Below, piece after piece: positions 1-64,000 of a stretch of 64,000 bases of DNA. The position numbers and the translations under genes were made by a program. The stretch is taken from positions 171,169,456 through 171,233,455 of the forward strand of contig CM030363.1 of the NCBI GenBank assembly GCA_017893485.1. Reading direction: 5' to 3'. Source of the stretch: Hemerocallis citrina (taxonomy: Eukaryota > Streptophyta > Magnoliopsida > Asparagales > Asphodelaceae). Position 1 is the stretch's first letter; every line of letters begins with the position of its first letter. Under the pieces are notes generated by a model. The model was not told the origin of the DNA. It did not search any database and saw nothing but the letters and a program-made list of their open reading frames with translations.

Positions 1-431
1 GTGGAGGAAGAAGGGCTGATCTGACACCCCGCTTGGATGAATACCCCATAAAAGAAGAGGGACAAAAGGTTTTGGTGCCTTTTCCACAGAGACCACAGTC
101 ATGAAACTGACGACTACCGTGACCTAAAAGATGAGATTGAAGCATTGATCCGTCGAGGCTATCTATCATAATTTACTTAGAAGAACAAAGCAGCTCGTCC
201 CCCCATCCAAGGACCTAATAAGCTTCAGGAAAAGGATCCCGAGTCACAGGAGTCGAGGTAGATGGTGGTCTTACATTCCATACATGGTGGACCCATGGGT
301 CCAAATCCTCAAGGAAGGCGTTCATCTGAGAAGTGAACTCGGTGCATAACTACTCACCTCCAAGAATTCTGGGGTTGCCTATCTCATTTACAGATGAAGA
401 TCTGGAGGGTGTTCACACCCCTCACTGTGAT
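1..431 (+). pseudogene. Ty3/Gypsy (Tat-like) gag 3' remnant
   Basis: Reading from about position 80 gives the conserved late-gag segment [20 protein letters not shown], followed by ALIRRGYL, typical of plant Tat-type Gypsy gag. A stop follows the motif at about 168. At 385-430 a broken reading (FTDEDLEGVHTPH) matches the gag-protease spacer. The window edge cuts the element, so the gag start and 5' LTR lie outside. It is interrupted at 432 and resumes at 994. It is a decayed host for later insertions and codes for nothing intact. Confidence 0.75.
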
Positions 432-993
432 TAAAGCTGCTATCGGGTCAGGTCGAATTAATTCTAACTCCCACATGATGAAAAAAAAGTAAAAGGTCCT
501 CAACTACCTGGACCCGGACTCGATACCTCACGGGTCCAAAGATTGGACCCGACCCGGACCCGGACTTGCGAGAACCTGGTCCGGGTCTGGGTCCGGGTCC
601 TAGTTAAAAAAAATCTACCTGTCGAGTCCGGTAGGGAGGAATAAATAAATATTTGCACTTAAGTATTTTTGCACCTGATACCCTACGGTTTCAACAATTT
701 TTGCACTTAAGTACATGAATAAATATTATATTTACACATTTATCTTCAACAATTACTATTTACATGTATATCCCTATAACCCTATTATTCAAATTCCAAA
801 TTTTTTGGGTATTTTTTAATGGGTCCGAGTCTAGGTCCGAGTCGGTTCAATTTTGAGCAAACTCGGACCCGAACCTGGAAGTGTATCGAGTCTTATTTTA
901 GGACTCGGACCCGGATCCGGATAGATCGGGTTAGTTCCGGTCCAATGTCGGGTCCGGGTCGGGTTCGAGTATTAGGTAAACGTAACAGGGATA
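432..993. mobile_element. MITE-like insertion in the Gypsy element
   Basis: This 562-bp block interrupts the gag-protease junction. Flanking octamers actgtgat (424-431) and actgcaat (994-1001) look like a diverged 8-bp target duplication, which would suit hAT-type transposition. Both halves are rich in GGACCC/GGGTCC (around 520-600 and 820-965) in inverse orientation, while the middle is AT-rich. I could not define clean terminal inverted repeats, so the class is tentative. Confidence 0.5.
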
Positions 994-1350
994 ACTGCAA
1001 TGCCCTAGTGATAATGGCAAACCATGAGGTTCACCATATCCTAGTTGATAATGGCAATAGCCATCAACATCCTCTTTCTGAAAGCCTTCAAGGGTCTAAA
1101 ACTCTCCCGAGATAGGCTAAAACCGGCTGGCTATTACTCTCCACGATTTCTCTGGTGCCCCTGTTCAAATCGAAGGAATCATCACCAACAATGTGACCAC
1201 AGGGAAGTCCCCCACAATCTGTACCGAACCTATGAACTTTATGGTGGTTAATGTTAAAGCCGCCTACAACGCCATCTTTGGGTGCACCAGATTAGCATCT
1301 CTCCAGGCCGTTGCCTCGGCCTATCATATGAAAATAAAGTTCCCTACAAG
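994..1350 (+). pseudogene. Gypsy aspartic protease fragment
   Basis: The reading ALVIMANHEVHHILVDNG carries the VLVDxG protease active-site motif of Tat-type Gypsy pol. After frameshifts it continues through segments equivalent to PVQIEGIITNNVTTG and YNAIFGCTRLASLQAVASAY, ending in KFPT at 1350, where a later element inserted. At least three frames are needed to follow it. The same reading resumes at 4415 (GVRVVKGIQEAARVCY). Confidence 0.8.
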
Positions 1351-4300
1351 TGTCACGCCCCGCTTCCCAAAATACGGAATACGAGTACATAATGTACGCC
1401 CAGCGAATGATGTAAACACCATCCATAAGTTGTATCAGACTAACTCAACAATATGAAATAACAAGCACAACCACGCAAGAAGATATAATCACATAAACAA
1501 AGATCAACTTCAATAATAAATGAAATAATCCAAATAATAATATCCAATATCTGGGATAAAAACAAACTCCGGGTCATAAAGCCCAAAAAAATAAAGTATA
1601 ATATCAAGACAATGTTCAAGAAATAAATCTAGCAATAAATTAATTCAAGCAATCTAATTTTGGACTCCATCTTCTAGAATCGTTGCTCACAAATTCCTTC
1701 TAGTATTGTTCCTCCAGTACCTGTAAACTCTTGATCTAAAAAGAAAGAAAACAATGTTCTTAGAGCAAGTCATGGACAACAAGTAGAGAAAACAGAGAAT
1801 AATAGGAACATGGTATATCCAAAGAAAAAGGGACGGGATCAAAGTCAACAGCAAAGACATGGAATGGCAATAATGTCAATGGTCTTTGTTTAATCATACA
1901 TTTAGTTAATAATTTCAATTCAAGTTCAATATTAGTGACAGTATACGGGATCAAGCATGAAATTTTAAATACAGGTTATTAATCATTTTATTAATCCTAT
2001 CAAGTGCACGTACTACTGCGTCCCATTCCACAGGTTCTGTGCAAGTACACAGTGTACGCTTTAGACTGATGGTGAATTCACGGTTCGTATACTCGGCCCA
2101 GTAATCAATGTTTAATGTTCAGTGACAGTGATTATCAAGTAGTATTTTATGGCCATCAGTCAGTACAAGCCAAGCAGTAGGGCCCGACCGTGTACAGTTT
2201 TCGATTGTTCACTACCAAGTCGTCCCATAATACCCCGGCTTGTTATCATTTTATTTCATCCTATGTGAGCATGCAAGAAGGTGTCAATGTTGTATGATGC
2301 TAGGTGTGACTAATTCTACTCGTTATAGACAAATCAAGAAGCAAGCATATTAAATTAACACGAATCACACAATCTGGACATCAAGACGTTGTTGTACCAA
2401 AACACGGATTACCGCTACTACAGAAAGGAAAATCTGGATCCATCAGAAATTCTAGAAAATAGACTATCTGCCGGTTCCAGCACATATATATACGATATAT
2501 AAAAGCTACAGAAACTAGGGTGAAAATCCTATTCTTTTCAGATTTTATGTTTAGGCAGCAAGTTATAAATTGTGTTCACCTATAGGTTTTAGGTCAGAAA
2601 AATCATCAATTAAATCTACAAAATGTTCAGGGTGATTCCTACACATTTCTAGTCTCAGCCAAGTTTATTTCATATTTTTATTTTACTGTTATCATGTTCA
2701 ATTTAATTAGGAAACAGAAAGATAAGCATGAATTTGTGAATGTGGAAATTCAGACACAGTTGTACTAAAATACTGATATCTAACAGATTATAACTCAGAA
2801 TTCAGATCCGTTAAAAGTTCTAGAAAATAGACTTATGGGGCTATAATTCATGTTCAGAAAGTTATTTCAAATTAGAACAGATTCATGGTCGAAAATCTGA
2901 TACAAAAAGGAACAAACAGCAGTCCAGAATATAGTTTGATACGAATAGGCAACAACTTAATCATACAACCATGTATTTCATGCTAATTAATAATCAAAGG
3001 GATGCTAGATGTTTAACATGCATAATTCCAGTTTTAAGATGCAATTTTACAGGCATGGTAATCAATTCATTCAACAATTCTATAACACATGGATCTAGTT
3101 ATTTTTCATGTAAACGTGCAGATGCAATGTACAAGAGGGACTAGGTTTTAGATCAAAGATGTAGGCACGATGTTAAAAATATATTGGGTTAGCTCGTGTA
3201 AACGCTCAATATACTTAACGGAATTTCAATTAGTAGTATGATAAAAAGATTTGGATCTACTTGCAGAGATCAAGGAATCTTGAACAAAAAAAATAACTAG
3301 TTCAAGAAAAGACTTGCCTTTTTTATGTTAATTTCAAATATATAGAATAACAGGATGAGAATCCCGAGCGACAAACTACGATCACCAAACACGGAACACG
3401 TGCAAGCTACGTGCAATACACACACAAAATGGCAAACACAGCAACTCAATCAATCCCCTGCTTCACAAAACAGCAAATCCAACAACGGATCCCCTACTCC
3501 ACAATAGCAAACTCAAAAAATCAGTTCCCCTCCTTCTCGAATGGCAACACAGTAACGGGGAGAAAGAGCAACAGCGAGGAACCAATGCGCTCACGGTGAG
3601 GGGGGGCTCGGGGTGACTGGCGACGGTACCACGGTCGAGGAGCAACGCAGCGGCGACCAAGGGACGACGGCTTCAACGTGCTCTATTTCTCGATGAAACA
3701 GAGGAGGAGACGGCAGGGGTGTTCGGGGTTCTGGACGACTACAAAGGCGAAGAGGGACCTTCGGTGGTTGCATGGGACAGTAGAGAGGGATCGAGTGGTC
3801 AACAAAATGGTGGTGGCGAGGTGGATGGGTGCAGGCGATGGGTTAAGGTTGGCGAGGTGATGGGAAAGCGACGTGGATAGGCGGCGCCGGGATGATGGTG
3901 AGAGTGGAGCAAGGGCGACGGCGGGATGATGCTAGGGCAATGGAGGCGAGGGTAGTCAGAGAGGCAACGGGAGGAGAACGGGGGCTTGGGGCGGTTTAGG
4001 TTTGAAGTGAAATAGAGAGATGGGAGAGAGAGCAGCGGTAGGGGAGAGAGAGAGGGATTAATTAATTAGGGTTTATTAATAAGGTATTTATAGGGGATTA
4101 AGAAGTTGGGGTTTTGGGTTGCGGGTTAATGGGTTTAGGGTACAGGTTTAGGCTCCAAAGAAAGAAAAACACATAGAAATCAATGGGATGAACATATAGC
4201 AGACCAATTCAAACTCAAAACACGAAGAGCAAAGATTTGCAATGAGCCAAAAACAGCAGAATTCAAGCCAAAAGAGTACGGAACGATCAAAAGTAAATAA

Positions 4301-4409
4301 AAGAACCCAATAAAAGAAAAAAAATTATTATTAAAAGGAATCAGATACAATAGTCAAGAAAAGAAAATAAAAATACAATAAATTCAAAAATAGAAAAATA
4401 GGGGTTACA
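1351..4409 (-). mobile_element. 3.06-kb TG..CA insertion, probable long solo LTR
   Basis: The insertion starts TGTCACGCCCCG and ends GGGGTTACA. It is flanked by a perfect 5-bp target duplication acaag (1346-1350 and 4410-4414) and interrupts Gypsy protease. No gag or pol reading is visible. On the minus strand a TATA-like CTATAAATAC (4084-4093) is followed by a pyrimidine-rich, then GC-rich leader (about 4080 down to 3500), as expected for U3-R-U5 of a large LTR. Short ORFs at 3411-3860 fall in that leader and look accidental. A non-autonomous LARD-like element is the alternative. Confidence 0.7.
4084..4093 (-). promoter_or_regulatory. TATA-like box of the long solo LTR
   Basis: The minus strand reads CTATAAATAC about 320 bp inside the LTR end. 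It is followed by a CT-rich leader, which sets the likely orientation of this LTR. Confidence 0.45.
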
Positions 4410-4414
4410 ACAAG

Positions 4415-4860
4415 GATGGGGGTCAGGGTGGTTAAGGGCATCCAAGAAGCAGCTCGAGTGTGCTATAATGCGACAGAGGGGGGCTATGTCCTTCCCCTCG
4501 ATGCGGTGGACCTCCCCTTAGAAAGGAGTCTGATCGGCTCAGAACCCAGCGATAATTTAGATCAAGTCCCCTTTTCGGAGGAAGATGAAGCAAAGAAGTT
4601 CCAAGTGAGTAAGGACCTTCCTCCTAAGCTCGAGGAGAGGATCATTGGCTGCATTTTAAGGAATCGAGATATGTTTTCCTGGAAAGCCTCCGACATGCGA
4701 GAAATTTCAGAGGATTTGATAATGCACAAACTATGCATCAATCTCAACATCAAACTAATGCAACAAAAGTGCCAAAAAATTTGCCCCAAACAGGCTACAA
4801 GCCATTAAAAAAGAGGCCAACAAACTCCTGGCCGCACGCTTCATATAGGAGGTCATCTAT
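4415..4860 (+). pseudogene. Gypsy protease-RT linker and RT start
   Basis: The open reading 4416-4806 gives GIQEAARVCYNATEGGYVLP and continues to a segment equivalent to the 'HKLNIN...KPVQQKCQKFAP' start of Tat RT. After a frame change it reaches 'KEEANKLLAARFI*EVIY'. It joins directly to the protease fragment when the 1351-4409 insertion is removed. Stops and a frameshift make it non-functional. Confidence 0.75.
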
Positions 4861-4987
4861 CTGCCAACACCGGGGGCCCACATGCACCGCCCCTTCCAAT
4901 CACATATAATACTCCCCATAGGAAACTCTATGGGCAACAACCATTTTTAATTTTATATATATATATTCATAAACACGGGGTGTTACA
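4861..4987. other. Small (~127 bp) insertion within RT
   Basis: This stretch separates two parts of RT that are contiguous in Gypsy pol (..EVIY and ..EWFANVVMVKK). It begins TGCCAACACCGGGGG and ends CACGGGGTGTTACA, loosely inverted to each other, with an AT run at 4955-4968. No target duplication is evident. It could be a shrunken solo LTR or MITE remnant. Confidence 0.4.
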
Positions 4988-5995
4988 CACAGCCGAATGG
5001 TTTGCTAATGTAGTAATGGTAAAGAAAGCTAGCGGCAAATGGGGAATATGCGTTGACTTCACAGATCTTAACAAGACGTGCCTGAAGGACCATTTCCCTC
5101 CCCCAAGCATCGACGCCCTTATAGACGCTACGTCCGGACATGAACTCCTTAGCTTCATGGACACGTTCCCGGGATACAACTAAATTTAAATGTTTCCCCC
5201 GGACATCCCTAAGACCTCATTTGTAACTGACCAGGGAGTCTATTATTACAGAGTCACACCCTTCGGGCTAAAGTACGCAGGTGCTACCTATCAGCAGTTA
5301 GTTAATAAAGTGTTTAAGGAGCAGATAGGATGAAATATGGAGGTCTACGTCGACGACATGCTTTTCAAGAGCCTCAAAGGGAATATCATGTCAAAGACCT
5401 TGAAGAAGCTTTCGGTGTCCTACGAAAGAACAACATGAGGCTGAACCCCTCCAAATGCACCTTCAGCATCTCCTAGAGAAAGTTCTTGGTATTCATAGTC
5501 AGTCAGAAGGGAATAGAGGCCAACTGGAAAATTTTCAAGCCATCCTCGACATGGCAACTCCGACTAATGTTAAAGAAGTCCATAGGCTCAATGGGGGCCT
5601 TGCGGCCATCGGGCGGTTCCAATCCAAGTAAGGCGAAAAGTGTCTCCCCTTTTTCAAGGCCCTTCGCTAGGCCAGGAACTTCGAGTGGGGGAAATAGCAG
5701 CAGCGAGTCTTCGACCAGTTGAAGGAACATATGGCAACCGTCCCTATGCTGAGTAAATCAGAGCCAGATGAGACCCTATACTTTTACTTGGCCACTACGG
5801 AGCAGACTCTAAGCGTTGTCCTGGTCCGGGAAGAGGACAGGGTTCAGAAACCCATTTACTATGTGAGTAAAGTCCTCCACGATGCTAAGCTCCATTACAC
5901 AAAGATGGAAAAGGTTGCGTACGCTATAGTCATGGCCGCCCGAAAGCCTCGTCCCTACTTCCAGGAACATTCTGTCCAATTCCTCACTGATTAGC
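4988..5995 (+). pseudogene. Gypsy reverse transcriptase and RNase H
   Basis: RT blocks are legible: EWFANVVMVKKASGKWGICVDFTDLN, then MDTFPGYN, YYYRVTPFGLKYAGATYQQ, and the catalytic motif YVDDML (about 5344-5361). RNase H follows at 5719-5995 with TLYFYLATTEQTLSVVLVRE and YAIVMAARKPRPYFQ. Frame changes occur near 5190, 5390, 5480 and 5715, and in-frame stops are frequent. It is an inactive copy of the replicase of the outer Gypsy element. Confidence 0.85.
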
Positions 5996-5999
5996 CACC

Positions 6000-6752
6000 G
6001 AAGCATGTCCTTCATAAGCCAAAAAACTCTGAACAATTAATCAAATGGTTGATCGAACTAAGTCAGCACGATATTAGTTATAAGCCAAGGACAGTAGTTA
6101 AGGCTCAGGACTTAGCCGAATTTATCATCGAGAGTACCATCCCCGATATGTCTGAGGCACAAGAAGACGCTCCTCTCTGGAGCCTTTACGTCAGCGGATC
6201 CGCATGCGAAGAAGGCAGTGGGACGGGGGTGATACTGCTTGGGCCTGATGAATTTTTCCTCCAATATTCGTTCTGTTTGAATTTTCGAGCTTCTAATAAA
6301 GAGGCCAAGTATAAGGCCCTGATAGCAGGATTACTCTTGGCTCAAAAAGCTGCCTATCGGCTAAAGCATTTAGTGACTCCCAATTGGCCATGAACCAAAT
6401 ATCTAGAGATTATGAAGCTCGAGACCCCCGCATGATCAAGTATATGGCTTATGTCAAGGAACTCATTTATGCCTTTCAAGAAGCCTCGATCACTCGGATC
6501 CCCTGAGAGGAGAATGTGCAAGTGAACGTTGTCCCCAACTGGCTTTTTCTTCCTTCGAAGGCCTGGATCATACAGTACTAATAGAAGTCCTGATCAGCCT
6601 GAGCATTAAGGGAGAGGGCGTTAAAGTCTTTTGCGTCGAAGCGCAAGATGCAACTAGCAACTGGATGGATCCCTTAGTCAACTTCCTAGACAAAGGGATC
6701 CTTTCCTTTAGAACCAAAGGAAGAAAGAAGGGAAGCGCTCCCACACTCTGGT
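6000..6752 (+). pseudogene. Gypsy archaeal-type second RNase H (aRNH)
   Basis: The ORF at 6049-6393 reads LIELSQHDISYKPRTVVKAQDLAEFI, then WSLYVSGSACEEGSGTGVIL and ASNKEAKYKALIAGLLLAQK. This is the extra RNase H placed after the normal one in Tat-lineage elements, and it is the best reason to call the element Tat-like. Reading continues in other frames to about 6750 (MIKYMAYVKELIYAFQEA..) and is cut by the insertion at 6753. Confidence 0.75.
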
Positions 6753-7514
6753 TGTAATAACCTAGAATATTGTTGATAGTACATAACTTATTTTTGGATT
6801 TGATGGCTTTTCTTAATTAAGACTAAGAATTTTATATTAAATTTGGATTTTCATGCAGTTTATATATTATTGAGGACTTATTTTCTAAAGTGTATAAGAG
6901 GGCTTATGTGTAAATAAGTTAGGTATATATTTCTATCTCTCCTTCTCCTATTCTTCTTCTTCTTCCTGATCTCTCTTGTACGGGCCGCCGCCAAAGAAAA
7001 AAAATAGAAAGAAACATCCCGCTACTAATTTTATTTCATGCCAAGCACTGTAAGTAATTGAATATGTACACCTCGTAAAATGTAATTTTATAAAATGCTT
7101 ATTGTTTTGTAATGTTGTTATATTGTGTGTATTTTTAGGTTATTTTATGTGATGTGATGTGATGTGATGATGTGCAACTATTAAATTGAGATTAATATAT
7201 TGTGGTGTGTTTGTCTGAATATGTAATTGTGATATATGAGTGTTGTTATCTGTATGAAAATTGTGATTGGTAATATCTGTGGATTGTCGATTTAAACTAT
7301 AACGCTATGCATTATTTTACATAGTTTGAGTATGGATGTATATACATGAGTGTTCTTATGACATTGTTATCATTGCGATGGTTATTTTATGTTATTACCA
7401 TATTTATAGTTGTATCTCATGTGTCAACATCCATGTTTGTATACCGGTATACGAGTCGGGAATCTAAGTAACTCATTTGGCTCTCAATGTGTCCATTATA
7501 TGAGTGTTGTTTGT

Positions 7515-7670
7515 TCCTACCACGGACTGTAGTGGCATTTACCTTATCAACCGGACTATAAGTATTAACCAAATTGCACGTGTTATTTCCCAACCACGGA
7601 CTGTAGTGGCATTTTAATTGTGCCATTTGTTCATTACCTTGTCAACCGGACTATAAGCGTTAACCGTACT
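7515..7670 (+). repeat. Two-copy tandem repeat inside the solo LTR
   Basis: The strings ccacggactgtagtggcat and tcaaccggactataag each occur twice, about 75-95 bp apart. The copies differ by small substitutions and indels. The block lies inside the solo LTR and has no coding content. Confidence 0.6.
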
Positions 7671-8266
7671 GAGAGATGTGTGTACCTAAATTCTCTTTCA
7701 TTGTAGATTACTTGTATTTGATTATTTACGTAGTATGGGATGTGTAAATTATTATACAAGTACTGCACTAGGCATCCTGCATTATTTTCTTGTGTGATCA
7801 CCTTAATTATTGTTGCATTTATATGTAATAAGAGCTTTAGTTATAATCTAGATATTCTTGTTCTAATATTTGTATTGTCATATAATTGTACATTAACATG
7901 TTTAATTGTTAATGCGGTATTTTATAAATTGTCGGCTACTCGTTATATTTATTCAATTACTTCTGGGTGTCAGCTCATTTTGTTGTTAATAAACTTATCA
8001 TATTAGTGCATCAAGATTTAGTGCTTGAAGAGAATAAAGGATTTGCAAGCTAATATCTTTTGGGAATAAATTTTCATAGAGAGTTGTTAAGACTATTAAA
8101 TCGGATTTTGAAGTTCGTTTAAACTGTTTTATTGAAATTGTAAGGAGACTTATCGCTTAAAGAATTTTTTTTAATAATGATATATACTTTTGTTAGCCAT
8201 TTTAGCTACTCTTTATTGATGAATTTTATCAGCAAGAGTATTTGATAAGTATTATTTAGTTGATAT

Positions 8267-9750
8267 TGTTGGATCCTGTAGGCAAGGCAAGAAACACTAG
8301 AGGGGGGGTGAATAGTGTTTTATAAAAAAAATTGCTGAATTGATCTTTCTCTTCGGTCCAGTCGACTTGAAAAGAGAAACCAGTCGACTGGGGCGACAGT
8401 TAAGAAGAGTATTTTATGACAAGTCTAATCAGTCGACTTATAGAAGAACCAGTCGACTTACGAGACAAGTTTTCAGAGAGAATGTAGTACAAGTCTGACC
8501 AGTCGACTTAAAAAGGTACACAGTCGACAGTCCAGACAAGTTTCACAGAGAACTTAAAAAGCAAGTAAATGAAATGCAAGTTCAGAGAAATACAACCACA
8601 GAGTACACACGATGTATCCTGGTTCGGTCCTCCCGACCTACATCCAGTCCCCAAGCAACTCACTTAAGACTTTTCCACTATTCTTGAAAAATTACAGGAA
8701 TACCCTACGACGTTAGACAACAACCTTGTCTAACTCGTAGTCCTCTCTCACCACTAGAGAGAGCACCCCACTCTTTCACCAAGAGTGAAAACCTGACTCT
8801 ACACCCTAGAGCCCTACTCTCCAACCGAGAGGAACCACTCTCACAACCCGAGAGTGAAGAACAACAACAAAATGTTTACAATCAACCTATAGCCTTGTTA
8901 TGAATGTGACTTTTTGCGTGGCTATTAGGTCAACTTCCGAAATCAGTCTAAAACAAAATCACTGTTATACTAAACTGATTTCAGAGAACCAAGACTTAGA
9001 AAGTGAATGCTTTTAGAAAGCTTTTTCTTGTCAAAACCAAAAGCTTGAGAACTTAAGAAACAAAATGCTTGGAAAAAAGTTATTAACCTTTGTCAAATGA
9101 TCTCTGTACTCTTTTTATAGAGTTAGAGACGTTTGACCGTTGGAAGGTTGAGTCCCAACTGCCATACAACGGCAGTAAAGATTTGATTTTGAAAAACAAG
9201 TTTAAAAATAGAAAACTGTCGAAACGACTTGAACAGTCAACTGGGTTGCCATAATGAGTCGACTGGTCAGAGTTTGAATGAGTTCAGATAGTTTCGTACT
9301 AGACAGTCGACTGGTGCCAAATAGTGGTCGACTGGTACTTAACAGCTGAGCTTATTCAGGCTTGTTTCGATCTTTTTAAGTTTTGTAAAACACTCAATTA
9401 TTTAAAGATATGTGTGAGTGTGTGACAAGGCTATTACAGCATTTTAAGACTCAAAGAAATAAAAGAGTTACAACTGTTACAAGACACTTAATACAACACA
9501 TTTAAGCATAGGTCTTGTCTCGAGTCTTAAGTCTTGAGATGGAGCTTTAGCCTTTGTTTTTATCTTTGAAGCTGGCAACCTTGTAGCTTTGTTGATCAGT
9601 TAGCTTTGAGAGCTTTGTTTTTAGCTTTGCTTGATCAACTTGCTTTGAGAGCTTGTTTGAACATTTTGCTTTTGTGTACATCCTGTAATATCTAAGAAGT
9701 AGCACAACAACTTTGCATTGTATTGTAATAATCAAAATCAAGAATCAACA
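8267..9750 (-). repeat. Element A 3' LTR
   Basis: A direct repeat of 15242-16727. On the plus strand it starts TGTTGGATCC and ends AAGAATCAACA. The minus-strand TATA-like CTATAAAAAG lies at 9111-9120. AGTCGACT-type palindromes are grouped at 9235-9340 (upstream of the TATA) and 8348-8530 (transcribed leader side). Confidence 0.92.
9230..9340. promoter_or_regulatory. U3 palindrome array, element A 3' LTR
   Basis: It contains cagtcaactgg, gagtcgactgg, cagtcgactgg and ggtcgactgg within about 110 bp. The array ends about 110 bp upstream (minus strand) of the TATA-like box at 9111-9120. A regulatory role is inferred from position and repetition only. Confidence 0.5.
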
Positions 9751-9764
9751 TTCTCTCTCTTTTT
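9751..9764 (-). other. Element A polypurine tract
   Basis: The minus strand reads AAAAAGAGAGAGAA directly before the 3' LTR, the expected plus-strand primer for second-strand synthesis. Confidence 0.75.
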
Positions 9765-10424
9765 GATGATGACAACACAAATAGCTTACACTAATGGAAA
9801 TAAATATTACAAATGCTTACATGCTCCCCCTATCAAATGTACAACATGTATAGGTATGAAAACATGCACAAAAACATGCACAAAGACATACACAAAGATA
9901 TGCATCACAAAAACATAACACAAAGCAACATAAAGATTATAGCTTATATTTTCTCCCCCTTTGTCATAAACAAAAAAATGGAGGAAAAAAAATAAACCAC
10001 AAAAATAATACATAGCAAAATGACATTTATATAAAAAGAGAATAGTCTTAGTTCAAACGGTCACATAATAGATAGAAAATGCAACAATAAGTAGGAAATA
10101 CATAGAAAAAATATAAAAATAGTAGTAATCAACTGGTCAGTCGACTGGGTAGTCTGCATAGTCGACTGTCCAGAGTATAAAACTCAGACAAAAACTTAGA
10201 AAAATAAAGATACTTGGCAGTCGACTGAAAAGTACTTGTAAGTCGACTTACCAGAGAAAAATTTAAAAAACATCATGAAAACTACAAATCCCTAGTTCTC
10301 TTCTTAAGGCGATAAATGTTTCTTCCTTAAGAGGTTTGCTAAAAATGTCAGCTACCTGTTTATCAGTAGAAATAAAGTCTAAAGAAATATCTCCCTTTAA
10401 AACATGATCACGTAAAAAATGATG
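9765..10424 (-). other. Element A 3' untranslated region with palindromes
   Basis: This stretch between the RNase H end and the polypurine tract has no convincing ORF of its own. Residual RNase H C-terminal reading (..FSKPLKKETF..) occupies about 10290-10424. Four AGTCGACT-type sites lie at 10137-10250 (cagtcgactgg, tagtcgactg, cagtcgactg, aagtcgactt). Confidence 0.6.
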
Positions 10425-10922
10425 TCAAATATCAATATATTTCGTACGTGAGTGTTGAACCGGATTTTTAGATAAGTTAATGGCACTGGTATTATCACAC
10501 ATTATTGAAGGTTTTTCAAATGAAATACCATAGTCTAATAGAGTTTGTTTCATCCACAAGATTTGGACACAAGCCAAACTTGCAGCGATATATTCAGCTT
10601 CTGTAGTAGATAGGGATACCGAATTTTGCTTCTTACTGCCCCAAGAGACTAGTGAATGTCCTAAAAAGTGACATGTCCCACTAGTGCTCTTGCGGTCAGT
10701 TTTATTACCAGCAAAATCTGCATCACTATATGACAAAAGTTGAAAGTTATCGGTGCGTGGATAAAATAGACCATATTCAGATGTGCCTTTAAGGTATCTT
10801 AAAATACATTTCACATCTTTTAAGTGAGACTCTTTAGGACTTGACTGATATCTAGCACACAAACATACACTAAACATAATGTCCGGTCTACTAGCAGTTA
10901 TATATAAGAGTGAGCCAATCAT
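10425..10922 (-). pseudogene. Element A RNase H domain
   Basis: The ORF begins MIGSLLYITASRPDIMFSV and carries the Copia RNase H signatures SDADFAGNKTDRKSTSG, STTEAEYIAA and MCDNTSAINLSKNP. It is separated from RT by a frameshift near 10925. A stop at 10425-10427 after KYIDI replaces a codon in the usual '..KHIDIRHHFLRDH' run, and the remainder is legible downstream. The C-terminal tail is therefore cut from the protein unless read through. Confidence 0.88.
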
Positions 10923-12687
10923 ACCTCGATAGAGTTTCTGATCGATACTTACCTAATTTATCTTTGTCAAGGGTAATGGTAGTAGCCATAGGTGTGGTCT
11001 TACTACTCGTGCTATCCATGTTAAACCGTTTGAGTAATTTCTTAGCATATTTTTCTTGATTAATAAATATGTCATTATATGACTGCTTAATTTGTAGTCC
11101 AAAGAAATAATTGAGTTCACCCATGTGACTCATCTCAAACTCGTTTTTCATAGTGTTAGCAAACTCTTGACATAGATTACTATTAGTAGAACCAAAAATT
11201 ATGTCATCTACATATATTTGTGTGATCAAGATATCTGTCTCTATTCTCCTAATAAACAGAGTAGTGTCTACTTTACATATTGCAAAACCCGTTTCTAAAA
11301 GAAAAGACTTCAATCGATCATACCAAGCACGTGGTGCTTGTTCAAGACCGTATAAAGCCTTTTTCAATTTAAAAACATGGTTTAGGAATTGTTCATGTTC
11401 GAAACCAGGTGGTTGCTTAACATAAACATCTTCCTTTATAAACCCATTAAGGAAAGCAGTTTTAACATCCACTTGAAAGAGTGTAAAATTCATAAAACAT
11501 GCAAAAAATAATAAGATACGGATTGATTCTAATCTAGCAACTAGAGCATATGTTTCATCAAAATCTATGTCCTCTTCTTGATTATACCCTTGAGCAACTA
11601 GTCTAGCTTTGTTCCTAACAACTTGTCCTGATTCATCTAACTTATTCTTGAATACCCATTTGGTACCAATTATAGTAGGATCAGGAGGTCGTGGAACTAA
11701 ATCCCATACATCGTTCCTCATGAATTTGTTTAACTCATCTTGCATGTCATTCATCCAAAATCCATTCTCACATGCTTCTTGCATACTCTTCGGTTCAAAA
11801 TCCGACAAGAAAGTTGTGTGAGATATCATGTTAACATGTGATCTCGTCTGAATACCATGTGAAATGTCACCAATTATTAAGTCATGAGGATGATCTCTAA
11901 CTTCAACAAAAGACTTCGGTAAAGTTGGAGACCTCACAACAGGATCAGTCGACTTGACCAGTCCATCAGTCGACTGATTTACAGCAGTCGACTTGACTTC
12001 CTTATCGGTCGACTTATCCGCAAGGCTAGTTTGCTTTAAAGATGTAATTACTTTATTTAAAGGTGATGAATCAGTTTCATCATCTTCAATTAAAGTCGAT
12101 GAAGACAGAGATTCATCAAATGCAACATGTATGGATTCTTCAATAGTTATTGTTGACTTGTTGAAGATTCTATATGCCTTACTCCTATTTAAGTATCCTA
12201 CAAAGATACCCTCATTAGATCTAGGATCAAACTTATCTAAATTATCCTTAATGTTCAAAATAAAACACTTACATCCAAATATTTTAAAGTAAGAGACCTT
12301 AGGAATTCTATCAAAAAATAGCTCATAATATGTTTTCTTTAGCTTAGGCCTAATCAAAATTCTATTTAAAATATAACAAGCTGTAGCAACGGCTTCAGCC
12401 CAAAAATACTTAGGTAAATTGCTTTCAACAAGCATGGTACGTACACATTCTTGCAAAGTCATATTCTTCCTTTCAACCACTCCATTTTGTGGTGAAGCTC
12501 TAGGAAATGAAAACGAATGAGATACGCCATTCTTGTTGCAATATTCTACAAACGTTTCATTTTCAAATTCTCCACCATGATCACTTCTTATAGTGACTAT
12601 GGTTAGAGACTTTTGATTTTGAATTCGTTTACAAAAATTAGAAAATTCTTCAAAAGTATCATTCTTATGTTTAAAAAAAAAGTCCAA
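10891..12687 (-). pseudogene. Element A integrase C-part and reverse transcriptase
   Basis: A 598-residue open reading. Integrase core motifs are IRSDHGGEFENE (second Asp) and SPQNGVVERKN (catalytic Glu). RT follows with GTKWVFKNKLDESG, ARLVAQGYNQEE, LFQVDVKTAFLNG, QAPRAWYDRL and the catalytic YVDDIIFGS at roughly residues 465-475. The linker near residues 215-245 is a KSTD/QSTD-rich run created by GTCGAC palindromes in the DNA. The first residues overlap the upstream integrase ORF in another frame, so one frameshift interrupts integrase. Confidence 0.92.
11940..12012. repeat. Palindrome cluster inside the pol linker of A
   Basis: Four GTCGAC-centred sites occur in 70 bp (cagtcgacttg, cagtcgactg, cagtcgacttg, ggtcgactt) within the integrase-RT linker. 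Here the site is read on the minus strand as K/Q-S-T. Confidence 0.7.
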
Positions 12688-13380
12688 GTGAATCGTGAAA
12701 AATCATCTAATAAAATAAATACATACCTACTTTTATTTAAAGAAGCAACTCTAGTAGGGCCAAATAAATCCATGTGGATTAATTCGAGCGGCCTACTAGT
12801 AGAAATTACTTCTTTTGTTTTAAAAGTAGATTTAATTTGTTTACCTAGTTGACATGCATCACATAGCTTATCCTTTTTAAAGGCTAGTCTTGGCAGCCCT
12901 TTAACTAGGTTGTACTTAGACAATTTAGAGAGATTTTTCATATTCACATGACCAAAACGTCTATGCCATAGCCAAGAATCATTATTAGAAGCTACTAAGC
13001 AAAAATCATTCGAAAACTCATATACTTTTAAACACAATTCATAAATGTTATTTTTCCTAAAACCTTGAAAAATTATATTTTGTATGGTAGAATCATAAAT
13101 TAAACATGCATCTTTTTCAAACATGATTTTATAACCCTTATCACATAGTTGGCTAATACTTAATAAATTATGTTTAAGTCCACTAACTAATAAGACATCT
13201 TCTATAGAGGGATTAGTGTGCTTACCGACCATACCAATTCCTATAACCTTTCCTTTGTTGTTGTCACCAAATGTGACTGTTCCTCCATCAATGTCTTGTA
13301 TGGAAGATAGAAGGTTGGCATGACCAGTCATGTGCTTCGAGCATCCTCTGTCAAGTATCCAACGATCTCTCTTAGGTACC
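12603..13380 (-). pseudogene. Element A protease end and integrase N-part
   Basis: Starting about 13370 the reading is RDRWILDRGCSKHMTG: the Copia protease active site D-S/T-G is changed to D-R-G. The open part 12603-13331 continues with a GAG-pre-integrase domain (SWLWHRRFGHVNMKNLSKL, CDACQLGKQ) and the first catalytic Asp of integrase (HMDLFGP), then LLDDFSRFTW. It ends in a frameshift near 12640. With a mutated protease and broken integrase this copy should depend on trans-acting enzymes. Confidence 0.88.
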
Positions 13381-13559
13381 TATAAAATATTCAATGTGAA
13401 TATGGTACCCTTTTCATTGGGTCCAAAAATAGATTAGTTTGTAGGAAACCAAACCCATGAAGAGTTTGATTTTCTACCATAAGCAGAAATATAATTAGCA
13501 GAATTACATACAGTAAGCATATATGAATTAATATAAGCATTTCTATCTTTCAAACTCAG

Positions 13560-14147
13560 GTTGACTGGAACTCATATATATTTGCTCTGTCCAGTCGACT
13601 TTACAACACTTTTCAGTCGACTTTTACTGTTATTCAGTCGACTGGGAAGTAGTATAGGTCGACTTATCTCAGGTATTTGTCTCGTTGAATGAGACTCAGT
13701 ACTTTTGGACAGGCGACTGATATGTGGATTCAGTCGACTAGTCTGAACTGTAGATTTGCCTTTTTCATGAAAAGTTACAGTTTTAGGTTTTTCAAAAAAC
13801 TCATAAAGTTTATTTTTAACACTAGAAATAGATACAGATTTGTTTACACTGGTGTTCTTAGAAGAATGAAATTTTTCAAAGGACTTTTTAAAACCAAGTC
13901 CAAACTTTTGATTAGATTGTACTTGATTTTGAAGAACATCATTTAAATTCTCTTTTCCTTTATTAAATTTAGATATGTTCTTAGATATCTCTTCATAATT
14001 TTTCTTTAGAGACTCAAGATTCATATCTAAACTAGAAAGACGAGAATTTAAGAATTTTACTTATTTATCAAGGTTAAGATTCTCTTGAAAAAGTGTTTGA
14101 CTAACTTTCTCTAAGTTCTTAACTCCAATCTTTTCTTTTTTAAGTTC
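13560..14147 (-). pseudogene. Element A gag-protease spacer with palindromes
   Basis: The ORF 13572-14024 (MNLESLKKNYEEISKNISKF..) is Lys/Ser-rich and probably partly helical. A stop near 14060 separates it from the zinc-knuckle segment. Its C-terminal third (13590-13740) contains six or more GTCGAC-type sites, read mostly as S-R-L but also as K-S-T, so both frames of the same octamer are used. No known domain is recognised. Confidence 0.65.
13588..13740. repeat. Palindrome cluster inside the gag spacer of A
   Basis: Sites cagtcgacttt, cagtcgactttt, cagtcgactgg, ggtcgactta, a degenerate ggcgactga and cagtcgacta lie within 150 bp of coding sequence. Confidence 0.7.
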
Positions 14148-14657
14148 TTAGAAAATCTCGTTGAAAGCATCAAGTAAATCATTAGAATCATAGTCATTAC
14201 TTACTTGATTTTGAGATGCTAAAAAACACACGTTTGTAACCTCGTTTGTCTCATAAATTTCTTCTTCTGACAAAGAATCGTTATCATCCCAAGTTGCTTG
14301 GTATGCCTTTTTGTTCTTCACGAACTTGTTCTTTGTGGACTTGTCCTTATTGAAGTTGGACGTCTTTCCCTTAGATTTTGCGTTCTCTAGTGGGCAATCC
14401 TTCTTCATATGGCCTGTCTTATTACACCTGAAACAAGTTGGAAGTTCATTAGGTTCCTTAGATTTTGAATTAAACTTACCTTTTCTTAGGAACTTTTTGA
14501 ATTTTCTCGTGAACATGGCAATCTCTTCCTCATCTTCTTCTTCATCCTTGGAGTCCAACATGGCTTTGAATGCTAATGTCTTCTTCTTTGATTGTTGTGG
14601 TTCAGCATCCTTCGTGCGCTCTTCAAGTTGTACCTTATAAACCATAAGATTTTCCAC
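14148..14657 (-). pseudogene. Element A gag nucleocapsid segment (zinc knuckle)
   Basis: The reading has an acidic run (DSKDEEEDEEE), a basic stretch, then the CCHC knuckle CFRCNKTGHMKKDC (C-X2-C-X4-H-X4-C), which binds genomic RNA in Copia gag. A second acidic Ser/Glu segment follows. Upstream, in the same frame, lies TAIEEANDLTQLSYENLVENL, showing that it continues the gag N-part after a short deletion and frameshift. Confidence 0.88.
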
Positions 14658-14698
14658 AAGATTCTCATAAGAAAGTTGTGTTAAATCATTGGCCTCTT

Positions 14699-15214
14699 CT
14701 ATGGCGGTGGTCTTCTTACCATCTCGGCTTGAGTATATGTCTTTCCAAGTGCCACAAGTGAATTAGTAATGTCCGTGAACCTTGTAATCATCTCAGACAT
14801 ATTTTCATTCTCCTTCATGCGGAACATTTCAAACCTGTGAACAAGAACAAATATTTTAGATTCTTTTACTTTATTTGTTCCTTCATGAGTTACCTCGAGT
14901 GTGTGCCAAATTTGATGTGCAGTTGTTGCATTGGACACATGGTTGAACTCCTTCTTTGTAAGAGCACAAAACAGCACATTCATCGCCTTTGCATTGTTCA
15001 TTGTTTGGTTCTTCATTTCATTGTTCCATTGTGCATATGGAATAGTAGGAGCGGTGTACTCGGTCTCTGTCATGTTCCATATTTCAAAGTTGATGGACTG
15101 AAGGTAGATCTTCATTCTACACTTCCAATAGTTGTAATTAGTTCCATCGAAGAGGGGTGGCCTTTGTGTAGATTGTCCTTCATGATATTGATTTGCAATA
15201 GAAGTAGTTGCCAT
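14699..15214 (-). pseudogene. Element A gag N-terminal part (UBN2-type)
   Basis: The likely start is the ATG at 15212-15214 (MATTSIANQYHEG), just inside the primer site; an upstream in-frame ATG (to 15265) would lie in the LTR. Copia gag features are RPPLFDGTNYNYWKCRM and TNKVKESKIFVLVHRFEMFRM. The frame runs out at AEMVRRPPP. The segment that usually joins it to the 'TAIEEA' part is missing, so a small deletion plus frameshift breaks gag here. Confidence 0.85.
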
Positions 15215-15227
15215 TGCACTCAACCAC

Positions 15228-15239
15228 GCTCGGATACCA
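15228..15239 (-). other. Element A primer binding site (tRNA-iMet type)
   Basis: The minus strand reads TGGTATCCGAGC two bases inside the 5' LTR. It differs by one base from TGGTATCAGAGC, the complement of the plant initiator tRNA-Met 3' end. Confidence 0.85.
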
Positions 15240-15241
15240 AG

Positions 15242-16727
15242 AGTTGGATTCTGTAGGCAAGGCAAGAAACACTAGAGGGGGGGTGAATAGTGTTTTATAA
15301 AAATAATTGCAGAATTGATCTTTCTCTTCGGTCCAGTCGACTTGAAAAGAGAAACCAGTCGACTGGGGCGATAGTTAAGAAGAGTTTTTTAAGACGAGTC
15401 TGATCAGTCGACTTATAGAAAAACCAGTCGACTTACCAGACAAGTTTTCAGAGAGAATGTAGTACAAGTCTGACCAGACGACTTAAAAAGGTACACAGTC
15501 GACAATCCAAACAAATTTCACAGAGAACTTAAAAAGCAAGTAAATAAAATGCAAGTTCAGAGAAATACAACCACAGAGTACACACGATGTATCCTGGTTC
15601 GGTCCTCCCGACCTACATCCAGTCCCCAAGCAACTCACTTAAGACTTTTCCACTATTCTTGAAAAATTACAGGAATACCCTACGACGTTAGACAACAACC
15701 TTGTCCAACCCATAGTCCTCTCTCACCACTAGAGAGAGCACCCCACTCTTCCACCAAGAGTGAAAACCTGACTCTACACCCTAGAGCCCTACTCTCCAAC
15801 CGAGAGGAACCACTCTCACAACCCGAGAGTGAAGAACAACAACAAAATATTTACAATCAACCTATAGCCTTATTGTGAATGTGATTTTGTGCGTGGCTAT
15901 TAGGTCAACTTCCGAAATCAGTCTAAAACGAAATCACTGTTATACTAAACTGATTTCAGAGAACCAAGACTTAGAAAGTGAATGCTTTTAGAAAGCTTTT
16001 TCTTGTCAAAACCAAAAGCTTGAGAACTTGAGAAACAAAATGCTTGGAAAAAAGTTGTTAACCTTTGTCAAATGATCTCTGTACTCTTTTTATAGAGTTA
16101 GAGACGTTTGACCGTTGGAAGGTTGAGTCCCAACTGCCATACAACGGCAGTAAAGATTTGATTTTGAAAAACAAGTTTAAAAATAGAAAACTGTCGAAAC
16201 GACTTGAACAGTCAACTGGGTTGCCATAATGAGTCGACTGGTCAGAGTTTGAATGAGTTCAGACAGTTTCGTACTAGACAGTCGACTGGTGCCAAATAGT
16301 GGTCGACTGGTACTTAACAGCTGAGCTTATTCAGGCTTGTTTCGATCTTTTTAAGTTTTGTAAAACACTCAATTATTTAAAGATATGTGTGAGTGTGTGT
16401 GACAAGGCTATTACAGCATTCTAAGACTCAAAGAAATAAAAGAGTTACAACTGTTACAAGACACTTAATACAACACATTTAAGCATAGGTCTTGTCTCGA
16501 GTCTTTAGTCTTGAGATTGAGCTTTAGCCTTTGTTTTTATCTTTGAAGCTGGCAACCTTGTAGCTTTGTTGATCAGTTAGCTTTGAGAGCTTTGTTTGTA
16601 TTTTTGCTTGATCAACTTGCTTTGAGAGCTTGTTTGAACATTTTGCCTTTGTGTACATCCTGTAATATCTAAGAAGTAGCACAACAACTTTGCATTGTGT
16701 TGTAATTATCAAAATCAAGAATCAACA
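15242..16727 (-). repeat. Element A 5' LTR
   Basis: A 1486-bp direct repeat of 8267-9750. Read on the minus strand it begins TGTTGATTCTTG. The TATA-like CTATAAAAAG lies at 16086-16095. A palindrome array lies 110-230 bp upstream (16205-16320), and a second group is at 15340-15500 in the leader. The outermost base differs from the 3' LTR copy. Confidence 0.92.
16205..16320. promoter_or_regulatory. U3 palindrome array, element A 5' LTR
   Basis: Sites cagtcaactgg, gagtcgactgg, cagtcgactgg and ggtcgactgg have the same order and spacing as in the 3' LTR, upstream of the TATA-like box at 16086-16095 on the minus strand. Confidence 0.5.
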
Positions 16728-16760
16728 GATATAGTTGTCCTCAGTTTAGGGGGCGTTACA

Positions 16761-17880
16761 CTGGTCGACAGACGACCCTACCTCCGTTGCCTCTCCCCCG
16801 AGGAAGCGCAATATGCCCTCAATGAAATGCACGGTGGAGCAGGCTGTTGCCACATGGGAGCCAGAACCCTTGCTGGAAAAATCCTAAATCACAGGTACTA
16901 CTGGCACACCTTACTGCACGACGCACAAGAATACGTATGTCAGGACGTCCCCTGCCAAATGTTCTCCCCAATCAAGCACAACCCCTAAGCGGAGCTCAAT
17001 CCAATGTCCAGTCCGGCCCCCTTTGCAATGTGGGGAATGGATCTGGTCGGACATTTTACCCTAGCAACCGGTCAGAGAAACTTTCTACTGATGGCAGTAG
17101 ACTATTTTACCAAATGGGTTAAGGCTAAAACTCTAGCTTCCATAACCGAACACAGAATCCAGCAGTTCTTCTGAAGACACATCATTGGTATGTTCAGAAT
17201 TCCATGAATATTGATCACTGACAATGACACGCAATTTTTAGCACCGGGTTTTCACAAGTTCTGTGCAGACTCGGGGATCCAACAAAGATTGTCCTCCATC
17301 TCCCACCCTCAGTCAAATGGCCAAGCCAAGAATGCAAACCGCTATATCCTTGACGGTCTCAAAAAATGGTTGAATGAGTCTCCCAAAGGGTTATGGGTGT
17401 AGGAACTGCCGAGTGTACTCTAGTCGTATAGCACGACCAAACGGAGACCGACAGGAGAATCACCATTTAATCTCACATACTGCTTTAAGGTCATTATTCC
17501 TTAGGAAGTCGGACTCCCTCCCCCCCCCCCCCCCCCCTAACCCCAATTAATGACCTTAGATGAAGAAACAAACTCCGAAGGACTCCGGGCCAACCTCGAC
17601 TTGGTCGACGAAGTGTGAGAAAAATCTGCCCTCAGGGGAAACATTTATCAGCAGATGGTGGAGCGATTCTACAATAAGAAGGTTCAGCCAGGCAATATCC
17701 ACGAAGGTGACCTGGTATTGAGGAAGCTTGAGATCTCGGACCCCCGATAAAGGGGGAAGTTGGCTTCAAATTGGGAAGGACCTTATAAGGTCTCCAAAGT
17801 AGTACGTCCCGAACTTACCGACTTAAAGACCGGGGGGGAGGGGGGGGAGGGGGGGCAAGAAAATATTGAGGACATGGAAT
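16761..17880 (+). pseudogene. Gypsy integrase
   Basis: This continues the outer Gypsy element after the split solo LTR. The N-terminal zinc-binding part (PYLRCLSPEEAQYALNEMH, then HMGARTLAGKIL) has lost one of its Cys pair. Core motifs are MWGMDLVGHF and ITDNDTQF. In the third motif the catalytic Glu is Lys (NGQAKNANR, codon 17328-17330). The C-terminal part reads WEGPYKVSKVV. Several stops, and a C-run at 17519-17537, make it a clear pseudogene. Confidence 0.88.
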
Positions 17881-18400
17881 GTATAGCACTTGATGAAGTT
17901 TTATGATATTTCCTAACGCTCTACTAGCTTCGGAAAAATTGTAATAAGGTCTTCAAGGCTAGTGAATATAATAAACGTGGGCCGCCCGCAAACCCACTAT
18001 CTTGGATCGGCCCACAAAGGGGGCTGATTTGCAACCCAATTGGGGGAGATTGACCATTCAGTCATAGCTGGCAATCAAATCCCCCAAGATTAGGAAGAGA
18101 ATAGATGATTAAATCCCTTGATTTGGTGGATCTTCCAAATCAGTTAGGAAATCTTCCCAATAATTGCTCCCCTTTAAGGCTATAAATATAACCCTATCGC
18201 CTTCATTATCTGGTAATCAACGTTTTGCTCACAATTACACAGTTGAGTACTGACGTGATCATTGGAGGGTCTGTCATAGGGAAAACTCTCGGTGTTTCAG
18301 GCTTTTTGCATATTTTCGGCGGTATCTCAGCCATCCATTCCATATCCGTTCACCAATATCAACCTCATTTCAGATCATCAACAGGTGAGATCCAAGTTTT
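17881..18400 (+). repeat. Probable Gypsy 3' LTR region
   Basis: Downstream of integrase the sequence has a plus-strand TATA-like gctataaatata (about 18179-18190). About 50 bp later comes a leader (cacagttgagtactgacgtgatc...) resembling U3-R-U5 of plant Tat elements. The matching 5' LTR would lie outside the window, so the borders are approximate. Confidence 0.5.
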
Positions 18401-18930
18401 CCCTAATCACCAAAGAACTCATTATATGTTGCTCCCACATCGAAAAAAGCAGCATCAATAGTTATCGTGTAATGAGGTATGCTAGTATGAGAAAAGAGAG
18501 TTGGTGAATTAGTTCGAAGATAGTCATGCTCGATATTTCAAAATAAATGTTTCTGGTTTAAGCGTAATCGTTTACCTTAGGATGCTCTTGATATCTAACA
18601 ATAGACATAAAGACCGACAAGTTTTTCTCAGCATGCGACCATATAGAGCATATCTTATAAAATCTATGTAGTCCTTAAAAACATACACCACTTGATGATA
18701 AGCTAAAATAAGTTCCAAACTGTGCCTGATGCCTCACTGAACTTCATAACATATCAAAATAGTGCCTAAAGCTTAGCAGAAGTGAAGCGAAGATCAACTT
18801 ATATAACAGTCATCTTTCCCTGTTAAGAATGTGGGCAAACAATCACAACATCAAAGTATACCTAACCAAAATTCCATAGTTATCTCGCCGAACTTCCATT
18901 CTGCAAGTCTCACCTCAACGATCTAAGCTT
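18401..18930. other. No gene recognised
   Basis: AT-rich sequence with only short accidental ORFs. It lies between the probable Gypsy LTR and the minisatellite. Confidence 0.5.
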
Positions 18931-20010
18931 TAGTCTACTGTTTTCGGCTGATTTGGTAAAAATTTTGAATTTCACTAGTTTAGCCAGATTTTTGGGACTA
19001 TAGTTCACCATTATTTACCCGATTTGGTAAGATTCCAAATACTACATTGGCTAGATTTCGTCGGCTATAGTCCATCGTTTCCAGCTGATCTGCTGAAAAT
19101 TTTGAATTTCACTATTTTTGAAATATTTTGTGAGCTATAATCCACCTTTCTTGGTTGATTTGGTGAGATACCGAATTTCACAATTTTGGCCAGATCACTG
19201 TTTTTGTATGATTTGGATAAATTCTATATATCACAATTTTGCCAAAATTTGTTTGGGACACCATTTTTTGCCCATTTGGAGAAATTCTGCACTTAACTAT
19301 TTTGGCCAGATTTTTTGCGCTACCGTTTCCAATTGATTTGGTGAAAATTCTGAATTTCACTATTTCAGACGATTTGGTAAGATTCTAAATTTCACCATTT
19401 TGTCCAGAATTTCTGAGTTATAGTCCATCGGTTTTGACTGAATAAAAATTCTGCATTTCACTATTTTGGCCAGATTTTATGGGCTCTAGTCCGCTGTTTA
19501 CAACTTCTTTTGTGAAAATTCCCAATTTTACTATTTTAGTCAGAATTTGTGACTGCTCTAGTCACCGCTTTTGGCCAATTTGGTGAGACTATGAAGTTTC
19601 ATATTGTGGGATAGTCCACCTTTTCGAATTTCTTTATTTTGGCTAGATTTTATGGGCTACACCATTTTTTCGCTAATTTTTAGAAATTATGCATATCACT
19701 ATTTTGGCCAAATTTTTTATTATCTATCATTTTCAGCTGATTTGATGAAAATTTTGAATTTTACTATTTTGGCCTGATTTTGGGAGCTATATAGTCCATC
19801 GGTTTTCGTTGCTTTTGAGAAATTCTACATTTTATTGTTTTGACCATATTTCATAGGCTATAGTCCATTATATTCGACTGATTTGATGAAAATTCTGAAT
19901 TTCACTATTTTATCAGATTTTGAGCTATATAGTCTACCATTTTGGCCGATTTGGTGAGATTCAAGATTTCACTATTTTGGCCAGATTTGTGAGCTAAAAG
20001 TCAAACCATT
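18931..20010 (+). repeat. Degenerate ~70-bp minisatellite, about 15 units
   Basis: A diverged unit recurs head to tail. Each unit contains a cactattttggccagatttt-like part, an agctatagtccaccgtttt-like part and a gatttggtgaaaattctgaattt-like part. Spacing is about 65-90 bp because of indels. No stable coding frame is present. The array stops at about 20010 within a unit and resumes at about 21772. Confidence 0.8.
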
Positions 20011-20578
20011 TTATTTATTTTTTTAAAGGAAAGGGTGGAATATGGCCACCCTATTTCATTAATAAGAGCTTAATGAAACAAACCCAGAGTACTAGGCCAG
20101 ATTACAAACTACAGACAGAAAATAAAACATACATGAAGCAACATGCCTCGTACAAACAACAAATCCCTTCAACAACCCTGGAGGGTGGGCCGACAAACAA
20201 GCTCGGTCCAGCAAAATTGTATATACGTCAGTTCAGCTTCGTACACTGCCTCCACGGCACATGCACACCCACCTGAAACATGTCTGGCAGGATTCTATCA
20301 CCCTCCGAGCCCTGCCTTCTCCTCCCTGGGGGAACCCCATCTTTGGGCCTAAGCCCCGCATATAGAGTTTTGACAACCGCCAAGCTCTGTCTATACCTCC
20401 TATCCTCCCACGATCTTGTAATAATCACTCCCTCACCAAAAACCGTATTCAAGGAGAGAGCCATGAAGATGATATCTTCACCTCTCTCACGCCCTTGCTA
20501 TCTCCAGTGATTTCTCATAAATACAGACACACATCAACCTAAAGTAGTGAGGAGCAACATCTTCACTCACCCACTCTC

Positions 20579-20620
<42 letters not shown>

Positions 20621-21771
20621 AATCAGAAAACCAATACAAGACCCAGCTGATTGAAGTATCACCTTCTCCTCTCGCCACAATGGGCGATGGCGTTGGGCGT
20701 CAGCTTCCATTATGAGGGCGTAGTGGTGGTGATGCCCCATCGACTGTGGTCATCAGGAGAAGCAGCCCAGATGCAGCCTCCCACAATCTCCTCCACTCAA
20801 CCTACAAACGCGCCAATAGCTTCCACAGCCACTACCAAAGAGAGCCGTGCAGAGGATACCTTCACCTCTCACGTTTGTGCTTTCTCGGGTGATTTCTCAC
20901 CAAACAACTATCTCGCTCCCCCACCCAAAAAAATCCCGCTCTAAGAGAGAGCCGTGGAGAGGATACCTTCACCTCTCTCACGCTTTTGCTCTCTCAGGCG
21001 ATTTCTCACCATACAGACACACACGCTGTAAGAGGCAGTGGCCTAGGATAGAGGAAGCTCAATAGCATGATAGTAGACGTTGTGAAGGCTATACCGGAGA
21101 CATCGTTGGACCCCCGAGAGTTGAGACAAGAGAACGCACATCATGGAGGGACCCCATTTTCGGGCCCAAGCTCCACAATCGTGCAATACAATACATCGTT
21201 GGACCCCCTCTTCCTCCTCAAACAGAAAATATCACACGCCATAGCCGGCAATTGATCTCCACCCCAGAAAATATCACACGCCACGCTTGGCAGATGAGGG
21301 CCAACACCATTGGCCGCTAGGGCAAGTAGGAGATCCACTCGGGCTTGACGAAGATGGGGAAGGAAGCGGGGAAGACGGAGGCGTCACCCAGATCTGAGAG
21401 TTCAGATCTGGGTCTTCGCCCCCCGGTGTCGAAGGTGGATGAGGCACCGGCGCATACGGGAGGGGAGCACTAAGGGAGGATAGCCCGTTGTAGGCGCTGG
21501 GGATGACGATGGTGGCCAGAGGCTTGGTCGCGGTGGCGGAAGGGGGTTTCGGTTGGGGAGCGAAACATGAAGGAAGGGGAGGAAAGGTGGGGGGTGGACG
21601 AGGGTGGGGGGGTACTCATATCGGGGCGGCGGTGAAAAGGGCTAGCCTCCGCAGCCCCAGGAATTTCAGATCTAGGGTTTCTTAGATTTTTTGGATGGGG
21701 GTTAGTTTCTCTCTCTAGAATTTCCTAGAGAGAGAAACTCTTTTCTCTGTGATGGAATGCAAGTTGAAGAG
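20011..21771 (-). mobile_element. 1.76-kb insertion splitting the minisatellite, retroposon-like
   Basis: Array units stop and resume on either side, so this is a later insertion. On the minus strand its 3' end reads ..CCACCCTTTCC, then an A-rich tail (AAAAAAATAAAT), like a LINE or retroposon end. The 5' side (21340-21720) is GC-rich and contains a strong hairpin (gtttctctctctagaattt with its complement, 21707-21740). An ~80-bp motif occurs three times (about 20454, 20838 and 20942). No RT or endonuclease reading was found, and no clear target duplication. The class is uncertain. Confidence 0.45.
20573..20618 (+). repeat. (CT)n microsatellite
   Basis: About 46 bp of nearly pure CT dinucleotide inside the insertion. 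Confidence 0.9.
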
Positions 21772-21965
21772 TTTATGTTGATTTTGAGAAAATCTACATC
21801 ACACTGTTTTGGCCAATTTTTGTAAACTATAGTCCACCTTTTCGGCTGATTTTGTGAAAATTGCGAAGTTCACTATTTTTGCCAAATTTTGTGACTTTCA
21901 ATCCACCATTTTTTCTGATTTGGTGAGATTCTAAATTTAACTATTTTAGCAAGATTTTGTAGGCA
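21772..21965 (+). repeat. Continuation of the ~70-bp minisatellite
   Basis: Between two and three more units (for example cactgttttggccaattttt and agtccaccttttcggctgatt) match the array that ends at 20010. They mark the right border of the insertion. Confidence 0.75.
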
Positions 21966-22180
21966 AAATCAAATGGGAACTAACAGAGTAAAACTGTAGT
22001 TGCAGCCTGATGATGGATATTATACAGTGACAATGAATTAATTGCTGATCCACACCGAACTAAATGAACATAATGCAGGAAAAACATGGCTCTACCATTC
22101 CCAAATTCCAAATGCAAGGTCTGAATGAAGCAGTTACATCATCGACGGAGATAGAATTCTACATTCAATCAGGAATCAAG

Positions 22181-22849
22181 TGTTGGGTTTATGTCTTGCA
22201 TACGATGTTGGATATGAAGACGATAAGACGATGGAGGGATCGAAACGGTTGGAGACAGAGTGGAGGCAAGAAGGAAATAGTCAGCAGCAGCAGCAGAAGG
22301 AGGTTGCGGTCAACCGCAACTCAGGTGCGATCGACCGACCCCTGTACGATGTCTTCCCGCGGGGAGGACAGTCGATCGTCTTGTTGGACAGTCAACCGTT
22401 TGCGGCGCTGATGGGTTCTGAGCTTGAGTCTAGCTGATTCGTGAGAAGCCTAACTTGCTCTTCAAGTTAGATCGTGTGGCTCTTATCGTAGGGTTATCTC
22501 TTCCGTAATATCCAATGGCTATTGTATTAAGATATCAACTTAGGGTTTTCTCTAGATCTATATATAAACAATTGTTAATGGCTCCTAGAACGATATGATT
22601 CTATTGAGTGTCAAATAGAATAAGAGAGTACTTCATCTAAGAGAGTGAGAGAGTTTCTCCATTGCAAGCAACACCCAAGTTCCAGTTAGGCTTGAGAGAT
22701 AACATTTTAGTTCTTCCTTCCCCAAATTAAGGCGAAAGTCCCAACCAGGACAATTCTTGTGTACTTTGTATAATTGGTGCGATCTAGTTTTGTTTGGTGG
22801 TTTGTGTTGATTGTGTCAATAACTTAACAACATACTCAAATTCCTAACA
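22181..22849 (+). repeat. Copia solo LTR (D-like family)
   Basis: The 669-bp block starts TGTTGGGTTTATG and ends TTCCTAACA, flanked by a perfect 5-bp duplication tcaag (22176-22180 and 22850-22854). A TATA-like TATATATAAA lies at 22559-22568. TCGA-type palindromes and CpG-decayed variants (gcggtcaaccgc, gcgatcgaccgacc, cagtcgatcg, cagtcaaccg) lie at 22300-22395, 165-260 bp upstream. Ends, layout and motif type resemble the LTRs of element D. It sits about 310 bp beyond the stop codon of the RING gene. Confidence 0.85.
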
Positions 22850-23164
22850 TCAAGAACACAAAATCAGATGAATATAACTGCCAACATACGAAATAGAGTT
22901 ATATAGCCCCTTCAGCCTTTGAAACGAAATCAGATAACCATAACCAGGCTAGCTTTAACCATTTTCCTCGTGAAACAAGTATTCACTTGCAAGTACAACA
23001 GCGTTATGATCCAAAATAAAAGGTACAGGCCAGGTCCTATACTACTAATTTTTATAAACAGGCAATTAACATTGATTTCCATAACCACCACCATCGATGA
23101 TTTATAGACAACAGTACCAAGAATCTTCACATGATGACATTTACGAGTAGAAACCTTCGAGAAT
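22850..23164 (-). other. Probable 3' UTR / downstream flank of the RING gene
   Basis: Non-coding sequence between the RING gene stop codon and the solo LTR. No clear polyadenylation signal could be fixed. Confidence 0.4.
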
Positions 23165-23968
23165 TCACCTCCTCTTTAATGTCGGACCGGATACCACACT
23201 CGTACACCCCACCATCCCAGTAGAGACCCGAGGCGAACATGATACAGTTCTTTTAGAGCTTTCGCCCCTCTCCTTCCCTGAATTTCCTTTCAACGACAGC
23301 TGCCTTAGCTGCCTTTTAATCCGACTATGATTCCTTGGCAACACACCGCTACTACTACTGCACTTGGGCACATCTGTAGCCCCTTCTACACAATCACCTA
23401 CCTGCCCATAGCTCCAAACTCTTGAAGGTCCCTCCTCAAGTGATCTAAACCTCGGTAGCCCATTCTTTAGCTGGCAAATACCCCACTGCTCTACACTTTG
23501 AGCATTTTCCAACATCTTGCAAAGTGGGCAAGGCGGGTCGTGCTTTCGTGATTTGGGTGTGATTCGTTCCAAACACTCAGCGTGATAGACATGCCAGCAT
23601 GAAAGAACACCAGTAACTGGCACAGATCCCCAGGGTGATCTTCCCGACAAAAACTTTTCACAAAGTCCACATCTAGTGCCTCCATATGGATTTTTAAGTG
23701 GAAGACCAGAGCATTCAGCTTCCGACGATACAGACATATGAGAAAGAGGAGTGTTGTCGAAGTTAGAAGGAGCAAAAGGGCCATTAGATTCTTCGGATTC
23801 TGGAGTCAACTCGTGATATGAGTAAGGGTGGATGGCTTTGGACATGAATGAACAACAACTTGAGAAGCTAGGGGGGGAGGGACCATGAGTTTTTGATGTA
23901 GGATCATATTCACTGTCATAGGATCGAGAGGATGAAGACCGGAAACTCTCCCGAGCTCTTGAAGTTCC
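23165..23968 (-). CDS. RING-H2 zinc-finger protein, last coding exon
   Basis: This exon encodes 267 residues plus the TGA stop (23165-23167). The acceptor is ..TGCCTGTAG before GGAACT at 23968. It begins GTSRARESFRSSSSRS, passes FMSKAIHPYSYHELTPE, and carries the RING finger: CGLC, then 20 residues, CWHVYHAEC, 14 residues, CPLC (C-X2-C, C-X-H-X2-H-X2-C, C-X2-C), so all eight zinc ligands are present. Such domains usually recruit an E2 as part of a ubiquitin ligase. The tail (LKNGLPRFRSLEEGPS, NHSRIKRQLRQLSLKGNS) matches my memory of a plant-wide RING family of unknown specific role. About nine residues seem missing between PWGS and VPVTG relative to relatives. Confidence 0.85.
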   Translation of the reverse strand, partial: GTSRARESFRSSSSRSYDSEYDPTSKTHGPSPPSFSSCCSFMSKAIHPYSYHELTPESEESNGPFAPSNFDNTPLSHMSVSSEAECSGLPLKNPYGGTRCGLCEKFLSGRSPWGSVPVTGVLSCWHVYHAECLERITPKSRKHDPPCPLCKMLENAQSVEQWGICQLKNGLPRFRSLEEGPSRVWSYGQVGDCVEGATDVPKCSSSSGVLPRNHSRIKRQLRQLSLKGNSGKERGESSKRTVSCSPRVSTGMVGCTSVVSGPTLKRR

Positions 23969-24055
23969 CTACAGGCACAAACGTTGGTAGCTTAATAAGA
24001 TGCAAAGTTAGAAATATTCTTTTGTATGAAAAGGGTGCGGGTACAGATTGGATAC

Positions 24056-24096
24056 CTCCGCAAAGTATGAGAAGCTCCGATGTGTAGATAATGATT
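24056..24096 (-). CDS. RING-H2 protein, 41-bp middle exon
   Basis: A 41-bp exon between the acceptor TTTGTGTTTTCTTTACAG and the donor GAG|GTATCC. Joined to the A left over from the upstream exon it gives 14 in-frame codons, KSLSTHRSFSYFAE, continuing into GTSRARES. Exact phase agreement on both sides (313+41 bases from the ATG at 46972 make 118 codons) supports it. It corresponds to the small exon encoding the '..GPLSFTPTME' segment of relatives as I remember them. The intron to the last exon is only 87 bp. Confidence 0.78.
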
Positions 24097-25269
24097 CTGT
24101 AAAGAAAACACAAAGAACTATTTTCAGCCACCATCTGGAAAAGAAAAGGATTTTCTGCAAACATAAAGGCAGCAGGGAAAAAACACAACTCAAACTTTTA
24201 ATGTCCAGCAAGATTTAACAATATCAAAGGGTCAATAAGCTAGCCCATAGTCTCCTAGTTTCTAAGTTCTGACTGATTCCTAACATACAATGACAGCATA
24301 TAAAGTATCAAATCAGCTTCATACAAGGAAGGAGAAGGAAAGAAAAAAAAAAGGGTGGTCTTGCACTCGTCCATGCCCATCCAATATGTAAATATATTTG
24401 CCTAAAATCTGTAGAACCTAAACTGCCAAAGTAATAAGCAAGCTGCATATATCCACACCATCTGATATGTATATATCTTTGCTCTAAAAATCAGTCAAAG
24501 AAGCTGCAGATGCACATGCCATCCGATACGTAAATAACTTTGCACCACACACACACAGGATATGCACATGCAGTCCAATATGAAAGTATCTTATCTTTGC
24601 TCCACACATGTGAACGCTCGTGCAAGGCATGCATGCATGCACAGAAGCGGCCACATGCATGTACACACATATACAGAGATGTGCCTTCATTTATGTGAAG
24701 CATATAGCACCCCCAATCCCTCTCTGTGGGACCCACTGCAAACAAAAAAATCACATGCACACAGATATGGCCCTCCTCTATATAAGGCAACAGGCATACA
24801 GCTCCTCTAATCCCTTTATACAGGAACCACTGCAAAATTTTAATACACGAAACCGAAAGATCATGGATAGATAATACGGGCTAACAAATTTCGTGTTGAT
24901 GGGAATGAACCCACTCCCTAAGCATAATATAGGAAAAACCAGACATGAAACTCTTGCATTGGTTTAGGATAATACCAGAAGAAAGCCTAAACAGAAAACA
25001 TAAATCATGCACTAGTTATAAAAATGTTTGCTACTAGAAGAAAAGACATGCAACTATAAGTCTTATGCAGGGACATGACATCTTTAGAATGAAAATAAAA
25101 TATCATGAAGAGATAAGATATTGAAGGAGATCAAATAAAAACTTGCAAGCTGCACCAAAGCACTTCACAGCCGACATATAAGACAGGTATAAAAAGAAAT
25201 GGACTTGATAAGATTCATGATGGATAAGATTGAGGAGAAAGAAATATGTATTTTAGCTATGTTGGAAGA

Positions 25270-25296
25270 GGGGGGGGGGGGGGGGGGGGGGGGGGG
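25270..25296. repeat. Poly-G tract
   Basis: An uninterrupted run of 27 G inside the intron. Its length is likely to be unreliable in an assembly. Confidence 0.85.
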
Positions 25297-26454
25297 AATC
25301 TACAGGTGTAGACCACAGTAAATGCTTAGAAAATTTACAGCCAGGAAAAATTAATTTCAATGAAAGACCGAGAGTCTAAAGAAAAATTGGTTTTAAAAAA
25401 ATCAAATAACAGATGAAACCTTTTCAAAAATAGATGAATGCAACTCTTTAAGCAAAGTATTTTGTTAAAAAGAACCATAATCTAAAAGTTGAGGCACCTT
25501 GCAAACAAAGAAAGTGAAATAGAGACTACTTTGTAACAACGAATGAAGATATATGCATACCAAAGAAATCAAAGATAAAGCAACGAATCCTGGTTGGTAA
25601 GCACATAAGGAACTTGAAATATCAAGAAATAACAAACCACTCATTACCAAAAGGAGATTACTTATTTGCAAAACTTTTCAACAAACAAGTTTAGTTAAAA
25701 TCCATATGAAGGTAAAGTCAAAAACTGATCAAGGAGATAACTTCAGTACCTGATTTGGGATCTATACGAAAAACATTAAAATATCTATTTCTTGAAGCCT
25801 ATTTACGCAATTAATTGAAGTTACTATTTGATTTTAGAGGAAGATTCTGAAAGTGCTGAGACAGATATATGGTAGCTATGAAAGAAGTGTCCGTATAGAA
25901 AATGTTCGAGCTATACACTGGCAACCATCATGGTGAAATAAATCCGTCCCCAGAAATAATTGTAACTGAATTTGCTCATGAAATTCTATTGGTTGATGAG
26001 AATAGAAATCTGAATCATTTTTAAATCAGAAAATTAGAGAGGCACTTTAGAGTAATTAGAATCAGTAGATAGAAAATATAATACACAAAATGCGTATTTC
26101 ATACAAATATGAGAAGAAATAAGCATTCAGTCTCATATTTATGGCCACGGATTGGCTAAAATTGTCACTTTCGCACTCTCAACCACTCATCACGTAGGGA
26201 AATCAAGTTACTATCAAGACGATAGCAGATCAAGCAGGATGTCCATTAAACCAGAGCAGGTTCAACAGAGACGAGACATGGTACAATTAGGTATTCTCTA
26301 TGATTCGGAATGTTGAGCAGCAATTAAAATGCTCAGAAAATAAGTATAGTTCGAAGATAGTGAGGTGGATTAGTGATAAATCACTAAAGAACAAGGATGC
26401 ATTCAGTTGATGTAACACAAATTGAAAATGCAGGAGTACTAATTGAGATATGGG

Positions 26455-27037
26455 CACTCTTTTAAATTTCGGCCGATACGAAATCATAGATTTTATACTT
26501 CATATCATTTTGGACCGAAATGTGCAGATTTCGGTCGAAATTGCCGAAATATTGGCCGAAATATTGTCGAAATTGCCGAAATATCGGCTGAAATCGACAC
26601 ACTAATGTTATTGCGAATACATAACTTTTTTTTTGTTGTACCTTTTGCATATAAGTCTTTCAATATAGGACCTTAAGCTAAGATAATGTGAAATATTTTG
26701 TCTCTCTGTTGTTTGTGTATATGCAAAGTCAAGTAAGTCTATTAGCTAATATATTTTTCTAATCAATGCAAATTCAATTTAGTTATATACTTATATTACA
26801 TTATCTTTTATATTGTTGTTAAATTCTGCAAATATTTACCATTATACAATAATTTATATGATAAATGACATGTAGAACATATAATATCTTATTTAGTAAA
26901 AAATATATATGTTTATTGAGTATCCGAAATGAACATCCGAGATGAACACATTTTTCTGAGGTCTCCGACGATATCTCCGATCCGAGACGAAACACCATTT
27001 GCCGAGACGAGTTCGAAAACCGAGATTTAAAACCTTG
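26455..27037. mobile_element. hAT-type MITE with 8-bp target duplication
   Basis: A 583-bp element flanked by a perfect 8-bp duplication gatatggg (26447-26454 and 27038-27045). Its ends are imperfect inverted repeats: CActcTTTTAAATtTCGG on the left and CAAGGTTTTAAATCTCGG as the complement of the right end. Tandem CCGAAATATTGG-like repeats lie near 26530-26595. There is no transposase, so it would be mobilised in trans by an autonomous hAT element. Confidence 0.8.
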
Positions 27038-27378
27038 GATATGGGTATCCAAAATGACGAATGATAGCAATACTAGATTCTCAGAAAGATACGAGGGAGA
27101 ACTAATTGAGATATGGGTATGTGAAATGAAGACTGATAACAATACTAGTAAAAGAAAAATATGATAATAATTAATAGAGTTGAATGAAAGAAAAAGATTG
27201 TTGAGCCCAAAAGATTTGGAATAAAGGGATTAGGCATTTTTGTTTATCCTGTTACTAATTTATGAATACGGATACAAGAATAGGGTTCTGGTTTGACACA
27301 ATACTTTAATGGGATTAAGTAGTTTTTGTGGGTGGTGAAGTGGAGGTGGTGGGAAAAAGGTATACTTTTTACTTATGG

Positions 27379-27606
27379 GAAAATGACCAAACAGCACCCA
27401 AAGTTTATCATAATTCTCAAAAAACACCCAAGACCAAATAGCACCCAAAGTTTATCATAATTTCTAAATAGCATACATACTTTTTTCGCTACAAAAAAAA
27501 TGGTTTTTGAGAACTAAGGTAAACTTCGAGTGCTATTTGGGTATTATAAAAACTTTGGGTGCTTCTTGGGAATTAAGGTAACTTTGAGTGCTATTTTGTC
27601 CTTAAC
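27379..27606. mobile_element. Small inverted-repeat MITE
   Basis: The left side (gggaaaatgaccaaacagcac, caaagttta) is inverted on the right side (actttgagtgc, tattttgtcct, taaccc). Internal repeats of cacccaaagtttatcataat occur twice. No convincing target duplication was found, so the superfamily is open. Confidence 0.6.
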
Positions 27607-27774
27607 CCTTATATTATATACAAGTAAAAAAAAACTAAATATAAAAAATCCAAGCATTTGAGCAACTTCATTAAAATGATGAAGTTAAATAATGATAATA
27701 ATCAACTTTTAATCAACTTTCATGACAAAAACAAGTATTGATAAACTAATGGCAATCATAAGTTTTTGACTTTT

Positions 27775-28750
27775 TGTAAATCACCCCGGGGGGGAATAGG
27801 GTGATTGTGCGGAAATTAAAAATAATAATAAAAAAGTTACAAAGTAAATGAGAAGAGATAGAGAAAGCAAACACAGCAAGCACAAGTGAAGCAGCGATAT
27901 AACGTGGCTCGACCCTCAAGTCTACGTCCATACTACCTACTTGTAGCAATTCTCCGCCGCAAGCGATCCACTATACTCAAAGCCTTGTACAGTGATTCTT
28001 GGATTCAGGCCGAGAGACCTATTACACCCACAGGACTTCTAAGGCAAAGCCCCGTCAATCTCACCAAAGTGGAAGAAAAGAAAACTCATGATCTTTAATG
28101 ATCCTGACTAAAGAAAACAAATAAGTATTACACACTCGGATTGATTGTTGAATTGATTAGTTCAGAAGATTTTTCTTAGAGGAATAGGTGAGGAATACAC
28201 AGTGGGTTCTCTATATAGACTAGGAACTGTATCTCAGACTAGGAAGTGTATCCCTCAAAAATAGAAACGATACATTCCAAAAGAGTAATCTGCACGAGGT
28301 ACGGTCGACCGCAAATAAGGACAGTCGACCGTTCATCTTTTAATCGAAAAGTCAAAAGATGAATGGTCGACTGTAACTGTGATGAGCGGTCGACCGACAA
28401 AATGGTACGGTCGACCGCAATCGTGTTGATTCTAACGACACCACTTTATATTCTTACCATGTACTAATCAATCAATAATCAATCAATTACATATAAAATC
28501 TCACATATATGGAAGTACAGAAAATGATCTTGCTAGCTTTATTGGGCTCTAATCAACATGTGCTCTTTTTTAATAATGTCTTTTTTTACTTAATTTTGTA
28601 ATCCTTCTTTATTGCTTTCCTTCTTTTGCTTATTTTTGAATCTTTTTGACTCTCTTATTGATGTATTTATTCTTAAAAATCTGAACATCTTAATTGAAAC
28701 TTATTAGTATTTGTAAGCATATTTTGTGCACACCAAACTAAGAGTCAGCA
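27775..28750 (-). repeat. E left outer LTR (LTR-a)
   Basis: A 976-bp LTR, plus-strand ends TGTAAATCACCCC and AGAGTCAGCA. On the minus strand a TATA-like TCTATATAG lies at 28211-28219, with five GGTCGACC-type sites just upstream (28300-28415). It is the 3' LTR of the minus-oriented arm, as the adjacent polypurine tract shows. Confidence 0.88.
28295..28420. promoter_or_regulatory. U3 palindrome array, LTR-a
   Basis: Sites acggtcgaccgc, cagtcgaccgt, tggtcgactgt, gcggtcgaccga and acggtcgaccgc occur in 120 bp, about 80-200 bp upstream of the TATA-like box on the minus strand. Confidence 0.5.
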
Positions 28751-28763
28751 ATCTCCCCCCTTT
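28751..28763 (-). other. Polypurine tract of the left E arm
   Basis: The minus strand reads AAAGGGGGGAGAT directly before LTR-a, the same form as in element C (AAAAGGGGGAGAT). Confidence 0.8.
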
Positions 28764-29595
28764 GGTGTGAACAAAACATGTCTTTGAATGTTGAAAATAA
28801 AGTATATAAATACTCCCCCTTAATCCAATACTTCATGTATCAAAGATTTTCATAAGAGATATTTTCAGTATTTATTATCAGTAAAAACATTCATTCAATA
28901 TTTATTTTTAGTAAAAACATTCAAAAAGATTCTCCCCCTTTTTGGAACACACCAAGAGGGAACTAGAAATGAAAAATGATATATAAACAATACTCCCCCT
29001 AAATTCATGCATGGAGAATATAAATGAACATACAATAAGAATGTGAGTTTAGAGCAAACAGGAGAATAAGCAATTTGGGGGAATATTTCATTTTTGAAAA
29101 ACGGAAGGAAAATCTACTTACATGATACCGTTGATCGCGAGACTCTTTGACATACAGTGAGAGTTCTTCATGGTATCATAGATTTGAGATTTTCCCAATA
29201 GAAACGAGAGACAGTGCAGAAGATTAAAGAAATAAATTTCAAGAAATTAGAAACCATAGAAGAATTGTAAAACAGATATTCCTTGCACACAAAAAAAAAA
29301 AGCCAGAATCCAAAAGGGCAGAGGCGAGACCGATCGACTGCACGGTCGACCACAACTATACATACAGAGGGTAGTTTGACTAAGACCAAAGAAGGAACCG
29401 GTCGACCGCCCGGTCGACCGAAATACTTATACGACATGATTATAAAAAACAGAAGCATATAGCCAGATATGTGAGAATTTTTGCAAGCATTTAAAAGCAA
29501 TTTCTGGATAGATGTGATTACATAGTAAAAAGGTGCATACATGAGAATACTGGTTCATACTACAGTTATCCAATTACAATCTAATCACCAAGGAT
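28764..29595 (-). other. E left arm: region between ORF2 and polypurine tract
   Basis: Non-coding on the element strand. It includes ctccccct-type runs at 28810-28995 and GGTCGACC-type sites at 29343-29420. It mirrors 42357-43240 of the right arm. Confidence 0.6.
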
Positions 29596-30710
29596 CTATT
29601 CCTCATCATCATTATCACCACCATCATCTTCGTCTTCATTGTCCTCATCATCTTCATCATCATTGTCCTCATTATCAGGAGGAGAAAGAAATTCCCAATC
29701 GTTCTTGCCTTGCAAGTATTCAGTAGTGTTGACATAGTAACCATATACTTGCATTTGATGAGCGGCAAATTGCTCATGAGTCACGAACGAAGATAAGGAA
29801 GAGGGAGTAGTATTCTTGCGACGAGAGGAGGAAGGGGCTTGTACGGGTTGTTCGACTTGGCGCCCTTGTTAAGCTTGACGACGACGAGCCCGTTGGGAAA
29901 CGGAACATCAATGCCCATTTATTGAGGAAGAATTGGCAGAGGTTTTTTGCTCAAAAGAAAATTCTCAACATCAATACGGGAGTCGATAGCTAGATTGTAA
30001 ATAAGAGAACTATAGGGAAGGCCACAATTTCGAGAAGTTGCAAAATTCATGGTGTGAATAATAAACGTGGTAAGATCAAATTTATATTCGCCAAGAATGA
30101 GAAAGATTATGAACGACTGATCAACCCGTATTTCAGACTTGTCATTCTTTTTGGGCAAGATATTTGCATTTACGATTTTGTTCAAAATACGGGCAGAATT
30201 GGTAAAATTTGTGGGAGCGGGACTAGGAAGATGAGAAAATTCTGGTCGAACAATCATGGATTAGACAATATTTTTATCATGGCCGGGTTTATAGTCAAGT
30301 GTTTTGAAATCAAGATGATAAGCATCAAATTCTCCTTTGGGAAATTCATCTCCTACGAAGATATTCGGGAGTAATTTTGATTCTTTTTCCAAGAATGATA
30401 GAAGAGAGAGTGAGATCATTGTCTTGAAAGCCTTCAAGATTAGCATAAATTGACGAGTCAATGACTCGGAGTGGGTGCTTGGTGTAGCAAGATAATTCTC
30501 CCACCCAAAATCTCGAAGAATCCTAACTATAACAGATAATTGCCCGCCTAAGGATGCTAAAATTATCTCACGGTTGGCAACAACCAGAGCATTCCAAAGT
30601 GCAGAAAAATAAAGATCGGCGCAATTAGAATTTCTAAACGTAATACCTTCTCTAGTGACAAATTTTGAGGCTATAACGTTCTTACCCTTAGATCTGTGAG
30701 AGGAGGCCAT
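29596..30710 (-). pseudogene. ORF2 of E (left copy), putative plant transposon-protein domain
   Basis: It starts at the ATG 30708-30710 (MASSHRSKGKNVIASK), 130 bp downstream of a TATAAATA box. Followed across frameshifts it contains REGITFRNSNCADLYFSALW, an RQFYANLEGF-like block, PEFSHLPSPAPTNFTNSARI, NANILPKKNDKSEIRVDQSF and GLPYSSLIYNLAIDSRIDV, ending in an acidic tail (DNEDEDDGGDNDDEE). The FYANL and 'nilP..sev.v...l+..il' blocks resemble the domain called putative plant transposon protein (Transposase_32-like). No signal peptide or membrane helix is visible, so it is unlike a classic envelope. Stops at 30261-30263 and 29919-29921, plus frameshifts near 30440, 30360 and 29890, disrupt it. 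Confidence 0.68.
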
Positions 30711-30839
30711 GGAGCAAGAAAGAAGAAAACACCCAAAATTTAAGAGGGAATCGCAGAAAAATATGAAGTCTATTTAATGGGTTTTAGAGGAGGGAGGCTA
30801 GGGTTTACCGTGAAGATTGAGGGAGAGAAGATGGAAGAG

Positions 30840-31075
30840 TATTTATACTAAATGTGTAGGACCTGAATGTCATAGAAAGAAAGAGACCTAAGCAGCCGAT
30901 CGAATCGGTCGACCAATTCAAAGAGACGGTCGACCGCACCACAAGAGAAGAGGGGTTTTAATATAATAAGTTTTGGCAGAGAGGTGCACGGTCGACCATG
31001 CAATCGACCGGTCCACATTCGACTGATACCAATTTCCTACGTATAACACGGTCGACCGGTCGGTCAACCGAACAT
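30840..31075 (-). promoter_or_regulatory. Internal promoter module before ORF2 (left arm)
   Basis: A TATAAATA box (30840-30847, minus) is preceded by GGTCGACC-type palindromes at about 30905-31070 and followed by a leader with CCCTAGCC to the ORF2 ATG. The same arrangement stands in the right arm, so it pre-dates the duplication. Confidence 0.6.
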
Positions 31076-31219
31076 GCAACTGACTTTTAATTTCTGAAAG
31101 TCATTTTTCTTCGAATCAACATATTAATTTTAGATCAGGTTATAACATGTCAAGGAAAGTTGTTTTATGTTGTAAAATTCACACAATACATGCATTTCTT
31201 AGATAGATAACTGATGTTT

Positions 31220-31330
31220 TAAACATTTTACTTTGGAAATAAGTCATCTGTCATATGGTTTAAGCATCCGCTATCAAGGTTCCACCGATCTTTAGTCTTG
31301 ATACGTTGAGAGACCTACATCAAGATTAGT
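31220..31330 (-). pseudogene. E left arm: truncated protease
   Basis: The reading RIKTKDRWNLDSGCLNHMT keeps the D-S-G active site of Copia protease, then hits a stop within about ten codons. No GAG-pre-integrase, integrase or RT follows; the sequence passes straight to the ORF2 promoter region. The pol deletion begins here. Confidence 0.75.
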
Positions 31331-31383
31331 AGGTATAATTTTGGGTGCCCAAGTTTGTTTTGAACCTACATTTACATTCTTTC

Positions 31384-32264
31384 TTACCCAAACAAATTAG
31401 TATTCCAATTTAAAGAGCAATTATAGGAAATATGCCCTAATCTACAGCAATAGTGACATGTGATACGATTATGACTTGGGCTATGCACACTTGCATAGTT
31501 TTGTGCTGATTTGTGATTATGTTGGTGACTATGCATGTGTATGACATGATGACTTAGATTTTTGATGGTGTATTGGCTCTTCGTAACCAAACCCTCGATT
31601 ATCATGATAAGATCTTGAATTCTTTGTAACAAGGTAACAGAGCCCTTCATATTATTCAACAACTTTCTCGAGCTCCATTACTCTTTTACAAAGTCTTTTC
31701 CTAGTCATCTCATCGTCTTTTGTGTTCCAACGAAGAGTGTCTAGTGTTGCATCAAGTATTCTATTTTGTTCAAAAGCTTCATTACAACCCTCCACTACCT
31801 CATCAAATTTTCTTTTGCATTCTTTTAAATCATCAGTGAGTTTAGCAATATAAACAGATTTCTCATTAATTTCTCTTAGGTTTTCATCATGTGTTGCTAA
31901 GGATTCTTGAATTTGTTGTTTTAAATACTCATTTTCCTCTATCAACAAATCATGGTCTTTCCTAAATGACTCAAATTTTTTCATAATCAAAGAATTTTTA
32001 TTCTTCAGTTTTTTTATTTTTAGCGATGCAAGATGCATGTGATTCATTTGAAATTTGTTTATATTGTCTTACTTCACGACTCAATTTCTTAGCATAATCT
32101 TTTAATCCATTACACGTGTCTACTAAATCATCGTAATTGGGTTCCTCGATTACCTCTTCTTGAGATGATAATTGCACCTCACCATTCCCAAGAGCCATGA
32201 AACCAACATTGTTGTGATCTTGCTCATCCTCACTGAAATCTGAGTCTAACCTTGTTGCCTTCAA
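31384..32264 (-). pseudogene. E left arm: gag coiled-coil and second zinc knuckle
   Basis: A long charged helical stretch (SLIMKKFESFRKDHDLLIEE, LKQQIQESLATHDENLREIN, TDDLKECKRKFDEVVEG, MTRKRLCKRVMELEKVVE) has heptad-like spacing typical of a coiled coil. It is followed by a His-rich segment and a CCHC knuckle, CHYCCRLGHISYNC, at about 31430. Frameshifts fall near 32020 and 31660. It is homologous to 60725-61513 in element C. Confidence 0.75.
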
Positions 32265-33198
32265 CCCTTCTTTCTCAATCCTGGAATGGAGTGGTAGTTG
32301 TCCTTGTTCCTGTCCTGTGAGATGGGACAGTTTGAGCGAATGTATTCAAGCTTCTTGCATTTGTAGCATATGTCGTCTTTGTCCTTTTCTCTTTCTCCTT
32401 GGTACCTGCCGTATTTTTTATGTTTAAGATACATGCGAAATTGCTTAGTCAACAAGGCGATGTCTTCATCTGACTCCTCACAATCTGACTCTGCTTTTGA
32501 TGATCGAGATTTTTTGCTTTCAAGGCGATGGTCCTCTCTTCGGTTTTTGGTTCAATCCAGATGTTCTGCCTGAATCGTTTGGTTTCGGTCATCTCCATCT
32601 CGTATGCTTCAGTTTTCCTTGGAAGGTGTAGTAATCGAATCCCTTTTCCTCAAGGGTCTCCCTCATAGTGGTAGCTTTTACGTCTCATTCCTGCGTGAGA
32701 CAGCTTATGAGTTTCCGACCTTTCGATCATCATCCAACCCCTTACCTAAGCTCTAAAGCTCGTGTGCAATAATATCGAAATGGGCAAGCATTTGATCTAC
32801 GTTCTCTCCTGGCAACATACGAAAAAATATCAAACTTATAAAAACATAAATTAACTTTTGCTTTTACTTCAGATGCGGTTCCCTTATGCCATTTCAGCAT
32901 GTTGTTCCAAATTTCGTATGCAGTCTTGCAGTTTCGCCCACATCGCATTAATTCTTCATTGTTTAATCCTGCATAAAGAGCTGTCATAGCTTTGGAGTTT
33001 GTGGTTTTTAGTTCTAGCTCTGCTTTTAAGAAAGCCTTCTTTCCATCGCTGACAGAAATATCTGTTTTGTTTATGCACACATTCCATACTTCTTCTCCAA
33101 GCATCTGTAAGAAATGAGACATACGAACTTTTCAAACATCATAGCATTTTCCATCAAAATATGGTGAACGTGTTAGACTCGTCCCATTAGAGATGAAT
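32261..33198 (-). pseudogene. E left arm: gag N-part and first zinc knuckle
   Basis: The reading MSHFLQMLGEEVWNVCINKT, AMTALYAGLNNEELMRCGRN, TASEVKAKVNLCFYKFDIF is Copia gag of the same family as element C. It has frameshifts after FDIF and near 32640, and the first knuckle CYKCKKLEYIRSNC has lost its usual His. The gag start and primer site are missing because the arm is cut at about 33198 by the LTR of element D. Confidence 0.8.
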
Positions 33199-33919
33199 AG
33201 GGGCGTCAACAAACGTCTCTGGTCGCAGCGGAACTAATTAGAGCAATGAGGAAGTCGAGCAAGCAAGTAGATCCACCAATCTAAACACAAACACGAGGAT
33301 TTATCCCGTTAGCTTTTGCTTAATCCGAGGAGAAATATAGAAAGATCTGATATTCAACTAGAAAAGATTAAAAGGAGTTACTAATTCTCTCAATACAAGG
33401 AATTAAACTCACCGACCAAGAACTATATCTCTCTCGAGCCTCTCTTTGCAATGGAGAAAAGAATCAATGAAGTACTCTACTCTCATACTGGAGGAGTTTA
33501 TAATATATAGAAGAATAGAGAGAAACCTAGGTCTAATCTTGATTCACAGTCGTCCGATATAACCTAGAAAAGAAGTAACTGAACAGGAGCCGTACGATCT
33601 AACTTGGAGTTGAAAATTAGGCTGAAATGACCTAACAAATCGTGGCACAAAACGAACACAGCGCCGCGGTCGGTCAACCGTCCAACAAGACCGGTCGACC
33701 GACCACCTCTCGGCCAAACCCAGTGCAACTGCGGTTGGGTGTGAGATCGAGTGTGCGATCAAGGGTGCGGTTGACCGCAACTTGGGACAGTCGACCGCAA
33801 CTATGCCTACACCTTGCTGCTGTTGTTTTCCCTTCTATTCACTTCGATGCTTCAACCTCCGTGCTTCATCTTACCTTCTTCTAATCTAAACTATGAGTAT
33901 TCAAAACACATTCCTAACA
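33199..33919 (-). repeat. Element D 3' LTR (5'-truncated on the plus strand)
   Basis: A direct repeat of 35485-36219 from ggggcgtcaacaaacg to cattcctaaca. A TATA-like box on the minus strand lies at 33499-33510. Palindromes and variants (cggtcaaccg, cggtcgaccg, cggttgaccg, agtcgaccg) lie at 33665-33798. Confidence 0.85.
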
Positions 33920-34365
33920 AACTCCACCTTGGATTGCATATGAGTACTATCATATGATGTGTTATTCATCTCCAAACTCTAATAAACTCCACTTGCAAAA
34001 AAGGGCTTAGAACAATAGCTTCTTCTAGTTGAACTAATCTCTACCCAATCTCACCAATTCCAGTATACCTCTTCAAGGGTACACCTACGTAGGCGTACTC
34101 ACAGAGTTGCCAACCTCCGCACGAACTCCACCTACCCTTAAGCTTTCTCCACCTCTCGACGATATTCGAACGTCGTAGTCTCGTCTCGATGATTCTAGTT
34201 GCGGCAAACTAGCTGAGCTTAAGGGAATAACGGAAAAGAACTAACAACCCCTGCGCAGAATTTTCAGATTCCCCCAAGCTTGTAGAGATTGTGTTGGTTT
34301 GGCCCAACCACTCTCATACCTCTAATCACTACACGACGACCTTGAAAAACAAACAGAACGCCACC
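33920..34365 (-). other. Element D 3' region without pol
   Basis: There is no integrase, RT or RNase H reading here. The bases next to the LTR read AAGGTGGAGTT on the minus strand, a Tork-type polypurine tract. Confidence 0.65.
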
Positions 34366-34800
34366 TCAAACTGTGTACCTACAAACCCGTGCATCCAGAG
34401 TTCCCACAGAAATCAAATTCCGTTTCGACAGAGGAACATGCAAAACATCCCTTAAAGTGAACAAATTTGGACCTAGCATCTTCAACTCAACTATCCCCTC
34501 ACCTACGACTTCACAAATCTCCCCAGTTTCCGTTGTCACACAGCGCCCTGTAATAGACTTATAAGTAGAAAACAACTCCTTCTCGGAGCAAATATGAGAA
34601 GAACTTCTTGAATCAAGAAGCCAACTAGAATCTACTTCTAAAGAATTTGAAACAAGAAGACATGAATCACCTGAATCAAAGGCACTAACCACATTAGCGG
34701 CTGAACTCCCGTTCTTTGCGCTCTCCTGGTTTGCAACTTCCAACAATCTTTCTTGATATGCCTTGGCCTCTTGCAATAATGGCAATGGATCGAATCCTTT
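34366..34800 (-). pseudogene. Element D zinc knuckle and protease fragment
   Basis: A CCHC knuckle, CHYCKRPRHIKKDC, is legible at about 34755-34800 in a frame different from the open stretch that follows. That stretch has SWLLDSRSSSHICSEKELF, where the protease D-S-G is D-S-R, then ETGEICEVVGEGIVELKML and LRDVLHVPLSKRNLISVG. It stops before any GAG-pre-integrase domain. Confidence 0.8.
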
Positions 34801-34880
34801 TGCAAAGCACCTTGTCTTCCCCCCGAAGGACCATCAACTGCTAGACAACTTGTAGAAATAGACGGTGATTTCTGAGTCTC

Positions 34881-35438
34881 CTACCTAAGTTGATTTTCCT
34901 TCAATACTTTGATTACACCATCTACCGAAATACTCTCCTTGGCATATCTACCGTGCAGCATGGTAGTTATCAAAAGCTCGTACGAATCCGGCAGTGAATA
35001 TATCAGGTTGAAAGCTTTATCTTCCTCACACACAATCGCGTTAATCGCCTTAAATTCAGATAATATCTTATTGAACTCAGTAATGTGGTCTTGGAGATCG
35101 ATACCTTCCTTCATAAATAAACGGAACAACTTCTTCCAATGCATCCGATCTAATAACGACGAACCAGAGTAGTCAGCTATGAGTTTTTTCCACAAACTCG
35201 CCGCGTCAGTTTCTTCCAGAAATCTGCACTTGACCTCGTCCGCCAAGAATAGTCGGATCAGACTTATGGCTCTTTCACGAATATCTTCCCAAACATCCTC
35301 CTTCATGTCGGATGACCTTTCTTTCTTCTTAACGGCTAACTGCAAACGTTCTTGAACAAGGACATCATACATGTCAACCTTCCAAAGATATAAATTAATC
35401 TTTCCATCAAACTGCTTGATCTTCAAAAGACAGTGCAT
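34881..35438 (-). pseudogene. Element D gag
   Basis: A 185-residue open reading typical of TNT1/Tork gag: IKQFDGKINLYLWKVDMYDV, AISLIRLFLADEVKCRFLEE, LQDHITEFNKILSEFKAI, EEDKAFNLIYSLPDSYELLI. The open frame suggests recent loss of function or maintained gag. The knuckle lies downstream in another frame after about 80 bp. The start lies about 33 bases inside the primer site. Confidence 0.85.
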
Positions 35439-35470
35439 GTCATCTTAACCAAGGAATTCGGCAACCTGAA

Positions 35471-35482
35471 GCTCTGATACCA
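35471..35482 (-). other. Element D primer binding site
   Basis: The minus strand reads TGGTATCAGAGC two bases inside the 5' LTR, a perfect tRNA-iMet complement. Confidence 0.9.
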
Positions 35483-35484
35483 TT

Positions 35485-36219
35485 TGTTGGAATTGGGACG
35501 TCAACAAATGCCTCTAGTTCCAGCGGAACTAATTAAAGCAATGAGGAAATCGAAGAGATGAGACAAATCAATTGAGCAAGCAAGTAGTACCACCAATCCA
35601 AACACAAACACAACGAGGATTTATCCCGGTTAGTTTTCGCTTAATCCGGGGGGGGAAATATAGAGAGATCTGATATTCAACTAGAAGAAATTACAAGGAG
35701 TAATTGATTCACTCAATACAAGGAATTAAACTCACCCATCAAGAACTAACTCTCTAGAACCTCTCTTTGCAATGGAGAAAAGAATCGATGAAGTACTCTA
35801 CTCTCATATTAGAGGAGTTTACAATATATATAGAAGAATAGAGAAAAACCTAGGTCTAATCATGATTCTCAATCGTCCGATATAACCTGAAAAAGTAAAT
35901 GAATAGGAGTCGTACGATCTAACTTGGAGTTGAAGATTGGGCTGAAACGACATAACAAATCGAGGCCCAAAACGAACATAGCGTCGTAGTCGGTCGACCG
36001 TCCAACAAGACCAATCGACCGTCCACCTCTCGTCCAAACCCAGTGCAACTGCGGTCGGGTGTGCGATCGGGGGTGCGGTCGACCGCAACTTGGGACAGTC
36101 GACCGCAACTATGCCTGCACTTTGCTATTGTTGTTTTCCCTTCTACTCACTTCGACCTCCGTGCTTCATCTTGCCTTCTTCTAATCTAAACCACGAGTAT
36201 TCAAGACACATTCCTAACA
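35485..36219 (-). repeat. Element D 5' LTR
   Basis: A 735-bp LTR with plus-strand ends TGTTGGAATTGGG and ATTCCTAACA. The TATA-like box lies at 35824-35833 (minus). Palindromes cggtcgaccgt, aatcgaccgt, cggtcgaccgc and agtcgaccgc lie at 35988-36110. Confidence 0.88.
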
Positions 36220-36236
36220 AGCAGCGGTCGACCGAG

Positions 36237-36248
36237 TGGTATCAGAGC
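36237..36248 (+). other. Primer binding site of the right E arm
   Basis: A perfect TGGTATCAGAGC followed by GAGGTGC, as in element C. Unusually no LTR precedes it; the 17 bases after the D LTR are agcagcggtcgaccgag. Confidence 0.88.
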
Positions 36249-36290
36249 GAGGTGCTTACTAAGAGGTTAAAAGCTTAAGCAAAAGGTCCA

Positions 36291-37300
36291 ATGGCCGAAA
36301 TCCCTCCTCCCAAAAAACTTGTACTCATCAAGCCATTCATCTCCAATGGGACAAGTCTAACACGTTCACCATATTTTGATGGAAAATATTATGATGTTCG
36401 GAAAGTTCGTATGTCTCATTTCATACAGATGCTTGGAGAAGAAGTATAGAATGTGTGCACAAACAAAACAGATATTCCTGTCAACGATGGGAAGAAGGCT
36501 TTCTCAAAAGCAGAGCTAGCACTAAAAACCGCAAACTCCAAAGCTATGACAGCTCTTTATACAGGACTGAACAATGAAGAATTAATGCAATGTGGGCAAA
36601 ACTGCAAGACGGCATACAAAATTTGGAACAACATGCTGAAACAGCATAAGGGAACCGCATCTGAGGTAAAAGCAAAAGTTAATTTATGTTTTTATAATTT
36701 TGATGTTTTTCGTATGTTGCCAGAAGAGAACGTAGATCAAATGCTTGCCCGTTTCGATATTATCGCACACAAGCTTGAGAGCTTAGATACGTGGTTGGAT
36801 GATGACCGAAAAGTCGGAAAACTCATAAGTTGCCTCATGCCGAAATGGGACGTAAAAGCTACCGCAATGAGGGAGACCCTTGAGGAAAAGAGATTCGATT
36901 ACTACACCTTCCAAGAAAAACTGAAGACATACGAGATGGAGATGACCGAAACCAAAAGATATAGGCAGAACATCGGGATTGAACCAAAAACCGAAGCGAG
37001 AACCATCGCCTTGAAAGCAGAAAAATCTAGATCATCAAAAGCAGAGTCAGATTATAAGGAGTCAGATGAAGACATCGCCTTGTTGACTAAGCAATTTCGT
37101 AAGTATCTTAAACATAAAAAATATGGCAGGCACCAAGAAGAGAGATAAAATGACAAAGACGACATATGCTACAAATGCAAGAAGCTTGGACACATTCGTG
37201 CAAACTGTCCCATCTCACAGGACAGGAACAATGAGTACTACCACTCCAATCCAGAATTGAGAAAGAAGGCGTTGAAGGCAACATAGCTAGACTCAGATTC
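36291..37300 (+). pseudogene. E right arm: gag
   Basis: The start ATG at 36291 (MAEIPPPKKL) lies 43 bases after the primer site and matches element C. The frame holds for about 300 codons, with TAG at 36447-36449 (usual Trp) and TAA at 37146-37148. It carries NSKAMTALYTGLNNEELMQC, EVKAKVNLCFYNFDVFRM, KLISCLMPKWDVKATAMRE, YTFQEKLKTYEMEMTETKRY and the CCHC knuckle CYKCKKLGHIRANC near 37170-37210. It is the best preserved gag of the E/C family here. Confidence 0.85.
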
Positions 37301-37479
37301 AGTGAGGATGAGCAAGATCACAACAATATTGGTTTCATGGCTCTTGGGAATGGTGAGGTGCGATCATCTCAAGAAGAGGTAATCGAAAAACCCACTTACG
37401 ATGATTTAGTAGACGTGTAATGGATTAAAAGATTATGCTAAGAAATTGAGTCGTGAATTAAAGACAATATAAACAAATC

Positions 37480-37754
37480 TCAAATGAACCACATGACTCT
37501 TGCATCGCTAAAAATCAAAAACTGAAAAATAAAATTTCTTTGATTATGAAAAAATTCAAGTCATTTGGAAAAGACCATAATGTGTTGACAGAAGAAAATG
37601 AGTATTTAAAACGACAAATTCAAGAATCCTTAACAACACATGATGAAAACCCAAGAGAAATTCAAGAGAAATTTGTTTATATTGCTAAACTCACTGATGA
37701 TTTAAAAGAATGCAAAAGAAAATTTGATGAGGTAGTGGAAGGTTGTAATGAAGC
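37480..37754 (+). pseudogene. E right arm: coiled-coil, first part
   Basis: Charged helical reading (LIMKKFKSFGKDHNVLTEEN, EYLKRQIQESLTTHDENPRE, TDDLKECKRKFDEVVEGCNE), interrupted at 37755 by a solo LTR. It resumes at 39064-39207 (ILDATLDTLR-like, then TRKRLCKRVIELKKIVEKYE) and again after 40339. Confidence 0.75.
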
Positions 37755-39063
37755 TGATGAGGACATCTTTCCTATTTAGTTTAGGATTTTTATTTCAGTA
37801 CCATTTTTGTTTCTGGCAATTATAACCATATGTAATCTTTTTGTATTTTTAGATTTTGAGAATATTTTGAGATTTGTATCAAGATGTATTTTGAGCTTAT
37901 TTATAGGCCTTGAGATTAATGAGAAAAGATGTCATTCTTGATTAAAAAAAATTATGTTGAGTTTTTGCTCTTCCTCTTTCTTTGTGTGATACAAGTGAGA
38001 TCCAAATTATTAGGATTTGTGATAAATCCTAATACAATTTTAGGGTTAGTGATTTACTCTAAAATCTATCCCAAATTAAAATCCCCAAATAAAATTACCC
38101 AAACCCTAATTTTCCAAATCCCCAACACAAAACCCTAATCACCTACTCCTACACCAGCCGTCACCTCCCTTCACCTTCATCTTCTTCCTCATCTACCCAG
38201 ATCCCGATCAAAAGAACAGCCCTCTCCTTCGTCTTTCCCAATCCCGCCCAAAACAAAGAAACCCTAACCTTCGTCTTCCTCTCTCCCTCATCCTCGACTT
38301 CAACTCCCGAACCTTACATCCTGCTCGCCAACCCATCCTCTCCCTTTCGCCTACGACCTTCCCTAATCCCTCTCCCCGTCGTCTTCTACCCCCCATTTGT
38401 GATCCCGACCAAACCCTAGCCACACGTCGTCCTCCTACCACCTCTACAGTTTCCCCCGAACCCAAAGATTACCAACCACCCCGCCACCACTGCACTCCAC
38501 CACTAACCACCCCGATACCCCCTACTACTGTGCTTCCCCCGCTCGCCCTGCCTCCTCGACGACTTTGCCGCCATCGTCCACGCCGCCCTCTGCTGTCGCC
38601 GACGTCAACCAGTGATGCCGTCGACCACCCCGGCCGTGGCTCTTGAAGTTGCTGCTACTTGTACGGTCTCTTTGGTTGTTTTGCCCTTCCAAGATCTACA
38701 CTGCGTTCTTCGAACCCTCGGTATACCCTTTCCACTTTTAAATATTTGTGTTATACTGCTTTATCATCTCTACTATATTATTCAATTTAACTGTCGACCA
38801 CAAATATCGAGATTAAGTGTTCCACATGCTTGATTAGAGTACGAATCAATATTGAACCTATTACTTGCTAAAAACACTTAGGAATTTAATTATTGATTGA
38901 AGAGTGAATTATTAATTGGGATTGTAAACGTAATTCAGTTCTTGAAAATCCATCAAACCAATTGATTATTTTAAAATTCTAACTTTATTCCGCATAACGT
39001 GTTGGTAAAATTAATCCATTAAAGATCTTGGAAATTCTCTGTTTTAGGGTTAGTTTTACATCA
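37755..39063 (+). repeat. Solo LTR I1 in the right E arm
   Basis: A 1309-bp block starting TGATGAGGACATC and ending GTTTTACATCA, flanked by a perfect 5-bp duplication gaagc (37750-37754 and 39064-39068) in the coiled-coil sequence. A TATA-like ttatttatagg lies near 37898, with a C/T-rich leader to about 38650. No coding domain. Same family and orientation as I2. Confidence 0.8.
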
Positions 39064-39207
39064 GAAGCTCTTGAACAAAATATAATACTTGATGCTACAC
39101 TAGACACTCTTCGTTGAAATACAAAGGACGATGAGATAACTAGGAAAAGACTTTGTAAAAGAGTAATTGAGCTCAAGAAAATTGTTGAAAAATATGAACC
39201 CAGTAAC

Positions 39208-40338
39208 TGATGAGGACATCTATTCTGTTTAGTTCAGTATTTTATTTCAGTACCATATTTGTTTTTGGCAATTATAGCCATATTTAATCTTTCTTTTTGC
39301 ATTAGAATATTTTTGAGATTTTTAGAATCTTTTGAGATTTGTATCAAGATTTGTTTTGAGCCTATTTATAGACCCTGAGATTAATGATAAAGATGTCATT
39401 CTTGATTAAAAAAATTACTGTGTTGAATTTTGCTCTTCCTCTCTCTTTTTGTGTGATACAATTGAAATCCAATTATTAGAATTTGTGATAAATCCTAATA
39501 AACATTTAGGGTTTGTGATAAACTCTAAAACTACCTCCAAATCCCCAAATCCAATACAAATTCCTAACCCTAATTTCCCAAATTAAAAATCAAACCCTAA
39601 TCCCCAAATATAATTAAACCCAAACCCTAATCCCTCTTCATCTTCTTCCTCTCCCTCCACCCCACTTCCGGCGACCACCCTCCCAGCGCCGCCGCCGCCT
39701 TACCTTCCCTCGACTACTGGTACCACCACAGAAAAACCCTAAACCCTTCCTCTGGCTGTTTCCCCTATTTCCGTCGACAACAGAACTCCCACCCCAACGA
39801 CTCTCCTCCCTTCCGATTGGCGATGCTGTAGCGCTACCCTCCAATCCCCGTCGCGCCGCCGCCTGCGACGCCGACGTCAGCCTCACCGCCGGATTCGCCA
39901 GTCCCCTTGGCCTTGTTGTTGTCTCTTTGTTCACTGTGACTGCTGTGTCTTGCGTTGCTGCCAACCCTAGATCTAACGGTTTCTTCGAATCCCGGTATAC
40001 TCTTTCCACCTTTCAAATATTTGTGTTATACTGCTTTATCATCTTTATTATATTATTCAATTTAACTGTCGACCACAAATATCGAGATTGAGTGTTCCAC
40101 TTGCCTAATTAGAGTACGAATCAATATTGCACATTTTACTTGTTAAGAATGTTTAGAAATTTAATTATTGATTGTTAGAACTGAATTATTAATTGGGCTT
40201 GTTAAACTTAATTCAATCTTGAAAATCCATCAAACTGATTAATTGTTTAAAATTCTAACTTTGATCCGCATTACATGTTGGTAAAATTAATCCTTTAAGA
40301 TTCTGAGAAATTCTCTATTTAGGGTTAGTTTTACATTA
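39208..40338 (+). repeat. Solo LTR I2 in the right E arm
   Basis: A 1131-bp block starting TGATGAGGACATC and ending GTTTTACATTA, flanked by a 5-bp duplication gtaac (39203-39207 and 40339-40343). It shares long stretches with I1, for example aactgtcgaccacaaatatc, and a TATA-like ctatttatagac near 39363. Only 140 bp of host gag separates it from I1. Confidence 0.8.
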
Positions 40339-40760
40339 GTAACCTTATTACAAAAAATTCAAGATCTTATCATGATAATCAAGGGCTTGGTTACGAAGAG
40401 CCAATACACCATCAAAAATCTAAGTCATCATGTCATACACATATGCATAGTCACCAACATGATCACAAATCAACACAAAACTATGCAAGTGTGCATGACC
40501 CAAGGCATAATCGTATCACATGTCACTACTGCTGTAGAATATGACATTTCTTATAATTGCTCTTTAAAAATGAATACTAATTTTGTTTAGGTAAGAAACA
40601 ATACAAATGCAGGAACAAAGGCTACTTGGACATCAACAAACTTTCATGTAGGTGCTTCGATGCCCCCAACTTAAAAGATCGCAGGCACCTTGATAGAATT
40701 CATAAATTAGCGTTGATTTATATTAAAATGACTTATTTCCAAAGTAAAATATCTAAAACA
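40339..40760 (+). pseudogene. E right arm: second knuckle and protease remnant
   Basis: A His-rich stretch and a CHYCC..-type second knuckle (about 40520-40570) are readable across frames. A heavily decayed protease start (40690-40740) follows, ending in the same ..TTATTTCCAAAGTAAAAT bases as the left arm. The pol deletion point is therefore shared by both arms. Confidence 0.65.
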
Positions 40761-40894
40761 TCAGTTATCTATCTAAGAAATGCATGTACTGTGTGAATTT
40801 TACAACATAAAACAACTTTCCCTGACATGTTATAACCTGATCTAAAATTAATATGTTGATTCGAAGAAAAATGACTTTCAGAAATTAAAAGTCA

Positions 40895-41123
40895 GTTGCA
40901 TGTTCGGTCGACCGACCGATCGACCGTGTTATACGTAGGAAATTGGTATCAGTCGAATGTGGACCGGTCGACCGTCCACCTCTCTGCCAAAACTTATTAA
41001 ATCAAAACCCCGCTTCTCTTGTGGTGCGGTCGACCATCTCTTTGAACCGGTTGACCGATTCGATCGGCTACTTAGGTCTCTTTCCTTCTATGACATTCAG
41101 ATCCCACACATCTAGTATAAATA
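40895..41123 (+). promoter_or_regulatory. Internal promoter module before ORF2 (right arm)
   Basis: The palindromes cggtcgaccgaccgatcgac, ccggtcgaccgtcc, gcggtcgaccat and ccggttgaccgattcgatcg (40904-41070) are followed by TATAAATA at 41116-41123 and a leader with ACCCTAGCC. The ORF2 ATG is at 41253. It mirrors 30840-31075. Confidence 0.6.
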
Positions 41124-41252
41124 CTCTTCCATCTTCTCTCCCTCAATCTTCCCGGTAAACCCTAGCCTCCCTCCTCCAAAACCCATCAAATAGACTTCAT
41201 ATTTTTCTGCGATTCTCTCTTAAATTTTGGGTGTTATCTTCTTTCTTGCTCC

Positions 41253-42356
41253 ATGGTCTCCTCCTCTCACAGATCTAAGGGTAAGAAAGCAATAGCCTCA
41301 AAATCTGTCACTAGAGAAGGTATTACGTTTAGAAATTCTAATTGTGCTGATCTTTATTTTTTTGCACTATGGAATGCTCCGGTTGTTGCCAACCGTGAGA
41401 TAAATTTAGCATCCTTAGGTGGGCAATTCTCTGTTATGGTTAGGATTCTTCGAGATTTTGGGTGGGAGAATTATCTTGCTACACCAAGCACCCACTCCGA
41501 GTCATTAATCTTGAAGGCTTTCAAGACAATGATCTAACTCTCTCTTCTATCATTCTTGGAAAAAGAGTCAAAATTACTCCCGAATATCTTCATAGGAGCT
41601 ATGAATTTCCTGAAGGAGAATTTGATGCTTATCATCTTGATTTCAAAATACTTGACTATAAACACGACCATGATAAAAAATACCGTCAAATCCATGATTG
41701 TTCAACCAGAATTTTCTCATCTTCCACATCCCGCTCCCACAAAATTTACCGATTCTGCCCGTGTTTTGAACAAAATCCTAAATACAAATATCTGGCCCAA
41801 AACGAATGACAAGTCAGAAATACGGGTTGATCAATCGTTCATAATCTTTCTCATTCTTGGCGAATATAAATTTGATCTTGCCACGTTTATTATTCGCACC
41901 ATAAATTTTGTAACTTCTCGAAATCGTGGCCTTCCCTACAGTTCTCTTATTTACAATCCAGCTATCGACTCCCGTATTGATGTTGGAAATTTTCTTTTGA
42001 GCAAAAATTCTATGCCAATTCTTCCTCAACAAATGGGCATTGATGTTCTGTTTACCTAACGGGCTCGCCGTCATCAAGCTTAACAAGGGCGCCAAGCCGA
42101 ACAACCCCCACAAGCCCCTTCCTCCTCTCGTCGCAAGAATACTACTCCATCTTTCTCATCTTCGTTCGTGACTCATGAGCAATTTGCCGCTCATCAAATG
42201 CAAGTATATGGTTACTATGTCAACACTATTGAATACTTGCAAGGCAAAGACAATTGGAAACTTCTTTCTCCTCTTAATAATGAGGAAAATGATGATGAAG
42301 ATGATGAAGACGATGAAGACGAAGATGATGGTGGTGATATTGATGATGAGGAATAG
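41253..42356 (+). pseudogene. ORF2 of E (right copy), putative plant transposon-protein domain
   Basis: It starts MVSSSHRSKGKKAIASK at 41253. Across three frames it carries REGITFRNSNCADLYFFALW, ILRDFGWENYLATPSTHSES, an LEGFQDNDLTLSSIILGKRV block, FDAYHLDFK, PEFSHLPHPAPTKFTDSARV, KSEIRVDQSFIIFLILGEYK, RGLPYSSLIYNPAIDSRI, FVTHEQFAAHQMQVYGYYV and an acidic tail. Frame breaks occur near 41500 and 41545, and the junction to the tail (42058-42165) includes a TAA shared with the left arm (aagcttaacaagg). The product resembles the putative plant transposon protein domain; its function is unknown. Confidence 0.7.
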
Positions 42357-43240
42357 ATCCTTGGTGATTAGATTGTAATTGGATAACTGTAGTATGAACC
42401 AGTATTCTCATGTATGCACCTTTTTGCTATGTAATCACATCTATCCAGAAATCGCTTTTAAATGCTTGCAAAAATTCTCACATATCTGGCTATATGCTTT
42501 TGTTTTTTTATAATCATGTCGTATCAGTATTTCGGTCGACCGGGCGGTCGACCAGTTCCTTCTTTGGTCTTAGTTAAACTACCCTCTGTATGTATATTTG
42601 CGGTCGACCGTGCAGTTGACCGGTCTCGCCTTTGCCCTTTTGGATTCTGGCTTGTTTTTTTTTTGTGTGCAAGGAAAATCTATTTACAGTTCTTCTATGG
42701 TTTCTAATTTCTTGAAATTTATTTCTTTAATCTTTTGCTCTATTTCTCTCGTTTGTATTGGGAAAATCTCAAATCTATGATACCATGAAGAGCTCTCACT
42801 GTATATCAAAGAGTCTCGCGATCAACGGTATCACGTAAGTAGATTTTCCTTCTGCTTTTCAAAAATGTAATATTCCCCAAAATTGCTTATTCTCATGTTT
42901 GCTCTTCGCTCACATTTTTATTGTATGTTCATCTATATTTTCCATACATGAATTTAGGGGAGTACTAAATTTAGGGGGAGTATGTTATACACATTGTTTA
43001 TATATCATTTATCATTTCTAGTTCCCTCTTGGTGTGTTCCAAAAAAGGGGAGAATCTTTTTGAATGTTTTTACTTAAAATAAATAATGAAAATCTCTCTT
43101 ATAAAAATCTCTCTTGAATGTTCTTTCTTCATATATACTATATATCTCTTACGAAAATCTTTGATACAGGAAGTATTGGATTAAGGGGGAGTATTTATAT
43201 GTTTTACTTTCAATATTCAAAGGCATGTTTTGTTCACACC
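42357..43240 (+). other. E right arm: region between ORF2 and polypurine tract
   Basis: Non-coding, mirrors 28764-29595. GGTCGACC-type sites lie at 42535-42625, including W-box-like cagttgaccgg. Runs of aggggga occur at 42955-43200. Confidence 0.6.
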
Positions 43241-43253
43241 AAAAGGGAGAGAT
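43241..43253 (+). other. Polypurine tract of the right E arm
   Basis: AAAAGGGAGAGAT directly before LTR-b, so LTR-b is a 3' LTR of a plus-oriented arm. Confidence 0.75.
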
Positions 43254-44233
43254 TGTTGACTTTTAGTTTGGTATGCACAAAACGTACTTACAAATACTAA
43301 TAAATTTCAATTGAGATGTTCAGATTTTCAAGAATAAATAAATCAATAAGAACTTGTGCAAAAAGATTCAAAAATAAGTAAAAGAAGGAAAGCAATAAAG
43401 AAGGATTACAAAATCAAGCAAAAGAAGACATTATTCAAAAAGAGCACATGTTGATTAGAGCCCAAAAAGCCAGCAAGATCAATTTCTATACTTTCATATA
43501 TGTGAGATTTTATATGTAATTGATTGATTAGTATATGGTAAGAATATAAAGTGGTTGCGTCATAATCAACACGATTGCGGTCGACCGTACCATATTGTCG
43601 GTCGACCGCACCACAGTCGACCGCTCATCACAGTTAAAATGATGAGACAATCGACCATTCATCTTTGGACTTTTCGATTAAAAGATGAACGGTCGACTGT
43701 CCTTATTTGCGGTCGACCGTACCTCGTACAGATTACTCTTTTGGAATGTATTGTTTCTATTTTTGAGAGATACACTTCCTAGTCTATATATTTGGACGAA
43801 CCCACGGTGTATTCCTCACATATTCCTCTGAGAAAAATCTTTTGAACTAATCAATTCAACAATCAATCTGAGTGTGTGATACTTATTTATTTTCTTTAGT
43901 CAGGATCATTAAAGATCTTGAGTTTTTCTTTTCTTCCACTTCGGTGAGATTGACGGAGCTTGTCTTAGAAGTCTTGTAGGTGTAATAGGTCTCTCGGCCT
44001 GAATCCGAGAATCATTGTACAATGGTTGGAGTATAGTGGAGCGCTTGTGGCGGAGAATTGCTACAAGTATGTGGTGTGGACGTAAACCTGGGGGTTGAAC
44101 CACATTATATCGCTGCGTCACTTGTGCTTGTTGTGTTTGCTTTCTCTATCTCTTCTCATTTACTTTGCAACTTAATTTTAATTTTTTTTAATTTCAGCAC
44201 AATCACTCTATTCACCCCCCAGGGTGATTTACA
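43254..44233 (+). repeat. Third, inverted LTR of E (LTR-b)
   Basis: A 980-bp LTR starting TGTTGACTTTTAG and ending GGGTGATTTACA, in the opposite orientation to LTR-a and LTR-c. A TATA-like TCTATATAT lies at 43783-43791. Palindromes at 43578-43727 (gcggtcgaccgt, tcggtcgaccgc, acggtcgactgt, gcggtcgaccgt) lie 60-205 bp upstream. Confidence 0.88.
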
Positions 44234-44265
44234 GTGGTATAGGGTGATTGTGCATCCCAATCCAC
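44234..44265. other. U5-to-U5 junction between LTR-b and LTR-c
   Basis: Thirty-two bases separate the facing LTR ends. They begin GTGGTAT, like the start of a primer site after LTR-b, then agggtgattgtgc (an LTR fragment). On the other strand, after LTR-c, they begin GTGGATTGGG. The filler is therefore roughly symmetric, as if two LTR/primer-site ends were joined. Confidence 0.6.
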
Positions 44266-45262
44266 TGGAAATCACCCTAAAGGGGTGAATAGGGTGATTG
44301 TGCGGAAATTTAAAAAAATTAAAATAAAGTTGCAAAGTAAATGAGAAGAGATAGAGAAAGCAAACACAGCAAGCATAAGTGACGCAGATATAACGTGGTT
44401 CGACCCCCAGGTCTACGTCCACACCACCTACTTGTAGCAATTCTCTGCCACAAGCATTCTACTATACTCAAACCCTTGTATAGTGATTCTTGGATTCAGG
44501 CCGAGAGACTTATTACACCCACAGGACTTCTAAGATAAGCCCCATCAATCTCACCGAAGTGGAAGAAAAGAAAAACTCAAGATCTTTAATGATCCTGATT
44601 GAAGAAAACAAATAAGTATCACACACTCGAATTGATTGTTGAATTGATTAGTTCAGAAGATTTTTCTCAGAGGAATAGGTGAGGAATACACAATGGGTTC
44701 GTCCAAATATATAAACTAGGAAGTGTATCTCTCAAAAATAGACACGATACATTCCAAAAGAGTAATCTGCACGAGGTACGGACGACCGCAAATAAGTACA
44801 GTCGACCGTTCATATTTTAATCGAAAAGTCCTAAGATGAATGGTCGACTGTCTCATCATTTTAACTATGATGAGCGGTCGACTGTGGTGTGGTCGACCGA
44901 CAGTATGGTACGGTCGACCGCAATCGTGCTGATTCTAACGAAACCACTTTATATTCTTACCATATACTAATCAATCAATAATCAATCAATTACATATAAA
45001 ATCTCACATATATGGAAGTACAGAAATCGATTTTGCAGACTTTCTTGGGCTCTAATCAACATATACTCTTTTTTAATAATGTCTTCTTTTGCTTGATTTT
45101 GTAATCCTTCTATATTGTTTTCCTTCTTTTGCATATTTTTGAATCTTTTTGACTCTCTTATTGATTTATTGATTTATTTATTCCTGAAAAATCTGAACAT
45201 CTTAATTGAAACTTATTAGTATTTGTAAGCACGTTTTGTGCACACCAAACTAAGAGTCAACA
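44266..45262 (-). repeat. E right outer LTR (LTR-c)
   Basis: A 997-bp LTR with plus-strand ends TGGAAATCACCC and AGAGTCAACA, minus-oriented. A TATA-like TTTATATAT lies at 44706-44714. Palindromes lie at 44776-44926. With LTR-a it shares the ctttt duplication, so it is the 5' LTR of the integrated unit. Confidence 0.88.
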
Positions 45263-46659
45263 CTTTTGATATCCAAATGTAAATTTAACAAATAGTAAAT
45301 TTCTCAATTTAGTTAAAATGTGTAACTGAAGATGTTGTCATGTACACATCTACAATTCGCTTTGTTCAACAAATTCTGATTCATTAATTTAACTTAGCTC
45401 AAGCTAAACATAACTCTACCTGTTAACAATAATTTACCGTTTATTGACAACAATAGATTCCAAGCTAAAATTAACCAAAATGCTCCTAGATGCAGCCAAA
45501 CATGTACCTTAGCACAACAGTCATACGCGTATACACACTTCTTAAAAAGCTGAGATTCTCAAATATCCAAAAGTTAAGACATCCATGTTCATTGGACACA
45601 TTAATTAGTTCAAGGGTTAAGGAAGGTCTTTGAGGTCCACTTGACAACCCTCCTGCTCCTCATTCATTTAGTTATTGTATAAAGGAGGAGCACACTTGGA
45701 TGATCTCAACCCACCAGTAGCTTAGCACGAGAACAAGAAAGAACACACCCCTATAGCAAAAAGACTTGTATTACTAAGTCATGCTCATGTTCGTGTCAGA
45801 GTGACTTTCAAATAGTTTTCACATGTATCATGGGTTATAAGATACATCTTGGAATTTGTATACCTACTTGAAACTTCGTGGTGATTTCATATAATATACT
45901 GTAGCAAGCACTTTTCCAATTTCATGACGTATGAGATGTTTTTACTTATATAAATTCAAGAATGTATTTTTGTCGGAAAATTATCAATTAAGTGACTTGC
46001 ATATTAAACAAGTGACTTAAAATGTCTTCTTTAAGTAACAGATTTTGTCAATGCATTATAATTTATTTATAATTTATAAGAACGGTTATTCTCGAAGAAT
46101 AAAAAATAAAAAAACGTAGCTGGAAAACAGGTATATATCAAAATATTATAAAGTTAACTACATCAACAAATGCTACGAGACAGTAAGCAAACTTGAACTA
46201 CTTCTCATTTGGAATACTAAATACAAGTCAACACTTAATCTACTCTACAAATTGAAGAAAAACATGGAAGAAGATTATAAGTTAATGACAATATAGCTTC
46301 ATTATTAGCAAGTTAACAAGTATACATAATATAACAACAAGACACAGACCCTATCATATGAAATCCCTAAGGATCCTTCTTATTATCTACTGCCACACTA
46401 TATTTCTAACTTTTGATGGCACAAGCGAATTTCACCACAAAGCCTCCCTCATAAGAAGTTGAAAACTCTATTCATCACTATAATGTAAGAAAAATGAAAA
46501 CATGATTTTTTCAGATTCCTTCAAGGATCTTCATCTTCTCAGAGGGTAAAGTTATAGCCTTTGGGCAGTAAGTGAAGAGTTATGGTTGAAGCTAAATTTA
46601 CTCATCTATCAATATAAAAAGCAAATTAACATAAAGAAACTCAGGGAAAAGTAACGTAC
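45263..46659 (-). other. Intron 2, unique left-over stretch
   Basis: AT-rich sequence with no ORF, LTR or MITE recognised, apart from the ctttt duplication at 45263-45267. It runs up to the exon 2 donor site. Confidence 0.5.
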
Positions 46660-47038
46660 TTCCAACATAGTCATTAATACTGACTCCTTGAACAGGAGGT
46701 GGCATCAATTGCTGTTCGAGAAATTCATCCTCCTCAGGACTGCTCGAATATGAAAATGCACCATCAGAATAGAAATGATGAAGTAGTTGGTCAACATTCA
46801 CCCAACTCCCGCTTTCTTTACTGTTTGATGAGGTAGACGAATCATAAACTGCAATAACACCATCACTAGATCCATACCGCAACCCTTCAGACTGAAATTG
46901 ATAATCCAATCCTCTAGATAACGCTGGCGAGAAACTCGAGTTGGTCCTCCAAAAGGGTTCACTGGGACCCATGGACCACTCTGTACTTGTAGAGCTCGAA
47001 CCATGTGGCCTTGCGGCCACACAACAAAGCGAACCCAG
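46660..47038 (-). CDS. RING-H2 protein, first coding exon
   Basis: It encodes GSLCCVAARPHGSSSTSTEW, SEPFWRTNSSFSPALSRGLD, GLRYGSSDGVIAVYDSSTSS, NSKESGSWVNVDQLLHHFY and VQGVSINDYVG, and ends at the donor GGAA|GTACGT. This is the conserved N-terminus of the same plant RING family as exons 24056-24096 and 23165-23968, and the phase fits them exactly. Relatives, as I remember, start MGSLCCVAAR; here that Met codon is CTG (47036-47038) in good context (A at -3, G at +4). The next in-frame ATG (46970-46972, MGPSEP) would give 385 residues, against 407 from the CTG. Confidence 0.8.
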
Positions 47039-47124
47039 TCTTTCTTCACTTTGAAACGCAAGCAACCCGAAAGTAAAAAAATCCACCTACTCCTTCTAAA
47101 ATGATGCCCAAGCTGCAATTACTT
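47039..47124 (-). other. 5' UTR part of exon 2
   Basis: Follows the acceptor ATCTTTGCAG (exon start about 47124). It has an in-frame TAG near 47090 and no ATG before the CTG at 47036-47038. Confidence 0.55.
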
Positions 47125-47784
47125 CTGCAAAGATGGATTTTTAAAAAAATTAAAAATTAAAACAATCAGAAAACATCACAGGTCACACCATGTTTGAATA
47201 CAAATGTAAAATCCTCAACCCACAGTACAACTCCCGAGTTTAGGTGTAGTGGCTGAGTCTTTCACATGGTAATTACAAACCACACTGATTGGCATATTTT
47301 ATTGTGAAAATGAGTACAAAAGGTATCAGCCCACAATCTGTTGACCCACTTCTCTTGTTTCGTTTCAGCCTGTAATCATGGGTGCCCAACATAAGGGGCG
47401 TGTTAATACAAGTGTAAAACCCTCACCCCTCACTACAACTTCGAAATTTTGGTCTAATGGCAAGGGTTTCCACACATCCCAACAAGATAATTATGTTATT
47501 TTACAATCTAAGGGCATCAGCTAAGAACCTGCAAAAACAAGCCAATTCTCCAATTGTAATAGACAGTGCTAACATCACAAATTGTGAATTGCAACTAAGA
47601 CCCTTAAAACTACAAAATTCTTCTTTTTTTAGAGAAAAACACCCCCAATAAATTAGAACAAGAAATAAACTCAAACAGCAAACTGAATTATCTGCAAGCA
47701 TTCATGTAAATTGAACCCCCAACATGATCAAAACCAACCCAAAACACATAAACAAAAATTAAATAAACTGGGACAAGTTCTTAC
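47125..47784 (-). other. Intron 1 of the RING-H2 gene (in the 5' UTR)
   Basis: 660 bp from the donor ACT|GTAAGAAC (exon end 47785) to the acceptor TTTGCAG. No coding content. Confidence 0.6.
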
Positions 47785-48060
47785 AGTAAAAGTGGAGGGA
47801 ACCGAAAAAACCACTATTCTCCTCAAACTCAAAAGGGTATGGATAGAAGCAGTTGAAGAACACTGAGGAACCCTGAAAATGCGATCTTTTTAGGGGGGAA
47901 GTGACAGAAGTGGCAAAGGAGAGGGGAAAGTGGTTTTTTTGTTTTTTTGTTTTTTTTTTTGTTTTTTGTTTTTGGCTGTAAAAGGAAGAGGTATAAAAAT
48001 AAAAAGAAAAAAGGTGTCGCCTTTTGTGAAGAACGAGCGAGGTGGGCTGAGTTGCAGAAT
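47785..48060 (-). other. Non-coding first exon and core promoter zone
   Basis: The minus strand has a pyrimidine-rich leader (CTTCCCCTCTCCTTTGCC-like) and no ATG before the donor at 47784. The transcription start is not certain. T-runs at 47935-47972 are a likely 5' limit. Confidence 0.45.
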
Positions 48061-48465
48061 TACCCCTGAAGTTCGTTGTTATTATCAGTTGTGACAACTG
48101 GCAGTGGCAGTTCGTCCGCCGATTAAGATGAATGGACGGTGGACATTTAGTTTACGGATCTTCTCAACCATCTCAAGATTCTCAAAACTTTTCTTTTCCT
48201 AATTTAAGAATAAGTTGTATGAGTTGTTACTCAAAATTTTTGTCATTTAGAAATAAAATTTCTCGCTGCACTCATTTAAACTCAAAATTTGAGTTTTTTT
48301 AAAATAACAGACGGGATGTGATATATAGTCTATATTAACGAGAAAATTTTTTTTTTTTAAAATGCACAGACGGGAGATGAAATCTCGTCTGAGATAATTA
48401 AACCTCAATTAAATCATAATATGCACGCATAATATATATATATAGAGAGAGAGAGATAGAGAGAA
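48061..48465. other. Upstream intergenic stretch
   Basis: No gene. It contains two similar acgggatgtgat / acgggagatgaa segments (48312 and 48370) and GA/TA microsatellite sequence at 48430-48465. Confidence 0.5.
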
Positions 48466-48853
48466 GTGAGCCTCATATAGAGTATGAGGAAATTTTCCTC
48501 ATACAAAGTGATTATACTCACTTGGTGGGGCCCGTATGGAAGATCCACTCCGTCCATCATGTTTATCATATTAATGGATGTATGTGTAGAAAAAATCAAG
48601 TGGTTTGGAGGTCATTCACCAATGCATCATGTGGTTGAAAAATGAACGATTTCAACAGTAATACAATTCAAATCACAAATTGGACCGACATGATGCATGA
48701 GTGAATGACCTCCAAACTACTTGATTTTTTCTACACATACATCTATTAGCATGATAAAAATGATGGACGGACTGGATCTTCCATAAGGGCCCTACCAAGT
48801 GAGTATAATCACTTTGTATGAGGAAAATTTTCTCATACAAATATGAGGCTCAC
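48466..48853. mobile_element. Foldback MITE (~388 bp) upstream of the RING gene
   Basis: Two ~185-bp arms are near-perfect inverted copies. Shared blocks include gtgagcctcatat, aaagtgattatactcacttg, catacatc / gatgtatg and ggaggtcattcac. The element sits between TA/GA microsatellites, suggesting insertion into TA repeats. No ORF. Confidence 0.8.
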
Positions 48854-48857
48854 ATTA

Positions 48858-48903
<46 letters not shown>

Positions 48904-49320
48904 GGGACGAAAAATCAATGAGTATTGTTCCGCTAAAACTTAAAATTTGGGTATTTAGCCAACGACTGCAGCACATTTTTTACCAAATTTTTCAAATTTT
49001 AGAAATATGGGGAACAATTACAAATGCTATAACCTGATGTAAATTGGTCTCTATTTTGGATATCCATGCCACTTTTGTGCTACAGCAAAAGTTGTAAATT
49101 CTCAACTGTTATAATTCCGTTAATGCAACAACTACTAACAAATTTTATTTTTTTTGCTACTACACAGATTTGGATTGATAGTATGAACGGAAAGAAACGG
49201 TAAGGTTGCATTGAGGATTTTTTCCCAAAATAAGCCATTTTTTAAAACTATATCTCATAGGGGACATTTGCTAAACTTATTCCACGAGTGAGCTAGTTTT
49301 TGCCATGCCTAATGATGTTG
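48854..49320. other. Intergenic, TA microsatellite then AT-rich sequence
   Basis: A (TA)n run lies at 48862-48900. Nothing else recognised. Confidence 0.5.
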
Positions 49321-49321
49321 C

Positions 49322-49650
49322 AGTTTTCCAACTGCGGCCTCTCCACATGTTTTTTTTTTAATGTCGATATTCTCAACTGTGGCCTCAGCTCATTTTGTAA
49401 AAGAAAGACAAGAAGTCAAGACTTCGAGATTTGGAGCAAAAAAATCCAAGTAAAAACATTATAAAATGAGGCCACGATTTGGGATTCCGACCTCACTTTA
49501 AAATGTTTTCACTTAGAATTTTTGCTCCAAGTCTCGAAATCTTGGCTTCTCGTCTTTCTTTAACAAAATAAGATGAGGCGGCAGTAGGCATAAAAGAAAA
49601 AGTTTCAAGTGAGGCCGTAGTTTAGAACTGCGGCCTCAATAATACTGTTG
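49322..49650. mobile_element. Second foldback element (~330 bp)
   Basis: The arms share, in inverse orientation, aaagaaagacaagaagtcaa, gacttcgagatttggagcaa, aacattataaaatgaggcc and an outer aactgcggcctc. The central loop is gatttgggattccg. No coding content, and a target duplication was not resolved. Confidence 0.65.
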
Positions 49651-50311
49651 TCGTGTTTCGCAGTTGCGGCTTACGCTGAGCTGACAATAACAGGCTTAAT
49701 CTGAGAATAAGTTTGGCATGTGACTCAAGTAAGGATATAGTTTGGAAAAAAGGCTTAGTTTGGGGGGGGGGGGGGGGGGGCGAATAAAGAGTTTGATCTT
49801 GGTTTTCTTTATTTCTTTGCAAACAAGCTGACCTTTGATTGGAAGAAGTGTGTTTTAACGTTATGGAAAGAGATGACCTGCCATCTAAACAAATTGCGGG
49901 TTTTGTAACGGAGTACTAAAAATTAGGAACCACTTGCTCATTAATTGCACGAGAAGCAAAACAGTCTTAGTGGAGGATTCTGAGAGCCTGACGCTGACAA
50001 ATAGATTGCTACTTATGACAAACTTTCAGTTGGAACCTAATCTGCGAGGCATAGGAGTGTAATGAATAAAGCTTGGTATATTGCGGTCGCAACAAGAATT
50101 TGGGCTCCATGTTTCAAACAATTACCTAAAACTTATGCTTCAAACAATTACACTTTGCACTATCTATATCAAATCACAAAAAAACAGAGATCATATTCAT
50201 TCCATTGTAATTTTGCACAAACGAACAAAGGGAACTATTGCATCCAACCATTCATGATTCTCTATGAAACAAAATGAACAATTAGAGTTGATCAGCTGGA
50301 CTCTCCCAATC
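49651..50311. other. Intergenic stretch with poly-G tract
   Basis: A run of 19 G at 49762-49780. No gene recognised. Confidence 0.5.
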
Positions 50312-50510
50312 TGTTGAAATCAGATTTGGGAAAATAATAATTTTATTATTCATCTTTATTCTTTACTGTATACATCTATATATAAGGATTACATTCTTGG
50401 AGGAGAAGAAAGGAGATTGAGAGAAGATTGAGGGATGAGAGATTTGGGGAACATGTTTCCTATAGATTAGGAAACAGAATATACACATTAGCACTTACTA
50501 TATTTCAATA
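50312..50510 (-). repeat. Element F 3' LTR
   Basis: Plus-strand ends TGTTGAAATC and ATTTCAATA. Nearly identical to 54802-55000. The flanking PPT on the minus strand is TTGAGGGAGAG. Confidence 0.88.
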
Positions 50511-50517
50511 CTCTCCC

Positions 50518-51471
50518 TCAATTTGGTGCATAAATATTGAACATGTCCAACTTGTCAATAAATTTCAAGAAGAGTCGAGTCGAAAATGTCTTGGTCAGGA
50601 TATCTGCGAGCTGATCTTCTGACTTCACTTTAGATATCTCAATGACTTTCTCATCTAATTTCTCCTTGATGAAGAATCTATCCACCTCTACATGTTTCGT
50701 CCAATCATGTTGAACTGGATTGGCGGCAATATCACATGCTGGTTGACTGTCACAATACACTTTCATAGTTTCATTCGGACCACAGCCTAAGTCTTACAAT
50801 AAGAGTTTCAGCCATAAAGTTTCTGCTATACTTAGAGCTACTCCGCGATACTCAGCCTCTGCACTAGAGCGTGCAACAACATTTTGCTTCTTGCTTCTCC
50901 ATGTAACTAGATTTCCTCCAACAAATGTGAAGTATCCTGAAGTGGAGCGCCTATCAATTATAGATCCTACCCAATCAACATCAATATATGTCTCAACCTT
51001 CAAGTAACCATGTTTCGTAAATATGACCTCTTTTCCTGGAGCAGACTTAATATATCTCAGAATTCTCATCACTGTATTCATGTGATGTTCGTGAGGTGCA
51101 TGCATAAACTGACTTACCACACTTAAAGCATATGATAAATCTGGCCGTGTATGCACAAGATACATCAGTCGTCCAACCAATCTCTGATATCTTTCATTAT
51201 CCCAAGGTGCATGATCAGATTTGTTGCAAAGTTTCAGTCCTTCTTCTAACAGTGTACCAATCGGCTGACAAACAGACATTCCAGTTTCCTTTAATAAATC
51301 GAGAGCATACTTTCTTTGAGACAGAAATATACCATTTCTCGAGCAAGAAACTTCAATACCAAGGAAATATCTCAAAGAGCCAAGATATTTCATTTCGAAT
51401 TCTTGTGACAAGTAGCTCTTCAATGCCATTCTCTCCTCAGGATCATTCCCAATTACTATCATGTCATCCAC
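50518..51471 (-). pseudogene. Element F RT C-part and RNase H
   Basis: It begins DDMIVIGNDPEERMALKSYL at the RT YVDD motif, then MKYLGSLRYFLGIEV. RNase H motifs are RRSTSGYFTFVGGNLVTWRS and SSAEAEYRGVALSIAETLW. After a frameshift near 50780 it continues MKVYCDSQPACDIAANPVQH and ILTKTFSTRLFLKFIDKL. Two frames are needed. Confidence 0.88.
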
Positions 51472-52104
51472 ATATATAATGAGAGCAGTAATCTTACCTT
51501 CTTTCCTTTCAGGAAGATGGTATGATCTGAATTACTCTGACAATATCCGAATGTCCTCATTGATTTTGTAAACCTCCCAAACCAAGCTCTTGACGACTGC
51601 TTGAGATCATATAGTGCCTTCCTCAACCGACACACTTTATTAATTTGTGGTGCTGGTCTTTTTGATCCTGGCGGTAGATCCATATAAACTTCTTCTGTCA
51701 ATTCCCCATGTAGAAATGCATTCTTCACATCAAATTGATCCAACGACCAATTAAGATTTGCAGCAAGTGACAGTAGAACTCGAACAGTGTTGAACTTTGC
51801 CACAGGTGCAAATTTTTCGTCATAATCAATTCCATAAGTTTGAGTATACCCTTTGGCCACCAACCTTGCCTTGTACCGCTCTATCGAATCATCTGCATCC
51901 TACCGGCTTCTTTCCTGCTGGCAGCTCGACTATCTCCCAAGTCTCATTCTTCTTCAAGGACTTTATCTCCTCATCCATAGCTGCTTTCCATCTTGGATCG
52001 GCTAAGGCTTCCTGCACACTGTTAGGAATAGATACAACATATAATTGATTCACAAATGACTTATTTGATTCAGACAATCGGTGAGTGGACACATAATGAC
52101 TCAT
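51459..52104 (-). pseudogene. Element F reverse transcriptase N-part
   Basis: The readings are WKAAMDEEIKSLKKNETWEI, then, after a frameshift near 51880, MVAKGYTQTYGIDYDEKFAP, LDQFDVKNAFLHGELTEEVY and LKQSSRAWFGRF. A further frameshift falls just before YVDD. It is inactive but clearly Copia RT. Confidence 0.88.
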
Positions 52105-52315
52105 GGGATACTTGACTTTACTAGTAGGATTAGGCTCATAAGTGAGTTTTGGGATACCTCTAGCAGTACGATTTGGGAGTTATCTTCTTGGAGCTTCGGA
52201 TAACGATGACGATTGGTTTTGGGGTTCTGCTGGGGGGTAGAGATAGATCTGATGATACTGGTGGTGGAGATGGTTTAGATGGTGCTGGGGGTGGAGATGG
52301 TTCAGATAGTGCTGG

Positions 52316-53030
52316 TTATGGAGATGGCTCATCTTCATGAAGGTTCAACACTGATTGCAGTTCTTCGTGGAAATCTTCTTCCTCAACCAAGTCTTCATTC
52401 GAGTGATCGTCACTACTTACATTCCAATTTTCTCCCCTTATATATGATTGTTCAGTCTGAATGGTAACCACTTCATCATAGGCAAGAGTTTGAACTTCAC
52501 TTCGGTACTCCCCCTGAAGTTCAACCTCAAAGAAAAAATACATCGCATCTTCATGGAACACAACATCCATAGCACAAACAACTTTTGAGTTGGTAGGTGA
52601 TAGCATCGATACCCTTTCTTATCCCGTGCATATCCCACAAACACACATCGGACAGCTCGATGAGTTAACTTATTACATTCATGTTGATGAAGATGAACAA
52701 ATGCAACACATCCAAACATACGACGTGGCAAGTTGAAGACTTTTGGTGCATTCACAGCTTCAGTTAATGCTTCAAATGGCGTGAGGAAGTTTAGGATACT
52801 AGAGAAAACTCGGTTGATTAAGTAAGCAGTGGAAGCAAGGGCTTCCCCCCAATAAATGAGTGGCATATGTCCATGGATAAGAGAAGCACGGACCACCTTA
52901 AGCAAATGTCTGTTTTTTCCTTTCTGCAACGCCATTCTATTGACGTGTATAGGAGCAGGTAGTCTGGTGAACAATCTCATGTTCCACCAAATATTGTTGC
53001 AGATTCGAACTCATGTACTTACCTCCATTA
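52316..53030 (-). pseudogene. Element F integrase C-part
   Basis: The catalytic Glu region is preserved at base level (gttgcagaaaggaaaaa, 52922-52938) but read in shifted frames. It continues LKVVRASLIHGHMPLIYWGE, AYLINRVFSS and RMFGCVAFVHLHQHECNKL, then a Glu/Asp-rich linker (SSDDHSNEDLVEEEDFHEEL). Several indels. Confidence 0.8.
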
Positions 53031-53207
53031 TCACTCCTAAGAACTTGAATTTGTACTTTATACTGATATATGCTTGTGAAATTTCTGAAACAAGGCACTA
53101 ACTTCACTTTTCGACTTCATCAAACAAATCCAGGTCGTACGAGTACAGCCATCTATAAATGCCACAAACCATTTGGTTCCTCCAAATGTAATGTTTTAGG
53201 CTGTACC

Positions 53208-54040
53208 CTAAACATCAGAATGAATAATCATAAATGGAAGAAAGCTTCTACTTGGACTTGGAGGAAAAGAGACACGATGACTTTTTGCGAGTTCACACAC
53301 ATCACACCAAAAGACAGAAATATTCATCTTCAAAAATAAACTTGGAAATAATTTCTTCAAATAGCCAAAAGAAGCATGCCTTAGATGTCGATGCCATAGG
53401 CAAATATCTGATTTTTTCTTCTCACCTTCAGATCCTTCAACACTTAAAGCTTGAGTCAACTTGCTTGAACTTCTATATTCTAAATTCAGGTAATAGAGCT
53501 TCCCGTATCTTATTCCATAACCAATCATCTTGCGAGTCCGAATATCCTTAAATACACAATGTGAAGGCCAAAAAACTACAATACAATACAAGACAGTAGT
53601 TATTTGAGCAACAAATAATAGATTAAAATTTAAAGATGGCACAACTAGGACAGTATCTAAGGATAGGTTGTTTGTGAGAGGTATGGAACCATCGCCAGTA
53701 ACAGTGGCAGGATCACCATTGGCAGTGGACACAGTTGATTTGGTGGATGGTTGAAAATTTTGGACTTGTCTAGAATAAAAAATCATATGGTCAGTAGCAC
53801 CCAAATCAATTATCCATGCATTATTCATAACAGAGGCAGAAAAAACATTACCATCATTACCTGCAGCAGCACGATCAGCAACTCCAACTGCGACAGTGGG
53901 TTGATTGCAAGTCTTCTTCCAAATATCTCTGCTATGCTCCTAGTTCTCCGGATAGCTAATAATCTTATAACAACGAGCTTTCGTGTGACCGATCTTACCA
54001 CATTGAGTAGACTTCCTTGATTCATACGGTAGTTTTGGTC
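53208..54040 (-). pseudogene. Element F knuckle, protease and GAG-pre-integrase
   Basis: The knuckle CGKIGHTKARCYKII (about 53985-54030) lacks its first Cys (Ser instead). Protease reads AWIIDLGATDHM, where the active-site Ser is Leu (TTG), then ANGDPATVTGDGSIPLTN. GAG-pre-integrase reads CLWHRHLRHASFGYLKKLFP and CDVCELAKSHRVSFP. Confidence 0.85.
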
Positions 54041-54789
54041 CCATGGTGTTGTTGTAACAGAACAACAAACAGCAAAAACGAACAGATCAAGCAGCAAAGA
54101 GTAACAGACGATGGTGCCAGCAAACAACAAGTACTCAACAGCAAACAGCAAGTACTCAACAGTGTACGGCAAACAGCAAGTACTCAATAGCAAACAGCAA
54201 AAACAATCTGACTATGTTGCCGGAGATCGATAGCATGGGATCGGGAGGCACGACGGCAGCAACTTCGTGCGACGATGAGGGCTTCGGGGTTTTAGGTTCG
54301 GGTTCTAAAGTCGAAGTCGGATCTGAAGTCGCTATGGCACCAACTAAGGATCCAAAGTCGAAGGATCCAAAGTCGGTAGGGTTTCGACGAGATCTGGATC
54401 CGAAGTCAGGAGGGTTTCGGTGATAAGGAGGGTGATCGAAGGTGAGGGGAAGTTACAGGTAGAGAACTCGACGGCAATGATGGGGAAAGTTACAGGCAAA
54501 GATCTGCAGTCGGGCGGGAGGTGATGTCGACAGAATGAAGGCGAGCAACTCGACGGAGGTAGGGCACGTCGAGGTCGAGGTCTTCGGTTGCTGCGATGGA
54601 GGGACGGCTCAACGGCAATGGAAGAGGGGGCTGGCGATCGGGGTTCGGGAATCAGCAGACAGGAAGAAGAGGAAAGGGAGTAGGGGGGTTCGGAGATGTC
54701 GGGGTTGGTCGGAATCGGGTCGGAATGGAGGCTTCAGATCCGATCACCTTCGTCTCTTCTTCTTCTTCAACTAGCCTAGATCTTGTTAG
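54041..54789 (-). other. Element F leader, gag not recognisable
   Basis: Short direct repeats of a caaacagcaagtactcaaca-type unit occur at about 54120-54200. A GC-rich stretch with Ser/Pro-coding bias lies at 54210-54770. The expected gag N-domain is absent, so it was probably deleted or replaced. Confidence 0.5.
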
Positions 54790-54801
54790 GCTCTGATACT
54801 A
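54790..54801 (-). other. Element F primer binding site
   Basis: The minus strand reads TAGTATCAGAGC directly at the LTR, one mismatch to the tRNA-iMet complement. Confidence 0.8.
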
Positions 54802-55000
54802 TGTTGAAATCAGATTTGGGAAAATAATAATGTTCTTATTCATCTTTATTCTTGCCTGTATACATATATATATAAGGATTACATTCTTGGAGAAGAAGAA
54901 AGGAGATTGAGAGAAGATTAATGGATGAGAGATTTGGGGAATCGGTTTCCAATAAATTAGGAAACAAAATATACACATTAGCACTTACTATATTTCAATA
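54802..55000 (-). repeat. Element F 5' LTR
   Basis: A 199-bp direct repeat of 50312-50510, followed by the caatc duplication. Confidence 0.88.
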
Positions 55001-55716
55001 CAATCTTGGTTTACCAGCTCAAAATATGGAATTAATTTTGGTCGTTGGATCAAGATAGATGCATCAAATGCATATGGAAACCAAAAACCTCTGAATTTTT
55101 CAGGTCATTTTCAAAGTATTTTTTGGTGTTAGGGTTAACAAGTTGTAAGCTGGAAATTGTATTGTACTAGTCAATCTTTGTTTGGTAGGTAGGAAAAGCA
55201 CAAAAGGCACTTGCTAAGATGAGTAGGATCCTAAATGAGTTACATAACATGTTCTATATGTTAACCATTTTGAACTAATCCAGAGAGGACTCACTTTCTG
55301 AAAATTTCTTCCAAATTGGCAAGGGATAGAGAAGAGTCACTTTTGAAAATTTCTTCCAATTTGGCAAGAGATAGTACGATTCCACATGACACAATGAAGA
55401 ATTAGTAAGAGTACTATCCGGTTACGCATAAATTATGATATCATGTTTTTCTTAAGAAAAAAGTGGAATCGTTTTCATAGAATTCATGGAAACAACCGCT
55501 AGAACACTCTTTCTAAGAATCGAGTAGATAAACATGAATATTATCCCATGATGGCACAAATCAAGTTGACACATTCAAAATGAAGGACGAAGAATGTAAC
55601 GGGAAACCAAATTCACCAACAGTTTGTTAGATATTATGAGAGATAATAATTATGGTTAATATCCTATACTAAGGTGCTTGAGATATTTACCTTAGTTATC
55701 AAAATTGAAATATATA
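55001..55716. other. Intergenic stretch between elements F and C
   Basis: AT-rich, with no gene recognised. A short direct repeat (gaaaatttcttccaa..ttggcaaggga) occurs twice near 55300-55370. Confidence 0.5.
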
Positions 55717-56719
55717 TGTAAATCACCCTAGGGGTAAATAGGGTAATTGTGCGGAATTAAAAAATTAATTAAAATGAAGTGCAAAGTAAATAAAAGAGTT
55801 AAGAAGAGGAAACGCAGATAACACAAGTGACGCAGCGATGTAACGTGGTTCGACCCCCAGGTCTACGTCCACACCTCCTACTTGTAGCAAGTCTCCGCCA
55901 CAAGCGTTCAACTATACTCAAGACCCTTGTATAGTGATTCTCGGATTCAGTCTGAGAGACCTATTACACCCACAGGACGTCTAACACAAGTCCCGTCAAT
56001 CTCACCGAAGTGGAAGAAAAGAAAAATTCAAGATCCTAAATGATCCTGACTGAAGAATACAAAAATTATCACACACACTCGGATTGATTATTGAAAGATT
56101 AGTTCAGAAGATTTTTCTCAGGAGTAATTGGTGAATAATACTCAGTGGGTTCGGCCAATTAAATAGACTGGGAAGTGTATCGATCAAAATTAGAAACGAT
56201 ACATTCCGAAAATGTGAACAGCACAATGTGTGATCGACCGCAATCTTGGTGCAGTCGACCGTTCATCTCTCTGACGTAAAGTAGAGAGATGAAAGGTTGA
56301 CTACTTCTTACGCAACTGAGAGTTGCAGTCGGCTGCGATGCGTTCGACCGTCATGAGGTGCGGTGGACCGATATCGTGCTGTTCATACCGAATCCACTTT
56401 ATATTCTTTCCAAATAAACTAATCAATCAATCAATCAATTTTACATAGATTTAAATCTCACAAATATAGAATGATAGTAGCTGGTCTTGATGGCTTTCTT
56501 GGACATTAATCAATCAACTCTTTCTTTTTTAATATCTTCTTCTTTGCTTGATTTCTTAATCTCTCTTTATTACTTTCCTTCTTTGAATATTCATGAATCT
56601 CTCTTGAATCTCTTATGGATATTACTTGATCCTGATAATCTGAATAACTCAATTCAAACTTATTAATATTTATAGACACATTTTGTGCACACCAAACTAG
56701 GAGTCAATAAGAGTCAACA
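55717..56719 (-). repeat. Element C 3' LTR
   Basis: A 1003-bp LTR, plus-strand ends TGTAAATCACCC and AGAGTCAACA. A TATA-like TCTATTTAAT lies at 56157-56166, with palindromes and decayed variants at 56230-56385 just upstream on the minus strand. Confidence 0.9.
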
Positions 56720-56732
56720 ATCTCCCCCTTTT
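56720..56732 (-). other. Element C polypurine tract
   Basis: The minus strand reads AAAAGGGGGAGAT directly before the 3' LTR. Confidence 0.85.
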
Positions 56733-57640
56733 GGTGTGAGTAAAACATGCCTTTGAATATTAAAAATATAAAAAATTAAACAATTTGGCATAAGAATACT
56801 CCCCCTGAATTGAGTACTTCCTGTAACACAGATTTTCATAGGTAAGGAGAGATTTGTAAATACTCCCCCTTAATCTATTATTTGATGGAAAATAAAAGCT
56901 ATTGATTTATGTTTACTTTAATGCATTGATAATATTCATAATATTCTCCCCCTTTTAGGAACACACCAATAGGGGACAAAAGACACATATAAATTACCCC
57001 TCACAAAAACTATTTGTAAATGAAAAGAACCTTTCATTAAGCATAAAAAGAGATATAAAGTTTGGAGAAAGAAAGATTTGTAAAAAAACGAAAGAAAATC
57101 TAATTACATGATACCGTTGATAGCGAGACTCTTTGATATATAGGGAGAGCTCTTCATGATATCATAGATTTGAGATTTCCCTAGTATAGATGCGAAGTAG
57201 GGATAAGAAGAATGAATTTCAAGAAATTGAGGTTATTGGAAAAATTAGTAGAGAGTTTTAAAAAAATTCAACTTGTAACCAGAAAGAGAACCGGTCGACC
57301 GCAAAACCAATTAGGCAAAAAAAAATTCCATAGAGAAAACCGTTCAACCGCTCGGTTGACCGCACTCCTATTTCAAAAACACAATGTATCTCAGAGAGCA
57401 AACCAGTCGACCGTTTATCTTGTAAAGACAAAAATAATGAAACAGAGGATGAGCCGGTCGACCACACGGTCGACTGCAAATACTAAAAGCCAATATGCTG
57501 AAAGTAAAGTATAAATCAAATTTTACCCGAGAGTAAATCGGCTGGCCACACAGTCGACCGTACACCCTTACAGGCGTACAGTCGCCCGTTCAGTCGACCA
57601 AAATGAAATTTCAAGCTGAGATATCAATAACATTTAGTTC
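56733..57640 (-). other. Element C 3' untranslated region with palindromes
   Basis: No domain recognised. GGTCGACC-type sites and variants occur at 57290-57600 (ccggtcgaccgc, cggttgaccgc, cagtcgaccgt, ccggtcgacca, acggtcgactgc). The region occupies the position held by ORF2 in E. Confidence 0.65.
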
Positions 57641-58125
57641 TCCTATCAAAAAATGAAATCGTTTTTCATCTAAAGGTTTGGTAAAAATATCAGAAAGTTG
57701 CGAATCAGTAGAAACATATTCAAGAAAAATATCTCCCTTTTAAAAATGGTCTTTAATAAAGTGATACCGAATATCAATGTGTTTAGTGGGACTGTGTTGA
57801 TCAGAGTTCTTTGTCATATGAACAGTACTAGTGTTATCACATTTAATTGGAATGTGATCAAAAAATACCTTGTAGTCCTCTAGATTGTGTTTCATCCATA
57901 GTACCTGCGCACAGTAAGATCCTGCTGCAATATATTTAGCTTCGGCAGTTAAGAGAGTTACAGAGTTTTATTTTTTGGATGCCCATGAGACAAGACAGTT
58001 GCCCAAGAAGTGACATGTGCTGCTAGTGCTTTTTCTGTCTGTTAAGCTACCGGCATAATCTGCATCAGAAAATCCTACAAGTGAAAATTTTCTATTTTTC
58101 GGATACCAAAGTCCAGTATTTAGTG
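57641..58125 (-). pseudogene. Element C RNase H
   Basis: Decayed RNase H: FSDADYAGSLTDRKSTSSTC, a stop after SWASKK, then AEAKYIAA (Glu to Lys in the usual TEAEYIAA) and KCDNTSTVHMTKN. It ends in FTKPLDEKRFHFL near 57645. A frameshift near 58210 separates it from RT. Confidence 0.82.
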
Positions 58126-59148
58126 TGCCTTTGAGATATCAAATGATACGCTTAACGGCAACCAAATGCAATTCTTTGGGACACGATTGGAAACGTGCAC
58201 ATAACAAACGCTAAACATAATATCTAGATGAGATGCAGTAATATAAAGTAAACTACCAATCATACCTCGATAAGTAGAAATATCAACATTGTTACCAGAT
58301 TCATCTTTTGAAAGCTTAGTAGTAGTGGCCATAGGTGTTTTGTACTCATTTACATTTTCATGTCCAAACTTTTTGACTAGTTCCTTTGCGTGCTTGGATT
58401 GATTTATAAAGATGCCATCCTTTCTTTGGTGTAATTGAAGCCCAAGAAAATAAGTTAGTTCTCCCATCATACTCATATCGAACTCATCCTGCATTTGCTT
58501 TGAGAATTCATTGCAAAAATTTTCATTAGTGGATCCAAATATAATATCATCAACATATATTTGAACAATTAAAATATCTTTAGAAACATATTTTATGAAA
58601 AGTGTAGTGTCTACTTTTCTTTTAGAAAAACCTATGTGAAGTAGAAATGAACTTAGTCGTTCATACCAAGCACGAGGAGCTTGCTTCAAACTATACAATG
58701 CTTTATCAAGACGAAATACATGGTTTGGGTATGTGGGATCAGTGAATCCCGGCGGTTGTGCAACATAAACTTCTTCCGAAATAAAACTATTTAAAAATGC
58801 ACTTTTAATATCCATTTGAAAGAGAGTAAAATCCATATAAGTAGCAAATGAAAGTAAAATACGAATGGCTTCAAGCTGTGCAACAGGTGCAAAAGTTTCA
58901 TCAAAATCTACACCTTCTTGTTGGTTATAACCTTGTGCAACAAGATGGACCTTATTTATAGTGATTGATCCTAAACACCCACTTAGTTCCATGTATAGTT
59001 CTATTATGAGGTCTAGGAACAAGTCTCCATACTTGATTCCGTTTGAATTGATTAAGTTCTTCTTGCATTGCCATGATTCAGTCATTATCTTGCAATGCAT
59101 CCTTAATATTTTTAGGTTCAAGTATAAAAAACAAAAGCGTAAAAACAC
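58120..59148 (-). pseudogene. Element C reverse transcriptase
   Basis: Motifs are HLVAQGYNQQEGVDFDETFA, LFQMDIKSAFLNSFISEEVY, LKQAPRAWYERLSSFLLHIG and the catalytic IYVDDIIFGSTNE. These are followed by MSMMGELTYFLGLQLHQRKD and MIGSLLYITAS. The upstream part (KWVF region) is broken near 58950. Confidence 0.9.
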
Positions 59149-59270
59149 ATAAAATTTTGTGCTTGTGTGCGAGTGGTTACCCCTTTTGACATATCGCTTC
59201 GTATAAGAGTTGGTGGATGGCTAGACATGATTTTCCATGCAGGACGCCTTTCACTTGTGAAAATTTGATG

Positions 59271-60071
59271 TTATACATGTTCATCTTCCATGGCATCAAT
59301 TTGTTGTGTAGGCATCTCTTCTATTTGCGATTTGAATGCATCTTCATCTTGATGCAATTTTTGATTTTGAGCATTCCTATTTGGGTCTTCTTCAATGTGA
59401 ACTTGTTTCTTTTCAACCCGAACACATGTCTCATCATCATCAATAACATACAATATTTCTTTGGTGTAAGGATTAGTATTATAAAAAACAATATCAATGG
59501 ATTCCTGAACTGTGCAGCTTCTTTTATTAAATACACGATATGCTTTGCTATTAAGAGAATATCCTAAGAATACACCTTCATCACTTTTACGATCAAATTT
59601 TCCCAAATTATCAAGAGTATTTAAAATAAACACTTTACATCCGAAGACGCGAAAGTAACTTAAGTTAGGAATTTTGCCATAATATAGTTCAAAAGGAGTT
59701 TTCTCAAGATATTTTCTAATGATTACTTGGTTAATTGTATAACATGCTGTATTGACAGCCTCCGCCCAAAATGATTTAGGTAAACCTTTTTCACTAAACA
59801 TGGTTAGGGCCATTTCTTGAATAGATCGATTTTTTCTTTCAACAACCTCATTTTGTTGGGGAGTGCGAGGACAGGCGAACTCATGTCTTATTCTCTTTTT
59901 ATCACAAAATGAGGTGAAGAGTTCGTTTTGAAATTCTCCACCATGATCACTACGAATAGTGACTATGGTGAAGCTTTTCTCATTTTCCACTCTCCAACAG
60001 AATTTCATACAATGTGTCATCTTTTTGTGGCAAAAAGTCAACCCAAGTAAATCTACTATAATCATCAACAA
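59271..60071 (-). pseudogene. Element C integrase core
   Basis: It carries IRSDHGGEFQNELFTSFCD (second Asp), CPRTPQQNEVVERKNRSIQE (catalytic Glu), FWAEAVNTACYTINQVIIRK and FRVFGCKVFILNTLDNLGKF. The ORF overlaps the upstream protease-integrase ORF by about 90 bp in another frame, so a single frameshift near 60030 splits integrase. Confidence 0.9.
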
Positions 60072-60740
60072 TTACAAAGGCATATCGTGCACCTCCATTA
60101 CTACGTGTTCGTGATGGTCCAAAAAGATCCATGTGCAAGAGTTCAAGGGGTCTAGAAGTTGATACCATTTTCTTGGATTTGTGAGAATTTTTAGTTTGCT
60201 TACCAAATTGGCACGACCCATACGGTTTATTTTTCTCAAATTTGATTTTAGGGATCCCCCTTACAAGTTCCTTGGTTACGAGTTTGTTGAGATTGTCCAT
60301 GGCTGTGTGTCCAAGTCTTCTATGCCATAACCAACCATCCTCATTTCTTGCAACAAAGCACCTCATATTTTTTTGTGTTAATTCATTAGAATTTATAACA
60401 TAAACATTGTTACATCGGTTAGCGAGAAGTAAACAAGATTTATTGCTATCTAATACAGTGCATGTACTTTTGTCAAAAGTAATGGTGTAACCTTTATCAC
60501 ATAATTGGCTGACACTAATTAGATTATGTTTCAAACCTCTTACCAATAGAACATCCTTAATGGAGCATGAGGAACCAAAGTTTATTTTTCCTTTACCAAT
60601 GGTTTGACCAGTGCTATTATCTTTAAAGATGATATCCTTCCCTCTTTCCCTTGATAGTAATGTAAAGTATCTGCCGTCCCATGTCATATGATTTGAGCAT
60701 CCACTATCAAGGTACCACCGATCTCTAGTCTTGATACGCT
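59980..60740 (-). pseudogene. Element C protease, GAG-pre-integrase, integrase N-part
   Basis: It starts with RDRWYLDSGCSNHMTWDGRY, an intact D-S-G protease site. Then come VLLVRGLKHNLISVSQLCDK, the GAG-pre-integrase GWLWHRRLGHTAMDNLNKL (its usual C-x-x-C reads GSCQ) and the integrase first Asp (LLHMDLFGPSRTRS), followed by VIVDDYSRFTWVDFLPQKDD. Confidence 0.9.
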
Positions 60741-61513
60741 GAGGTACCTACATAAAGATTAGTATGTATAATTTTGCGTGCCCAAGTTTGTTTTGAACCT
60801 GCATTAACATTCTTTGTTCCCCAAACAAAGTTAGTGTTCTTTTTTAATGAACAGTTATATGAAATATGTCCTAATCTACTACAGTAATGACGTGTGATAC
60901 GACTATGTCTCGAGTCATGCACACTTGTATAGTTTTGAGTTGGTTTATGATTATATTGGAGATTGTGCAAGTGTGTATGACATGATGATTTACATTTTTG
61001 CTGGTGTATTGGCTCTTTGTAACCGAGCCCTCGATTATCATGATAAGATCTTAAATTTTTTGTAATAAGAAAACTGGGCCCTTCATATTTTTTCACAATT
61101 TTTTCAAGCTCAGTTACTCTTTTACATAATCTTTTCCTAGTCATCTCATTTTCTTTTGTATTCCAACGAAGAGTGTCTAGTGTAGCATTAAGGATCCTAT
61201 TTTGTTTAGGAGCTTCATTACATCCTTCCACTACCTCACCAAATTTTCTTTTGCATTCTTTTAAATCATCTGTGAGTTTGGCGATATAAACAGATTTATC
61301 ATGAATTTCTCTTAAGTGATCATCATGTGTTGCTAAGGACTCTTGAATTTGTTGTTTTAAAAGTTCATTTTCCTCTAGTAATACATCATGATCTTCTCTA
61401 ATTGACCCAAATTTTTCCAAGATCAAGTCATTCTTATTTTTCAGTTTTTGATTTTTTTGCAATGCAAGAGTCATGTATTTCATTTGAAATTTGTTTATAT
61501 TGCCTAAGTGCAC
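60725..61513 (-). pseudogene. Element C gag coiled coil and second knuckle
   Basis: An unbroken 262-residue reading. It has a coiled coil (LILEKFGSIREDHDVLLEEN, LLKQQIQESLATHDDHLREI, TDDLKECKRKFGEVVEG, RKRLCKRVTELEKIVKKYE), a His/Gln-rich stretch, then the second knuckle RHYCSRLGHISYNC with its first Cys changed to Arg. The coil probably drives gag assembly. Confidence 0.82.
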
Positions 61514-61850
61514 GACTTAATTTCTTAGCATAATCTTTTAAACCATTACACATGTCTACTAGCTCATCATAAGTGGTTTCTTTAATTACCTCTTCTTGAG
61601 ATGGTGATTGCACCTCACCATTACCAAGAGCCATAAAGCCGACATCATCGTAGCCATGTTCTCTCTCACTTGAATCAGAGTCTAACCATGTTGCCTTCAG
61701 TGCCTTTTTTTTCAGTCCTGGGTTTGAGCGATAGTAATCCCTATTCATGGCTTGTGAGACGGGACAATTGGCACGGATGTGTCCAGGCTTCTTGCACTTT
61801 ATAGCAAACGTCATCCTTATCTTTCTCCCTTTCTCCTTGGTATCTACCAT
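61434..61850 (-). pseudogene. Element C gag first knuckle and acidic linker
   Basis: The knuckle is read IKCKKPGHIRANC. A one-base insertion (tgctataaagtgcaag) puts its first Cys out of frame. SDSSEREHGYDDVGFMALGN and YDELVDMCNGLKDYAKKLSR follow, as in E. Confidence 0.82.
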
Positions 61851-62681
61851 ATTTTTTTATATTTGAGATACTTACAAAATTGCTTGGTCATTAGGGCAAT
61901 GTCCTCATCTGACTCCTCGCAATCTGAATCTTCTTTTGATGGTCGGGATTTTTTGGCTTTTAGTGCAATGGTTTTCTCTTTGGTTTTTGGTTCAATCCCG
62001 ATGTTTTGTCTGTATCTTTTGGTTTCCGTCATTTCCATCTCATATGTATTCAGCTTTTCGTGGAATGTGTAGTAGTCGAAACCCTTTTGTTCGAGGGTCT
62101 TCCTCATTGCAGCAGCCTTTACATCCCACTCTGGCGTGAGACAGCTTATGAGGTTTCTGACCTTTCGGTCATCATCCAACCCCTTACCTAAGCTCTCAAG
62201 TTCGTGGGTAATGATATCAAAACGTGCGAACATTTAATCCACATTTTTCCCTAGCAACATGCGAAACACATCAAACTTATAAAAACATAAATTAACTTTA
62301 GCTTTTACCTCAGAAGCGGTTCCCTCATGCCACTTCAGCATGTTGTTCCAGATCTCGTATGCTATCTTACAGTTTCGCCCGCATCGCATTAGTTCTTCGT
62401 TATTTAACCCTGCATAGAGATCCGTCATGGCTTTGGAATTTGCTGTCTTAAGAGCCAGCTCCGCTTTTGTGAAAGCTGTCTTTCCGTCGTTGACTGGAAT
62501 ATCTATTTTATTGAAGCACACATTCCATACTTCTTCTCCAAGCATCTGTAGAAAATGAGACATACGAACTTTTCACGTCATAGCATTTTCCATCATAAAA
62601 TGGTGAGCGTGTAAGGCTTGTCCCATTGGAGACGAATGGATCCGATGAGTACAAGTTTTCGGGAGGAGGGATTTCGGCCAT
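61844..62681 (-). pseudogene. Element C gag N-part
   Basis: The start ATG is at 62679-62681 (MAEIPPP..), 43 bases inside the primer site. A two-base deletion near 62572 shifts the frame before MSHFLQMLGEEVWNVCFNKI. A CAA-to-TAA stop at 62234-62236 precedes MFARFDIITHELESLGKGL, LISCLTPEWDVKAAAMRKTL and YTFHEKLNTYEMEMTETKRY. Closely homologous to gag of E. Confidence 0.88.
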
Positions 62682-62724
62682 TGGACCTTTTGCTTAAGCT
62701 TTTAAGCTTTTTGATAAGCACCTC

Positions 62725-62736
62725 GCTCTGATACCA
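62725..62736 (-). other. Element C primer binding site
   Basis: The minus strand reads TGGTATCAGAGC, followed by GAGGTGC, one base inside the 5' LTR. Confidence 0.92.
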
Positions 62737-62737
62737 C

Positions 62738-63729
62738 TGTAATCACCCTAGGGGGGTGAATAGGGTGATTGTGCGGAATTAAAAAATTAATTAAAATGAA
62801 GTGCAGAGTAAATAAAAGAGTTAAGAAGAGCAAACATAGATAACACAAGTGACGCAGCGATGTAACGTGGTTCGACTCCCAGGTCTATGTCCACACCTCC
62901 TATTTGTAGCAATTCTCCGTCACAAGCGTTCCACTATACTCAAAACCCTTGTACAGTGATTCTCGAATTCAGGCCGAAAGACCTATTACACTTACAGGAC
63001 TTCTAACACAAGTGCCGTCAATCTCACCGAAGTGGAAGAAAAGAAAAACTCAAGATCCTAAATGATCCTGACTGAACAATACAAAAATTATCACACACAC
63101 TCGGATTGATTGTTGAAAGATTAGTTCAGAAGATTTTTCTCAGGAGTAATTGGTGAATAATACTCAGTGGGTTCGGCCAATTAAATAGATTGGGAAGTGT
63201 ATCGATCAAAATTGGAAACGATATATTCTGAAAATGTAAACAGCGCAAAGTACGGTCGACCGCAATCTTGGTGCAGTTGTCGTTCATCTCTCTGATGTAA
63301 AGTAGAGAGATGAAAGGTCGACTGCTTCTTACGCAACTGAGAGTTGCATCGACTACGATGCGGTCGACCGTCATGAGGTGCGGTCGACCGATATCGCGCT
63401 GTTCATACCGAATCCACTTTATATTCTTACCAAATAAAGTAATTAATTAATCAATCAATTTTACACAGATTTAAATCTCACAAATATAGAATGATAGCAG
63501 CTGGTCTTGATGGCTTTCTTGGACATTAATCAATCAACTCTTTCTTTTTTAATATCTTCTCCGTTTGCTTGATTTCTTAATCTTTCTTTATTACTTTCCT
63601 TCTTTGAATATTCTTGAATCTCTTATGGATACTATTTGATCCTGAAAATCTGAATAACTCAATTCAAACTTATTAGTATTTATAGACACGTTTTGTGCAC
63701 ACCAAACTAGGAGTCAACAAGAGTCAACA
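62738..63729 (-). repeat. Element C 5' LTR
   Basis: A 992-bp direct repeat of 55717-56719. The TATA-like box TCTATTTAAT is at 63180-63189. The palindrome array acggtcgaccgc, aggtcgactgc, gcggtcgaccgt and gcggtcgaccga lies at 63253-63395, 65-215 bp upstream. Confidence 0.9.
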
Positions 63730-63734
63730 ATATA

Positions 63735-64000
63735 GATTACTATCACAAGCCAGTATTCATAGGATAAATACTGGTTTGGGTACTGGATTCTCAACTTACT
63801 CAACCCGCGGTCCGATATCCATACAATTAGTTCGTGTAACACACATGTTACCTATATATAGAATAATATTACACATAATATTATTCATATAGTGAGAATA
63901 TAGGTATATATCCAACAATCTCCTTCTATATTTTCAATATATAAATGTACTGGATTATCTCATCAGTTCAACATGAAGCTGACTGGCTGATAGTAGTCTT
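63735..64000. other. Window end, possible LTR fragment
   Basis: AT-rich with a TATA-like cctatatatagaataat (about 63850) and atatatccaacaatctcc (about 63906), which looks like an LTR end followed by a short non-LTR stretch. Element C may have inserted into another element's LTR. No coding sequence. Confidence 0.35.

Follow-up and report, generated by a model that had tools for sequence, protein, structure and literature searches.

Palindromic GTCGAC-core arrays in several Copia families of a 64-kb window: Sirevirus-type RM boxes and their putative role as protein-binding sites

How arrays of one short palindrome come to stand in several Copia families at a single locus, and whether they serve as enhancers as proposed in the initial annotation, is the question raised by the window, i.e., the whole 64-kb stretch of DNA that was analysed. 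The arrays claimed there are genuine: RGTCGACY occurs at 73 sites in the window versus a mean of 1.64 (sd 1.23, maximum 4) in 100 dinucleotide-preserving shuffles of it, and CRGTCGACYG is matched exactly 42 times. All 73 sites lie inside intervals totalling 3,150 bp, the limits of which were set around the clusters post hoc, and none is found in the 30,044 bp of the window outside elements A, E/D and C or in an unrelated Copia element X at 50301-55001. An array is present at each U3 interval originally named for A, E, C and D, with exact GTCGAC cores numbering three in both A intervals (9230-9340, 16205-16320), five in each E interval (28295-28420, 43578-43727, 44776-44926), one and four in C (56230-56385 and 63253-63395) and two and three in D (33665-33798 and 35988-36110), whereas the solo LTR at 22181-22849 holds no exact box. 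The placement upstream of the U3 TATA box, however, applies to only 31 of the 73 exact sites; 41 lie elsewhere in the elements (A U5, A and C linkers, E arrays before and after the envelope-like ORF, open frames of A) and one at the D/E2 junction; the location of most copies outside U3 had been missed. The features are as follows, with strand where assigned.

8268..16727, minus strand, element A, Copia; LTRs 8268-9750 (3') and 15243-16727 (5'), 97.4% identical
8340..8545, U5-end array of the A 3' LTR; 5 exact RGTCGACY
9220..9345, U3 array of the A 3' LTR, CAGTCGACTG type; 3 exact sites, last box 118 bp before CTATAAAAAG
10120..10260, A linker array directly after pol; 4 exact sites
11930..12030, A array in the open pol frame at the hinge of the integrase SH3 and RT domains; 4 exact sites
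13540..13760, array of A within the open frame that lies between the CCHC piece and the protease-like (BBD) one; 5 exact sites
15320-15510, U5-end array of the A 5' LTR; 4 exact RGTCGACY
16200-16320, U3 array of the A 5' LTR, copy of the 3' LTR array; 3 exact sites
22185..22849, plus strand, solo LTR F; four decayed boxes at 22309, 22330, 22371 and 22391, TATA at about 22559
28290..28430, U3 array of the E1 3' LTR; 5 exact sites, followed in sense direction by TATA at 88 bp
29320..29430, E1 array past the envelope-like ORF; 3 exact sites, with spacings of 12 bp
30880..31080, E1 array preceding the envelope-like ORF; 4 exact sites, GTATAAATAC 62 bp past the last box
33660..33810, U3 array of the D 3' LTR; 2 exact sites
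35980..36115, U3 array of the D 5' LTR; 3 exact sites, spacings of 21, 64 and 20 with one-mismatch sites
36226..36233, single box where the D 5' LTR meets the E2 PBS
40890..41070, E2 array preceding the envelope-like ORF; 3 exact sites, GTATAAATAC 62 bp past the last box
41116..41122, plus strand, candidate TATA box inside E2, with its E1 counterpart at 30847 on the minus strand
41253..42356, plus strand, E2 region with the broken envelope-like ORF
42520..42630, E2 array past the envelope-like ORF; 3 exact sites
43560..43730, U3 array of the E2 3' LTR; 5 exact sites, TATA 69-70 bp downstream
44770..44930, U3 array of a minus-strand E LTR, taken as the E1 5' LTR; 5 exact sites, LTR 44266-45262 matching 27775-28750 at 87%
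56225..56390, U3 array of the C 3' LTR, mostly decayed; 1 exact site
57280..57610, C array in the linker from pol to the PPTs; 6 exact sites
63240..63400, U3 array of the C 5' LTR; 4 exact sites, TATA-like CTATTTAATT 69 bp downstream

The box core is already known: it is a Sirevirus-type RM box, as described by Bousios et al. (2010; PMC2829016), a publication that the initial annotation had overlooked. In the excerpts of that paper cited here, palindromic RM boxes precede both the TATA of Sirevirus LTRs and the envelope gene, and a 10-mer of the window is identical to the Vitis Sirevirus RM consensus CGGTCGACCG (Table 3). Arrays of C and E show precisely this palindromic repeated motif with its CGG-CCG signature; their boxes lie at about positions 330-480 of an LTR of about 1,000 bp, with TATA following the last box at 69-90 bp and a CpG observed/expected ratio of 1.4-1.9. 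Sirevirus marks are present in both elements, as AGGGGGAG octamers (three in E1, two in E2; in C at 56729, 56806, 56870 and 56953, the terminal one with ATTG) and as a polyC integrase signal in both LTRs; the terminal PPTs of E themselves differ from the octamer.

In element A, domain matches to gag, CCHC, BBD, integrase SH3 and RVT_2 are found on separate open frames, and boxes recur at intervals of about 870 bp across U3, U5, linker, pol and gag-pol frames, all of them CAGTCGACTG or a one-base variant without the CGG-CCG signature, and these are classed as a variant of the RM box. Two AGGGGGAG PPT octamers and a polyC stretch are present, the terminal PPT AGAGAGAGAATG and the PBS TATCCGAGC differ from the canonical Sirevirus PPT and the TATCAGAGC PBS, and the RT is 63% identical to that of C and 36% to that of X. 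At the hinge all four exact sites translate as K/Q-S-T, while at 13540..13760 four of five read S-R-L/P and one K-S-T; as the palindrome thus occurs in two reading frames, it is the nucleotide sequence and not the peptide that recurs. The ORF list holds no ORF of at least 120 aa for the A linker or the C linker. Element D (LTRs 33195-33920 and 35490-36220, 84%) is without RT, its gag shows 21% identity to A and no match to C or E, and neither a AGGGGGAG octamer nor, close to the end of the LTR, a polyC stretch was found in it, PPT-like AGGTGGAG occurring once. D and F carry the palindrome although D lacks two Sirevirus marks.

Measured from the last box (at most one mismatch) to the TATA-like box, the distance is 118 bp in both A LTRs, 69 bp in the 5' and 90 bp in the 3' LTR of C, 88, 70 and 69-70 bp in the E LTRs, 162-165 bp in the D 5' LTR and 164-168 bp in F. 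The 41 bp of the D 3' LTR are due to one lone one-mismatch box, the main array ending about 165 bp away. This constant and family-specific distance counts for a cis-regulatory reading. Regarding the internal arrays of E, the chance of such a TATA is about 10%, this being the share of linker positions with one 40-120 bp downstream, and that E1 and E2 have an identical internal TATA carries little weight, their linkers being 90-98% alike throughout. The E2 frame 41538-42056 matches PF20167 at 2.2e-7 with 31.4 bits, under the curated cut-off of 45; domain search with the two other frames of this region and the E1 frame gave no matches.

Spacing of adjacent boxes is likewise non-random: of 46 spacings from 12 non-redundant arrays, 20 measure 19-23 bp, or roughly two turns of the helix, versus a mean of 6.0 and a maximum of 15 in 5,000 random placements. 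Examples are the box pairs in the A U5-end arrays (22, 20 and 21 bp) and the four boxes of F, all with one mismatch, at 21, 41 and 20 bp. Since the spacers are mostly unrelated, except for one identical at 10/10 positions in D and F, it is the distance that recurs and not a copied 21-mer. Helical phasing past the first neighbour was not significant (84 pairs, R 0.17, p ~0.09 at 10.5 bp), and the 12-bp spacing seen in six cases in linker arrays, not being a whole number of turns, also counts against the dimer reading given below.

The boxes are also better conserved than their surroundings when three E LTRs are compared with two C LTRs, comparisons that are not independent: identity amounts to 209/234 and 110/112 in box columns (89-98%), 531/828 and 360/548 in flanks within 30 bp (64-66%) and 3795/4710 and 4065/5112 in the remaining LTR. 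No gap of this kind is seen when the LTR pairs of single elements are pooled (18/258 differences in boxes, 50/745 in flanks); contrary to this, the E1 pair alone has 98% in boxes and 93% in flanks, and the C pair, with 83% and 94%, the opposite. Spacing and E/C conservation over flanks support selection on the boxes.

With this observed enrichment, position, spacing and conservation, we favor, with some confidence, a reading of the arrays as cis-regulatory RM arrays, the boxes of which would be contacted by a DNA-binding protein that acts as a dimer and probably belongs to the host. One such protein, probably a transcription factor of the host, would place a dimer on each box; dimers two turns apart would lie on one DNA face and bind jointly, thereby activating the LTR promoter and, in E, through the internal array also a second promoter for the envelope-like ORF. 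The single GTCGAC core in all families here fits one factor of this host. The enhancer function initially suggested is plausible and, for the same motif class, was already proposed in print in 2010 (PMC2829016, in the part cited). However, copies in U5 and coding frames are unexpected for a U3 enhancer, and the U3 arrays also fold into stable RNA hairpins.

The latter leads to the main rival, considered rather unlikely, in which the arrays form RNA or cruciform hairpins for packaging, stability or processing, used by the host as a small-RNA source. Among seven arrays folded against shuffles, z-scores reach -9.6 (E2 U3), -7.0 (C 5' U3), -5.4 (A hinge), -4.5 (D 5' LTR) and -2.9 (A U5), whereas the E array before the envelope-like ORF and F are practically shuffle-like (both -1.5; 14/200 shuffles as good), and any palindrome array folds. 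In E and C U3, a 20-pair stem has two boxes at its base; 91.9% of its cells are paired and three of its pairs differ on both sides when E is compared with C, giving a covariation score of 0.160 versus 0.086 when shuffled (0/500). However, that count of double changes is reached by 104/500 shuffles, slid structures have up to two such pairs, the RNAalifold covariation term is unfavourable (+2.6), and matching of the arms may stem from repair between them. Moreover, hairpins need no fixed 20-22 bp spacing. In favor of the rival, small RNAs in maize are concentrated at the palindrome clusters that Sirevirus LTRs carry, according to the passages cited from PMC5311732 and PMC10760457.

A more far-reaching version of protein binding, which we regard as distinctly unlikely, would have one dimeric protein, of the host or element-encoded, read a genome-wide palindrome code, with independent acquisition of the box by three or more Copia lineages, including a non-Sirevirus one. 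The boxes of A would then suit an array that covers the entire provirus and serves self-recognition or anti-silencing, similar in principle to how VANDAL elements counter silencing in a sequence-specific manner.

Whether the families share a module or converged had been left as alternatives, with the LTRs regarded as not alignable by eye across families. This does not apply to C and E, aligning at 78% over 1,006 columns; D and F give only short blastn pieces, and two matches at E 0.037 with boxes masked, but look homologous by eye. Hence, three groups result, A, C/E and D/F. The arrays are shared by descent within C/E and probably within D/F; between the groups the choice is not settled, likeness there appearing confined to boxes and their spacing. 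Exchange of one array module by recombination or gene conversion, with no common function today, is improbable: although the D 5' LTR and E2 LTRs have a two-box stretch of 34-38 bp at 87-88% in common (E 1.4e-7 and 4.8e-7) and D and F the identical spacer, box-masked LTRs yield no alignment of note for A-C/E, A-D or D-E, and D-E spacers, with a best identity of 7/10, are no better than shuffled ones (mean best 0.71), which argues against one recent exchange, while an old one may be reflected in the two-box stretch. In addition, A arrays have the AGTCGACT form throughout, and E/C boxes are retained while flanks diverge. Multiplication of boxes without selection, by tandem duplication or quasi-palindrome repair, has very little probability, as the duplication of about 70 bp in the A U5 array (8359-8482 with 8430-8552, 75%) and the matching E/C stem arms stand against mostly unrelated spacers, boxes better conserved than flanks between E and C despite a mutable central CpG, and the same core in three LTR groups and two reading frames.

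A link to the WRKY W-box had also been suggested. The W-box core TTGACC is contained in GGTTGACC/GGTCAACC, and the four variants named at 33669, 33769, 41049 and 42615 are present. They look like CpG decay: among 25 boxes with a single core mismatch, 10 are CpG transitions, whereas equal frequency of all 18 changes would give 2.8, and the remaining 15 are changes of other kinds. This excess indicates that W-box-like strings arise as decay products, with no sign of retention. Intact boxes read TCGAC, not TTGAC, and were rejected as W-boxes, the likeness being restricted to decayed ones.

The features described, namely spacing, conservation, a common core in unlike Copia groups and coding-frame copies, provide concrete predictions for a dimeric binder, and if different lineages of one host use the same box, this would imply a tuning of retrotransposon promoters to factors specific to the host. 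The table in PMC2829016, as cited here, points in this direction: maize HOPIE, OPIE-2 and PREM-2 have CGGAC/GTCCG halves in common and rice Osr10 and Osr8 CGGTC-N-GACCG, Osr9 excepted. The authors of that paper state that they found no shared binding site for one factor.

Among known systems, Tnt1 box I and the dyad activator of Drosophila copia, likened by the description in PMC2829016, also have short symmetric repeats near a Copia promoter, in elements outside the Sirevirus genus. Maize palindrome arrays (2016; via PMC5311732 and PMC10760457, in the parts cited) equally occupy the LTR regulatory region but have a different core, CACCGGACNNNGTCCGGTG, and the small-RNA data are from maize only. 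Closest are the Vitis RM boxes of PMC2829016, with the same palindromic consensus in many copies upstream of the LTR TATA, further linker copies before the envelope gene, the ORF in E being only envelope-like, and CpG-rich arrays as in E and C. Compared with the excerpts of that paper, A differs by CAGTCGACTG without CGG-CCG and by boxes in U5 and coding frames, A and C by linker boxes without a listed ORF (four ENV-less elements there had none), E by boxes also behind the ORF (of the linker copies there, 77 of 79 precede it), and D and F by having boxes at all, D without Sirevirus marks, RM boxes being reported there in Sireviruses only. Beyond these excerpts, the window adds the 19-23 bp spacing, the conservation of E/C boxes over flanks, the coding-frame boxes of A, the E internal array with candidate TATA and envelope-like ORF, and the boxes in D and F.

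The palindrome RGTCGACY, referred to as the box (extended form CRGTCGACYG), occurs 73 times in the window, compared to a mean of 1.64 and a maximum of 4 in 100 dinucleotide-preserving shuffles; for GTCGAC, 83 sites stand against a mean of 5.58 and a maximum of 11 in 100 such shuffles. Of the 73 boxes, 72 are located within the Copia elements A, D, E and C (31 in U3 arrays, 41 in other element parts) and one at the D/E2 junction, and RGTCGACY is found neither in the 30,044 bp of the window outside those elements nor in the unrelated Copia element X. Scored against CRGTCGACYG with a tolerance of at most two mismatches, the window has 131 sites, 42 of which are exact. Box mapping confirmed the coordinates at which the initial annotation had placed TCGA-palindrome arrays upstream of the U3 TATA box. 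The solo LTR F (22185-22849) contains four one-mismatch sites but no exact box. The following features are considered:

8268-16727, minus strand: element A, LTR pair 97.4% identical
55721-63731, minus strand: element C, LTR pair 92.5% identical
33195-36220, minus strand: element D, LTR pair 84% identical, short internal region comprising gag and a protease-like piece
27775-45262: related copies E1 (minus strand) and E2 (plus strand), opposing each other around the flanked D, 88% identical over 3,976 columns
36220-36240: single exact box between the D 5' LTR and the E2 PBS, the expected place of the E2 5' LTR
50301-55001: Copia element X, LTR-like repeats of about 200 bp
18924-21964: imperfect tandem repeats spanning about 3 kb in all, copies 66-77% identical
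23165-23968: open frame, RING-finger match weak and under the curated cut-off

As in Sireviruses, C and E possess several AGGGGGAG polypurine tracts (PPTs) and a polyC stretch close to the LTR end. Element A has two AGGGGGAG octamers and a polyC stretch, with deviating terminal PPT and PBS, and both the octamer and the polyC stretch are absent from D; the D gag had no homologues among 53 candidates. Reverse transcriptases (RT) of A and C share 63% identity over 226 residues, while the X enzyme is 28-36% identical to either of them. Since E1 and E2 both lack most of pol and show the join between gag and the linker (the region between pol and PPTs) at a similar place, the E copies may be members of a shortened subfamily.

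Between the families, boxes are better conserved than their surroundings. In comparisons based on three E and two C LTR rows, which are mutually dependent, boxes defined in E and scored in C were identical at 209 of 234 positions (30-bp flanks 531/828, remaining LTR 3795/4710), and C-defined boxes scored in E at 110 of 112 (flanks 360/548, remaining LTR 4065/5112). When the E2 box columns were shifted by -40 to +40, identity peaked at 0 (0.90) among the computed shifts. LTR pairs of one element diverge after insertion. Here, box and flank identities were 98 and 96% in A, 83 and 94% in C, 90 and 89% in D and, provided that 27775 and 44266 form one pair, 98 and 93% in E1; pooled, 7.0% of box and 6.7% of flank positions differ. 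E-C box conservation exceeds that of the flanks and the pooled LTR pairs show no such gap; boxes were thus kept by active lineages and are not kept in dead copies.

The boxes also show a regular spacing. In 12 non-redundant arrays (boxes with at most one mismatch; the junction site and eight homologous copies, i.e., the second LTRs of A, C, D and E plus the E2 arrays, were excluded), 20 of 46 adjacent spacings measure 19-23 bp, whereas placing these boxes at random within their spans 5,000 times gave a mean of 6.0 and a maximum of 15. With exact boxes only, 13 spacings are left, five of them within 10-60 bp, of which four fall at 19-23 bp. Spacings of 12 bp (n = 6) are confined to E or C linker arrays, and helical phase at 10.5 bp past the first neighbour did not reach significance (R 0.17, p about 0.09). 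Except for one D-F pair, inter-box spacers are unrelated. An array module shared by D and E was not supported by spacer comparison, with a 34-38 bp D-E match remaining. The seven box clusters of A fall close to multiples of about 870 bp (R 0.99), a regularity matched by 2 of 2,000 random placements in this post hoc, single-element analysis.

Boxes are also present in coding frames of A. Four at the integrase-RT hinge translate as K/Q-S-T; of the five in the open frame preceding the protease-like piece, four give S-R-L/P and one gives K-S-T. With the same box DNA in two frames, the nucleotide sequence is therefore the shared feature. As the box-encoded heptad peptides, tried in three frames, are absent from all 120 relatives of A pol that were listed out of 7,978 matches, these coding arrays look derived.

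In E1 and E2, the last internal box lies 62 bp ahead of GTATAAATAC, after which come a leader and a broken envelope-like ORF. A match to PF20167 (2.2e-7, under the curated cut-off) came from one E2 frame; the E1 frame and two further E2 frames gave no match to any family, and none of 102 candidates was a homologue of the envelope-like frame at E ≤0.001. In a Citrus protein the Copia RT is followed by a full PF20167 domain (4.2e-21), and in a Vitis protein by a sub-threshold one, a placement that fits an extra ORF after pol. Because TATAAAW occurs 40-120 bp downstream of 10% of positions in this E linker, an internal E promoter is only suggested, as a candidate and not a demonstration.

The boxes are best read as probably functioning through a predicted dimeric binder. 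The main rival, that the arrays function as hairpins, appears rather unlikely to us, albeit folding is more stable than in shuffles for five of seven arrays (z -2.9 to -9.6), the exceptions being F and the E array upstream of the envelope-like ORF (z -1.5, not clearly more stable than shuffles). A 20-pair inverted repeat based on two boxes in the E/C U3 (91.9% of cells paired, three doubly changed pairs) gave mixed covariation evidence, with a score beating 500 of 500 shuffles but an unremarkable doubly changed pair count (reached in 104 of 500) and an unfavourable RNAalifold covariation term. Between boxes of the E and C U3 arrays (43560-43730, 63240-63400), a second small hairpin is present, its arms differing between E and C. 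A W-box (TTGACC) function for decayed boxes is set aside: CpG decay explains the W-box-like strings, with no sign of their retention, as 10 of 25 boxes that carry a single core mismatch between intact outer bases are CpG transitions, each with TTGAC on one strand (next commonest variant ATCGAC, n = 5). Viral-contig pattern scans (at least 120 stretches in one, 1 in the other; 121 loci) yielded matches attributed to chance in GC-rich viruses (median GC 0.65); one IMG/VR contig harbors a 2.4-kb stretch with 21 GTCGAC, 8 of them inside 150 bp.

In the literature searched, which misses most subscription journals, no paper was found on a 21-bp spacing or a factor binding the Sirevirus repeated motif (RM) box. 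According to Bousios et al. (2010, PMC2829016), 13 Sireviruses carry palindromic repeated motifs upstream of the LTR TATA, with the Vitis consensus CGGTCGACCG, and those with an envelope gene also in the linker before that gene (77 of 79 linker copies). The same paper describes CpG islands with the TATA on average 37 bp after them, reports that no common binding factor was found, and proposes an internal envelope gene promoter, as yet unproved. The C and E arrays are members of the published RM class and those of A, D and F a variant. Hence, the box class is already known and statistics here confirm it; added are the regular two-turn spacing, the between-family conservation, the coding-frame copies and the presence of boxes in a Copia group (D) without Sirevirus marks.
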